Assembly: GCA_015143295.1 (NCBI GenBank)
Contig: CM026557.1
Span: forward strand, 21,051,760 to 21,115,759
Direction: 5' to 3'
Length of the DNA: 64,000 bases
Source of the DNA: Tetracentron sinense
Taxonomy: Eukaryota > Streptophyta > Magnoliopsida > Trochodendrales > Trochodendraceae
The notes beneath the pieces are model-generated. The model ran no database searches and was not told where the DNA came from. It was given only the letters and a program-made list of their open reading frames with translations. The position numbers and the translations under genes were made by a program. This document shows positions 1-64,000 of the stretch, piece by piece (the stretch's first letter is position 1; every line of letters starts with the position of its first letter).

Positions 1-559
1 CAACAAACTTTATCTTATTTATCACATGTTGGAGGCTTGGAGTTATTCCCAAATTCTCTCGAATGTGCTTATTATGATCTTACATTTCCTAGTTTTTCCA
101 TGCATCCATCTCATCATCCTCATTTTGGCTACGTCTCCTATGAATATGTTGCTCCCTGGTCACACACCATTTTTTTTCATTAAACATAGCTAGTCTTATT
201 GTTGTCTTATAAAAATTTTATTTTTCGTCTTATTAGAATGTGTTGGTCACACAATGCTCCCGAAGCAAATCTCCACTTTAGGCACTTATATATATTCAAA
301 GATGGATGATTTTCAATCATCATGTGGTGGATTTTTGATTCGAACAAACAATTGCAAAGTAGGCAATAGTCACTAATGTATGAGGCACTTGCAAAGTAAC
401 CACTAATGTATATCTTAATAAAATTAATGTTCAAGTCTCAGTTATATGGCTAGAATGATGCGTACATTGAACCGTTGGATTTCGTTTATGATGGAAATCC
501 ACCATTGGATCACAACTTGGAGGACGATCGATCGTGGGATCTAGAGATGGTGATCGGAG
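1..559. other. AT-rich intergenic stretch, nothing recognised
   Basis: No open frame with gene-like composition, no tandem repeat and no recognisable mobile-element end were seen here. Short frames in this stretch are interrupted and have no familiar motifs. Confidence 0.4.
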
Positions 560-1845
560 GGCTGAGATCAGGCCATAGATAAGCATGGGCAGTCATAGTG
601 GCCGGCCCACCCCTTTAGTTATTTAGTTGTTTATTTTATCTAGTTTGTTTTATTTTGTTTTGTTCCTTGTAGTTACTTTATTATGAGAGAACATGATTAA
701 GGGTAGTTTGATATTTTTCTTTTAAGTAGGGTTTTATTCTTTTGTTTATAAATACTCTCTTTCAAGATTAGAGATTTACAGAATTTTTATAAATGAAATA
801 TGAGAGTTTTTTGGCTTTTAGAATCTCCTGTGATGGGAATGGTGTGATGTCAATTTTGGAGTGATTCGAAGGTAATCTTCTCCATTTTCTTCTTCTCTAT
901 CTCTCTCAAATCACTATTCATGTGTACTGTTCACAACAACTAATCTCCTTTCCTTATCTCTTTATTTTCTGTTGTTTCTTGCAAAAACCTGCCAAACCAA
1001 ACCCTAGACAGCAAACACCCTTGCTGTCCAGCCTTCTCACAGCCCCCTATTGCTGTCCTAGTCATCCTACAGCCCCTCTCTGACTGTTACAGCTTTCTTA
1101 ACCTTCCCCCATAGCTGCAACAGTATTCCTGCAGCCCCGCAAACTGTCCTAGTGTCACTGCAGCCCTTCCTACAGCAATCCCACTGCTGTCCAGACTTCC
1201 CCCAATCCTCTCCAGCCCTGCTGCAAGCTCCAGCTACCATACCAGCCCTCTCCCAGCTCTGCTGTACCTGTTCCAGCCCGTCCCTTGCTCTTACAGCGCC
1301 TTGTGACTGCTGTAGCACCCCAACAACCTTCCCCTATTGCTGTTACAGCCCTCCAAACCCATCCTCATTGCAGCTACACTTCTCCCATGTTCTCCTAAAC
1401 CCAAAACAGCAAAAATCCCTAAAACCCTAACCTATATTTTGTGATTTCCCCTATTTATTGCTGTTGGTTTGTGATCCTAGACTCTTTAATATTGAAACCC
1501 TAAGTACATGCATGTTACCAACCTTAATAATTGTTGAACCTGAGCTTGTTCTTGAAATCCTCGATTGACAAGAAAATTCAATTGTCTATTGGTTTAAATC
1601 CCTAAGCTAATGGAAGTTCCCACTTCCATTACGATCACCCAATTCAGACTTGAATATTCATTATAGCGGGATTGTGGTTTGAAATAGGGTATTACTAATT
1701 CCCTTTTGGGCTTTCTTTATTGTAATTGTAGAATCCTAAATAATTTTATGATTTTCCTTATTACCGCAATTCAATTTTGATCTCTCAATCATCTCATCCT
1801 AGGTTTATTGCATTGTCCTGCATCATAGAACCCTATTTTTTTTAA
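560..1845 (+). other. LTR- or leader-like intergenic block, unclassified
   Basis: A T-rich run is followed by a TATAAATA box at 747-754, then CT-rich sequence and the C-rich repeat block at 960-1400. After that comes ordinary AT-rich sequence with no long frame. The order T-rich region, TATA box, CT-rich leader resembles an LTR promoter or a gene 5' region. No primer-binding site, coding domain or matching second LTR was found, so the assignment is weak. Confidence 0.25.
960..1400. repeat. Imperfect C-rich, CAGC-rich low-complexity repeat
   Basis: Short variants built from CAGCC, TGCTGT, CTACAGC and CCT runs recur irregularly for over 400 bp. The strand is poor in G outside CAGC/CTG words. 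Frames open here on both strands because of the biased composition; their products are low-complexity and look non-genic. Confidence 0.55.
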
Positions 1846-1846
1846 T

Positions 1847-2032
1847 TAAATTATGAGACACACGCCTCAGACATAAAACATCTTCGGCTCTTAAAGCATA
1901 AGGCGTGTGCCTCATGTGAGTCTCAAAGTTTGATGTGTTAACCTAACGAGATTTAAGCCTCAAGGTTGAGCCTCAAGTCGTTTTCCTTGAGCCTCACCTC
2001 GAGGCGTAAGCCTCACACGTCTTTTAAAACAC
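1847..2032. repeat. Dispersed repeat rich in GAGGCG/CGCCTC words
   Basis: GCCTC and GAGGC words recur in both orientations, including the quasi-palindrome GAGGCGTAAGCCTCA near 2000. The block ends in TTTTAAAACACTGC. The composition is unlike its AT-rich surroundings. It could be a non-autonomous DNA element, but no target duplication was seen. Confidence 0.35.
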
Positions 2033-2039
2033 TGCTATC

Positions 2040-2178
2040 AACAAATCAAACAATTTTGGGCACTGATTCGTCAATATATACCATTAAATGGTTGGGACCA
2101 CCTATGGTCCAGGGAGCATGGCGACAAATTTAGATCGTCTGGATAGTTGTAACCATTTATTGTCTAAAAATGTCAGCT
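2040..2178 (-). repeat. Dispersed repeat at the left-arm edge, related to one in CRTISO intron 1
   Basis: Read on the minus strand, this block aligns with 48553-48700 at roughly 80% identity by eye. Shared words include TCCAGACGATCTAA, GCCATGCTCC, ATTTAATGGT and CAGTGCCCAAA. It directly abuts the broken LINE at 2177. Related blocks at a breakpoint and inside CRTISO suggest a dispersed family, not part of the arm homology itself. Confidence 0.6.
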
Positions 2179-5100
2179 GAAAACCGACCATGGTTGTCTC
2201 TAGCCTAAATCCTACTGTCCCTAATTTCGGTGCACGGGGAGATCGAAGAAACACGTTCCAAGAGTCGAGTCATATCTTCAACTTCTCAATCGTTCAAGTC
2301 TCGACGCATACTCGGACACCACACCACCCCCTTCCCCGACCCCTCACAAGACTCCCCTAATGATGTCTTCCTATCAGATGCTAACATGAACAAGTTGCCA
2401 AAGTCATCCTTCAGCTTAGAGCCCCCACACCACACATCCGACCAAAATCTGACCTCTAACTCCCTCCCAAATCTAAACTGGAAATCTAGCACCACTAGGT
2501 TGGCATTGACTATAATACCCTTCCACAAACTCTGACCATGAGAACCTCTCACCTCTCTCGGAACCCAACACGACCGCTCCCTGTATTTGGCAGTGATTAT
2601 AGCCCGCCACAAACTATCCCTCTCCTCCCAAACCTCCAAACCCATTTTCTTAACAAAGCCTTGTTAACCTGGGCAAGCGACTTGAGGTTTAAACCCCCGC
2701 TCTCCTTGGCCCTACACATGAGATTCCAGGCTACAAGATGGTATTTGAATTTGTCACCTTTCTCATTCCACATAAATTCTCTTTGGATTCTCTCGAGAGC
2801 AACCGCCACCAAACGAGGAATGGTAATAAGGGGCATAAAATAGGTAAGAAGGCTGCTCAGGGTACTTTGGATCAGTCAATTTCCCTCCTTTAGATAAAGA
2901 AGATGATTTCTAACCTGAGAGTCTTTTGGCCACCCTATCCAGCACTGGGATCCAAATTGCTTTGGCTTTAAATCTCGCACCTAAAGGCATACCTAGGTAA
3001 ACAGAAGGGAGGGACCCCACAGAGCAACCAAGGCACCGAGCAAGAAAATCTATATCTAGAACTACACCTACACTCACGATCTCTGATTTCTCCAAGTTCA
3101 CTCGCAGGCCAGACACTACTTCAAAGCAACGAAGAATGTATCTAAGATGGAGAAGATCGTCACTCTGAGCTCTACAGAAAATGAGGGTATCATCAGCAAA
3201 CTGAAAGTGTGAAATTCGTAACCGATCTACTCCAATCGGGAACTCTTCAAAAAACCTCCCCTCTGCCTTAGATAACAAACGACTCAAAGCCTCTGAGACT
3301 ATCACAAAAAGAAAGGGAGATAGCGGATCTTATTGACGAAAACCCCTGGAACTGGGGAATCCCACCAAGCTCCCGTTCAGAAGCCTCCACTTAGCCCTAA
3401 ACCCCATCCTGCCTAGGACGTACTTAGAAAGGCCCAATTTACATGATCATAGGCTTTTTCCATGTCCACCTTACAAAGAAGACCCTAAATCTTGGATTTG
3501 GTGCCAGCGTCAATGCTTTCATTAGCAATCAATATGTCATCGAGCATTTGATGCCCCCTACAAACGCTCCATGTTGAGGGGATATAATGGAGGGCATGAC
3601 TAACTTTCGACGGTCCGTCAAGACCTTGGAAAGGATTTTGTACACGCTGCTCACCAAACTAATAGGCCGAAAATCTTTTAGATCAAAAGCACCTTCCTTA
3701 TTTGGAATCAGCACAAGGAAGGTGCAATTCACTACTCTATCAAAGCGACCCGAGACATATAGCTCCCTCATCACATCCATAAAATCACTCCCCACAATCT
3801 CCCAACACGCCCTATAGAACTCTATGGAAAAGCCCTCTAGCCCAGGCGCCTTATCACCCGCTAAACCACAAATAGCTCCAAGAACCTCATCTACCTCGAA
3901 AGGGGCCTCCAAAGCCCCCTTTTGGGCAAGGGATAAGCCATCAAAGGCTAACTCATCCAATTGAGGACGCCAAGATTCCCTTTCGCAATACAAATCCCAG
4001 TAGAATGATATGACACTATCTGCAATAGCGTCCTTCGACTCCTTCCAGTTTCCCTCCACCCTCAGCTAGGAGATAAAATTTCTTTTCTTGTAAAAGTTTG
4101 TCGATCTTTGGAAGAACTTGGTGTTACGATCCCCCTCTTTGAGCCAACGAATTCTGGCCTTTTGTTTCCAACTTATCTCTTTCATTTTGAGGAGACGTAT
4201 GCCAATCGATTTGCCTCTGTATTCAAAGCTCTGGGGGGGATAGATCTTTAGATTCGGCAAAACCATCCATCTCTTCGATCTCCTGAAGTAACCTTGCTAA
4301 CCGGACCTGGACATTCCCAAACACTTTGCTATTCCAAATTTTCAACCGGCCTTTGAGAGCTTTCAGCTTCATGCCAAAGCGAGTGCTAGCCGAGCCCCAT
4401 CCACTTTGGAGATTCCACACCTCAGCCACTAAAGCCTTAAACTTCTCGTCCTCCAACCACATATTCTCAAAATGGAAGGGGCTAGGACCCTAGAGAAAGA
4501 CCCCGATTCTAAAATAATAGGCACATGATCAGAGATGGGCCTCGAGAGGGACGACTGAATAGAATTGGAGAAGTGATTCTCCCAATCAAGGCCTACTAAA
4601 AATCTATCCAACTGGCTCGCAGACATGTTAAAGCCAGATTGGGACCAGGTGAACAGGGCTCCCTTAAGCGGATAGTCAATCAAACCATGACGAAAGATGA
4701 ATTCCTTGAAAAGTCTCATCTTAGCCGAGATAGCACAACCCCTTTTCTTTTCGGATGAAAAACGAATACTGTTAAGATCACCACCTAAGCACCACGGTGC
4801 ATCCCATCGCACACTAACATCATCCAATTCAGACCAGAAATCCATCTCAGCAGATCCCCTTGAAGGCCTGTACACCCCAGAGAAAACCCATTAAAAGCCC
4901 CCCCCCCCCCCCCCCCCAAGCGACAAAGAATAGAGGATGAGAAGTTCCTACTTCTGAATCCAGAACCTCCACTTTGGACGTCCCAAAGTAATATAATCCC
5001 CCCAGATGACCCTAAGGACGGTAATTCAAGCCAACACGACTAAGGGCTCCCCCATAACTCCCTAATGTGAAACTCTTGGGTGACTACTTTGTCTTCTGAA

Positions 5101-5209
5101 TACATAGAATGGACGATTTCTTAGCTTTCACAAAACGTTTAATAGCCACCCGTTTCTCCAGCTAACCCAAGCCCCGGATGTTCCAAGAGATAATAGAAAG
5201 ACCTGTCAT
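2177..5209 (-). pseudogene. LINE ORF2 remnant (endonuclease and reverse transcriptase), truncated
   Basis: The ATG at 5209-5207 opens a frame beginning [15 protein letters not shown], the N-terminal signature of the L1 apurinic-type endonuclease. Further on are the reverse transcriptase core with FADDTLIF (about 3185-3210) and the VYLGMPLG thumb motif near 2990. The C-terminal domain is absent because the copy ends at 2177. Several stops and frame changes show that this copy cannot make the full protein. Plant L1 ORF2 proteins are normally about 1200-1400 residues; this retains about 1000 codons of equivalent sequence. Confidence 0.85.
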
Positions 5210-5292
5210 CTAAGAACTCGACAATCCCTAACTGACCTCGGGCTGCATGATACACCTCTCCGAAAGGCATTGTCATAGTTAAAGTTACACTC

Positions 5293-8008
5293 TAATTTCC
5301 TCAGTTCAGAAGTTTAGGATATCCTTGTGGGCCTACTTTGCCTTTGGGTTTGGGTATGACCACACCCTGGACTCCCTCTCTCTCAATTCTTTAAAACAAA
5401 GCCGAAGCCTTTTCTTTTTGGCCTTCGCAAAGAAGCCCCAAGACTTTACCCACCCCAACCATCAGACTCGTAACCCATTCTGACACTTCCTCCTTGCCAA
5501 ACTGAGGAGACAACACCGGACACCCACCATGAACCTCACAGGATAAAGTAGGGATAAAGACTGAAGACACTAACTCTGGTCTCATGACCATCTCAGCAAG
5601 ATCACAGATACCCTGCTCTGTTCTAGACCCTATATAGGGATCCATTTCCTTACACAATTGCGGTATCAAGATTCCATGAGAATGCACCAAAGAATAATTA
5701 TTCAAAACAAATGAACCCAGAACACTCTCTCTATCCCCCGTATCCCTGTCATAAACCTGGACAGGGGGGATAGGAGGAGAAGAGGGTTGAGACGTACCTT
5801 CCAAGGGAAGAGAAGCGGGGATGCTCTGCTCAATGTCGGTCGTCCCCCTAGCTCGAGGCAATGTTAAGGATGGAATCTCCTTCCCTACCGCACAAAGGAA
5901 GCCCTGGTTCTTTACACCACCTGTCGGTGTTACTTCCGCAAAAAAAATTGGACTGAGAATCCTGGGATGCCCTATGTCGGAAGCTTCGGAATTGGTACGG
6001 CCCCTATCGTTCTCGAGCCCCTGATCGTTGACCAGTATAGGTTTCTGACCCACATCAGAATAATGGGCATCATGGATTGCTACTCCGATCTCCACTAAGA
6101 CTGATTTGACTCCCTCTAACCCATCTCTCAAAGGAAGATGGGCTATGGTCTCTTGCTGATGCCTACTCTTATCATTCTCACAAGATGACGCCTCTTCGCC
6201 ACGAGCACCTAACGAAGTCGAGTCTGATGAGAACACATCTTCCCTACTACCATCTGGATTGCAAAAAAGATTGGGCACTAAAACCTGCAACCCTGTGATA
6301 GGACCATGGCCAAGTTCTGCAAAGACCAATGGCGTATAAGACTCCAACTCTGAGTTGTCCATAACATCCTCCCAAAACCTTCCCATTAGTGATGTCCCTG
6401 ACTTTTTGATGGAAAATTGATCCGATGGGGATCCCTTGCAACCTCAACCCCAACCGATATAATATGGTCCAACCCAAAAGTATCTGATTCGGCCTCACCC
6501 GCAACGGAACCATTTGTCAATAATAGGCCTAAGTCCATCGGGTTGCCATGAAATGAAATGAGGCCCAAGAAGAAGGAACCCTCAGACCCGAACTTAAAAG
6601 GGCCCAAATTCGACCCAAGCTCGGTACGGGTGGTGGGCTCGATGTCACGTGATTCCAACTGGGATCCTAAACCGCCCACCGAATTCAAACCATCTCCTCC
6701 AAAACCACTAGACCACTTTCTGAAACTTCCTCTATCGGAGACAAAGCATCAAGATTGGTCTTTCTCTCCCATCTTAAGTCTTTTCCCTTCAATTTCTCCT
6801 CTGATTTTTGTTGAACAGTTTCCTGCTTCTTCTACCTCTACTATTTGTTTCCTTTTTCATGATAGCTTCTACTCTAGCAGGTTGAGAAACTGGAGCTCGA
6901 GGCGTACTCTCTACCCACCCACCATTAAAGCATTTGAGACCGATGAGGGTTGGTTGCTGATCAACCCGACTGTTTCTCTCTGACCCATTGACCGATGCGC
7001 TCAAGCCATTGGTCTTTGATGCCGAACAAACGTCAACAACCTACCTTGGTACAGGTATGGGTTGCATACCACAAGAAGGATCAGAGTCTACAACCCCTTT
7101 ACCACGAAACCTCTCCAACGGAATGGCCCCCCTACTCGGATTATCAGTGGGCAAGCGTGCCTCTACGGACGCATGCATCGCCTCCACGAAAGGGCCAGCT
7201 AACCTACTCTCCTTGATTGCCACAGGAGCGACTGCAATGACGACCACCGCAGAAATGGGGAATTTCCCTCCTCATACCATGGCCGGAAATCTCTTGGGCC
7301 GTCGGAGAAATCCATCTCGTCTCTTGATAGTACTGATACAATAACTGAATGGAAACATCCTCGATCAGGGATTCTCATCGTGCGAGGGATGCACCCTTTG
7401 CTAGTCAAACAGATACAGATTCGATCTTGTCGGAGGTCGGACAACGTTAAAGAGCGTTGACCAATTTGCAAAGTTCCACCATAGGCATCCCCAATTCCCG
7501 ATAGAGTTTCAACCTTCCGGAGATGCAATAGGAGGCCTTGAATACCGATCCAAAACGATGCTCGCAACCTGCTCTCAAGAATTTGGTTCGATGCTACCCA
7601 CCATCAATTGATAATAATCGAACCTCCATACGGCAGGGGCCATGATTCCTTAGCACATAGATCACGCATCGTGGATAAGCATTTAGTGATGATGATCCCC
7701 TTTCGAAATTCATAGGGGATTAGGGGTGTACGTTCATCACTCGGCATCAAGGCATGAATTGCATGTTCCAGCTCTGTCCAACTAGCTAATGGGTCGAGAA
7801 AGGCGCGCACTACTGCCATATCCCACCAGCCCGCCGGTAATATCTTAGTATTGACTAGCGGAGGAAATAAAGGTGGTGGAGGATTAGGATTTGCACTTGA
7901 GAGAGGAAACACCAAGTATTCCTGAGTCTGCTTGGGGAGGAAATGTGGAGGTATGATTGACTTCAACGCATCCAACACTCCATTCCACCCAAAACCGTCA
8001 CAGCCCAT
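5293..8008 (-). pseudogene. LINE ORF1 remnant (DUF4283-like nucleic-acid-binding protein)
   Basis: Starts MGCDGFGWNG at 8008 on the minus strand and runs upstream of ORF2 with about 85 bp between them. The N-terminal third resembles the plant LINE DUF4283 domain; [18 protein letters not shown] corresponds to the usual 'W.RI.GLP' core. The middle and C-terminal parts are low-complexity. Stops split the frame. One, near 7609, is TGA where the right copy has CGA, consistent with CpG deamination. A second, near 5391, is TAA where the right copy has CAA. Confidence 0.75.
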
Positions 8009-9202
8009 AGGGAAAATAATCTACCTTCTCCTTCCTCCCGCGGTGGGGATCAACAACAAAGAGATAAAGGCCCCATTGCTATTCCTCTTCCTTTCTAGGA
8101 GGAAAACCTTTGAAGAACCTTGCTTCCGATCCACCCTGTAGCTTCCTTCTTGAAGTCAAACACAGTCAGCAAGGGAACAAAGAAGCCACCAGAAAATATG
8201 TTCCTCCAGTTGAAGCACAACCGAGAAACCCCTACCCCTTTCAAAGATTCTCACAGACCAACCTTCTTTTGCTTCCACTCCAACGAACTCGAAGGATTTC
8301 GATTCGATGGATATAATCTTCCTCCGCATTTCTTTATTGGCAACTTGATTCCAATCAAGTACCTAGCTATTCGATGGAAATAATCTTCCTACTTGCCATA
8401 CCTTTTCTTCTGGACCATTGATTCATCACATTTTAATGACCACCTACAAGAACGTGGTATTAAATGGATACAACTGTCTGATCGGGCAAATTTTTTTTGT
8501 TAGTATGTAAAAGATCATTTAAATATCCAAAAGAAGTGAACCCCATGTATCCAACTTGTATTTAAAGGGGCTAGAGCAGGTAAAAAAGACTTGCTCAGCC
8601 CCATAGAGGGTCATGCAAAATATGCACAGAGTTACAACACTAACGAAGCTATGGTGGGAGGTACGCGGCAGTTCAGAAAAAGCTTTAATTCAAAAAAAAA
8701 AAATATGCATTTGGGATTTCAAACGTTGTTATAAAGAGTATAACAATGCTTACACTCAGTTGGATGGTATACGATGGAGAGTTGGCCTTTAAGCTCGTTA
8801 GAAGTGGTGTAATAAGCATGCATGGGCATTTTAGCCTTTTATCATTATTTAACATGTATACTAGGGAAGGTAAGTTATTCTCTTTTGACTGAATCCATCT
8901 CTCTTGAGTTTCTCTCTATTCTCCTTATCGTGATTTGTACCATTCCCTCAATTAACTTGTTATTGTGTCATCCTGACATGGTATCAGAATGGGACCAATC
9001 CTGCTACTGATAAGATCTCGTGGTTGGCTGCTAGTGCTGTGGTGCTCTATGTGTATGAATCACGTCCTCTTTTTATCGGATCTATTAATAAATAGGACTG
9101 GTTTGTTAAGTTTGTGCTGCGATTGTGATCGCGTGGCATTGTAATGAAGAAAGAGGGCTTGCAGGCTGTTGGCTACTAGATCTGTGGGGTCAGTTGTCAA
9201 CT

Positions 9203-9354
9203 TGTTATGAAGTGATCAATTGGGTTCTGTTTTCTCCTGTAGATCCAATCGTGTAGTGTTCATGCAGTAATCGAATTTACTTGTCATGAAGTGATCGATT
9301 GGGTTCTGTTTTCTCCTGTAGATCCAATCGTGTAGTGTTCATGCAGTAATCGAA
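9203..9354 (+). repeat. Two-copy tandem duplication in the copia A leader, period about 78 bp
   Basis: A unit beginning TTGTTATGAAGTGATC and ending CATGCAGTAATCGAA occurs twice in a row, in the leader between primer site and gag. The same duplication is present in the right arm at about 55437-55585, so it predates the arm duplication. Confidence 0.8.
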
Positions 9355-10066
9355 GTTGTGAATGACTAGAGAATGAAGTAAACTGGCTGTGTGGTACTGA
9401 CCTAATGTTGAGAAGTGTTTTCGATGCCATGTTTGTGTGATCAAAATTTGTAATTCTTTGCTGGCCAGAATTCTAAAATAACCAATTAATTGTGTGACAT
9501 GTTTGATTTTATTACTCAATCAGTAGGTTGTTGATTTCTGTTGGTGTAGCCTTCATGGCCAGATCTAGTGATATAAAGCCCGGAAGTTCTACTTTAGATG
9601 TGAGTGGAATGCAAATACCTACACTGAAATTGAGTGGTTCCAATTATTTATTGTGGGCACAGTCAGTCAAGGTTTTCTCTTGATGCCAAAGGGAAACTGA
9701 AATATGTGAGGGAAATTCCTCCTCAGAAGTCTGATAATAATTATGATAAATAGCTGAAGGAGAACTATTTGATAATGATATGGTTATAAAATAGTATGGA
9801 ACCACAAGTCAGCGCGAATGCAATGTTTTTGCATATCGCCAAGGAGGCGTGGGACCCTATTCGAGAGATGTGTTCTTTGGAGACAAACATCTCTAGGGTC
9901 TAAGATAAGAACTCGGGAGGTAATTGGGTTAAAAGAATGACACATTCTCGAAGAGCTGTATATTCTTCTTGCAGATCAACAATTATCTAACAAAGTAGAC
10001 TTGCAGCAGAAACATGAGGAATTTCAGATAGCCAAGTTTTTGTCCGGACTTAATGTTGATTATCAG

Positions 10067-10393
10067 CATAGTTCAAAAAAAGGGTTTCGGACACCGTAAT
10101 GGACACGGCCGAAACTGTTACGGTACAGTTTCGGCCTTTACAGCCTTTACGCTTTTTTTTTTGTGCTTAAAAAAATCACAATAAATAGAAAAAAAATAAA
10201 AAAGATGTAAGAAAGAAGTAATAAGATTCTAAAGAGTTTTTTTCACTAAAAAATATCGTTTTACCTTCAGCAGATTGCCCGGGGGGGTGGCGGGGGGGGC
10301 AGAGCTAGTGAAAAAATATGTCGGAAAACGTTACGGTACCTATACGTAGCGTAACAGTATCGGGTAACGGTTTTGGCGTTTTTTAAAACCATG
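10067..10393. mobile_element. hAT-type MITE (327 bp) with 8-bp target duplication
   Basis: The copia A gag is interrupted here. ATTATCAG is duplicated exactly on both sides (10059-10066 and 10394-10401). The ends are imperfect inverted repeats: CATAGTTCAAAAAAAGGG against the reverse complement of the right end, CATGGTTTTAAAAAACGCC. An 8-bp duplication, a short terminal inverted repeat and no coding capacity fit a non-autonomous hAT element. The mirrored copy is at 54394-54719. Confidence 0.85.
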
Positions 10394-10693
10394 ATTATCA
10401 GTCCATTCGTGGACAATTATTGCTCAATGTGGAGCTTCCTTTGCTGAATAGTGTTTATACATAACTTCAAAGGGAGAGCATTTCTTCTACACCTTATTCA
10501 TCAACTGTAAAAAGTGCTTCAGCACGAGCACGTGTCTTCGGCTCGTAGAGAAGAAGGTGGTACATGTCATAGTGCTGGAGGTTGAAGACAAGGTCATGAG
10601 TCAGGGGAGGCCATGAGAACTGAAAGTGTACCCATTGTGGTCATATAAACTACACAATTAACAAATGTTGGGACAAGTTCCACAAATGTACGG

Positions 10694-11119
10694 ATTGGGT
10701 CTTTCCCTCTTCCTTTTGCAACTTCTTATCCTGCTGGCACTTGGATTGGGGGGATGACTCTAGGAAGGTGATTTGGTCAGTTTTGCTAGGCGCCATAGCG
10801 TGGTCCATTTGGAAGAAGAGGAACAAGAGAGTTTTCAAGGACTCCCTATGTGCTCCTCCTCGCCTCTGTTCCAGGATCCGGGCGATGGTCCTGGATTGGT
10901 GCTCCTCTTCTTATGGGTGAGGAGATTTGGGTCCTTTGGTTTCCTGATTGCTAGGCTTGGCTTAGGTCGTGGGCTCCTCATCTAGGGGTCCCTCAGAGGC
11001 TGTCCTTTTGCATCTTTTTTTTGGTGGGTTCATGATCTTGTGATTCCCTTTCTCTTCTTATCTATTGTGCATATCTTCTTTTTTTATATATACATGCTCG
11101 ATTATCGATCAAAAAAAAA
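10694..11119 (+). mobile_element. 5'-truncated LINE 3' fragment B, inserted in copia A
   Basis: Encodes the C-terminal part of an L1-type ORF2, with [15 protein letters not shown] in the same place as [11 protein letters not shown] of the full LINE at 62840. It ends in a 3' UTR, an ATTATCGATC stretch and a run of nine A. Gag-like sequence resumes after the tail. A 5' truncation with an A tail is the usual result of LINE insertion. It is a distinct subfamily from the full LINE. Confidence 0.82.
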
Positions 11120-11239
11120 CTAGCTAGGGCAAATCAATTTACGACATCTAGTTATTCTGATGATACTCATGTCACTGATGGTCAACCTTATTTTATTCTT
11201 AAAGGTGGAAATTTTGTAGTGCTTTCACATGGTGAGTAT

Positions 11240-11484
11240 TGTTGATATATGTAATAACGAGGGTATAGTTGTAAAAGGGTATATATGTAATGTTCTCTTA
11301 ATATAAGATGCTAGTAGGGTTCTCTATCCCTCACTATGCAATTTACCCTAATCTCTTTTTTTTCCTCTCTCTTCTTCCCTAAGAAACCTAAATCTCTAAA
11401 CCTTTTCTCCAACTTGGTATCGGAGTTTCATCAAAGGAAGAAGAAGGTCAATTAAATAAGTAACAAGACCCTAAGATAGGAAAA
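11240..11484 (+). mobile_element. LTR-like remnant with primer-binding site
   Basis: After the end of the copia A gag sequence comes an AT-rich block beginning TGTTGATATATG and containing a CT-rich stretch. It ends beside TGGTATCGGAGT at 11415, a variant of the initiator-Met tRNA primer site used by plant copia elements. No coding sequence of its own remains. It is either the other LTR of fossil A or a second element. Confidence 0.5.
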
Positions 11485-12687
11485 CCGTTTCCTTTCCTAA
11501 GAGCGGTGGTGGTCTAAACATCCCTTTCCTCCTCAAGGTGAACAGGGCTCTATTAGGGAAGTGGCTCTGGTATTTCGGTGAGGAGGAGGGAAGCTTGTGG
11601 AAGGAGATGATAGTAATCAGGTATGGGTCGATCAATGGGTGGCACCCGAAGATAAGTCAAGGTCCCATGGGAGTCGGTGTATGGAAGCCTATCCTGTGAG
11701 GTTGGGCAGAGTTCTCCTCCCATACCCACCTTGGGAAACGAGGAACAAGTTAGTTTTTGGGACAATCATTGGTGTGGTCAAGCCACCCTTAGACAGTCGT
11801 TCAACAACCACTTCCTCCTCACGCCCAACAAAAAGGCTTCTGTAGCAGATTATTTAGATTGGCAAAGAGGGGCTCTGGTTTGGGCACTCAAACTTAGATG
11901 TAATCTATGCAACTGGGAGGTTCCGGATCTTTTAGGATTGTTAGCCCGAGTATCGCAGGTTATCCCGTCTTCCTCCATTACGGATAGTCGTGTTTGGTCC
12001 TCAGACAACAAGGGGAGCTTCTCAGTGGGATCACATTCCAAGCCTTTGCTACCTTTTCCTCATCAGGCTGTGTGGTTCCCGGTGATTCCATCAAAGGTAT
12101 TTTTCTTCTCGTGGACTTCGGTCTTAGATAAAATCTTGACTAGCAATCACCTTATGCATAAAGATTGGTATCTAACTAACAAATGTTATATGTGCCTCCT
12201 AGCAAAGGAAACAGTCATCACTTATTGCTTCATTGTCCGGTGGTGCGAGAAGTTTGGTCCTATTTCCTTGTGCACCTAGACATCCCTTGGATCTTTCCCG
12301 GCTCCTTTCAGAGCTTCTTATCTTGTTGGTTCTCAGTGGTGTTCCCGTCGCCAACAGGGACAATGTAGCCTCCCCTTCCAAGGGCAATTGCTTGGTCCCC
12401 ATGAAAGCAAAGGAACAAATGAGTATTCGGAGACTCTTTCTCGACGATTACCCGTATCCAGGCTAGGGTGCGCCACCTAGTCTCCGCCTGGGGCTTAGTT
12501 GGGTGAGCTGAGGGGGATCCGTGGGGGAACACCTTTGCACTTTGATTGCCTATTGCTATTGTATCGATCTGCCTTTTATGGATTTTTGTTTGCTTTTCCC
12601 CCTAGTTTACTATTGGTAAACCTTGTGATGTAGGCTATTTCCCTTCCTTCTATATATATTACTACTATTTCCCGATAATAAAAAAAC
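11485..12687 (+). mobile_element. 5'-truncated LINE fragment C
   Basis: The last third of an L1-type ORF2 in the plus direction. [17 protein letters not shown] matches the [15 protein letters not shown] region of the full LINE. Further on come a WVFWDNHW-type stretch and the zinc-knuckle-like CYMCLLAKE...HHLLLHCPVV motif near 12180-12240. It ends at CGATAATAAAAAAA around 12687. The frame is broken in several places. In the right arm its distal half is deleted. Confidence 0.8.
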
Positions 12688-15600
12688 AACCAAAGAGGAG
12701 CTCCCTTGTGATGTCACAGCCATACAACTGTCTCTAGCCGTATGGCCTAGGCCATTTTTTGGATTCTTTAAAGGTAAATTTCTTAGAGATCTTGATTTTA
12801 GAGGATTTTTGAATCCTATATCGTGTAATTTGATTCAATATTGAGGAAGTTACAATGATTTCAAGGAAAAATAACTATCTCAATTCAGAATTTTTTTCGC
12901 TCAGATGGGGCAAGTTTAATGTTGTTTGTTGGTCATGGGTGAACCAGTTTTTTTTAAGGATCATTTTAGAACTAAGTTTACCCCATTTGGAAGAGATTTG
13001 AAATTTTAAATGCTCTATGATGATTTTTTCAACCCTTTTCCAACGTTTTGACTGTTAAATGGGGTTTTATGCTTGATTTTCTTATAAAAGCATCTTAGAT
13101 GGTTGTTTTTGGTAATCTTAATACATATGGATAAGTTTTTGATGAGGTATTGATTGCTTGGAGGTGTGACTTCAGTTTTCCCTTAAGATGCTCCTATGGA
13201 TGCTCAGACTCTTACTCCCCCAGCTCTTTCTGACTCTGTTGCCCACTCTATCACCAATATTAAATTAAATGGTAATAATTTTCTTGTGTGGCGAAGCACT
13301 GTTGAGCTTTATATTGGGGGTCATTCTAAGATGGGGTATCTTGATGGTAAGACCCCATAGCTAGAGACATGTATTTCCGGGATTGCTAAGTGGAATGCCG
13401 AGAATTGCATTATTTTGGGCTGGTTTTTTAATTCTATAGAGCCTCAGATTGTCGGGAATTACATTATAAGGATTGTCATGAGCTTTTGGACAGTCTAATT
13501 CAGACTCATGCCTTAGTGGAGAATGATGCTCGGATTTATCAACTCACTCATGAGATTGCTCATTTTCAGCAAGGGGATATGCCTATCTCTGATTATTTTG
13601 GGGCTCTGCAGCATCGTTTGGAAGAATTGAACCATTATGAGCCGCTTTCTGAATTGTCAGCTGCTTCTGCTAAGGTAATGATGAAGCAAATTGGGTGTCA
13701 TCGCATTTATGATTTCTTGGGTGGTCTTCATGTCGAATTTGAGCAGTTGCACATTCAGCTCCATGCCACGTCTCCTCTGCCCTCTCTTCGATTTGTGTAC
13801 TTCACTGTGTTCAGTGAGGAATGTCGTCGGGTTGTTATATCTTCGAGCTCCCCTCCTATGCTCCATCCATATCGTACAGCCTTTGCTACTGCTTTTTGTT
13901 CTCCTCCAGGACGTGGTAAGGGTACTGATAGGGGTCGTCGAGGTCGTGGTCGAGCTCCCCTCCTATGCTTCATCCAGATCATACTGCTTTGCTACTAATT
14001 TCTGCCCTCCTTCAGGACGTGGTAGGGGGAAAGATAGGGGTCGTCATGGTCGTGGTCGAGCTCCCCTCCTATGCTCCATCTAGATCGTACTACTTTGCTA
14101 CTAATTTCCGTCCTCCTCCAGGACGTGGTAGAGGGAATGATAGGGGTCGTCATGGTCGTGGTAGATTTACTACTCATTGAGCTCACTATGGTATAGTGGG
14201 ACATGATTGTGATCATTATTATCATTTGCATGGCTATCCTGAGGGTTACCAGTCTCGTCCTGCTACTCATTTTTCTACGACTCCAGCTATTGATCCTCCA
14301 CCAGTAGCCTCAGTTGCTGCGAGTGATCCTTTGGAGTCCTTGAGAGCTCAGGTTGCTAAGATGATCCATGTTGAGTTCCATATGCAGAGTGATTTTGATA
14401 CTTCTGATTCATCTTCACTAGCTACCTCAGGTATCCATGCTCCCTCAGCCTATGCTAGCACTACATCGTCTTCTTCCCCTAGCTAGGTTATTGATTCCGG
14501 AGCTACTGATCATATGACTGGTGAGTCACAGGGTGGTTATTCTATTTATTCACCTCCATCTCGTACTGCCAAGGTTCGTTTGACCGATGGTTTCATTACT
14601 CCTGTTTAGGAGTAGGACACATTCTTGTATCTCAGTCTCTCTCTTTATCTCATGTTTTACATGTTCCTCATTTATCTTCTAACCTTCTTTCAGTTAGTAG
14701 TCTTACTACCAAACTCTAGTGTTGTGCTATGTTTTATCCTTCTCATTGTCTTTTTCCTACGAGAAAGATTGTTGGTAGAGGCGTGAAAAGAGGAGGACTG
14801 TACTACCTTGACACAAATTATGCTCCTGATTGTGTCCCATTGTGATACTTGTGAGCTTACTAAACATGTTTGCACTATTTATCCTTCTCGCATGCATAGA
14901 TGCCGGTTTACTTTTGAGCTTGTTTATTCTGATGTTTAGGGTCCATCTCCGGTTACCTCTCTCTAGTGATGGTTTTCGTTATTATGTTACTTTTATCGAT
15001 GACTACACTAGGGCTACTTGGATTTACCTTATTAAGTCAAAGGATGAAGTGTTCACTAAATTCCAAGAATTTCATGCTACGGTTGTTACCCAATTTGGTG
15101 GTCTTATTAAGGTACCAAACCAAGACAGCACAATCCTGCATTTTGAACCTACAAGAACGCCAATCGAAGCACACCAATCGAACCAACAAGGCTTCTCTCT
15201 TACAGGTTCGACTAGTCAATTCCGATCTTTTCCCTTTTTTTACTCACGACATTCCACTCTTTTCTTCTTCTTTTTTCCACCCAACTGTTTACTCGTCAAA
15301 TTTCTTTCAGTCAAAGAAGAGGGCTCTTAGATATTGATCGAAGTTCCAATGATATATCTGAATTATCCCCTTGAAGCCAGAAAAATTAGTAGATGATTGT
15401 GTTTTCCATCACGATGTAAGCTCAGAATTTCTATTTGTTTATTTCCTTGGTTTTTGTTTGGACCAATGCATCAAGTTTTCTTACCTAGTAGAAATCAGAT
15501 AGTTTCCTGTGGTTAAGAGCAAGCAGAAACGTGGGTACTAGAGTGAAAGCAAGGATAGTGAAAAATGAGTTGAGAGTTTGGGGTATGGAAGAAATGAACT

Positions 15601-15708
15601 ATGCACCTGCCCTCCAAGGAACTATTGCTAATCCACTTCAGCACTAGGAATGAGCAAGCCTAGAAAAAAAATGTTTAATATGGCAAGTGTTTAATGCCAG
15701 AACTAGTA
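12688..15708 (+). mobile_element. Copia-derived element X, copy X1 (fossil)
   Basis: Ty1/copia-lineage fossil. Parts in order: about 500 bp leader; gag from about 13190; a glycine/arginine-rich repeat segment (about 117-bp unit, 13847-14165); a CCHC knuckle near 14200; a protease-like DSGATDHMTGES stretch near 14497; a short pre-integrase segment; and an integrase core with YYVTFIDDYTRATWIY near 14980. No reverse transcriptase or RNase H follows. Instead there is a tail of about 600 bp shared with X2. No LTR pair was recognised. Broken in several places. Confidence 0.78.
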
Positions 15709-15853
15709 AAACTGCATTCACATATTTATTTTTTGTTTTCCAATTTATGCTCTTGTTTCTTGATAATTCTACTTTTGTTTGCCTTCAATGCTAAAAAAAA
15801 CTCCATAAAAAAGCAATCTTAGTTGGAGTATTTGGATATCAGCTCTTTAAAGT

Positions 15854-16497
15854 TTCAAGTATGCTTCTCAAAGCGCCGTAAGGGTCTATTCAAAAAGGCG
15901 AAGGATCTATGCACTCTCTCAGGCGCTCAGATCGCAATGGTAGTATTCTCTCCTGCTGGAAAGCCTTTCACGTTCGGCGAATCGTCAGTTGAAACCCTAA
16001 TTAATCACTTCGGTGGAGTTGTTGGAAATGATAGAACAGAGGGGTCCAAGAAAGATACCAGCTTCCTTTTAGAGCAATCCGTATGTGATAATGGCGAAAC
16101 CCTACTTGATCATTTCGGTGGAGCTGTTGGAAATGATACAACAGATGAGTCCAAGAAAGATACCAGCTTTATTTTAGAGAATCAGCTGCAGCAATCTGAG
16201 AGAAAGTTCCGGTGGAACAAGTATATGGAGAGCATCGATGATATTGAACAGCTGCAGATAATCATCTCAGCTTTGGTGAAACTCAAGGAAAATGTGCTGA
16301 GGCAGCTTTCGATGGGCTCTGTTATGGATGGGGCAAGCACGAGGAGCCAAAGCGGCTCTGTTATGGATGGGGCAAGCACGAGCAGCCAAAGGTCCGTGAT
16401 GGAAGAGACAATAGAATCCACAATTCATTATCCGGAAGAAGAATGTGATCCTGATTTCATGTTTGATGTAGATGAACTCCTTAGCCTACTCAGTTGA
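15854..16497 (+). pseudogene. Type I MADS-box gene copy, 5'-truncated
   Basis: Near-identical to codons 18-230 of the intact MADS gene at 45517-46209. Homology begins at TTCAAGTATGCTTC, so the first 17 residues, including the start codon and the basic N-terminal arm of the MADS domain, are lost. The sequence in front (15709-15853, 145 bp) is unrelated to the MADS 5' region and to X1. An open frame extends upstream to 15823 but begins with TTG; the first in-frame ATG is at 'IAMVVF', well inside the domain. Differences from the intact copy include Asn for Asp in ETLINHF and Thr for Arg in MEETIES. The 3' UTR with AATAAA at 16715 is retained. Likely non-functional unless an upstream start is spliced in. 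Confidence 0.85.
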
Positions 16498-17032
16498 TCC
16501 ATTTTTTGGCCCCTTTTCTGGGTATACTTTTTTCTTCATATTATATTTTTTTTATGGGGTCTCTCTGTAGAGTGTAGATGAATTTTCACCTGGAAGTCTT
16601 GAGATTTAAGATTTTTAGGGTTTCTATATGTTCTTTATTGGGTCTGAAATTGATTTTTCTGTAATTGCGGCATTGTAATACAAGTTTGGGGATGGTTGTT
16701 TTCATTCTATTTTTAATAAAGTTCAATTTGTTACTCTTTCCATTATTTTCTGTTATTTGCATGGATGCTTCTCTGTGTTACCTCTGGGTTGATCAAGGCG
16801 TAAAATTTAATAACCCGTAATCGGAGAAGGACAAAAATAAATCCAAAGTTAACAAAAAGTTGAGGCTTCACTAGAATGTCGAGTCAATCAATACCTTTGG
16901 CATTTAACTTGGCTCTATAACGGTGAACATCTTATTAACATGCTTAGAAGAGGTATGACATACTAAAGCATCACTGAGCTGAACCAATGGTCATAGCCAT
17001 CTGATAAATAGATCAGATGAGCATAATGTTTA

Positions 17033-17201
17033 GGACATTGCTACTGAGACCGTGAAAGGGCCGAGACCACCGAGACCTTGCACGAATGCAAGGGATTTCA
17101 GGTGGGGCCCTCATTCACATGGTGGGCCCCACCTGAAATCACGTGCATATGTGCACGGTCTCGGTGGTCTTGGCCATCTTGTGGTCTCAAAAGCATTTCC
17201 C
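17033..17201. mobile_element. Palindromic MITE (169 bp) with 9-bp target duplication, Mutator-like
   Basis: TAATGTTTA occurs exactly on both sides (17024-17032 and 17202-17210). The element is almost a full palindrome: GAGACCACCGAGACC near the left end pairs with GGTCTCGGTGGTCTTGG on the right, with GGTGGGGCCC/GGGCCCCACC near the centre. A 9-bp duplication points to the Mutator superfamily. The mirrored copy is at 44827-44995. Confidence 0.85.
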
Positions 17202-17559
17202 TAATGTTTAATCAGGTAAATCCCTGTCAAAGCAACTCTTGAGTGTGTGATTTTCTCTCTCTCTCTCTGCCTACTTATTGGACTATGCTTTTCATAGATT
17301 GAACTTCTGTTAATCTATTTTACAAAGAGGTTTTATGTAATGTTTTAACTATCAGGTCACACCATTTCATGCCAAAAAACTCCTCATGGGTTGTTTCATT
17401 TATTTTGTTCTTTTTCTTTCCGATTTGCCCATGAACTGTATTGTACCTTTAGGTGATTATGATTCAAAATTAATTAAATAAAAGAAATTAAATATTAATT
17501 TATTTAATTTTATTATAGCCATTTAAGGCCTTAATAGTGTGAAACGTTTCAAAGGTTTA

Positions 17560-18079
17560 TTGTCACAATTATTAGTCACTAATGTGACAGCTTTAGTTTT
17601 TTTTATATATACTACGTATTTTCCCTTCTATTGAAAGAAGAATATTAGAAAAGGTTTTCTCTACTATTATGTTTTCTTATGTTTGAGAATTTTTCTTTTG
17701 AGAGATTGCTAGGTAAGAAACAAAGTAAGTGTGCGACTATAAGTTATGCACGCTTATAGTCAGGGATAGATTTGCGTGAAACTGTTGTATCTTGGAGGTA
17801 TCGTGTCTAGCAACCCAGTGCATCTGTGGGGGACACGAAATGTCTTAAAAAGAGCGACGTGATCCGCGCCTCATTTCACACGAGCTACCAATTTTCTAAT
17901 CATTTTCAAGTGCAGAAATTTCTGGAATAAAGATTGATTAACTATTCGAATTCTTTAGAGACAGTAATTTTGGATAGCGATTATAGGTAATTTACCCCTA
18001 AGGGAACAACAATTTTAAGACAATTCTGATCGTCGATTACTAAATCGCCTATCCAAAATCTTTGCAATGAAAAGGGCGT
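17560..18079 (+). mobile_element. LTR-retroelement leader-like sequence (fossil, weak)
   Basis: A TATATATAC box near 17607 is followed by a CT/AT-rich stretch, then ATCTTGGAGGTATCGTGTC and GATCCGCGCCTC. Such phrases are common in the leaders of some plant copia elements. A short inverted repeat pairs GGATAGCGATT near 17974 with AATCGCCTATCC near 18043. No gag or pol domain is certain nearby, although a copia pol fossil lies 1.6 kb downstream. Confidence 0.35.
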
Positions 18080-18328
18080 ATGAAATTGCTAGCTTCCAAG
18101 TTCGAGGCGGTCATGAAGATCGTGATGAACCAGAATGCTTTAAGAGCCGCTGAATCTGCCAGATCCACGAACCCGGCATGGTGGGTCTGTTGTCATGCCC
18201 GGGTTGAGGATAGACACAATTTTTTGTTGTTTTTGTTTTCTTCCCTGTTGAATACCGAAGCGGCCACTAGCTACAACATTCACGGCTGTTTAAAGGCCGT
18301 AATATATTTTTTTGAAAAAAAAATGTGA
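18080..18328 (+). CDS. Hypothetical 82-residue open frame, not recognised
   Basis: ATG at 18080, stop after KKM. The product begins MKLLASKFEAVMKIVMNQNA and has a Cys/His-containing middle (WWVCCHARVEDRH) and a hydrophobic stretch (LLFLFSSLL). I recognise no family. It follows a retroelement-leader-like region and could be a gag start or a chance frame. Its only support is identical preservation in the mirrored copy at 43696-43944, which a recent duplication explains without selection. Confidence 0.2.
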   Translation: MKLLASKFEAVMKIVMNQNALRAAESARSTNPAWWVCCHARVEDRHNFLLFLFSSLLNTEAATSYNIHGCLKAVIYFFEKKM

Positions 18329-19689
18329 GAGGAGGAAATAAAAAGAGATTCGGGTCTATAGAAAAGCTTTGGAGCAAACGGCTAATTGAGGTTGGATCAC
18401 CACAGTAGCTTGAAGAAAAATCATGGTTTGGACTGTTTGATTGCCAACGGTTTTGGTGGAGAAAGAGGGTCGGTTTGGTTTTGTTTTCTTTTGCAGATCA
18501 AAAGCGTAGCTTGGGAAGGAAAGTTGGTTAATATTCTGTCTTAACAGAAAGGGAAAGTAAGATATTTTTTATAAGTTTTCCTTAGTGTGGTGGGCACACA
18601 CTTGGTTGATATAGTGTGAACGCGTGGTGTCGTGCGTTTCTGTTTTTGGAACGGATGCTGATTCATTAGATTGTGCGGAAACCGGTCAGGATCTGGGGTA
18701 GCGCACGTTCCTTCGCCGGCTTCACCTTTGGACAGGCACGACGAGCAAGAAGCCACATATTGTTTAGCTACATTTTCACAAGGTGAAACGGTAAAAGATG
18801 AGAATGTGAAAGATCTTACCATGTTGGGGCATGCACAATTACTTTCTTATCAAAGGAGACTTGGGTAACGAGCATTGAATCTTCTTACGGATTACCCTTT
18901 TTTTTTTTTTTTTTGGAGCCTTACAATTGCTTTGAAAAGGAAACGTTCGAAAGAAACGTAAAAGAAATGAGCATGGCATGATGTGAACACATGATGGCAT
19001 GATGTTCATTTATGATATATGATTCATCCAAACCGTGTTGAGATGAGCCAAGCCAAGCTAAGCTTTTGCCGTCTCAAGCATACACAATGTTAGTGTATGG
19101 ACTTTGCGTTTTCTTTGTTATTGGAGTCATATAAGTTCGACTTTTATCTGTCAAAATTGGCATGCTCATGAAGATGTGAAGAACACAGTAGCAGATGCAC
19201 ACGCCTCGGTAATACTTCCAATGAACGGTCAGATTTTTGAAACTCTAATTTTTTATTATCAGTTAATTTACTTGTGAAATTACATGTTATATTTTATTGT
19301 CATATATGATTATATGACTTGATTGGACACAAGTAAAAGAAATTGACCGATTATATGAAATTGAAGAGGTAACTTAATTTTAGTTATTTTAAGATATGTG
19401 ATTGTTTAGCTATAGTAAGACTAAATAATCTTAAAATAACAAAATTAAGATATGAATTAAGGAGATGTGTCTTTATTAATATAAACAATAAGACACATAT
19501 AATTTAGATCTTGATAATAATGTGAAAATTAGAATTTATAAAATGTGATTTAAAAAATAAAAAATCATTTTCATTTTAATTCTAAAAATAATGAGAGTTA
19601 AAAATTCAAGGTCTAAATGAAACTGTATTTTTAATACTAGTGTACACTTATCTCTAAATAAAGGAGATAATGTAAGACATAATATGAAA
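18329..19689. other. Non-coding AT-rich stretch shared by both arms
   Basis: Nothing gene-like was recognised. It holds a T tract at 18898-18915. A hairpin at 19373-19450 has arms related to CTTAATTTTAGTTATTTTAA around a loop of about 32 bases. The right-arm counterpart is 42290-43690. Confidence 0.4.
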
Positions 19690-20512
19690 TATGGAAAGAT
19701 AGAAAACCAAATTTAAATTATTTCAGAACATAGGAATGCTAAGCAATGGTTAGATTTAATTATCCTAAAATAATTAAATTAGGTCCTACACTAGGAGATG
19801 TGCTTTTACTGGTTATGCGATTAACAGTAAAACATATAGACTTTTAAACATTAAAAATAATGTTATAATTGTATCAAAGGAAGCAGATTTCTTTGAAAAT
19901 AATTTCCTTTTAATTCTGAAATAGTGGGGGTTTAATAAACCAAAATCTTAATAAAACTAATGATCTTAGTTCCAAAACTCATGTATTAATTAATTCAGAT
20001 GAGACTGAAATTGAACATTAAAAGAGTAAAAGAACTAAAAAAAATTAAAGATTTGGGTCTAGCTTTTACCCTATATGGTAGAGAATGATCCTATTCTTTA
20101 AAGGAGGCATTTGAGTCACATGAGTCATCTTTTGGAGAGAAGTTGTGAAAAATAAAATGGTTTTAATAATGTCTAATCGTACTTGGACATTACTTGTTCC
20201 TCATCCTAAAATTAGAACTATAGATTGTAAGTGGATATTTAAAAAGAAACTTAAAGCTGATGAATTTATAGAAAAATATAAGGCTAATTAAATTAGTAGC
20301 CAAGAGATTTAAGTAAAGAAAAGGAATAGATTATTTTGATAAATATTCACCTGTATTAAGAATTACATTAATTCGAGTATTATTTTCTATAACATCCATA
20401 TATAATTTAATAATTCACCAAATAGATGTTAAAACAACATTCTTAAATGGTAATTTAGATGAAAAAAATTTATATGGATTGATAATAACTCATTAATATA
20501 GTACAAATGAAA

Positions 20513-20543
<31 letters not shown>

Positions 20544-20708
20544 TACAAATATAATGGTGATAGTGGAGTAATCATTTATATAATGATGATTGTGGAGTAA
20601 TCATTTGTTTATATGTAGATGATTTATTGATTTTTGGAACAAATAAAAAAAAAAAAATCATAAATGGGGCAAAAGAATTCGTATGACTATTTCTCGATAA
20701 TAAAAAAA
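19690..20708 (+). mobile_element. Copia pol fossil (integrase end to reverse transcriptase)
   Basis: Degenerate Ty1/copia pol of a different family from X. Recognisable are the integrase C-terminal stretch (RFNYPKIIKLGP, near 19750), the start of reverse transcriptase (CKWIFKKKLKADEF near 20230), YFDKYSPVLRITLIRV near 20335, and the catalytic-box region LYVDDLLIFG near 20610. AT-rich and heavily decayed, so clearly older than X. It is cut off by X2 on its downstream side. Both arms carry it. Confidence 0.75.
20516..20543. repeat. TA microsatellite inside the copia pol fossil
   Basis: About 14 TA units. The mirrored site in the right arm (about 41446-41460) has fewer units, so this length differs between the arms. 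Confidence 0.85.
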
Positions 20709-23700
20709 CAACCAAAGAGGAGCTCCCTTATGACGTCACAGTCGTACGACTGTCTCTAGCAGTATGGCCTAGGCCATTTTTTGGGTTCTTCGAAGGTAAA
20801 TTTCTTAGAGATCTTGATTTTAGAGGATTTTTGAATCCTATATCGTGTGATTTAATTTAATATTGAGAAAGTTACAATGATTTGAAGGAAAAATTCATAA
20901 AAAATAATTATCTCAATTCAGAATTTTTTTCGCTCAGATGGGGCAAGTTTAATGTTGTTTGTTGGTCATGGGTGAACCGGTTTTTTTTAAGGATCGTTTT
21001 AGAATTGAGTTTACCCCATTTGGAAGAGATTTGAAATTTTGAATGCTCTATGATGATTTTTTCAACCCTTTTCCTACCTTTTTGACTGTTAAAGGGGGTT
21101 TTATGCTTGATTTTCTTATAAAAGCATCTTAGATGGTTGCTTTTGGTAATCATAATATATATGGATAAGTTTTTGATGAGGTATTGATTGCTTGGAGGTG
21201 TGACTTCAGTTTTCCCTTAAGATGCTCCTATGGATGCTAAGACTCTTACTCCCCCGACTCTTTCCGACTCTGTTGGCCACTCTATCACCAATATTAAATT
21301 CAATGATGATAATTTTCTTGTGTGGCGAAGCTCTGTTGAGCTTTATATTGGGGGTTATTCTAAGATGGGATATCTTGATGGTAGTCAGAGACATGTATTT
21401 CCGAGATTGGAATGCCGAGAATTGCATTATTGTGGGCTGATTTTTTTATTCTATGGAGTCTCAAATTGTCAGGAATTACATTATAAGGATTGTCATGAGC
21501 TTTTGGACAGTCTAATTCAGACTCATGCCTTAGTAGAGAATGATGCTCGGATATATTAACTCACTCGTGAGATTATTCATTTTCAGCAAGAGGATATGCA
21601 TATCTCTGATTATTTTGGGGCTCTGCAGCATCGTTTGGAAGAATTGAACCATTATGAGCCGCTTTCTGAATTGTCTGCTGCTTCTGCCAAGATTATGACG
21701 AAGCAAATTGAGTGTCATCGTATTTATGATTTCTTGGGTGGCCTTCATGTCGAATTTGAGCAGTTACACACTCAACTCCTTGCCACATCTCCTCTACCCT
21801 CTCTTCGATCAGTGTACTCCACTGTGTTCAATGAGGAATGTCGTTGGATTGTTATATCTTCGAGCTCCCCTCCTATGCTCCATCCATATCGTACTGCCTT
21901 TGCTAATGCTTTTTGTCCTCCTCTAGGACTGATAGGGGTCGTCGTGGTCAAGCTCCCCTCCTATGCTTCATCCAGATCGTACTACTTTGCTACTAATTTC
22001 CATCCTCCTCCAGGACGTGGTAAGGGGAATGATAGGGGTCATCATGGTCGTGGTCGAGCTCCCCTCCTATGCTCCATCTAGATCGTATTGCTTTTGCTAC
22101 TAATTTTTGTCCTCCTCCAAGACGTGGTAGGGGAAATGATAGGGTTTGTCATGGTCGTGGAGTTCGTGGTCATGGCAGATTTACTACTCCTTATGCTCAC
22201 TGTGGTATAGTGGGACATGATCGTGATCATTGTTATTGTTTGCATGGCTATCCTGAGGGTTACCAGTCTCGTCTTGCTACTTATTTTGCTACGACTCCAG
22301 CTATTGATCCTCCACCTGCAACCTCAGTTGATGCGAGTAATCTTTTGGAGTCCTTGAGAGCTCAGGTTGCTAAGATGATCCACGTTGAGTTCCATATGCA
22401 GAGTGATTTTGATACTTCTGCTTCATCTTCACTAGCTGCCTCAGGTATCCATGCTCCCTCGGCCTATAGTAGCATTATATCGTCTTCTTCCCCTAGCTGA
22501 GTTATTGATTCTGCAGTTACTAATCATATGACTAGTGAGTCATAGGGTTATTCCATTTATTCACCTCCATCTCCTACTGCCAAGGTTCGTTTGGCCGATG
22601 GTTTCATTACTACTGTTTAGGAGTAGGACACATTCTTGTATCTCAGTCTCTCTCTTTATCTCATGTTTTACATATTCCTTATTTATCTTCTAACCTTCTT
22701 TCAGTTAGTAGTCTTACTACCAAACTCTAGTGTTGTGCTATGTTTTATCCTTCTCATTGTCTTTTTCAGGACCTGACTACGAGAAAGATTGCTGGTAGAG
22801 GCGTGAAAAGAGGCGGGCTGTACTACCTTGACACAAATTATGCTCCTGATTATGTCTCATCTACTGCTGCTACTGCTACTGTATTTTTTTTTTTGATGAT
22901 GCTACTCATGATATTTGTCATTTATGACATGCCAAGCTTTGGGATGTTGGATCTAAGACTTTGTGTTCTTTGGTTCCCACTTTTAGTAAACTATTTTCTT
23001 CATCTACTTTTTACAGTGATACTTGTGAGCTTACTAAACATGCATGTTTGCACTGCTTATCCTTCTCGCATTCATAGATGTCGGTCTACTTTTGAGCTTA
23101 TTTATTCTGATGTTTGGGATCAATCTCCGGTTACCTCTAGTGATGGTTTTCGTTATTATGTTACTTTTATCGATGACTACACTCGGGCTACTTGGATTTA
23201 CCTTATTAAGTCTAAGGATGAACTGTTCACTAAATTCCAAGAATTTCATGGTACGGTTGTTACCCAATTTGGTGGTCTTATTAAGGTACCAAACCAAGCC
23301 AACGCAATCCTGCATTTTGAACCTACAAGAATGGCAATCGAAGCACACCAATCGAACGAGCAAGGCTTCTCTCTTACAGGTTCGACTAGTCAATTCCGAT
23401 CTTTTCCCTTTTTTTACTCACGACATTCCACTCTTTTCTTCTTCTTTTTTCCACCCAGCTGCTTACTCGTCAAATTTCTTTCAGTCAAATAAGAGGGCTC
23501 TTAGATATTGATCGAAGTTCCAACCATATATCTGAATTATCCCCTTGAAGCCAAAAAAATTAGTAGATGATTGTGTTTTCCATCACGATGTAAGCTCGGA
23601 ATTTCTATTAGTTTATTTACTGAGTTTTTGTTTGGACCAATGCATCAAGTTTTCTTACCTAGTAGAAATTAGAGTTCCTGGGGTTCAGCGCCCGCACACC

Positions 23701-23875
23701 GTGGGTACTAGCGTGCAAGCCCGGCTGGCGACACTGAGTGAGCGGTTGGGGTATGGAGACCTCCCTATGCACCGTACCCTCTAAGGAACTATTGCTAATC
23801 CATTTAAGCACTAGGAAGTAGCAAGCATAGAAAAAAAATGTTTAATATGGCAAGTGTTTAATGCCAGAACTAGTA
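20709..23875 (+). mobile_element. Copia-derived element X, copy X2 (fossil)
   Basis: Same parts and order as X1: leader, gag (from about 21230), a glycine/arginine repeat segment (about 21863-22160), a CCHC knuckle (CGIVGHDRDHC near 22200), a pre-integrase domain (DLTTRKIAGRGVKRGGLYYL near 22770), an integrase core (near 23150), then the shared non-copia tail ending CCAGAACTAGTA. It keeps more of the pre-integrase segment than X1. It lacks reverse transcriptase and RNase H. Broken, but less so than X1. It shares about 25 bp upstream of the leader (CTATTTC.CGATAATAAAA) with X1. Confidence 0.8.
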
Positions 23876-23887
23876 CCTGAACTCTGA

Positions 23888-24170
23888 ATGGGACAGCAAT
23901 GCGCAGCCCAAGAGACGAAGGGGGAAAGGGGAGGGAGGCAAAAGAAGGAAAAAGAAAGAACGAGCAGGATACGGAGAGAGAGGAAAGGGGGGGCGGGAAG
24001 CATAAGCGCCCGGCGATATCCGCCCTGCAGCGGAAGAGTTTGGCTGAAGGAAAACACAGGGGATGGCAAGGCCGCAATGGCAAGGGCCAAAGGCAGGGGG
24101 CAGGACAGGGGGGGCGGACGCAGCGAGAATCCGCGCTCTAGAGAGGGGGATCGGGCATAATTTTCTAACC
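23888..24170 (+). repeat. GC-rich, strongly purine-biased block
   Basis: The plus strand is dominated by A and G (GGGGAAAGGGGAGGGAGG, AGAGAGAGGAAAGG and similar), with GC content well above its surroundings. Several overlapping frames of 80-135 codons open on both strands simply because of this bias, and none has a recognisable domain. It starts within 15 bp of the end of X2 and has no mirrored copy. Confidence 0.6.
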
Positions 24171-24670
24171 AATGAGCAATCAAAGGTTCACTGGGTTGTT
24201 CGTGTCCTAGAAATGAATAGACTTGGCAAATAAATATAAATAAGAACAAACTTTTTGAATTTTATGTTCGACACCCTGCCCCTCCTGATTCTCTGGATAA
24301 GTCCATGTTTCTATTACTTAGCCATGTTAAATAACTGACCCTGCCCCTCTATTTACGATGGTGAGCTGTGCCCCTCGAGATCGTAATTGTGTTGACGTGG
24401 GGAGAGTTCAATACCATCCCCCGGATGAATATGTGTTCCTTTAACCCTATTACCATGTTTAAGATTTCTCCACCCTTAGGGTTCACATCTTAACAATTGC
24501 TAGAGAAAAATAAATAAAACACCCTACCCCCCTCGCCCTTTACAAGTTTTGTAGGAATCATACAAAACCATGACAATCGTAAAGCAAATGTTATCGGCCA
24601 CATGTGGCCTAATTGACCTGAACCCCATGTGCCTTAGGCCTCATGAAGTCCATGCGAAAAACCTTTTATT
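24171..24670. other. Intergenic stretch, nothing recognised
   Basis: Pyrimidine-rich words such as CCTGCCCCTC recur near 24275 and 24340. No coding frame, structural RNA or element end was seen. Confidence 0.4.
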
Positions 24671-25395
24671 AGGGGTTTTACCCAAATAAGCTCTAACGTT
24701 TCCAACCTTACAAAAGCTCTGACATTTCAATATACTTTTTCAAGCGTGCATGTTGCTCTTCTCGCACTCCGGTGCTAGACTCAGTTAGATGTACCCAAAT
24801 GCTCTTTTTTTCACCTCTCTCTTCCACAGTTCACTTTAGGAAGGAAGAACATTTTTGGGGAAGAACAACTTACGTCTTCATGTTCGTTTGAAAATCCTGT
24901 CACTACTATCCTAACTTGTTCAACTCGTTCATTCGGTATTGGTAAGGATTAATTCTCTCTTCCTTAGTAAGATTTCTTAATTTTCTTAAGGGTTTTGATC
25001 CCTTCAACATCTTCTTTAATTTTTTGTTATTTTTGTTGTTTTTGGGTATTTTGGCTGTATAGGTTTGTTAGATTTCATATCTGATATCTACTTTAATTCA
25101 ATTAATTTTGGCAGCAGAAAAATTATGTGAAGAATTTTGTCTCCACATCCAAAGAGATGCCTTCGAGAAGGAATTGCTGCATTCGAGGATTTAGGAATTG
25201 TAAATTTGTACATGATTTTTGAAGATGTTGTGCAAATTGAAATTGTATGAAATGTTATATAAATTTGAAAACTCTTTTATTTATAAAGTGTTACTTGTGT
25301 TTTTAGATTTTTAGATTTTGTTCGTGTGTGCCTCAATCATTCATAAATAAGTCCAAATTGTTCAAATAATGCAGATCGCCTCATATAAAATCGAT
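24671..25395 (+). repeat. Left terminal inverted repeat of the foldback element
   Basis: Pairs with 26240-26718 (inner part) and 33838-34127 (outer part). Landmarks in order: AAATAAGCTC, CGTCTTCATGTTCGTTTG, CTTGTTCAACTCG, ATAGGTTTGTTAGATTTC, GCATTCGAGGAT, AAATTTGAAAACTCTTT and GTGTGCCTCAA. Each recurs in reverse complement in the right arm with small changes. Confidence 0.75.
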
Positions 25396-26240
25396 GACAA
25401 AATATTGGTTTTGTGTTCAAACTTGTCTACTATATTAGTGTTTCGATCGGGTCGGAGATCGTCATTGCTAAGAAATCGATCGTGATCATCAAGAACGATC
25501 GGTTCGCTATATCTCATTGATTGTGAAACATAAACCATACACTTTTCTTTTTAATCGAGCATTCAAAAGCGATCGGTACTAGGATATCGACTCCTCAATC
25601 TACAACCGTTAATCGTCCAAGATTTAGCTATTGTGAACATAGAGCCACACAAATTTTTTGTTTAATCGCTCATTTGTATGATCGATCGGTAATATGAGAT
25701 CGATCAATCATACAAACGATCGATCACTAATATATTAACAATTGTGAACATAGAACCCAAAATTTCTATCCGTGTCGATCATTCCTATAATGATTGTTAT
25801 ATAAATCGATCTATCATACAAGAATCCGATCACTAATATATAGCGATTGTGAACGTAACCAAATTTTTAGTCTTATCGTCGTTTATAAGATAATCGTAAT
25901 ATGGATTGATCGCTCATAGACAATGATCGTCACTAATATATTAGTCCATTGTGAACATAGAATCACACAAATTTTATATCTTATCGATTGTTTATATCAT
26001 CGATCGATCGTATGATTGATCAGTCGATAATATGAGATCGATTAATCATACAAATGATCAACTAAACAGAAAATTTGTGTGGTTCTATGTTCACAATCGC
26101 TAATATATTAGTGATTGATCGTTTCTATGATCGATCAATCGAGCTCTATTAGCGATTGATCAATATTAGAATGATCGATCGCTAATAATTAGTGATTTTG
26201 AACACAACCATATAATTTTATGTCTTATCAATCTTACATT
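25395..26240. repeat. Imperfect tandem repeats of about 105-115 bp inside the foldback element
   Basis: The phrase ATTGTGAACATAGAACC and variants recur at about 25519, 25630, 25741, 25845, 25948 and 26193. One copy is inverted at 26081-26098. Each unit carries one or more GATCGATC-type palindromes and CACTAATATATTAG. This fills the whole space between the two terminal repeats. Confidence 0.75.
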
Positions 26241-26718
26241 ATTTGGGAGTGATCTGACATTACATTTGAACGATTTGACATTATATGAGCGATTTGAGGC
26301 ACACAAATAGTTCTAAGAATCTAAAACACAAGTTAATTCATAAATGAAAGAGTTTTCAAATTTATATATTATCTCATACAATTTCACATTTGTACATCTT
26401 CAATCATCATTAAAATTCCTAATCCTTGAATGCTGCAACTACATCCTCGAATGCGTCGTTTTTCTTTTTGTTTTAGAGGCAACATTCTTCACATACATTT
26501 TTGAAGCTACAAAAATTAATTAACTAAAGATAGATGGTCTGAACAAGAAATCTAACAAAACCTATACATGAAAAATATCTTAAAACAATAAAATAACAAA
26601 AATAAAGAAAATATTGGAATGAATTTCAGAAAACCCTATTGAAATTTGAGAAAAATATTACAAAGGAAGAAGAATTATCATTAACCTCTATACCAAATGA
26701 ATTCGAGTTGAACAAGGA
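26240..26718 (-). repeat. Right terminal inverted repeat, inner part
   Basis: Reverse complement of about 24915-25395. The match stops at GAGTTGAACAAG, where an LTR-like insertion begins. It resumes at 33838. Confidence 0.72.
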
Positions 26719-26720
26719 AG

Positions 26721-28490
26721 TGTGTAGAGACCCAAATTTATCATCATGCCATTATCGTAAATAATAAGGGTAAATTGTCAAATTAAATATGTGTCGTTTG
26801 TTTTATGTTAATTAAACATTTATGAGTATTTAAAAAGTATAAATGACTAAACCATTGGAAAAAATGTGAAAAATGAGAAAATAGAGGGGACCGTTTCGAA
26901 CGATCCCCAGACCGTTCAACGGTGTCAGTAAGATGGTGCAGTGGAATTCTCAAATGCTCAACCGCGAACGGACCCCAAACAGTTCAAACGATGCAGAGAA
27001 AAAATCACATAACAGAGGAATAATAGGCATAACTGTTCGAACGAACCCAAATGTTCGAACGATGCCTCAACCGTTCGAATGATCCTTAGACCGTTCAAAT
27101 GGTTATGCTCCAGTAAAGTTAGGAAAATACCCTAAGTTGCGGGATTTTCAGGTTTTGACATCCCCTAGCACTATAAATAGACCACTATTCGAGAGTTTTA
27201 GGATTCTAAACCTAATTTGGAGACAAAAGAAAGAAAACCTAGGGGTTCCTAAGAGAGTTTTTGCTTGTGGAGGAGGAGAAGCATGAAGATCATCCCAAAA
27301 GCCTTTATCAAGTAATTTGGATCGTAGGGAGCCGATCCCAAAGGTCGATATACCGTCTAACCTAAATCTATTATAGTTTTTGCATGATTAAGTAAAGATT
27401 ATTATATGTTTTTCATGATTATGGGTTGATTGGGATTTTGGAACATGAAATGGGGTTTGACATGTGTTATTTTGGTGCTATGAGTATGATTTGGGTATTA
27501 TGGGGATTATTTGATGTTTAACTCTACTAATGTGTGAAATGGAGGATGAGAAAATTATGATGGATGTGTTTGGATGAATGTTTATAGTTTTTGAATGAAT
27601 GTAAAGGGAGAATGGTTTTATATGATGGAGGAAGGGTGTTTTACTAATAAATGGTGATTGAATAGGTTAATAGGAATGAATTGTGATGAAAAATGCTTAT
27701 AATTATGTTATGTAAATTGTGAAATTATGATAAAGTATTATTTATTATTGTCATGATAAATTATGCCCTAAGCATCTTATGGTGAACGATATTCGGGTAG
27801 GCCAAAACTTAGAGGAAAGTTATCCAGATGGGGAATTCTCTAACCTTGTAGAATGTGAGGCTTTGGTGGAGTTTCTGTGGGCATGATACAAGAACAAGTA
27901 TTCGTCCGCACATGGACATGGCTATAAGAGCAAGTATTCACCCGCACATGGGCATGCATATACAAGAATATGCACCATGTAAGATCAAGTATAAGAGTCT
28001 CACAAGTACACGAGTCAAGGTGATGATATATTATACTCACATGTTTTCCACACTTTGATTATGTAAATACGCTATGAAAATTATATTGATTATGTACATG
28101 TGATGTTATGTTGTTAGTTAAACTTGATATATACTGAGCACTTTCGTGCTCAGCTAAAATGTTATTGTCGGTAGGTTTGAGGTCGGAGCGAGCTGCGGAG
28201 CCTTGGATTGAGGAGGAGTACTTGGAAGAGGAAGAAGAAGGTGATCTCCCCGAGGAGAGAGTTAGGGATTTGGATCGCTTTCCCTATTACTAGATACTTT
28301 GTTTCATTTTAAAGGGTTTTAATAGAAACTTGTTATACTTAAGACATAATGATGTTGCTTAGGTATACACTTTATTTGAGATCAGGCTATTGATCAATGG
28401 TGAGTTTAAGTTTGACTTGGTCACAGAATTATGTAGGATGATTATCTCTTATTATCGAAATTTTATTATCGTCATTTTTGTAGGCTCTCA
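26721..28490 (+). mobile_element. LTR-like block, probably a solo LTR (fossil)
   Basis: Starts TGTGTAGAGACCCAAATT where the terminal inverted repeat is broken. It contains a promoter-like region with a TTCGAA motif cluster, a TATAAATA box at 27172-27179 followed by a leader-like stretch, a perfect 8-bp stem hairpin CTGAGCAC/GTGCTCAG at 28134-28153, and an acidic-codon-like GAGGAGGAG stretch near 28215. It ends about GTAGGCTCTCA. No primer site or coding domain was found. Flanking duplications are not clear, so the ends are approximate. Confidence 0.45.
26889..27105. repeat. Cluster of TTCGAACG-type motifs in the LTR-like promoter
   Basis: CCGTTTCGAACGATCC, CCGTTCAACGG, TGTTCGAACGA, ATGTTCGAACGATGCC, CCGTTCGAATGATCC and related variants occur about eight to ten times in some 220 bp. 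They lie just upstream of the TATA box at 27172. The core is palindromic (TTCGAA). Confidence 0.65.
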
Positions 28491-29382
28491 TTTTAGTATA
28501 TTCTACGATATGTTAGTTGGTTCCACTTAGCACCTCCCATAGCCCACGGTTTGAGCTTCAAGTAGATCCCATGTGTCAACTTACATGTCTCTCTCTCCTT
28601 TTAAGCCTCATCTTAATTACTTATTAAGTCTTCATTTCTTTCCTCTTAAATTTTTTTAAGCCTCTCTCTCTCTCACGTTTTCCTCTCCCATTCCCTCAAT
28701 AGTTAATGGGAACGATTTTCTCTCCCTCAATAGTTATCTCATAAATGAAATTGTTTAGTTGGGAATCAAACAAGTTCTATCCTTCATAGCTATCTCTTAA
28801 ATGAAACGTTGGATCATGATAGATTTAAGGATATACGTGTCTTTATATTATTGATTATGGTTTTTAGGAAGAGGAGTGGATGACAGTACTTACGAATGAG
28901 TGAGGAGCGTAGATGGTAGTTTATTATTAATTATGACATTTTTAGTATTTAAAACATATGACTTTTTATTTTAGAATTTAAGGAATTAATATGGAGAACA
29001 GACACTCCATCTCTATGGTTTATTAGCGATATCCTCCTAAGTGATATGTTCTAAAATATAAACTGGTATTTTGAAGAAGTTCCATCCATCAGAGAGAATA
29101 TCTACATTTGAAGCAAACCCGTTGGAAAGCCATTCCGCAAATATAAGACCAGTGCCTGGAGAGATATCCAAAGCTTTAAGGGAGTAACTACCGTCTCCAC
29201 AAGTATTATCGAACTTGGCATTCCTTTAACCACAGAACATGGATTCCATCACGTGATTTTGTTTATATTCTATTTGTTTGCTTTCTAAATGTTTTTCTTT
29301 TCTAAATTTTGTATTAGCATTCACGAATAGCTGGAAGCTTTTTTTTTTGTTTTCTTTGTTTGTTTATGATTCCTTTCCTTAT
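28491..29382. other. Inserted non-coding stretch with an unrecognised coding-like relic
   Basis: Mostly AT- and CT-rich. On the minus strand, about 29055-29240 is an open frame of about 60 codons with gene-like composition. It includes NTCGDGSYSLKALDISPG, IFAEWLSNGF and VDILSDGWNFF. I do not recognise the family. It could be an exon fragment carried by a mobile element. There is no start codon in place, and a stop lies just upstream. Confidence 0.3.
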
Positions 29383-32306
29383 CGTGAACACGGGTTTCGG
29401 GGAAACCCTAATTAAATCTCACGAGGGGTTTAGAGTCGCCACCTATTCATTCAGAAGAGATAAGTCCCCCGGGAATTGGATAAGGACTTTGGTCTCCGAT
29501 TAGAGATTAGGGTAAGAGGTTCGGTTAAGTCCGGGGAAGGGGTTAGGCACCCCGGCACTTCCACTTTTCAGTGGTTCCCTACTTGCTAGGTTTAAGCCAA
29601 ATTAAAGATCAATTGTTAATTAAATGCCTAAGTGTTCAAAATAATACTAACCGTAAGAAAGAAAAGCTAACTAGAGTCGAATCTGGGTTAGGTTGCATAT
29701 GTACTCACATTGGGGTGAGATCAGACTGAATGTAGTTCTAGCATGTGAGCCCGTGCTAAGGCTAGGGGGTGTGTGCGTGCACCAAGTGGCTAATGGGCCT
29801 AATCCAGTAGATTTGGTTTACTTGACCGGGGTTAGTCAAAGTGCAAGTTTGGACCAGATAGGCCAAGGGGTAGTCTAGTAGACTAGGGTTTGGGCCCGGT
29901 AAGCCAAGAGAGAAGCCCGATAGGCTAAGGCAAAGTTGACCAAGGTTAGGGTTGCTAACCGGGGTTAGGTCATACTAACCATGGTTAGGATTGCTAACCA
30001 TAGTGAGAAGGTCCAGAAACTGTATTTTTGGTCTTTTTATATTTTTTAGAAATTTTTTTAGATTTTTTTTCCAGTGGTTCAGGATTGCTTAACCATGGTT
30101 AAGGGGTAGATCATCATGGTTAAAGCTGCTAACCAGGGTTAAATAACTGAAACAAACCATTTTTGGGCACCTCAGAATATTTCTGATTTTCTGAGTATTT
30201 TTTCAGAATTTTGTGGGTTAATAGCTTCTTAACCATGGTTAAAAGTTAACCAAAGGTAGATTTTGACCATGGTTAAAGGTCCTAACCAAGGTAAAAATGA
30301 TCACAGAGGATCATTCTGAAATCCTAGGAATATTTCTGATTTTTTTATTATTTTTTCAGAATTTTGTGGGTTAATGGGTGTTTAACCATGGTTAAATGTT
30401 AACCAAATATGGATTTAACCATGGTTAAGGGTCTGGTCAGGTCAAAATTGTGCCCAAAGAGCATGGCAGGGCCTAGACTGGCCTCCAACCTGGTCTAGGC
30501 TCTGTGCAAAGCCCATTAAAATAGAAAATCAGAAATTGAGGTAATGAGATTACCTCAATTACAGTCTTATTTTAACTAGACTTTGCAAGAGTTTTAACTA
30601 TGGTTAGGGACTGATCCAGAGGATTATGAGACCACATGGGTATAGCCTGAAGTCCAGGGAAGACCCTGAGACTTTGCTGGGCCCAGGGGGAGGTCTGGTG
30701 TGGGCCTGACATGGGCCTAAAGGTACCCTGGTATGAAGACTATAATGGCGGTAGATAGTCTACCGCCATTAACTAACCTAAGGTTTGGGTTCATTTTAAC
30801 CAGGGTTAAGGTCATGGTTAAGGTCTGGGATGACCATGGGAGATATCCAAGGGTCTGAGATTCACAGACATGGCCCTGGACTGGACCAAGGCCTAACCTA
30901 ACCATGGTTAAGAGGCTGCTAAAGGAAAAGGCCAATAATGGCGGTAATTATTCTACCACCATTATTGGTTTTGCCTAGAAAAATGTTTTTTCCACTGGGC
31001 TGCACCAGCTGGGTTCCAGGGGTTCCCTCGTGGCCTGAGGGATCCCCAGAACCTAGAGGGGAGGACTGCACACTAGGGGCATTGATGCCGAGTTCAAGAA
31101 GCCTCAAGGGGTTCCCCCACACCTATGAGGAAGGTGGGGGACCCCTGTCCTTGGCTGAAGCTATCGATTATGAAAAGAGAAACTGAAGGAACCCCTTGGA
31201 GTAGGACCAGGGGGCCTTACATGATATTGCAAAAGATGAAAAAAAGAGGGGGCTATACACTCTGCAGAACTCCATGGCTTGGAGTCAGTCCACTGGTGCG
31301 AGCTGGTACACGCTAGGGAAGGCTGGTGGTAGTCTAGGGACACCTGGTGAGGCCTAAGGATGCTCCTAAGGTAAAGACAGAGGCTGGGAAGGGTGGAGGT
31401 AGAGCCTCCCGAGCTTGACAAGATTCAGGTATGAGGCTTTGGATACGGTGGTGGTGTGAAGTGGTGCAGCAAGCTGAGGGAGGCTAAGACAACTCCGGGA
31501 AGGGTTTAGGGACCTAACTGAGGTTGAGGCAAGGGTCTAAGGATGATGGAGTAGGGCTGGCTAAGTACGAGCAGGGTGTCCCTATGGATTTTCGAAGTGT
31601 TTTGAACCCATGGGGTGATGGGGGATCTATAGGATGAAGGGAGGGTCTTAGGGGTGTTTAGGGCATTCCCACAGGCATGGGGGACAAGCTGGAAGTAAGC
31701 CAGGGTGGCAAGGAGGGGTTCTGTACGCGAATTTGCAGAAGTCTAAAATGGCGTTAATAGCATTACCGCCATTCCCAGCTTAGTGTAATATGGGAATGGC
31801 GGTAATACTATTACCGCCATTTAGGGTTTTTGCCAGAAATGGCTAAACCCCCACACACTTAAGCCGAAAGACACTGTAGCAAACACTGTTTAAGGAAAAT
31901 GGTGGTAATATCATTACCGCCATTCTCAGATTTTGAATTGTGGGCCCCACACCAATGGTCCCTAGGGTATTGTGGGCCCCTGTTTGGGCCCACAGAGGTT
32001 TTGAGCTTCGATTTTGGGGGGTTTTGGGCCTGAGATGGGCTTGGGTGGACCCTAGGGTTTACCTAGGGTTTAACCATGGTTTACCTAGGGTTAGTCTAGG
32101 ATTTTTTAGGGTTTCACCTAGGGTTTGGGGTTTTACTTAGGGTTCAACTAGGGTTTGGGGTTAGGGTTGTACCTAGGGTTAGTCTAGGGTTTGAGTTAGG
32201 GTTTTTCCTAGGGCTACTGGGGTTTTCCTAGGATTTAGCTGGGGATAACCATGGTTAAAAGGCTTAACCACAGTTAGAGAAATAGTGTAAAAATTGGGTG
32301 CTTACA
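29383..32306 (+). mobile_element. Solo LTR, about 2.92 kb, with 5-bp target duplication CTTAT (fossil)
   Basis: CTTAT occurs at 29378-29382 and 32307-32311, immediately outside the block. The block starts CGTGAACACGGGTTTCGG and ends GGGTGCTTACA. The early phrase GAGTCGCCACCTAT and later GGTTAGGCACCCCGG are widespread in plant Ty3/gypsy LTRs. No internal coding region or second LTR is present, so it looks like a solo LTR. It is unusually long and full of AACCATGGTTAA palindromes and TAGGGTTT words. Confidence 0.65.
30744..31924. repeat. Five copies of an AATGGCGGTAAT hairpin inside the solo LTR
   Basis: AATGGCGGTA and its complement TACCGCCATT face each other across short loops at 30744-30770, 30932-30968, 31747-31773, 31795-31821 and 31898-31924. 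The first has a perfect 12-bp stem with loop TAG. The second has a 15-bp stem with one mismatch. The last three have 3-base centres. Five independent versions of one hairpin in 1.2 kb are unlikely by chance. Confidence 0.85.
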
Positions 32307-32311
32307 CTTAT

Positions 32312-33746
32312 CATTGGCAATGTGATATTAGGGGTAATGCTCATGGTCTTTTATCAACTCACCCCATAAGACCCAGCTCCATTTGTCTCCATTCACCATG
32401 TCAAGTTTGTTAATCCTTTTTATCCTGGCTTGAGCTCTTTAGATTAACAGTGGGGTAGTATATGAGGGGAGCTTTCGATTCTTTTGTTGATTCTGTGTGA
32501 ATGTTGTATGGAATGCCGAGACGCGGTTTTATCTAGGCTTTCATATGTTCAGGTTATTCATTATTCATATTTCATCAAATTTTGCCAAGATGAAGGTAGT
32601 TCGGATGAGGGTGAAGGGTTGATGTTCGGATGAAACAAGTATATGAATAAAATTCAATCCTCAAATAGCAGAATTTAAAAAAAAATCTATTTTCTTTATT
32701 GAAAGGTTAAACACACACTCACTTTGGCCAATACACACTCACATGAGGCTAAACCCAACTCATATTTTACCAAAAAGGCCTATATCTCTTGGTGAGAAGA
32801 AGAAACCTTGGGATGTACCTTATATGGACTCAAAGTTAGCAAGAACTAACCGATTTGGGACTAAATTGGTTAAACCAACCATCCAAGTCTGGTAGTATAG
32901 CCCTTTTTTTTTTGTTGTAAGGTTAAGCATGCTCATTAAAATTACATTTTGATTTTTTATATTTTTTTATTATTAAGAATTATTTTATTACTTATCTTTA
33001 TTTTTTTTCTTTTATTTTTTTTGTGCATTGCACGGTTTCTATGTCGGTTGATGCCACGTGGCATATCTCAAATCTCTCAGTCCTCCCTTCAGGCTGATGA
33101 CATGTGTCATCTTACATGGCAATCCTATTTGATTGATCAAATGGAAAAATGTCACATCATATATTTGGTAACCGTTACTTTGTATAAATTAAATGATATG
33201 ACCACTCCTAATTTAATGATCCATACAATTAAACTATTAAAAAAAGGAATGTGAATTATGCTCTTCCGCTAAGAATTTCCTATTCTTTTGTGTTTGTATT
33301 AGAGTTTTTTATTGAATACATTATGTCTATATTAGATGAACATGAAATTTTCATATTTTATTTTAAAGTAAGTTTAATGTTCATTTAGATAATGCTGACA
33401 TTTTATTGAGTTTCTTCTTTGCTCTTTAATTGACTGTGTTGAGCTCCTGGTTGAGGATCTTGCTCAAGAAGTCCCTACCTAACCTGACGGCATTTAGATC
33501 AAATTAATTATTATTTTTATGTTCGTATTTTACTTTTTTTATCAAAAAAAATACATGTGCTCCTTTAAGTTCATATTGTTGGTGATGAATTTTTGTCACA
33601 TTTCTGTAGTAGTTTCTTATGTCTATTGTACTTTTCTAAGTAAAATTTAGTAATGGGTTTTCCTTATTTCTTGATTATTCTCTTATTGGTCTCTACTCAT
33701 GTATTATTTTGAAAATATTTTCTTATTTTCTCTTTTTTTTTATACA
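32312..33746. other. AT-rich sequence upstream of the Helitron end, no gene seen
   Basis: It contains T-rich runs and GTGCATTGCAC at 33023-33033, which resembles the stem of the Helitron hairpin at 33747. GATGCCACGTGGCA follows. It may be the body of a non-autonomous Helitron; its 5' end was not located. Confidence 0.35.
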
Positions 33747-33775
33747 CCCGTGCATTGCACGGGGCCTTTGCTAGT
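33747..33775 (+). mobile_element. Helitron 3' terminus
   Basis: CCCGTGC-ATT-GCACGGG forms a perfect 7-bp stem. It is followed by GCCTTTG, then CTAG ending at 33774 with T next. A GC-rich hairpin, a short spacer and CTRR inserted before T is the Helitron 3' end pattern. Confidence 0.65.
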
Positions 33776-33837
33776 TGTCTTATATGCTATTAAGTTAAGT
33801 GTTTAAGCAGTGTCACAGTCCAAGGTCCCATTAGGCC

Positions 33838-34127
33838 AAGGTGGGATTATGGTGCGCAATAAAGAGAGTGACCGGATTTTCAAACGAACATGAAGACGGG
33901 AGTTTTCCTCCTCCCCTCCAAAAAAAAATGGTCGTCTTCCTTCGTAGAGTAAATTGTAAGAGAGAGTGATTGTAAGAGAGAGTGAAAATAAGGGTATTTT
34001 GGTCCATTTAAGCTTCTCACACATGTGCATGGCTCACACATGCCAAAGCCTAAATTTATTTTTTTAAAAAGTCGGTGCCTATTTTAAGGGTTTAGCAAAA
34101 ATTGGAGCTTATTTTAGTAAAAACCCT
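33838..34127 (-). repeat. Right terminal inverted repeat, outer part
   Basis: Reverse complement of about 24671-24915. CAAACGAACATGAAGACG near 33881 mirrors CGTCTTCATGTTCGTTTG near 24872. The last bases, GTAAAAACCCT, form the element tip. Confidence 0.7.
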
Positions 34128-34794
34128 ACAAATTAAATGATCGTGGCGTGGGCCAAATGTGAGGCAGCTATCCATGTGGGTCTATTAGGTGGCACCAAAC
34201 CCCGACACGTGTAGGGACATGTCATGTTGAGTATTAGGATATGTAAGATTAGCTGAGGTTTGATTGAGAAGATAAATATTATTTCTCTTCTTACTTTATT
34301 ACACCACTACTACGTATGATTCATAATCATGAAAACTACCTCAAATGTATTGGTGCAAAACGTCCGTTTCTCAATAACTATGCTCTAAAACCTTCTGCTT
34401 GTGCCCACTGTATCCCCCATATTGTTGATTTTGAGATTCATTCTCCTGAGTTGTGTGATGTGGGGTGGATATGCCCATTGCCCACTGTTTAGCTCAACCC
34501 TTAATGTTAGGCTCTATAACCCACTAACCATTGATCAGTACTAACACCATACCAAAAACAAAACCGATAACAATGCACTCGTTTTTCATCTAAATTTGTG
34601 GCAATTTTGCAATTATTTGAAAACTTTTGTAACAAAATATCTATTTTTCAAAAATTGTCATCCTGCTATGCTTTGAAAAGGGTAGTTCTATCAATGTTTT
34701 CAAGCACGCGCGGTGCTCTCATATATAAACTGTTTTATTAAGATAAAGAAGATCAGAGAAAGAAGTTTAATTTGTGAGAATTATTTTATTTAAT
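34128..34794. other. Intergenic stretch, nothing recognised
   Basis: No domain-bearing frame, repeat or element end was found between the foldback element and the next LTR-like block. Confidence 0.4.
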
Positions 34795-35272
34795 TATTGG
34801 TGTGGCCCAGATATTCCCTTGGGTTTTTGGTTTCCTAAATCAATTTGGATTCCATTATATTAATTTCAATCTTGAAGATAGTCTAACTCTTAGTTAGTGT
34901 AGGAAATATTAGAATTATTACGTAACTTTCCTTGATGGATTAGGAAAACCTAATGAGATTAAGATTTTAGACCCTCTCTCTCCACCCATATAAAGAGACT
35001 TGAAAATTAACTCATCTTAGAAAGAAATTGAAATGAGAGAGCATGTGAGTCAAGAGAGAAGACCGTTCATGTTTGCTCGTGTCTTCTAGTTTGTTGATGA
35101 ACATCAAGATAAAGAAATAGTTGGTGATTCTTCACGATGTCGCAACAAGTTAAGTATAATGAGATGTTTTAATCTTTACTTGGAATGCATGTCATTTGAA
35201 GATCCTTTTTTTTTTGTTAATTCTTTGACATAAACAAATTAATGAAAACCTATTATGGTATTAGAGCATGGT
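34795..35272 (+). mobile_element. Copia-type LTR with primer-binding site (fossil)
   Basis: An AT-rich LTR-like block contains CCCATATAAAGAG near 34985 as a promoter and GAGAGA-rich leader sequence. It ends directly before TGGTATTAGAGCATGG at 35256, which fits the usual plant copia initiator-Met primer site. No gag domain survives downstream. Confidence 0.55.
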
Positions 35273-36265
35273 TGAAAATTGCATATTTTTCCATTTAAAA
35301 AAATTGTCACCAGCCGACCACGCGCCGGATTTCGGCCACTGTTGATTGTCGGTCATCGTCTGTTGGCAACCACGGGCAATGGGGTGGTAGCTCTCTTGCC
35401 TTACTATTTTTCTATTATGTGGTTTTTGAATAGAGAAGATGATGAATAGTAATGGGTTCTCGAGATTTATTTTATTTGGGCCACTAAGTAAATTTAATTT
35501 TATGGGGGGCTATTTTGTTTAAGGCCACTCTCTGTTATCTGGTCCGCTTAATGACAATACCGACTCGTGACCTAAGGTCAACCCGTTCTGGATCTATTCG
35601 GCTCATTATAGCACCTATGCACTATTTTGATGTTTTTAGATTCATTTTAAGCCCGTTTAATTAGTGCTTGTTTTGAAGCTCTGTATGTGCTTTATGCAAT
35701 GAATATGGTATTTAACATTGTTTATAATGATTTAATATATTATGTATCTCTAAAGTATGTAGGTACTAGTGTTATTTCCTTCACATGAATGTTATTATAT
35801 TGCCTTTTCATGTTTGATTTTAAACTAATTCGGTAGCCATCAAAGTGTCTCAATTAGAAAAACCTATGAACATCAAATTGTACACTTGTATCTTATCGCC
35901 AATCTTATGAATTAAGACAATGACTTTGCAATAGAAATTTCTAATCAAGAGATTGAGGATTGACCCAAATGTGGATCATTTTTCAAATGATTATGAAATT
36001 AGATTAAGGTAATGTGGTATGTACCCCTAATCTGGACTGGAACTAAATACCCAAAGGTAATAGAACAATCAAATTACAAAATACAATACCAATTAGCCCT
36101 AGAAGGTGATGTGACTCGCTTTTTTTGAGTAAACGACTTGTATGTCACTATCTCGGCTCAAAGGAAGAATTGTGATGATACTAATAGTTTTCATCAAAAT
36201 ATGTATGTGTTGTTCTAAATTATGTATGACTTGTTTATTATTCAAAGCACTAATTAGTGAGTATT
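35273..36265. other. Intergenic stretch, nothing recognised
   Basis: A short GC-rich piece (about 35305-35390) follows the primer site and may be the remains of the element's leader. The rest is AT-rich without recognisable frames. Confidence 0.4.
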
Positions 36266-37334
36266 ATAACGACCCGGATTTTCAGAATAAAATCCTGAGG
36301 CTAAGATGATTGGTAATTAAGTATAATTAATTAAATAATAATATTTATGAATATCAAGGTTTCACTTTCCCTAATCGGAATCCATAAAACCTTGGAAAAG
36401 TGTTTGGGTGTAACCGCGGGTTCTGGTTATTAATTTCGGTGTCCGATAATTACAGGTAAAACTCAGTGTTTTTTCCTGAAAATCTCACACTGTGTATCGG
36501 TTTGCATTTCTGTACAAGTACATGTTGTGTCGGCTCCATCACGCATCGATTCTCGAAACTGCAGGGCCTCGTACGTAAGAAAGCCAGGAAATCCGTGGGT
36601 TTCAAAATTCAGTCGGTACAAAATATTTACCGATTGCCCCAATAGAAATCTTCAAACCTTAAACACCGCGTGTCGGTCGGCCGTCTAGACTACTGCCTGT
36701 CGTCTCGGCTTTATTGCAAATCAAACTGAGAAATTGCAGCATTCTTAGTTTCCAAAACCAAGAAATTTGTGGCTTTTGTCATTTTCTTTTGGACTTTGGT
36801 TTTACTGTTAAAACTCAATATTTTTCCCTGAGATTCACACAACGGATGTCAGACTGTCCCTTCTACGGTCACCTATCATTTGGTCATCATTGCATGTCAT
36901 TCGTGGAGTTACGAGGACCGTACGTGTGATAAAATTGGGAAATCGGTCAAACCAATCAACCGGTCAAATGAGCCACATCATTGTGGCCATGTGCAAGCAC
37001 ATGGGCTTGCCCATGTGGTGGCACATAAGCAAGTGGGTTGCCTATATAACGAGGGTTACCCCCCTTCATTTCTCACTCCTTCTCTTGAGAGCAGAAACTT
37101 TGTCCGAAAATTGCTAGAGAGAAAGTGAGGAGAGAGAAAGTCGAGAGAGAAAGTTGAGTAGAGAAAGAGGAGGTGTACCCTAGGGTTTATCGACATTCCC
37201 GACGCGTTGTCAACGTCCATTTTACTCCCCGGATCCTCAAAAATGTGTAGTAGGTAAAATCTCTTTCTCTCTCTTCTGTTTTCCTGTTATTTACATTATG
37301 ATTAGCCAACTTTAAACGGTCGTCATTTCGCGCT
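36266..37334 (+). mobile_element. LTR-like block starting TATAACGACCCGG (fossil, weak)
   Basis: The start resembles the TGTAACGACCC opening common to plant gypsy LTRs. A CTATATAA promoter lies at 37042-37049, followed by a GAGAGAAAG-rich leader at 37110-37170. No coding domains were seen. It runs directly into the 182-bp tandem array. Confidence 0.4.
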
Positions 37335-38172
37335 AGAAACTCAAAATCGAGTGATTTTTGACTTTTTGGAAAGATATCAAAACCTTCTTTGATGTTCATG
37401 TTGAACATTTTTCCAGATTTTAAGCTTATGTTAGGTCAAATGGCCGAAAACCAAAGTGTGGTTTGCTGTAATTCGTCCAAGGAACAGCCAAATTTAGGGA
37501 ACCCAAGTTTTGTAACCACTCATCAGAATTGAGTAATTCTTGACTTTTTGGAAATATATCGAAACCCTCTTTGATGTTCATGTTGAAATTGTTTCCAGAC
37601 TTTGAGCCTAAGTTTGGTCAAATGGCCGAAAACCAAAGTGTGGTCTATTGTAATTCATCCCAGGAACAACCAAATTTAGGGAACCCTAGTTTTGTGACCA
37701 CTAATCGGAATCGAGTGATTCTTGAATTTTTGGAAATATGTCAAAACCCTATTCGATGTTCATGTTGAACATTTTTTCAGATTTTGAACCTAAGTTAGGT
37801 CAAATGACTGAAAACCAAAGTGTGGTCTGATGTAATTCGTCCCAGGAACTGCCAACTTTAGAGAACCCTAGTTTTGTAACCAATGATCGGAATCAAGTGA
37901 TTCTTGACTTTCTGGAAAGATATCGAAATCCTATTTGATGTTCATGTTGAACATATTTCCATATTTTGAGCCTAAGTTAGATTAAATGACCGAAAATCAA
38001 AGTGTGGTCTGCTGTAATTTGTCTCAAGAACAACCAACTTTAGGGAACCCTAGTTTTTTAACCACTGATCGGAATCGAGTGATTCTTGACTTTTTGGAAA
38101 GATATCGAAACCCTCTTCGATGTTCATGTTGAACATTTTTTTCCAGATTTTGAGCTTAAGTTAGGTTAAAAT
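37335..38172. repeat. Tandem repeat array, unit about 182 bp, about 4.6 copies
   Basis: The phrase AATCGAGTGATTCTTGACTT starts new units at about 37345, 37527, 37709, 37891 and 38072. Units also share TTGATGTTCATGTTGAA, GGCCGAAAACCAAAGTGTGG and GGGAACCCTAGTTTTG. They differ from each other by several percent, so this is not a recently expanded satellite. Confidence 0.88.
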
Positions 38173-38409
38173 ATCCAAATATAGAAACTGGTCAAACTGT
38201 TTTAGGATTTCAGGAATAATTAATTTTCAGAGACTCCTTCCTTTTTTCTGTGATAATTGTCTTGGACTGTGTGATGTGTGGATGAAAAGGGTCAGAGACT
38301 CGACATGCGATGTATGAAATGGATGGGGATGTGTGGAAATTGAACAGATGACGTAGCCCTCAGTTTCGGGCTGAATAGCTCAGAATTTTGGCTCACATGG
38401 AATAATTTT
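38173..38409. other. Short unique stretch next to the right-arm inner edge
   Basis: No recognisable content. It ends at TTTTCGTGATGG, where homology to X2 and the right arm begins. Confidence 0.5.
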
Positions 38410-41281
38410 CGTGATGGAAAACACAATCATCTACTAATTTTTCTGGCTTCAAGGGGATAATTCAGATATATGGTTGGAACTTCGATCAATATCTAAGAGC
38501 CCTCTTATTTGACTGAAAGAAATTTGACGAGTAAACAGTTGGGTAGAAGAAGAAAAGAGTGGAATGTTGTGAGTAAAAAAAGGGAAAAGATCGGAATTGA
38601 CTAGTCGAACCTGTAAGAGAGAAGCCTTGCTCGTTCGATTGGTGTGCTTCGATTGCCATTCTTGTAGGTTCAAAATGCAGGATTGCGCTGGCTTGGTTTG
38701 GTACCTTAATAAGACCACCAAATTGGGTAACAACCGTAGCATGAAATTCTTGGAATTTAGTGAACACTTCATCCTTAGACTTAATAAGGTAAATCCAAGT
38801 AGCCCGAGTGTAGTCATCGATAAAAGTAACATAATAACGAAAACCATCACTAGAGGTAACCGGAGATTGATCCCAAACATCAGAATAAATAAGCTCAAAA
38901 GTAGACCGACATCTATGAATGCAAGAAGGATAAGCAGTGCAAACATGCATGTTTAGTAAGCTCACAAGTATCACTGTAAAAAGTAGATGAAGAAAATAGT
39001 TTACTAAAAGTGGGAACCAAAGAACACAAAGTCTTAGATCCAACATCCCAAAGCTTGGCATGTCATAAATGACAAATATCATGAGTAGCATCATCAAAAA
39101 AAAAATTACAGTAGCAGTAGCAGCAGTAGATGAGACATAATCAGGAGCATAATTTGTGTCAAGGTAGTACAGCCCGCCTCTTTTCACGCCTCTACCAGCA
39201 ATCTTTCTCGTAGTCAGGTCCTGAAAAAGACAATGAGAAGGATAAAACATAGCACAACACTAGAGTTTGGTAGTAAGACTACTAACTGAAAGAAGGTTAG
39301 AAGATAAATGAGGAATATGTAAAACATGAGATAAAGAGAGAGACTGAGATACAAGAATGTGTCCTACTCCTAAACAGGAGTAATGAAACCATCGGCCAAA
39401 CGAACCTTGGCAATAAGAGATGGAGTTGAATAAATGGAATAACCCTATGACTCACTAGTCATATGATCAGTAACTCCAGAATAAATAACTCAGCTAGGGG
39501 AAGAAGACGATATAATGCTACTATAGGCCGAGGGAGCATGGATACCTGAGGCAGCTAGTGAAGATGAAGCAGAAGTATCAAAATCACTCTGCATATGGTA
39601 CTCAACGTGGATCATCTTAGCAACCTGAGCTCTCAAGGACTCCAAAAGATCACTCGCATCAACTGAGGTTGCAGGTGGAGGATCAATAGCTGGAGTCGTA
39701 GCAAAATAAGTAGCAAGACGAGACTGGTAACCCTCAGGATAGCCATGCAAACAATAACAATGATCACGATCATGTCCCACTATACCACAGTGAGCATAAG
39801 GAGTAGTAAATCTGCCATGACCACGAACTCCACGACCATGACAAGCCCTAACATTTCCCCTACCACGTCTTGGAGGAGGACAAAAATTAGTAGCAAAAGC
39901 AATACGATCTAGATGGAGCATAGGAGGGGAGCTCGACCACGACCATGATGACCCCTATCATTCCCCTTACCACGTCCTGGAGGAGGATGGAAATTAGTAG
40001 CAAAGTAGTACGATCTGGATGAAGCATAGGAGGGGAGCTTGACCACGACGACCCCTATCAGTCCTGGAGGAGGACAAAAAGCATTAGCAAAGGCAGTACG
40101 ATATGGATGGAGCATAGGAGGGGAGCTCGAAGATATAACAATCCGACGACATTCCTCATTGAACACAGTGGAGTACACTGATCGAAGAGAGGGTAGAGGA
40201 GATGTGGCAAGGAGCTGAGTGTGTAACTGCTCAAATTCGACATGAAGGCCACCCAAGAAATCATAAATACGATGACACTCAATTTGCTTCGTCATAATCT
40301 TGGCAGAAGCAGCGGACAATTCAGAAAGTGGCTCATAATGGTTCAATTCTTCTAAATGACACTGCAGAGCCCCAAAATAATCAGAGATAGGCATATCCTC
40401 TTGCTGAAAATGAATAATCTCACGAGTGAGTTAATATATCCGAGCATCATTCTCTACTAAGGCATGAGTCTGAATTAGACTGTCCAAAAGCTCATGACAA
40501 TCCTTATAATGTAATTCCCGACAATTTGAGACTCCATAGAATAAAAAAATCAGCCCAAAATAATGCAATTCTCGGCATTCCAATCTCGGAAATACATGTC
40601 TCTGACTACCATCAAGATATCCCATCTTAGAATGACCCCCAATATAAAGCTCAACAGAGCTTCGCCACACAAGAAAATTATCATCATTGAATTTAATATT
40701 GGTGATAGAGTGGGCAACAGAGTCGGAAAGAGTCGGGGGAGTAAGAGTCTTAACATCCATAGGAGCATCTTAAGGGAAAACTGAAGTCACACCTCCAAGC
40801 AATCAATACCTCATCAAAAACTTATCCATATATATTATGATTACCAAAAGCAACCATCTAAGATGCTTTTATAAGAAAATCAAGCATAAAACCCCCTTTA
40901 ACAGTCAAAAAGGTAGGAAAAGGGTTGAAAAAATCATCATAGAGCATTCAAAATTTCAAATCTCTTCCAAATGGGGTAAACTCAGTTCTAAAACGATCCT
41001 TAAAAAAAACCGGTTCACCCATGACCAACAAACAACATTAAACTTGCCCCATTTGAGCGAAAAAAATTCTGAATTGAGATAATTATTTTTTATGAATTTT
41101 TCCTTCAAATCATTGTAACTTTCTCAATATTAAATTAAATCACACGATATAGGATTCTAAAATCCTCTAAAATCAAGATCTCTAAGAAATTTACCTTCGA
41201 AGAACCCAAAAAATGGCCTAGGCCATACTGCTAGAGACAGTCGTACGACTGTGACGTCACAAGGGAGCTCCTCTTTGGTTG
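38410..41281 (-). mobile_element. Copia-derived element X, mirrored X2 copy (fossil)
   Basis: Reverse complement of 20709-23590, lacking the last 285 bp or so of the X2 tail. Parts are as in X2: leader, gag, glycine/arginine repeat segment, CCHC knuckle, pre-integrase and integrase core, then tail. It is broken in a few places, most of them shared with X2, so the decay mostly predates the duplication. Confidence 0.82.
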
Positions 41282-42290
41282 TTTTTTTTATTATCGAGAA
41301 ATAGTCATACGAATTCTTTTGTCCCATTTATGATTTTTTTTTTTGATTTGTTCCAAAAATCAATAAATCATCTACATATAGACAAATGATTACTCCACAA
41401 TCATCATTATACAAATGATTACTCCACTATCACCATTATATTTGTAATATATATATATATCACTTTCATTTGTACTATATTCATGAGTTATTATCAATCC
41501 ATATAAATTTTTTTCATCTAAATCACCATTTAAGAATGTTGTTTTAACATCTATTTGGTGAATTATTAAATTATATATGGATGTTATAGAAAATAATACT
41601 CGAATTAATGTAATTCTTAATACAGGTGAATATTTATCAAAATAATCTATTCCTTTTCTTTACTTAAATCTCTTGGCTACTAATTTAATTAGCCTTATAT
41701 TTTTCTATAAATTCATCAGTTTTAAGTTTCTTTTTAAATATCCACTTACAATCTATAGTTCTAATTCTAGGATGAGGAACAAGTAATGTCCAAGTACGAT
41801 TAGACATTATTAAAACCATTTTATTTTTCACAACTTCTCTCCAAAAGATGACTCATGTGACTCAAATGCCTCCTTTAAAGAAATAGGATCATTCTCTACC
41901 ATATAGGGTAAAAGCCAGACCCAAAATCTTTAATTTTTTTTAGTTCTTTTACTCTTTTAATGTTCAATTTCAATCTCATCTGAATTAATTAATACATGAG
42001 TTTTGGAACTAAGATCATTAGTTTTATTAAGATTTTGGTTTATTAAACCCCCACTATTTTCAGAATTAAAAGGAAATTATTTTCCAAGAAATCTGCTTCC
42101 TTTGATACAATTATAACATTATTTTTAATGTTTAAAAGTCTATATGTTTTACTAGTTAATCGCATAACCAGTAAAAGTACATCTCCTAGTGTAGGACCTA
42201 ATTTAATTATTTTAGGATAATTAAATCTAACCATTGCTTAGCATTCCTATGTTCTGAAATAATTTAAATTTGGCTTTCTATCTTTCCATA
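41282..42290 (-). mobile_element. Copia pol fossil, mirrored copy
   Basis: Reverse complement of 19690-20708 with the same integrase-end and reverse transcriptase landmarks (MVRFNYPKIIKLGP near 42195-42234). Heavily decayed in both arms. Confidence 0.75.
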
Positions 42291-43695
42291 TTTCATATTA
42301 TGTCTTACATTATCTCCTTTATTTAGAGATAAGTGTACACTAGTATTAAAAATACAGTTTCATTTAGACCTTGAATTTTTAACTCTCATTATTTTTAGAA
42401 TTAAAATGAAAATGATTTTTTATTTTTTAAATCACATTTTATAAATTCTAATTTTCACATTATTATCAAGATCTAAATTATATGTGTCTTATTGTTTATA
42501 TTAATAAAGACACATCTCCTTAATTCATATCTTAATTTTGTTATTTTAAGATTATTTAGTCTTACTATAGCTAAACAATCACATATCTTAAAATAACTAA
42601 AATTAAGTTACCTCTTCAATTTCATATAATCGGTCAATTTCTTTTACTTGTGTCCAATCATTCATAGCTATTGCAATTTTATCAAGTCATATAATCATAT
42701 ATGATATTAAAATATAACATGTAATTTCACAAGTAAATTAACTGATAATAAAAAATTAGAGTTTCAAAAATCTGACCGTTCATTGGAAGTATTACCGAGG
42801 CGTGTGCATCTGCTACTGTGTTCTCCACATCTTCATGAGCATGCCAATTTTGACAGATAAAAGTCGAACTTATATGACTCCAATAACAAAGAAAACGCAA
42901 AGTCCATACACTAACATTGTGTATGCTTGAGACGGCAAAAGCTTAGCTTGGCTTGGCTCATCTCAACACGGTTTGGATGAATCATATATCATAAATGAAC
43001 ATCATGCCATCATGTGTTCACATCATGCCATGCTCATTTCTTTTACGTTTCTTTCGAACGTTCCCTTTTCAAAGCAATTGTAAGGCTCCCAAAAAAAAAA
43101 AAAAAAGGTAATCCGGAAGAAGATTCAATGCACGTTACCCAAGTCTCCTTTGATAAGAAAGTAATTGTGCATGCCCCAACATGGTAAGATCTTTCACATT
43201 CTCATCTTTTACCGTTTCACCTTGTGAAAATGTAGCTAAACAATATGTGGCTTCTTGCTCGTCGTGCCTGTCCAAAGGTGAAGCCGGCGAAGGAACGTGG
43301 CGCTACCCCAGATCCTGACCGGTTTCCGGCACAATCTAATGAATCAGCATCCGTTCCAAAAACAGAAACGCACGACACCACGCGTTCACACTATATCACG
43401 CTTTCACACTATATCAACCAAGTGTGTGCCCACCACACTAAGGAAACTTATAAAAAATATCTTACTTTCCCTTTTCTGTTAAGACAGAATATTAACCAAC
43501 TTTTCCTTCCCAAGCTACGCTTTTGATCTGCAAAAGAAAACAAAACCAAACCGACCCTCTTTCTCCACCAAAACCGTTGGCAATCAAACAGTCCAAACCA
43601 TGACTTTTCTTCAAGCTACTGTGGTGATCCAACCTCAATTAGCCGTTTGCTCCAAAGCTTTTCTATAGACCCGAATCTCTATTTATTTCCTCCTC

Positions 43696-43944
43696 TCACA
43701 TTTTTTTTTCAAAAAAATATATTACGGCCTTTAAACAGCCGTGAATGTTGTAGCTGGTGGCCGCTTCGGTATTCAACAGGGAAGAAAACAAAAACAACAA
43801 AAAATTGTGTCTATCCTCAACCCGGGCATGACAACAGACCCACCATGCCGGGTTCGTGGATCTGGCAGATTCAGCGGCTCTTAAAGCATTCTGGTTCATC
43901 ACGATCTTCATGACCGCCTCGAACTTGGAAGCTAGCAATTTCAT
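43696..43944 (-). CDS. Hypothetical 82-residue open frame, mirrored copy, not recognised
   Basis: Protein identical to that at 18080-18328. The upstream retroelement-leader-like block is mirrored at about 43945-44470. No family recognised; most likely a retroelement relic or a chance frame. Confidence 0.2.
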   Translation of the reverse strand: MKLLASKFEAVMKIVMNQNALRAAESARSTNPAWWVCCHARVEDRHNFLLFLFSSLLNTEAATSYNIHGCLKAVIYFFEKKM

Positions 43945-44826
43945 ACGCCCTTTTCATTGCAAAGATTTTGGATAGGCGATTTAGTAATCGACGATCAGAA
44001 TTGTCTTAAAATTGTTGTTCCCTTAGGGGTAAATTACCTATAATCGCTATCCAAAATTACTGTCTCTAAAGAATTCGAACAGTTAATCAATCTTTATTCC
44101 AGAAATTCCTGCACTTGAAAATGATTAGAAAATTGGTAGCTCGTGTGAAGTGAGGCGCGGATCACGTCGCTCTTTTTAAGACATTTCGCACCCCCCACAG
44201 ATGCATTGGGTTGCTAGACACGATACCTCCAAGATACAACAGTTTCACGCAAATCTATCCCTGACTATAAGCGTGCATAACTTATAGTCGCACACTTACT
44301 TTGTTTCTTACCTAGCAATCTCTCAAAAGAAAAATTCTCAAACATAAGAAAACATAATAGTAGAGAAAACATTTTCTAATATTCTTCTTTCAATAGAAGG
44401 GAAAATACGTAGTATATATAAAAAACTAAAGCTGTCACATTAGTGACTAATAATTGTGACAATAAACCTTTGAAACGTTTCATACTATTAAGGCCTTAAA
44501 TGGCTATAATAAAATTAAATAAATTAATATTTAATTTCTTTTATTTAATTAATTTTGAATCATAATCACCTAAAGGTACAATACAGTCCATGGGCAAACC
44601 GAAAAGAAAAAGAACAAAATAAATGAAACAACCCATGAGGAGTTTTTGGCATGAAATGGTGTGACCTGATAGTTAAAACATTACATAAAACCTCTTTGTA
44701 AAATAGATTAACAGAAGTTCAATCTATGAAAAGCATAGTCCAATAAGTAGGCTGTAGGCAGAGAGACAGAGGGAAAATCACACACTCAAGAGTTGCTTCG
44801 ACAGGGATTTACCTGATTAAACATTA

Positions 44827-44995
44827 GGGAAATGCTTTTGAGACCGCAAGATGGCCGAGACCACCGAGACCGTGCACATATGCTCGTGATTTCAGGTGGG
44901 GCCCACCATGTGAATGAGGGCCCCACCTGAAATCCCTTGCATTCGTGCAAGGTCTCGGTGGTCTCGGCCCTTTCACGGTCTCAGTAGCAATGTCC
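44827..44995. mobile_element. Palindromic MITE, mirrored copy, with 9-bp target duplication
   Basis: TAAACATTA flanks both sides (44818-44826 and 44996-45004). Same length (169 bp) as the left-arm copy. Being in the same place in both arms, it was inserted before the duplication. Confidence 0.85.
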
Positions 44996-45516
44996 TAAAC
45001 ATTATGCTCATCTGATCTATTTATCAGATGGCTATGACCATTGGTTCAGCTCAGTGATGCTTTAGTATGTCATACCTCTTCTAAGCATGTTAATAAGATG
45101 TTCACAGTTATAGAGCCAAGTGAAATGCCAAAGGTATTGATTGACTCGACATTCTAGTGAAGCCTCAACTTTTTGTTAACTTTGGATTTATTTTTGTCCT
45201 TCTCCGATTACGGGTTATTAAATTTTACGCCTTGATCAACCCAGAGGTAACACAGAGAAGCATCCATGCAAATAACAGAAAATAATGGAAAGAGTAACAA
45301 ATTGAACTTTATTAAAAATAGAATGAAAACAACCATCCCCAAACTTGTATTACAATGCCGCAATTACAGAAAAATCAATTTCAGACCCAATAAAGAACAT
45401 ATAGAAACCCTAAAAATCTTAAATCTCAAGACTTCCAGGTGAAAATTCATCTACACCCATAAAAAAAATATAATATGAAGAAAAAAGTATACCCAGAAAA
45501 GGGGCCAAAAAATGGA

Positions 45517-46209
45517 TCAACTGAGTAGGCTAAGGAGTTCATCTACATCAAACATGAAATCAGGATCACATTCTTCTTCCGGATAATGAATTGTGGATTC
45601 TATTCTCTCTTCCATCACGGACCTTTGGCTGCTTGTGCTTGCCCCATCCATAACAGAGCCGCTTTGGCTCCTCGTGCTTGCCCCATCCATAACAGAGCCC
45701 ATCGAAAGCTGCCTCAGCACATTTTCCTTGAGTTTCACCAAAGCTGAGATGATTATCTGCAGCTGTTCAATATCATCGATGCTCTCCATATACTTGTTCC
45801 ACCGGAACTTTCTCTCAGATTGCTGCAGCTGATTCTCTAAAATAAAGCTGGTATCTTTCTTGGACTCATCTGTTGTATCATTTCCAACAGCTCCACCGAA
45901 ATGATCAAGTAGGGTTTCGCCATTATCACATACGGATTGCTCTAAAAGGAAGCTGGTATCTTTCTTGGACCCCTCTGTTCTATCATTTCCAACAACTCCA
46001 CCGAAGTGATCAATTAGGGTTTCAACTGACGATTCGCCGAACGTGAAAGGCTTTCCAGCAGGAGAGAATACTACCATTGCGATCTGAGCGCCTGAGAGAG
46101 TGCATAGATCCTTCGCCTTCTTAAATAGACCTTTACGGCGCTTTGAGAAGCATACTTGAAGCTTATGCTTGTCCTCAATCTTCTCCATCTTAAGTTTCTG
46201 ACGCCCCAT
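45517..46209 (-). CDS. Type I (M-alpha, AGL62/AGL29-like) MADS-box transcription factor, intact
   Basis: Single-exon frame of 230 residues. Residues 1-58 are the MADS domain: MGRQKLKMEKIEDK, then [16 protein letters not shown] and [23 protein letters not shown] and the lack of introns or a K domain point to type I M-alpha, whose members act in the nucleus, often in female gametophyte or endosperm. Two internal duplications are visible: residues 63-90 and 98-125 share ETLxDHFGGxVGND and SKKDTSF (105-bp period), and [12 protein letters not shown] occurs twice (39-bp period). A coiled-coil-like stretch follows the first, and the C-terminus is acidic ([15 protein letters not shown]). The start lies in good context about 190 bp below a TATA-like box. 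The AATAAA signal is at 45308-45313 on the opposite strand. It faces away from CRTISO. Confidence 0.88.
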   Translation of the reverse strand: MGRQKLKMEKIEDKHKLQVCFSKRRKGLFKKAKDLCTLSGAQIAMVVFSPAGKPFTFGESSVETLIDHFGGVVGNDRTEGSKKDTSFLLEQSVCDNGETLLDHFGGAVGNDTTDESKKDTSFILENQLQQSERKFRWNKYMESIDDIEQLQIIISALVKLKENVLRQLSMGSVMDGASTRSQSGSVMDGASTSSQRSVMEERIESTIHYPEEECDPDFMFDVDELLSLLS

Positions 46210-46395
46210 TGCAAATTCACAGAGAACGAAGATAAAGAAGAACTAGGATTGAGTTTTTGCAGAGAACGAACAACAATAGAGAATCAGAAAAGTTAGGGTT
46301 ACAGAGAAGGAAAAGAAAGCATTAGGGTTTTTTTGCAGAGAACGAACGGGAAGGAAGAATTAGGGACGTTGGGATTTTTCGGTCCTTGTTTTGGC

Positions 46396-46405
46396 TATAA
46401 ATAGA
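46396..46405 (-). promoter_or_regulatory. TATA-like box of the MADS-box gene
   Basis: The palindromic CTATAAATAG, read as CTATTTATAG on the minus strand, lies about 190 bp before the ATG. The leader between them twice contains TTTTTGCAGAGAACGAAC. The left-arm truncated copy lacks this promoter. Confidence 0.5.
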
Positions 46406-46409
46406 CTAA

Positions 46410-47672
46410 AGCGCTGCAAGGCGGGATTTTTAGAGTTTTGAAAACCAATATGTACCTGACGGTCGAACCGTCCGGACCGTGAACCCGGAGTCGATCGGCT
46501 AGTTTTTTTTTTTTTTTTTGGTCAAGGTAACAATACCACAAGGCAATGCTACAGGTAATAGAAGGGAAAATACACACACACCACTCACACACACACAGCC
46601 ACATACAACCACAAAGCCCATGAAGAACGGAATGTGTAGAGCATCTGTTTGTCACTTTGTCCAACGTCATTTTGACTTTTAGGTGTGTACGGATAGATTT
46701 CTCTTAAAAGGAAAAATATTTCCATATATCGTACCTATAATATAAGAAGTTTTAAAAAAAATTGATGGGCCATGTCCCTTCCCGCCCCTGCCCATCCTTA
46801 AGGGTTTACCTACCTATCCTTGGTTTTTCGAAAAAATTATTTTAATATTTTTTTTAACCATGGTTAATTTTTTAAAAATCAAGAATAGGTGCATGAACTC
46901 TAGGGGTGGAAGAATCTTTAACCAAAGGGGTGTCAAATATTTTATCTCAAATTCCTTAGCCCAGTCAATTATGACAACTAATTCTAAAAGCTTATGCTTG
47001 TTCATGAACTGTAGGGCTAAGGAATTCTTCAAATTCCTTAGCCCAATCAATTATGTTAAGAGGGAGTTTGGTACCTCTAAACTAAATAGGTAGAGCTTAT
47101 TTGAAAATGGAACTTATTTGTACTTTAAATTATTAAGTTAAAGTATAATTTGATGTCTTAATCTTTTAAAAGTAGAAGTTTTATCTCTAAAGAAAAAAGT
47201 CGCTTATGTCTCCTAGTTACTTTAGAGGTAAAATCTCTACTTTAAAACAGATTTAGACATCCAATTAAACTTTAACTTAACAATCTAAAATCCAAAAATA
47301 GGTGGGTGAACCTTACCCACGGTTAAGGGGTGTCAAAGAAGACACGTGGTGACCTCTAGGGGTGATAACCGGACGGAGATGATTTGACTCCTTCTCTATT
47401 CCATGGGAATAAAAACTTTCCTCACTTCCATGGGTGGGTTACCATCTGGGAAGCGGGACCCACTGTTCCATTACGGTCCTACGACTACCCAGTACACCTG
47501 AACCGAACGATCAAAGCCCTTTCATCTAATAGAAGAAAATGGACAAGCTTCCCATTCAAAACCTGTTTCTCTTATTTCTTGTCTCATCTCGTCGAGGAAT
47601 CATGGATCGGAATCATCATCCACTCATAATAAATAATATTCAAACATCTCCAATTTCCCCAGTATAACGAAA
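46410..47672. other. Divergent intergenic region between MADS gene and CRTISO
   Basis: It holds a T tract (46505-46520), a CA-rich stretch (46570-46600) and a 27-bp near-perfect direct repeat AAATTCCTTAGCCCA at about 46947 and 47030. The foldback described separately is also here. It has no left-arm counterpart. The CRTISO promoter must lie here; no clear TATA box was identified. Confidence 0.55.
47098..47310. mobile_element. Foldback MITE-like palindrome in the CRTISO upstream region
   Basis: TTAAGTTAAAGTATAATTTG near 47144 pairs with the reverse of CAATTAAACTTTAACTTAA near 47262. Inside these, AAAGTAGAAGTTTTATCTCT pairs with AGAGGTAAAATCTCTACTTT across a centre near 47200. Arms are about 85-90 bp. 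Target duplication not resolved. Confidence 0.6.
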
Positions 47673-48143
47673 ATGCTCCTCCTCTCCCACTCTTCTTCCA
47701 TGGCAGAATTAGGGTTTCGCTCTCCATCTCTGGAACACAGCTCTCCACCATTTACTCACTCTAAAACCCTACAACTGAGGAGTTTCATTCATAGAAATCG
47801 GTCTGTAGATTTCAACGGTTGCCAGCTTAGGAACGTCAATTTAGGGTTTTGTGAGTGGACCAGGAGGAATCGGAACTTCGTTGTGAAGTCGAAATCGGTG
47901 TTGAGTGTAGATAAAACGGTGGAGAGAGATGGGAGTGGAGGGGTAGGTGAGGAGAACTACGATGCAATTGTTATCGGATCGGGAATTGGTGGATTGGTTG
48001 CAGGGACGCAGTTGGCGGTGAAGGGAGCTAGGGTTTTGGTGCTGGAGAAGTATGTGATTCCTGGTGGGAGCTCCGGGTATTACCAGAGGGAGGGGTTTAC
48101 TTTTGATGTTGGATCTTCAGTTATGTTCGGATTCAGTGATAAG
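47673..48143 (+). CDS. CRTISO: CRTISO exon 1
   Basis: 157 codons, from [13 protein letters not shown] to MFGFSDK. It encodes the transit peptide and the dinucleotide-binding fold. The donor GTCAGC follows AAG at 48143. Confidence 0.93.
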
Positions 48144-51100
48144 GTCAGCTTCAAACTTTTTCTAACTATCCTCTCATTTGATTTGCTAGGAATTACAAAA
48201 TACTAGGACTGGAATGAATTACATCACAAATCACAGTTTTCGAAAGAAATCAATAACAGTATAAAGAGACGATACTAAACATGGAAAACTAAGGTATAAC
48301 CATTGGCCAAATTGATTATATTATACAAGAAATTGATATCAAGCTAAGCACAAGAAAATTATATCACCCCATTGCAGTAAATTATGCATTAATCTTATAT
48401 GAATGACAGGGGTTCTCCACCTTATTGATGCAAACTGTTCAATCAGTTAGGCCACCCCCTTGTGCGGTGCAGAGTCCCGAAATCAGACTGACCAGAGGAT
48501 CCTAATGATATAATCTAGAGGTTACACTTGGATACCTAAAACAAATGTTATTGGTCAGTTGACATTATTGGACAATGGAGGATTACAACTGTCCAGACGA
48601 TCTAATTTTTTTTGTGGCCATGCTCCATAGGAGGTCCCATCTATTTAATGGTTACATGTCAACAAGTCAGTGCCCAAATGTATGATTTGTTGACCTCAGG
48701 TCATCACATTCATTTCCTTGTGTTACATATGCATCGAATTCGAATGCCATGAAAAAAAATCACTTTTAGTAAGTTACCTGCAACTCCATTTTCATTGTCA
48801 TTTGATAAATAAGAAAAACACTGTAGTTCCATTAAAAATTTCCTACCTGCGAAATTCTTTTGTTTCTGTAGTGATGGACCTCAGGTCCTCCATTAATTTC
48901 TGAGTGTTCTGTTGTATATGCATCCAACTGATAGCCCATGGAAAAAACCAACTTTCAGTAAGTAACATGCAATGCTGTTTCATCATCATTCAATAAATAA
49001 GTCTCAACTCAGGTTTTTTTTTTCTTCTAATGAACCATATAATTTATGCGTTTTATTTTGTCAAAACTGTATTTTTGTTGATGATGTTTGATTGGAGTAA
49101 TAAGAATAATATTGGTATCTTTAGAAAATCTATAATCAGAGTGTTAGGGAAGGTATAGGACATGCTTTGCTAATGGCTAACAGAATTATATGGTTTGTTT
49201 CCTAAATAAAAGTTTATGAATTGTGTCTTAACTTATAGGACTTTGTAAATTCCTTTAGAAGCAAATAGGATTTGGATTAAGTACAGTCTACTAATGCAAG
49301 ATAAAATAAACATAAAGAAGCATTGCAAACACGCCCTAGTCTGACGTGTAAACCAAGCCCTTTAGTTATGCTAGTTGCTTATATCTGGTGGTAATCCCAA
49401 TGACCACATGACAGTCATGATATTCTTTGTTTAAAACCAATCATATCTATAATTTGACTCTTTGACATTGTTAAGCTGTTAGTCTTGTTAAGATCTTTAT
49501 TATCAAAGTGTGCTTCAGATCATTAACTAGTCATTCGTTGGTTTTATTATGATGGGCAGGGCAATCTAAATTTGATAACCCAAGCATTGGCAGCAGTTGA
49601 TTGTGAGATGCAGGTGATACCTGATCCAACCACTGTCCATTTCCATTTACCCAATAATCTTTCAATCAGAGTACACCGAGAATACAATGATTTCATCACC
49701 GAACTTACCAATAGCTTTCCTCATGAAAAAGAAGGGATCCTCAAATTCTATAGTGAGTGTTGGAAGGTCTGTCCTAATTGATTGGTCGTTACAACTTCTT
49801 ATGGGATTTTTGGCCTGTACTTGTGATCCATGACTTACATTAAGCACTTATATATGTATCACATAGATCTTCAATGCCTTGAACTCATTGGAATTGAAGT
49901 CACTTGAGGAGCCAATTTACCTTTTCGGACAGTTCTTTCAGAAGCCTATAGAATGCTTGACACTCGGTAATTGCTTCTCACTTTCTTGATTGTATTCTTC
50001 AGATTTGAACTTGTAGATAAGATCATATTCATGGTGTTTGAGTTGATGCACAATGGCGTCGAACTCTTGTTCAGTGGCACCGCTTAGGACATCAACTAAG
50101 CAATATTTGCTCTCATAGTTTTGGCTAGCGGGAGTTTTGAATGCTAAGCTGTATTTATTTTTTTATTGGAGCAGACAATTTGATTTATATTTGTATAATA
50201 ATTACAACGGCTAATGAATTTCATAAAAAAGAAAATCAAAATTATTAGTTGCTGGATACAATGAGGTTTTCATCTGTTGACAAAATCTACTCTTTTTAAA
50301 AATGGTAAATTCATTCAAATTGGAGGACCATTCAAACAATATCTAGCCAATATCGCTTCGTGTTTTTAGGTTTGATCGATTGACACCTTTAAAGATCCTT
50401 CTGTTCCATTCTTTCCAAATGTCTCAGCTGACTGCAAAAGGATGCATTTTCAGAGAATTTTATCCCTCTTCTCAAAGGGGCCTCTTGGCCAACCAAAAAG
50501 AACCCCTCTTTTCTCTCCGAAGAGATCATGACATCCCGAAGAGAGAAAGAATTCTACAACACCCATGCAAACGAATACTAAATAAGTAGACAATTTCAGG
50601 TTTCCTCATTGATGTACATGGAATATTTGTCCAGAATGGTCATATTGCAATTTATTTACTGGTTGACCATTAGGATTTTGTTGACTACGGCCCAAATGAA
50701 ATTTTGATCCTAGTAGGGAACAAAGACTTCCAAATCTTCTCAAACGGCATGCTCCTATAAATATCATCCAAAAGGGACCCTATAGAAAGAGCTAACAGAA
50801 AATTCTCCTCCGTTTTTTTTTCAAAGTCTGATGATACTCCCTATTTGCATGATTTTTAACCTTGTCCAAATTTATTAGATCAATACATTCTTTTATCTCC
50901 CCGTTTCTTAAGGTTTCTACAAAATACTGGGCACTAGATTGCCTCACCACCTCTTCTTTCGAAGAATGACTCATCAAGAGATTCATATGTGGAACTAGCC
51001 AGTAGAGGGCAGGCATATCTCACAAAGTCTGTTGGGCCCACACTAATCGTCCTCCAATAATCTGATTCTACCTCCATTTCTCACCACAAAGTATGGCAAA

Positions 51101-54100
51101 CAGAGTCTTCATGACAATTATTGCTCCTTGCCAAACACTGGCCCCATATGTTGAAGTTACTTTGTCAGGTCACAATTTTGTTCATGATGCCAAATTTGAT
51201 CCCTACCACCTTCCTCCAAACTCCAAAGAGTTGGGTCTTCCTCCAAACTCCAAAGAGTTTGATCCCTACCACCTTCCTTATGATCCCCGATTATGTTATC
51301 ATGAATTTTAATACTATTGGAATACTATCCTACTGCCTGATTACTATCCAGTGGATAGTGAAATGCTTTTTCGGTATTATAAAAAAAAAAATCAAAGCCC
51401 CACAGCCCCTCCCTATAATTTTGTTGCCACCTAATCTCCGATTTCTTTCAGAGCTTTTGTTGGTCAAGAAGCACCTAATCACGGGGTTCTAGCCAATAAT
51501 GGATGAAGAGTCACAACACCACCTGAAAAACCATAGCTACGCCAAATGTCTGTTAGAACCTAGTAATGGGTTATGGGCCTAATAGCTATAATAACTCAAC
51601 CACTCTAAGCCGCCTTCTTGTCTTTCAATGGCCCTCGGGGAATCTTATTAAAACTTTGGCATCAAACTCGACATGAAGACCACCCAAGAAATCATAAATG
51701 CGATGACACCCAATTTGCTTCGTCATTACCTTGGCAGAAGCAGCAAACAATTCAGAAAGCGGCTCATAATGGTTCAATTCTTCCAAACGATGCTGCAGAG
51801 CCCCAAAATAATCAGAGATAGGCATATCCCCTTGCTGAAAATGAGCAATCTCATGAGTGAGTTGATAAATCCGAGCATCATTCTCCACTAAGGCATGAGT
51901 CTGAATTAGACTGTCCAAAAGCTCATGACAATCCTTATAATGTAATTCCCGACAATCTGAGGCTCTATAGAATTAAAAAACCAGCCCAAAATAATGCAAT
52001 TCTCGGCATTCCACTTAGCAATCCCGCAAATACATGTCTCTGGCTATGGGGTCTTACCATCAAGATACCCCATCTTAGAATGAGCCCCAATATAAAGCTC
52101 AACAGTGCTTCGCCACACAAGAAAATTATTACCATTTAATTTAATATTGGTGATAGAGTGGGCAACAGAGTCAGAAAGAGCTGGGGGAGTAAGAGTCTGA
52201 GCATCCATAGGAGCATCTTAAGGGAAAACTGAAGTCACACCTCCAAGCAATCAATACCTCATCAAAAACTTATCTATATGTATTAAGATTACCAAAAACA
52301 ACCATCTAAGATGCTTTTATAAGAAAATCAAGCATAAAACCCCCTTTAACAGTCAAAAAGGTAGGAAAAGGGTTGAAAAAATCATCATAGAGCATTTAAA
52401 ATTTCAAATCTCTTCCAAATGGGGTAAACTCAGTTCTAAAATGATCCTTAAAAAAAACCGGTTCACCCATGACCAACAAACAACATTAAACTTGCCCCAT
52501 CTGAGTGAAAAAAATTCTGAATTGAGATAGTTATTTTTCTGAATTTTTCTTCAAATCATTGTAACTTCCTCAATATTGAATCAAATTACACGATATAGGA
52601 TTCAAAAATCCTCTAAAATCAAGATCTCCAAGAAATTTACCTTCAAAGAATCCAAAAAATGGCCTAGGCCATACGGCTAGAGACAGTTGTATGGCTGTGA
52701 CATCACAAGGGAATCACCGGGAACCACACAGCCTGATGAGGAAAAGGTAGCAAAGGCTTGGAATGTGATCCCACTGAGAAGCTCCCCTTGTTGTCTGAGG
52801 ACCAAACATGACTATCCGTAATGGAGGAAGACGGGATAACCTGCGATACTCGGGCTAACAATCCTAAAAGATCCGGAACCTCCCAGTTACATAGATTACA
52901 TCTAAGTTTGAGTGCCCAAACCAGAGCCCCTCTTTGCTAATCTAAATAATCTGCTACAGAAGCCTTTTTGTTGGGCGTGAGGAAGAAGTGGTTGTTGAAC
53001 GACTGTCTAAGGGTGGCTTGACCACACCAATGATTGTCCCAAAAACTAACTTGTTCCTCGTTTCCCAAGGTGGGTATGGGAGGAGAACTCTGCCCAACCT
53101 CGCAAGATAGGCTTCCATACACCGACTCCCATGGGACCTTGACCTATCTTCGGGTGCCACCCATTGATCGACCCATACCTGATTACTATCATCTCCTTCC
53201 ACAAGCTTCCCTCCTCCTCACCAAAATACCAGAGCCACTTCTCTAATAGAGCCTTGTTCACCTTGAGGAGGAAAGGGATGTTTAGACCACCACCGCTCTT
53301 AGGAAAGGAAAAGGTTTTCCTATCTTAGGATCTTGTTACTTATTTAATTGACCTTCTTCTTCCTTTGATGAAACTCCGATACCAAATTGGAGAAAAGGTT
53401 TAGAGATTTAGGTTTTAGGAAAAAAAAGAGATTAGGGTAAATTGCATAGTGAGGGATAGAGAACCCTACTAGCATCTTATATTAAGAGAACATTACATAT
53501 GTACCCTTTTACAACTATACCCTCGTTATTACATATATCAACAATACTCACCATGTGAAAGCACTACAAAATTTCCACCTTTAAGAATAAAATAAGGTTG
53601 ACCATCAGTGACATGAGTATCATCAGAATAACTAGATGTCGTAAATTGATTTGCCCTAGCTAGTTTTTTTTTTGATCGATAATCGAGCATGTATATATAA
53701 AAAAAGAAGATATGCACAATAGATAAGAAGAGAAAGGGAATCACAAGATCATGAACCCACCAAAAAAAAGATGCAAAAGGACAGCCTCTGAGCGACCCCT
53801 AGATGAGGAGCCCACGACCTAAGCCAAGCCTAGCAATCAGGAAACCAAAGGACCCAAATCTCCTCCCCCATAAGAAGTGGAGCACCAATCCAGAACCATC
53901 GCCCGGATCCTGGAACAGAGGCGAGGAGGAGCACATAGGGAGTCATTGAAAACTCTCTTGTTCCTCTCCTTCCAAATGGACCACGCTATGGCGCCTAGCA
54001 AAACTGACCAAATCACCTTCCTAGAGTCATCCCCCCAATCCAAGTGCCAGTAGGATAAGAAGTTGCAAAAGGAAGAGGGAAAGACCCAATCCGTACATTT

Positions 54101-57100
54101 GTGGAACTTATTACAACATTTGTTAATTGTGTAGTTTATATGACCACAATGGGTACACTTTCAGTTTCCATGGCCTCCCTGGACTCATGACCTTATCTTC
54201 AACCTCCAGCACTATGACATGTACCACCTTCTTCTCTACGAGCCGAAGACATGTGCTCGTCGTGCTGAAGCACTTTTTACAGTTGATGAATAAGGTGTAG
54301 AAGAAATGCTCTCCCTTTGAAGTTATGTATAAACACTATTCAGCAAAGGAAGCTCCACATTGAGCAATAATTGTCCACGAATGGACTGATAATCATGGTT
54401 TTAAAAAAGGCCAAAACCGTTACCCGATACTGTTACGCTACGTATAGGTACCGTAACGTTTTCCGACACATTTTTTCACTAGCTCTGCCCCCCCGCCACC
54501 CCCCCGGGCAATCTGCTGAAGGTAAAACGATATTTTTTAGTGAAAAAAACTCTTTAGAATTTTATTACTTCTTTCTTACATCTTTTTTATTTTTTTTCTA
54601 TTTATTGTGATTTTTTTAAGCACAAAAAAAAAAGCGTAAAGGCTGTAAAGGCCGAAACTGTATCGTAACAGTTTCGGCCGTGTCTGTTACGGTGTCCGAA
54701 ACCCTTTTTTTGAACTATGCTGATAATCAACATTAAGTCCGGACAAAAACTTGGCTATCTGAAATTCCTCATGTTTCTGCTGCAAGTCTACTTTGTTAGA
54801 TAATTGTTGATCTGCAAGAAGAATATACAGCTCTTCGAGAATGTGTCATTCTTTAAACCCAATTACCTCCCGAGTTCTTATCTTAGACCCTAGAGATGTT
54901 TGTCTCCAAAGAACACATCTCTCGAATAGGGTCCCACGCCTCCTTGGCGATATGCAAAAACATTGCATTCGCGCTGACTTGTGGTTCCATACTATTTTAT
55001 AACCATATCATTATCAAATAGTTCTCCTTCAGCTATTTATCATAATTATTATCAGACTTCTGAGGAGGAATTTCCCTCACATATTTCAGTTTCCCTTTGG
55101 CATCAAGAGAAAACCTTGACTGACTGTACCCACAATAAATAATTGGAACCACTCAATTTCAGTCTAGGTATTTGCATTCCACTCACATCTAAAGTAGAAC
55201 TTCCGGGCTTTATATCACTAGATCTGGCCATGAAGGCTACACCAACAGAAATCAACAACCTACTGGTTGAGTAATAAAATCAAACATGTCACACAATTAA
55301 TTGGTTATTTTAGAATTCTGGCCAGCAAAGAATTACAAATTTTGATCACACAAACATGGCATCGAAAACACTTCTCAACATTAGGTCAGTATCACACAGC
55401 CAGTTTACTTCATTCTCTAGTCATTCACAACTTCGATTACTGCATGAACACTACACGATTGGATCTACAGGAGAAAACAGAACCCAATCGATCACTTCAT
55501 GACAAGTAAATTCGATTACTGCATGAACACTACACGATTGGATCTACAGGAGAAAACAGAACCCAATTGATCACTTCATGACAAGTTGACAACTGACCCC
55601 ACAGATCTAGTAGCCAACAGCCTGCAAACCCTCTTTCTTCATTACAATGCCACGCGATCACAATCGCAGCACAAACTTAACAAACCAGTCCTATTTATTA
55701 ATAGATCCGATAAAAAGAGGACGTGATTCATACACATAGAGCACCACAGCACTAGCAGCCAACCACGAGATCTTATCAGTAGCAGGATTGGTCCCATTCT
55801 GATACCATGTCAGGATGACACAATAACAAGGTAATTGAGGGAATGGTAGAAATCACGATAAGGAGAATAGAGAGAAACTCAAGAGAGATGGATTCAGTCA
55901 AAAGAGAATAACTTACCTTCTCTAGTATACATGTTAAATAATGATAAAAGGCTAAAATGCCCATGCATGCTTATTACACCACTTCTAACGAGCTTAAAGG
56001 CCAACTCTCCATCGTATACCATCCAACTGAGTGTAAGCATTGTTATACTCTTTATAACAACGTTTGAAATCCCAAATGCATATTTTTTTTTTTGAATTAA
56101 AGCTTTTTCTGAACTGCCGCGTACCTCCCACCATAGCTTCGTTAGTGTTGTAACTCTGTTCATATTTTGCATGACCCTCTATGGGGCTGAGCAAGTCTTT
56201 TTTACCTGCTCTAGCCCCTTTAAATACAAGTTGGATACATGGGGTTCACTTCTTTTGGATATTTAAATCATCTTTTACATACTAACGAAAAAAAATTTCC
56301 CGATCAGACAGTTGTATCCATTTAATACCACGTTCTTGTAGGTGGTCATTAAAATGTGATGAATCAATGGTCCAGAAGAAAAGGTATGGCAAGTAGGAAG
56401 ATTATATCCATCGAATAGCTAGGTACTTGATTGGAATCAAGTTGCCAATAAAGAAATGCGGAGGAAGATTATATCCATCGAATCGAAATCCTTCGAGTTC
56501 GTTGGAGTGGAAGCAAAAGAAGGTTGGTCAGTGAGAATCTTTGAAAGGGGTAGGGGTTTCTCGGTTGTGCTTCAACTGGAGGAACATATTTTCTGGTGGC
56601 TTCTTTGTTCCCCACCGCGGGAGGAAGGAGAAGGTAGATTATTTTCCCTATGGGCTGTGTCGGTTTTGGGTGGAATGGAGTGTTGGATGCGTTGAAGTCA
56701 ATCATACCTCCACATTTCCTCCCCAAGCAGACTCAGGAATACTTGGTGTTTCCTCTCTCAAGTGCAAATCCTAATCCTCCACCACCTTTATTTCCTCCGC
56801 TAGTCAATACTAAGATATTACCGGCGGGCTGGTGGGATATGGCAGTAGTGCGCGCCTTTCTCGACCCATTAGCTAGTTGGACAGAGCTGGAACATGCAAT
56901 TCATGCCTTGATGTTGAGTGATGAACGTACACCCCTAATCCCCTATGAATTTTGAAAGGGGATCATCATCACTAAATGCTTATCCACGATGCGTGATCTA
57001 TGTGCTAAGGAATCATGGCCCCTGCCGTATGGAGGTTCGATTATTATCAATCGATGGTGGGTAGCATCGAACCAAATTCTTGAGAGCAGGTTGCGGGCAT

Positions 57101-60100
57101 CGTTTTGGATCGGTATTCAAGGCGTCCTATTGCATCTCCGGAAGGTTGAAACCCTATCGGGAATTGGGGATGCCTATGGTGGAACTTTGCAAATTGGTCA
57201 ACGCTCTTTAACGTTGTCCGACCTCCGACAAGATCGAATCTGTATCTGTTTGACTAGCAAAGGGTGCATCCCTCGCACGATGAGAATCCCTGATCGAGGA
57301 TGTTTCCATTCAGTTATTGTATCAGTACTATCAAGAGACGAGATGGATTTCTCCGACAGCCCAAGAGATTTCTGGCCATGGTATGAGGAGGGAAATTCCC
57401 CATTTCTGCGGTGGTCATCATTGCAGTCGCTCCTGTGGCAATCAAGGAGAGTAGGTTAGCTAGCCCTTTCGTGAAGGCGATGCATGCGTCCGTAGAGGCA
57501 CGCTTGCCCACTGATAATCCGAGTAGGGGGGCCATTCCGTTGGAGAGGTTTCGTGGTAAAGGGGTTGTAGACTCTGATCCTTCTTGTGGTATGCAACCCA
57601 TACCTGTACCAAGGTAGGTTGTTGACGTTTGTTCGGCATCAAAGACCAATGGCCTGAGCGCATCGGTCAATGGGTCAGAGAGAAACAGTCGGGTTGATCA
57701 GCAACCAACCCTCATCAGTCTCAAATGCTTTAATGGTGGGTGGGTAGAGAGTATGCCTTGAGCTCCAGTTTCTCAACCTGCTAGAGTAGAAGCTATCATG
57801 AAAAAGGAAACAAATAGTAGAGGTAGAAGAAGCAGGAAACTGTTCAACAAAAATCAGAGGAGAAATTGAAGGGAAAAGACTAAGATGGGACAGAAAGACC
57901 AATCTTGATGCTTTGTCTCCGATAGAGGAAGTTTCAGAAAGTGGTCTAGTGGTTTTGGAGGAGATGGTTTGAATTCGGTGGGCGGTTTAGGATCCCAGTT
58001 GGAATCACGTGACATCGAGCCCACCACCAGTACCGAGCTTGGGTCGAATTTGGGCCCTTTTAAGTTCGGGTCTGAGGGTTCCTTCTTCTTTGGCCTCGTT
58101 TCATTTCATGGCAACCCGATGGACTTAGGCCTATTATTGACAAATGGTTCCCTTGTGGGTGAGGCCGAATCAGATACTTTTGGGTTGGACCATATTATAT
58201 CGGTTGGGGTTGAGGTTGCAAGGGATCCTCATCAGATCAATTTTCCATCAAAAAGTCAGGGACATCACTAATGGGAAGGTTTTGGGAGGATGTTATGGAC
58301 AACTCAGAGTTGGAGTCTTATACGCCATTGGTCTTTGCAGAACTTGGCCATGGTCCTATCACAGGGTTGCAGGTTTTAGTGCCCAATCTTTTTTGCAATC
58401 CAAATGGTAGTAGGGAAGATGTGTTCTCATCAGACTCGACTTCGTTAGGTGCTCGTGGCGAAGAGGTGTCATCTTGTGAGAATGATAAGAGTAGGCATCA
58501 GCAAGAGACCATAGCCCATCTTCCTTTGAGAGATGGGTTAGAGGGAGTCAAATCAGTCGTAGTGGAGATCGGAGTAGGAATCCATGATGCCCATTATTCT
58601 GGTGTGGGTCAGAAACCTGTACTAGTCAACGATCAGGGGCTCGAGAACGATAGGGGCCGTACCAATTCCGAAGCTTCCGACATAGGGCATCCCAGGATTC
58701 TCAGTCCAAATTTTTTTGCGGAAGTAACACCAACAGGTGGTGTAAAGAACCAGGGCTTCCTTTGTGCGGTAGGGAAGGAGATTCCATCCTTAACATTGCC
58801 TCGAGCTAGGGGGACGACCGACATTGAGCAGAGCATCCCCGCTTCTCTTCCCTTGGAAGGTACGTCTCAACCCTCTTCTCCTCTTATCCTCCCTATCCAG
58901 GTTTATGACAGGGATACGGGGGATAGAGAGAGTGTTCTGGGTTCATTTGTTTTGAATAATTATTCTTTGGTGCATTCTCATGGAATCTTGATACCGCAAT
59001 TGTGTAAGGAAATGGATCCTTATATAGGGTCTGGAACAGAGCAGGGTATCTGTGATCTTGCTGAGATGGTCATGAGACCAGAGTTAGTGTCTTCAGTCTT
59101 TATCCCTACTTTATCCTGTGAGGTTCATGGTGGGTGTCCGGTGTTGTCTCCTCAATTTGGCAAGGAGGAAGTGTCAGAATGGGTTACGAGTCTGATGGTT
59201 GGGGTGGGTAAAGTCTTGGGGCTTCTTTGCGAAGGCCAAAAAGAAAAGGCTTCGGCTTTGTTTCAAAGAATTGAGAGAGAGGGAGTCCAGGGTGTGGTCA
59301 TACCCAAACCCAAAGGCAAAGTAGGCCGACAAGGATATCCTAAACTTCAGAACCGAGGAAATTAGAGTGTAACTTTAACTATGACAATGCCTTTCGGAGA
59401 GGTGTATCATGTAGCCTGAGGTCAGTTAGGGATTGTCGAGTTCTTAGATGACAGGTCTTTCTATTATCTCTTGGAACATCCGGGGCTTGGGTTAGCTGGA
59501 GAAACGGGTGGCTATTAAACGTTTTGTGAAAGCTAAGAAATTGTCCATTCTATGTATTCAGAAGACAAAGTAGTCACCCAAGAGTTTCACATTAGGGAGT
59601 TATGGGGGAGCCCTTAGTCATGTTGGCTTGAATTACCGTCCTTAGGGTCATCTGGGGGGATTATATATTACTTTGGGACGTCCAAAGTGGAGGTTTTGGA
59701 TTCAGAAGTAGGAACTTCTCATCCTCTATTCTTTGTCGCTTGGGGGGGGAGGACTTTTAATGGGTTTTCTCTGGGGTGTACAGGCCTTCAAGGGGATCTG
59801 CTGAGATGGATTTCTGGTCTGAATTGGATGATGTTAGTGTGCGATGGGGTGCACCGTGGTGCTTAGGTGGTGATCTTAACAGTATTCGTTTTTCATCCGA
59901 AAAGAAAAGGGGTTGTGCTATCTCGGCTAAGATGAGACTTTTCAGGGAATTCATCTTTCGTCATGGTTTGATTGACTATCCGCTTAGGGGAGCCCTATTC
60001 ACCTGGTCCTAATCTGGCTTTAACATGTCTGCGAGCCAGTTGGATAGATTTTTAGTAGGCCTTGATTGGGAGAATCACTTCTCCAATTCTATTCAGTCGT

Positions 60101-63100
60101 CCCTCTCGAGGCCCATCTCTGATCATGTGCCTATTATTTTAGAATCGGGGTCTTTCTCTAGGGTCCTAGCCCCTTCCATTTTGAGAATATGTGGTTGGAG
60201 GACGAGAAGTTTAAGGCTTTAGTGGCTAAGGTGTGGAATCTCCAAAGTGGATGGGGCTCGGCTAGCACTCGCTTTGGCATGAAGCTGAAAGCTCTCAAAG
60301 GCCGGTTGAAAATTTGGAATAGCAAAGTGTTTGGGAATGTCTAGGTCCGGTTAGCAAGGTTACTTCAGGAGATCGAAGAGATGGATGGTTTTGCCGAATC
60401 TAAAGATCTATCCCCCCCAGAGCTTTGAATACAGAGGCAAATCGATTGGCATACGTCTCCTCAAAATGAAAGAGATAAGTTGGAAACAAAAGGCCAGAAT
60501 TCGTTGGCTCAAAGAGGGGGATCGTAACACCAAGTTCTTCCAAAGATCGACAAACTTTTACAAGAAAAGAAATTTTATCTCCTAGCTGAGGGTAGAGGGA
60601 AACTGGAAGGAGTCGAAGGACGCTATTGCAGATAGTGTCATATCATTCTACTGGGATTTGTATTGCGAAAGGGAATCTTGGCGTCCTCAATTGGATGAGT
60701 TAGCCTTTGATGGCTTATCCATTGCCCAAAAGGGGGCTTTGTAGGCCCCTTTCGAGGTAGATGAGGTTCTTGGAGCTATTTGTGGTTTAGCGGGTGATAA
60801 GGCGCCTGGGCTAGAGGGTTCCATAGAGTTCTATAGGGCGTGTTGGGAGATTGTGGGGAGTGACTTTATGGATGTGATGAGGGAGCTATATGTCTCGGGT
60901 CGCTTTGATAGAGTAGTGAATTGCACCTTCCTTGTGCTGATTCCAAATAAGGAAGGCGCTTTTGATCTAAAAGATTTTCGGCCTTTTAGTTTGGTGAGCA
61001 GCGTGTACAAAATCCTTTCCAAGGTCTTGACGGACCGTCGAAAGGTAGTCATGCCCTCCATTATATCCCCTCAACATGGAGCGTTTGTAGGGGGCATCAA
61101 ACGCTCGATGACATATTGATTGCTAATGAAAGCATTGACGCTGGCACCAAATCCAAGATTCAGGGTCTTCTTTGTAAGGTGGACATGGAAAAAGCCTATG
61201 ATCATGTAAATTGGGCCTTTCTAAGTACGTCCTTGGCAAGATGGAGTTTGGGGCTAAGTGGAGGCTTCTAAACGGGAGCTTGGTGGGATTCTCCAATTCC
61301 AGGGGTTTTCGTCAATAAGATCTGCTATCTCCCTTTCTTTTTGTGATAGTCTCAGAGGCTTTGAGTCGTTTGTTATCTAAGGCAGAGGGGAGGTTTTTTG
61401 AAGAGTTCCCGATTGGAGTAGATCGGTTACGTATTTCACACTTTCAGTTTGCTGATGATACCCTCATTTTCTGTAGAGCTCAAAGTGACGATCTTCTCCA
61501 TCTTAGATGCATTCTTCGTTGCTTTGAAGTAGTGTCTGGCCTGCGAGTGAACTTGGAGAAATCAGAGATCGTGAGTGTAGGTGTAGTTCTAGATATAGAT
61601 CTTCTTGCTCGGTGCCTTGGTTGCTCTATGGGGTCCCTCCCTTCTGTTTACCTAGGTATGCCTTTAGGTGAGAGATTTAAAGCCAAAGCAATTTGGATCC
61701 CAGTGCTGGATAGGGTGGCCAAAAGACTCTCAGGTTAGAACATCTTCTTTATCTAAAGGAGGGAAATTGACTGATCCAAAGTACCCTGAGCAGCCTTCTT
61801 ACCTATTTTATGTCCCTTAATACCATTCCTCGTTTGGTGGCGGTTGCTCTCGAGAGAATCCAAAGAGAATTTATGTGGAATGAGAAAGGTGACAAATTCA
61901 AATACCATCTTGTAGCCTGGAATCTCATGTGTAGGGCCAAGGAGAGCGGGGCTTTAAACCTCAAGTCGCTTGCCCAGGTTAACAAGGCTTTGTTAAGAAA
62001 ATGGGTTTGGAGATTTGGGAGGAGAGGAATAGTTTGCGGCGGGCTATAATCACTGCCAAATACGGGGAGCGGTCGTGTTGGGTTCCGAGAGAGGTGAGAG
62101 GTTCTCATGGTCAGAGTTTGTGGAAGGGTATTATGGTCAATGCCAACCTAGTGGTGCTAGATTTCCAGTTTAGATTTGGGAGGGAGTCAGAGGTCAGATT
62201 TTGGTCGGATGTGTGGTGTGGGGGCTCTAAGCTGAAGGATGACTTTGGCAACTTGTTCATGTTAGCATCTGATAGGAAGGCATCATTAGGGGAGTCTTGT
62301 GAGGGGTCGGGGAAGGGGGTGGTGTGGTGTCCGAGTATGCGTCGAGACTTGAACGATTGAGAAGTTGAAGATATGACTCGACTCTTGGAACGTGTTTCTT
62401 CGATCTCCCCGTGCACCGAAATTAGGGACAGTAGGATTTAGGCTAGAGACAACCATGGTCGGTTTTCAGTAAGATCTCTGTTACAATCATTGTATCATGT
62501 GCCCTTTGGGTCGTTTCTTCATAGAATTGTGTGGAATCCTGGCATCCCTTCGAAGGTATCTGTTTTTGTATAGAATGCGGTATTGAATAAAATTCCAACA
62601 TGTGACCACTTACAAAGTAGAGGGTGGAGGATGGCCAACTGCTGTTTCTTGTGCCTTCAAGCGGAAGAATCCGTGGACCATCTCTTATTGCACTGCCCTA
62701 TTGTGTTTGGGATTTGGGGTTTCATTCTTTCCCGAGTGAGGGTTGGCTGGGTCTTTCCCTCCTCTTTTCTCAATTTCTTATCTTGTTGGAAGGAGATGAA
62801 TGTGGATGACGCTAAGGAGGCGATTTGGGCGGTGCTCTCGGGGGCTATATCATGGATGATTTGGAATGAGAGAAACCTCGGAGTTCTTGAGGATTCCTCC
62901 TCTTCAGTGGAGCGTATTTGTGCGAGGATCTGTTTGGTGGTTTTGGAGTGGAGGGGGCTTCACTTCGATGTGGAGGCTCAAAGGGAGGTGCTGGGATGAT
63001 TAGTTTGTTTTGGTTGCCTGGGGGCTTTTTGGGTTGAGTTTATGTACTTGTAAACTCTTCTTCCCCTTTTCTTTCTTTTCCTTTTTTTCCTTTGTACTGC

Positions 63101-64000
63101 CTTTTCATGTTTTATATTATATATGGTGCTTGCTTATCGATCAAAAAAAAATGTAGCATCAATGATTAAGAAGATCTCAAGGTCAATTCTCTTCATGCCA
63201 ATGGTGGGTATGGACCCCTTTTACGTGCTCCACATTCACTGATGTTCTGTTGGTAGACCACCCTTTGAGATACATAAAATTCCTCAATTTATAATTGATA
63301 CTTGTTTCTATTGGTAGACCATCCTCCGAGGTGTCATAAATTTCCTCAATTTATAATTGATACTTGTTAGTGTTGATCATTGTCAATTTGATTTTCTTTG
63401 TTTCCAATTTTTCTTCAAGTCACCAAGTTTTCTGTAAAAACCGAAAGAGCTTCCTGTTTTCTGGACATGTCCTAAATGAACGTGGATTGCTTTCGCAGCC
63501 TATTATTTGCCTCAAAATGCTGGAGCCATAGCTCGGAAGTTCATACGGGATCCGCAGTTGCTGTCTTTCATTGATGCAGAGGTGGGTTGGCATTATTTTA
63601 GCGGCCATGCCTACTGTTTTCCTTATTCATAAGCTTTGGAATCTGCACGTGGCACATCCTATTGATCTTACTAAGTTAAAAAAATTCTCTGTGGTGTTTC
63701 TGCAGTGTTTTATAGTGAGCACAGTTAATGCTTTGCAGACACCAATGATCAATGCGAGCATGGTAAGCTGTTTGAATAGTTTTTGGCCTTTTGTGGTAGT
63801 CATGCTCACCTTGTTCTCATATATTGTTTGCCTCCAGGTTCTATGTGACAGGCATTTTGGGGGGATCAACTACCCTGTTGGCGGTGTTGGTGGAATCGCA
63901 AAGTCCTTGGCGAAAGGCCTAGTTGATCGGGGCAGTAAATTACTTTACAAGGCAAACGTGACCCGAATTATACTTGAGCATGGAAAGGCTGTGAGTGTAA
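47673..64000 (+). CDS. CRTISO: Carotenoid (prolycopene) isomerase, plastidic; 5' part, continues past window end
   Basis: Converts poly-cis-lycopene (prolycopene) to all-trans-lycopene in plastids. Exons: 47673-48143, 49560-49766, 49867-49966, 63499-63581, 63706-63762 and 63838 onward. All junctions follow GT-AG, and phases agree (0, 0, 1, 0, 0). The first 75 or so residues are Ser/Arg/Asn-rich and acid-poor, as in a chloroplast transit peptide. The FAD-binding Rossmann motif is [15 protein letters not shown] with [10 protein letters not shown]. Family-diagnostic stretches include [43 protein letters not shown] and [17 protein letters not shown]. The start is the first ATG of the frame; a second at 47700 is possible. 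Intron 3 is 13,532 bp and full of mobile DNA. The window contains roughly half the protein, with no stop or frame change in the visible exons. The last exon may end at 63990, before GTGAGT. Confidence 0.95.
48553..48700 (+). repeat. Dispersed repeat in CRTISO intron 1
   Basis: Aligns with the reverse complement of 2040-2178 at about 80% identity by eye, from CAGTTGACATTATTGGAC to ATTTGTTGAC. Intron 1 otherwise shows no clear element. Confidence 0.6.
49560..49766 (+). CDS. CRTISO: CRTISO exon 2
   Basis: 69 codons beginning [14 protein letters not shown] and ending FYSECWK. The acceptor is ATGGGCAG and the donor GTCTGT. Confidence 0.93.
49867..49966 (+). CDS. CRTISO: CRTISO exon 3
   Basis: 100 bases, [16 protein letters not shown] to IECLTL plus one base of the next codon. 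The donor GTAATT opens the 13.5-kb intron 3. Confidence 0.93.
49967..51663 (+). other. CRTISO: CRTISO intron 3, 5' part without arm homology
   Basis: Ordinary AT-rich intron sequence. A 20-bp direct repeat (CCTCCAAACTCCAAAGAGTT) occurs at about 51212 and 51239. Nothing else was recognised. It ends at 51664, where X1 homology begins. Confidence 0.6.
51664..52711 (-). mobile_element. Copia-derived element X, X1 counterpart, leader and part of gag only (fossil)
   Basis: Reverse complement of about 12700-13743. Only the leader and the first part of gag remain; the rest of the element is absent here, although the left arm keeps it. One end abuts CRTISO intron sequence; the other joins LINE fragment C. 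Confidence 0.82.
52712..53305 (-). mobile_element. LINE fragment C, mirrored and shortened
   Basis: Matches 11485-12089. The distal 615 bp (left-arm 12090-12704) are missing. The join has a TCC microhomology, being flanked by GGTGATTCC on one side and CTCCCTTGTG on the other in the left arm. Confidence 0.82.
53306..53560 (-). mobile_element. LTR-like remnant with primer site, mirrored copy
   Basis: Matches 11240-11484, including the primer-site variant (ACTCCGATACCA on the plus strand near 53385). Confidence 0.5.
53662..54092 (-). mobile_element. LINE 3' fragment B, mirrored copy
   Basis: Matches 10694-11119, including the A tail (T run at 53664-53672 on the plus strand). The frame carrying [19 protein letters not shown] is open from 54043 to 53837. 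Confidence 0.82.
54394..54719. mobile_element. hAT-type MITE, mirrored copy, with 8-bp target duplication
   Basis: CTGATAAT flanks both sides (54386-54393 and 54720-54727). It is 326 bp, one base shorter than the left copy. Confidence 0.85.
55437..55585 (-). repeat. Two-copy tandem duplication, mirrored copy
   Basis: TTCGATTACTGCATGAACAC begins each of two adjacent copies. Matches 9203-9354. Confidence 0.8.
56650..59365 (+). pseudogene. LINE ORF1 (DUF4283-like), broken
   Basis: Begins [10 protein letters not shown]. The DUF4283-like core is about 57050-57200. The last 364 codons (58271-59365) form one open stretch ending KLQNRGN. A TGA at about 56953 stands where the left copy has CGA, consistent with CpG deamination. 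Further frame changes lie between about 57460 and 58270. In plant LINEs ORF1 is an RNA-binding partner of ORF2. Confidence 0.75.
59448..62999 (+). pseudogene. LINE ORF2 (endonuclease, reverse transcriptase, C-terminal zinc-knuckle-like domain), broken
   Basis: [15 protein letters not shown] opens the endonuclease. [10 protein letters not shown] (59860) and SDHVPIILE (60120) are endonuclease motifs. The reverse transcriptase has DKAPGLEG (60798), [16 protein letters not shown] (60940) and the catalytic-region FADDTLIF (61450). The C-terminal part has CDHLQSRGW...[19 protein letters not shown] (62603-62700) and MIWNERN (62855). At about 1184 codons it is near the usual plant length. Stops and frame shifts are scattered, for example TAG in place of Glu (CAG) near 60343. 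Confidence 0.85.
63250..63370. repeat. Two-copy tandem duplication in CRTISO intron 3, period about 61 bp
   Basis: TTGGTAGACCA/TTGGTAGACCATCCTCCGAG begin the two copies. Both end CCTCAATTTATAATTGATAC. It lies in original intron sequence between the LINE tail and exon 4. Confidence 0.8.
63499..63581 (+). CDS. CRTISO: CRTISO exon 4
   Basis: 83 bases. They complete the split Ala codon and encode [14 protein letters not shown] to SFIDAE. The acceptor is TTTCGCAG, only about 350 bp after the LINE tail. Confidence 0.93.
63706..63762 (+). CDS. CRTISO: CRTISO exon 5
   Basis: 19 codons, [19 protein letters not shown], between acceptor TTCTGCAG and donor GTAAGC. Confidence 0.92.
63838..64000 (+). CDS. 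CRTISO: CRTISO exon 6, cut by the window end
   Basis: Starts [16 protein letters not shown] and runs to EHGKA at 63990. The next bases, GTGAGTGTAA, can be read either as V-S-V or as a good splice donor. The donor reading is favoured because homologues usually have V-G-V here. Confidence 0.9.

Follow-up and report, generated by a model that had tools for sequence, protein, structure and literature searches.

Does the 64,000-nucleotide stretch of Tetracentron sinense DNA analysed here (the window) carry a genuine large palindrome, or does the head-to-head order of its two halves come from the assembly? A sequence-only reading had described an inverted duplication at this place and had raised three explanations: template switching, an inverted duplication event, and an assembly error joining two haplotypes head to head. 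When the window was aligned with itself by BLAST, 2177-23588 matched 38409-62469 in inverted orientation, confirming arms of 21-24 kb, and the edges previously given as 2177, 23590, 38410 and 62469 proved correct to within 2 bases. In what follows, C7 denotes the chromosome sequence carrying the window, and C628 and C1134 denote small contigs. The arms and the sequences around them are:

1-2180, plus strand: left outer flank, called X, with an inverted copy at C7:20983687-20985867 (98.8%)
2177-23588, plus strand: left arm, its outer part a truncated LINE-type element; contains repeat A (12664-15708), a 5'-truncated MADS-box reading frame from 15850 and most of repeat A' from 20686
13743-15849, plus strand: left-only segment, with 99% copies at C7:20992640-20994745 (plus) and C1134:21126-23228 (minus)
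26000-38408, plus strand: clean part of the spacer, with an inverted copy from C7:21012452 to about 21024500, about 1% diverged
38409-62469, minus strand: right arm, an inverted copy of the left arm; contains a complete MADS box (45520-46242, minus) and a stretch with a FAD/NAD(P)-binding fragment (47637-48203)
46165-51661, no strand assigned: right-only segment, of which the genome search (query 45500-49500) covered the part up to 49500
62470-63152, plus strand: continuation of the LINE beyond the right arm, with a zf-RVT frame at 62574-62996; old flank

In the self-alignment, the inverted match comprises 2177-8053/62469-56605 (98.2%), 8173-12089/56612-52710 (98.1%), 12702-13742/52712-51662 (97.3%) and 15850-23588/46164-38409 (97.6%). 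With gaps left out, the arms are 98.6% identical (253 mismatches over 18,490 sites, 181 transitions versus 72 transversions); two long, high-identity inverted arms are what a large palindrome would have, and their length and identity exclude a chance match. Divergence ranges from 0.2 to 2.6% per full 500-bp bin, and no homogenised tract, such as arm-to-arm gene conversion would leave, was seen in the bin values. The arms are broken by one non-homologous stretch without arm-to-arm match, 2.1 kb long on the left (13743-15849) and 5.5 kb on the right (46165-51661), and the left arm additionally holds 127 bp (8046-8172) and about 615 bp (12088-12701) that are absent from the right arm. Microhomologies of GGGA, GAAT and TTCAAG lie at the internal deletions. 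A direct repeat of about 3 kb (12664-15708 and 20686-23875, 90-91%) occupies parts of the left arm and the spacer edge, and the right arm retains parts of it. Query 45500-49500 returned 99-100% matches on C1134:2661-6315, which is without about 346 bp, and 97% matches on C628.

The palindrome is not isolated but sits within a cluster of segmental duplications. The picture of a lone palindrome around a single-copy spacer was wrong, since spacer and arm both recur upstream in nearly identical form. An inverted copy of the spacer lies about 64 kb upstream (98.6% identical over the main part), and a third copy of pieces of the arm's inner half lies about 73 kb upstream, oriented as the left arm. 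Part of X (1177-2180) has an additional 98% copy at C10:176676-177681, and C628 and C1134 carry 97-100% copies of parts of the region. The genome searches scored the best candidates only, and the copies reported are those among the matches listed; the whole 14.8-kb spacer, used as a query, missed even its self match, so the match list from that query is incomplete. Nearby copies of high identity are what marks a segmental-duplication cluster, and the region resembles local (tandem) clusters of plants in that the same blocks recur several times within 0.3 Mb at 73-99% and in that microhomology is seen at one join (CTGA) and at internal deletions; it differs from them in that one unit, as assembled, is inverted relative to the other. 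We think that both arms are genuine copies of one segmental-duplication unit, which is present several times within about 0.3 Mb of C7 and on small contigs.

The question turns on how the copies are joined, for which the following features matter:

2177-2180, no strand: left outer join, new; X goes on differently in the copy at C7:20983687-20985867, and the arm's LINE is cut here
23673-26000, no strand: noise-like seam at the left inner edge, in three parts, namely the end of the arm repeat, dense in errors (23673-23775), 240 bp with no other match among the candidates scored (23885-24124) and a spacer start likewise dense in errors (24125 to about 26000)
38408-38409, no strand: right inner join, new and blunt; the spacer end abuts the arm with 0 bp microhomology

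Two of the edges, the left outer and the right inner, are clean and exact to the base, with 1.0-1.6% mismatch within 1 kb. At the former, CTGA is common to both parents, a microhomology of 4 bp. LINE copies elsewhere end at this join at all 28 loci chosen by means of a query that extends across the right edge, a selection that favours crossing there, and at all six picked regardless of edge. With the arm-only query, five of these six LINE loci cross the right outer edge (the sixth has a gap just beyond) and none crosses the left. At the right inner join, 16 of 18 repeat copies run colinearly into the upstream flank and 0 of 18 into the arm; upstream, the corresponding ends are 9.9 kb apart (C7:21002533-21012451), which gives this join the look of a deletion.

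The left inner edge is of another kind. Against the upstream spacer copy, nine consecutive 200-bp bins (24200-25999) exceed 5% mismatch, whereas none of the 156 bins counted in the other aligned stretches, made up of the arms, X and spacer 27966-38408, does so (the counts omit bins with <100 columns); a tenth flagged bin, at 26800, has only 1 mismatch in the BLAST alignment. Over 24125-25900 there are 304 mismatches and 193 gap columns versus 1,390 matches, and the 240 bp at 23885-24124 matched only themselves among the best 40 of 182 candidates in the genome search. The spacer start of the window is 85% identical to the upstream copy and 84% to the C628 copy, yet these two are 97% identical to each other over a stretch including 443 bases of the spacer start. 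Beyond 24125, the upstream continuation is common to an older copy and C628, and the window's version of that edge therefore stands alone. Relative-rate tests, which count window-only changes against two other copies, gave 32 substitutions and 11 gap columns in 23386-23884, where the reference arm copy has 0 and 0 unique, and 75 substitutions and 51 gap columns versus 10 and 2 in the hairpin arm 24915-25563. These tests indicate that the errors lie in the window's own version, and the seam looks like unpolished or gap-filled sequence. Such counting can reveal a seam of this sort without reads.

From what is directly visible, that is, the copies, their divergence, the two base-exact joins and the error-dense seam, we consider it likelier, at a probability of roughly 0.6, that the head-to-head order is an assembly error than that it is a true inverted duplication. 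One contig would end near 23,673 within the left arm's repeat and another would start near 26,000 within the spacer; the two would have been joined in the wrong relative direction or place, and the seam between them filled with unpolished long-read sequence. Read in reverse, the right half runs flank-LINE-arm-spacer, in the same direction as the upstream unit, whose order is arm copy, 9.9 kb, spacer copy and X, followed by the left arm. The join of X to the arm would then be the one left by a direct tandem duplication, the end of one unit meeting the start of the next.

Passages of the Tetracentron paper describe PacBio reads averaging 8 kb, merged assemblies, two rounds of LR-Gapcloser, Pilon, and Hi-C scaffolding with manual changes of order and orientation, resulting in 24 pseudochromosomes of 65 to 33 Mb (1.17 Gb). 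Misjoins arise easily where nearly identical copies exceed most reads in length. Passages of PMC9516828 (Ko et al. 2022) report false duplicates linked by unsupported, wrongly gap-filled sequence, which resemble the present case in their near-identical blocks on one scaffold and the nature of the link. The cases in these passages are mostly allelic, whereas divergence and flanks here point to paralogous copies; the same passages are silent on inverted order, and the copies here are inverted as assembled.

Several observations count against a misjoin. Both neighbouring sequences can still be recognised in the seam, the arm repeat at one end and the spacer at the other end, and a single read may truly span it. 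Its errors in the window are chiefly deletions (135 versus 25 columns), unlike those of raw PacBio reads, which are chiefly insertions. Neither the window nor the preceding 43.8 kb contains Ns, and the right inner join, also part of the palindrome, is clean. The arm divergence of 1.4% was likewise counted here, as it shows that the arms did not come from one sequence folded back on itself.

A true complex inverted duplication, in which the noisy stretch is a poorly polished but real junction, is the strongest competitor, though we regard it as unlikely. By replicative template switching, synthesis would leave X at 2180 through the 4-bp homology, copy the arm in reverse, jump to the spacer copy and then return to the old arm's inner edge. 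The polarity of the edges fits this path, with the left outer and right inner joins new and the right outer edge old. Transversion-only divergence is equal among the three inverted pairs, as if they had been made together, at 0.395% for the arms (73/18,501), 0.394% for spacer 27966-38408 (41/10,416) and 0.389% for X (9/2,312), which suits one real event and speaks against a misjoin; because of the seam, this comparison leaves out spacer 24125-27579. All-substitution divergence is less equal (1.37%, 1.02% and 1.04%, respectively); surplus transitions in the LINE part may account for this. The path requires three new joins, one of them within the error-dense seam, and the solitary version of the edge at 24125 argues against it. 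Microhomology at the new joins, as expected of FoSTeS/MMBIR rearrangements, amounts to 4 bp at 2177-2180 and 0 bp at 38408|38409, the third join being unreadable. A segment that the right arm lacks matches C7:20992640 at 99% in the left arm, which points to a history longer than one event.

Large inverted duplications formed by fold-back (PMC3907307) have the same layout as the region, a pair of long inverted arms separated by a spacer, and likewise new joins that show little homology or none. So do rearrangements of the DUP-TRP/INV-DUP type, which arise by template switching. The region differs from both in that its spacer is also present in duplicate, that the arm has a third, partial copy and that one join is not reliable sequence. 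A genuine recent duplication, with arms and spacer copied in one episode by three template switches, would have left two opposite-facing MADS-box copies and later been eroded by microhomology-flanked deletions; we consider this reading unlikely. Were the inversion true, the region would offer a plant example of replicative rearrangement that can be dated, and an inverted duplication outside sex chromosomes and centromeres. The preferred misjoin carries mainly a caution, that a palindrome read from one assembly can depend on 2.3 kb of faulty sequence.

The noise-like left inner edge (about 23,673-26,000), one of four joins that the earlier reading had proposed to check, supports the suspicion of an assembly problem; its specific form, a head-to-head join between two haplotypes from a single locus, fares poorly, and we hold it to be very improbable. 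The copies on C628 and C1134 may be extra haplotypes or copies still in the assembly, and allelic divergence would likewise give equal divergence of the three pairs. However, the arm divergence is about six times the heterozygosity of 0.22% published for Tetracentron sinense, rather than resembling it as in false duplications of the haplotype type, and outside the two arms the flanking sequences are unrelated; allelic copies were judged unlikely on these grounds. The left- and right-only segments also differ (2.1 kb against 5.5 kb), and copies of arm pieces occur at three places on one chromosome sequence.

That the noise is natural, stemming from a relative of the spacer start, either old or evolving fast, that was brought in through recombination within the 1.8-kb hairpin element 24915-26716, fits the change from noisy to clean near the hairpin middle (about 25,850-26,000) but is hardly credible, given that the noise starts 1.2 kb before the hairpin, within an arm repeat where two other copies agree mutually, that the upstream and C628 spacer starts are far closer to each other than to the window, and that no closer relative was among the matches listed.

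Other readings were set aside: a staggered-break inversion because a separate copy of the spacer was found upstream, with its end at 38408; a reintegrated circle, whose closure the join of X to the arm resembles, because spacer, following block and X form one old contiguous stretch; and a single-molecule fold-back artefact because the arms also carry separate deletions besides differing in sequence.

Among 30 reading frames picked from longer lists and searched against Pfam, 24 had no match, and frame 32940-33251 had one (E 0.064) that fell short of the cut-off. The matches obtained were a MADS box in both arms, zf-RVT twice and one FAD/NAD(P)-binding fragment.

The arms at 2177-23588 and 38409-62469 are each the sum of four long inverted matches of the window to itself, a comparison that bore out both the arm coordinates and the overall description of an inverted duplication in the sequence-only reading. 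The arms differ at 253 of 18,490 sites aligned without gaps, and the highest full 500-bp bin reaches at most 2.6% divergence. Two interruptions have no match in the opposite arm (13743-15849 on the left, 46165-51661 on the right), and the right arm lacks 127 bp and about 615 bp that the left arm carries. We regard the duplicates as real and the palindrome as doubtful. Further copies of the same blocks lie around the window, as listed here.

Copies of window blocks on C7, the contig holding the window (negative coordinates follow window numbering, upstream of its start)
Left outer flank, 1-2180: copy at -68072 to -65892, inverted, 98.8%
Spacer, 24125-38408: copy at -39307 to -25316, inverted, 98.6% over 27966-38408 and 90.8% over 24125-27579
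Third arm copy, piece 1, 13743-15849: C7:20992640-20994745, 99%
Third arm copy, piece 2, inner end of the arm: C7:21001030-21002532, 98%
Older copies of the spacer and neighbouring blocks: C7:20854770-20907581, 77-95% among the matches listed
Other copies of these blocks: C7:21127820-21151554, 73-91% among the matches listed

The third arm copy is partial, known from these two searched pieces, and runs in the left arm's direction. It shares with the left arm an identical truncated MADS join, and from the right arm's MADS side the matches to both end after 665 bases. Window segment 27580-27965 (386 bp) is missing from the upstream spacer copy, with GAAT microhomology, and probably reflects a small upstream deletion rather than an insertion in the window. 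Outside C7, copies of parts at 97-100%, alongside less similar ones, occur on two small contigs, C628 and C1134, and in one stretch of C10. On C1134, the left-only segment and part of the right-only segment are both present, about 15 kb apart, which suggests that different pieces were lost from the two arms.

Repeat copies elsewhere in the genome distinguish old edges from new. LINE copies crossed the right outer edge and stopped at the left one at 28 of 28 loci (29 less the left arm itself), with a query that spanned the right edge and so was biased towards crossing there; with an arm-only query, five of six loci crossed the right outer edge and none the left, and in the sixth a gap of roughly 110 bases lies shortly beyond the right edge. 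The right outer flank is thus old and the left outer join, where CTGA is common to both sides, is new. The LINE pieces are marked by zf-RVT frames, and the matches listed for the outer LINE part, 2177-3177, include just two near-identical copies, the next best being 87%. At the other end of the spacer, 16 of 18 copies of its right-end repeat, picked with a query ending at the edge, are colinear with the sequence that follows upstream (three in one unbroken match), whereas within the arm none goes on for more than 11 bases, so the right inner join (38408/38409) is also new; since 9.9 kb separate the corresponding ends upstream, it reads as a deletion. The upstream continuation past the spacer's left end is shared by an older copy (92%) and C628 (97%), so that no other copy seen has the arrangement that the window shows at 24125.

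Along the upstream sequence, the arm pieces are followed by the spacer copy, then by other blocks and the left outer flank, and the flank/arm join leads into the left arm; this joining of unit end to unit start is what direct tandem duplication leaves. When the right half is reversed, its own outer flank comes first, followed by LINE, arm and spacer, and it runs as the upstream unit does; it is probably another copy of that unit, misplaced or misoriented across the left inner edge. A genuine inverted duplication, made by template switching, is in our view a less likely reading. It explains the equal transversion divergence of the three pairs (arms, spacer, flank: 0.395, 0.394 and 0.389%; all substitutions: 1.37, 1.02 and 1.04%), but it requires the seam at that edge to be a real join, and equal divergence would also be expected had the cluster been duplicated at a single time in direct order. 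By rough estimates from BLAST bit scores over different segments, the left arm lies about 0.7% from the third arm copy and the right arm about 1.4-1.6% from both.

The seam is the sole bad sequence found among the parts alignable to another copy. In comparison with the third arm copy, 23386-23672 shows 2 differences in about 287 sites; 23673-23775 then carries 28 substitutions and 8 gap columns found only in the window (unique to the reference: 0 substitutions, 3 gap columns), and about 23,800-23,870 is clean. The 240 bp at 23885-24124 match neither neighbour, nor anything else among the genome matches listed (best 40 of 182 candidates). From 24125 to about 26,000, mismatches and short gaps are dense, identity returning to about 99% thereafter. 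Mismatch exceeded 5% in nine consecutive 200-bp bins of the 17 in 24125-27579 and in none of 156 in the arms, 27966-38408 and the left flank; a tenth flagged bin (26800), with one mismatch in the BLAST alignment, was taken as misalignment. Within 1 kb of the left outer and right inner joins, mismatch is 1.0-1.6%. Relative-rate tests assign the seam's changes to the window, not to the other copy. The simpler interpretation is a stretch left unpolished or filled in across a gap, although the errors are mostly deletions (135 versus 25 columns), which counts against it. Natural evolution, which would have to act on precisely one edge, and there within 2.3 kb, is a most improbable source of the noise.

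The paper on the Tetracentron sinense assembly (PMC7709256) reports 1.17 Gb with 24 pseudochromosomes of between 33 and 65 Mb, PacBio reads averaging 8 kb, two merged assemblies, Hi-C scaffolding with order and orientation altered by hand, LR-Gapcloser run twice with PacBio reads, then Pilon, and heterozygosity of 0.22%; the words inverted, palindrome, segmental duplication and tandem duplication do not occur in its main text. Reads mostly shorter than the arms, with copies 98-99% alike, are a setting in which such an assembly can err.

In gene content, the complete MADS box (profile 1-48) belongs to the right arm, within an open frame of 241 aa (45520-46242, minus strand). The left arm's MADS-box frame (15823-16494, plus strand) begins at profile position 9, its first positions lost where the arm's non-homologous stretch begins and its 5' end replaced at 15850, a join with TTCAAG common to both sides. 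The arrangement itself gave no apparent sign of function in the sequence seen here.

Several further observations concern the surroundings. A 1.8-kb hairpin-like element occupies 24915-26716, its arms 73% alike in the window and 77% in the upstream copy, and the seam noise stops near its middle. At C7:20985868-20989659, possibly a second low-quality seam, the upstream flank copy is 95% identical, against 98.8% in the adjacent 2.3 kb. At C7:21035642-21041121 (window -16117 to -10638), a pair of direct repeats, each about 458 bp long, with 96.3% identity and a distance of about 5 kb, is perhaps a young LTR element. A stretch with an FAD/NAD(P)-binding fragment at 46508-48693 has copies at C7:20982338-20983829, C7:20839889-20840962 and C10:175251-176818; the first and last adjoin a copy of the left outer flank, and about 14 kb separate the second from such a copy. 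The window's own left flank, which terminates at 2180, resembles this stretch in no more than its final 143 bp.
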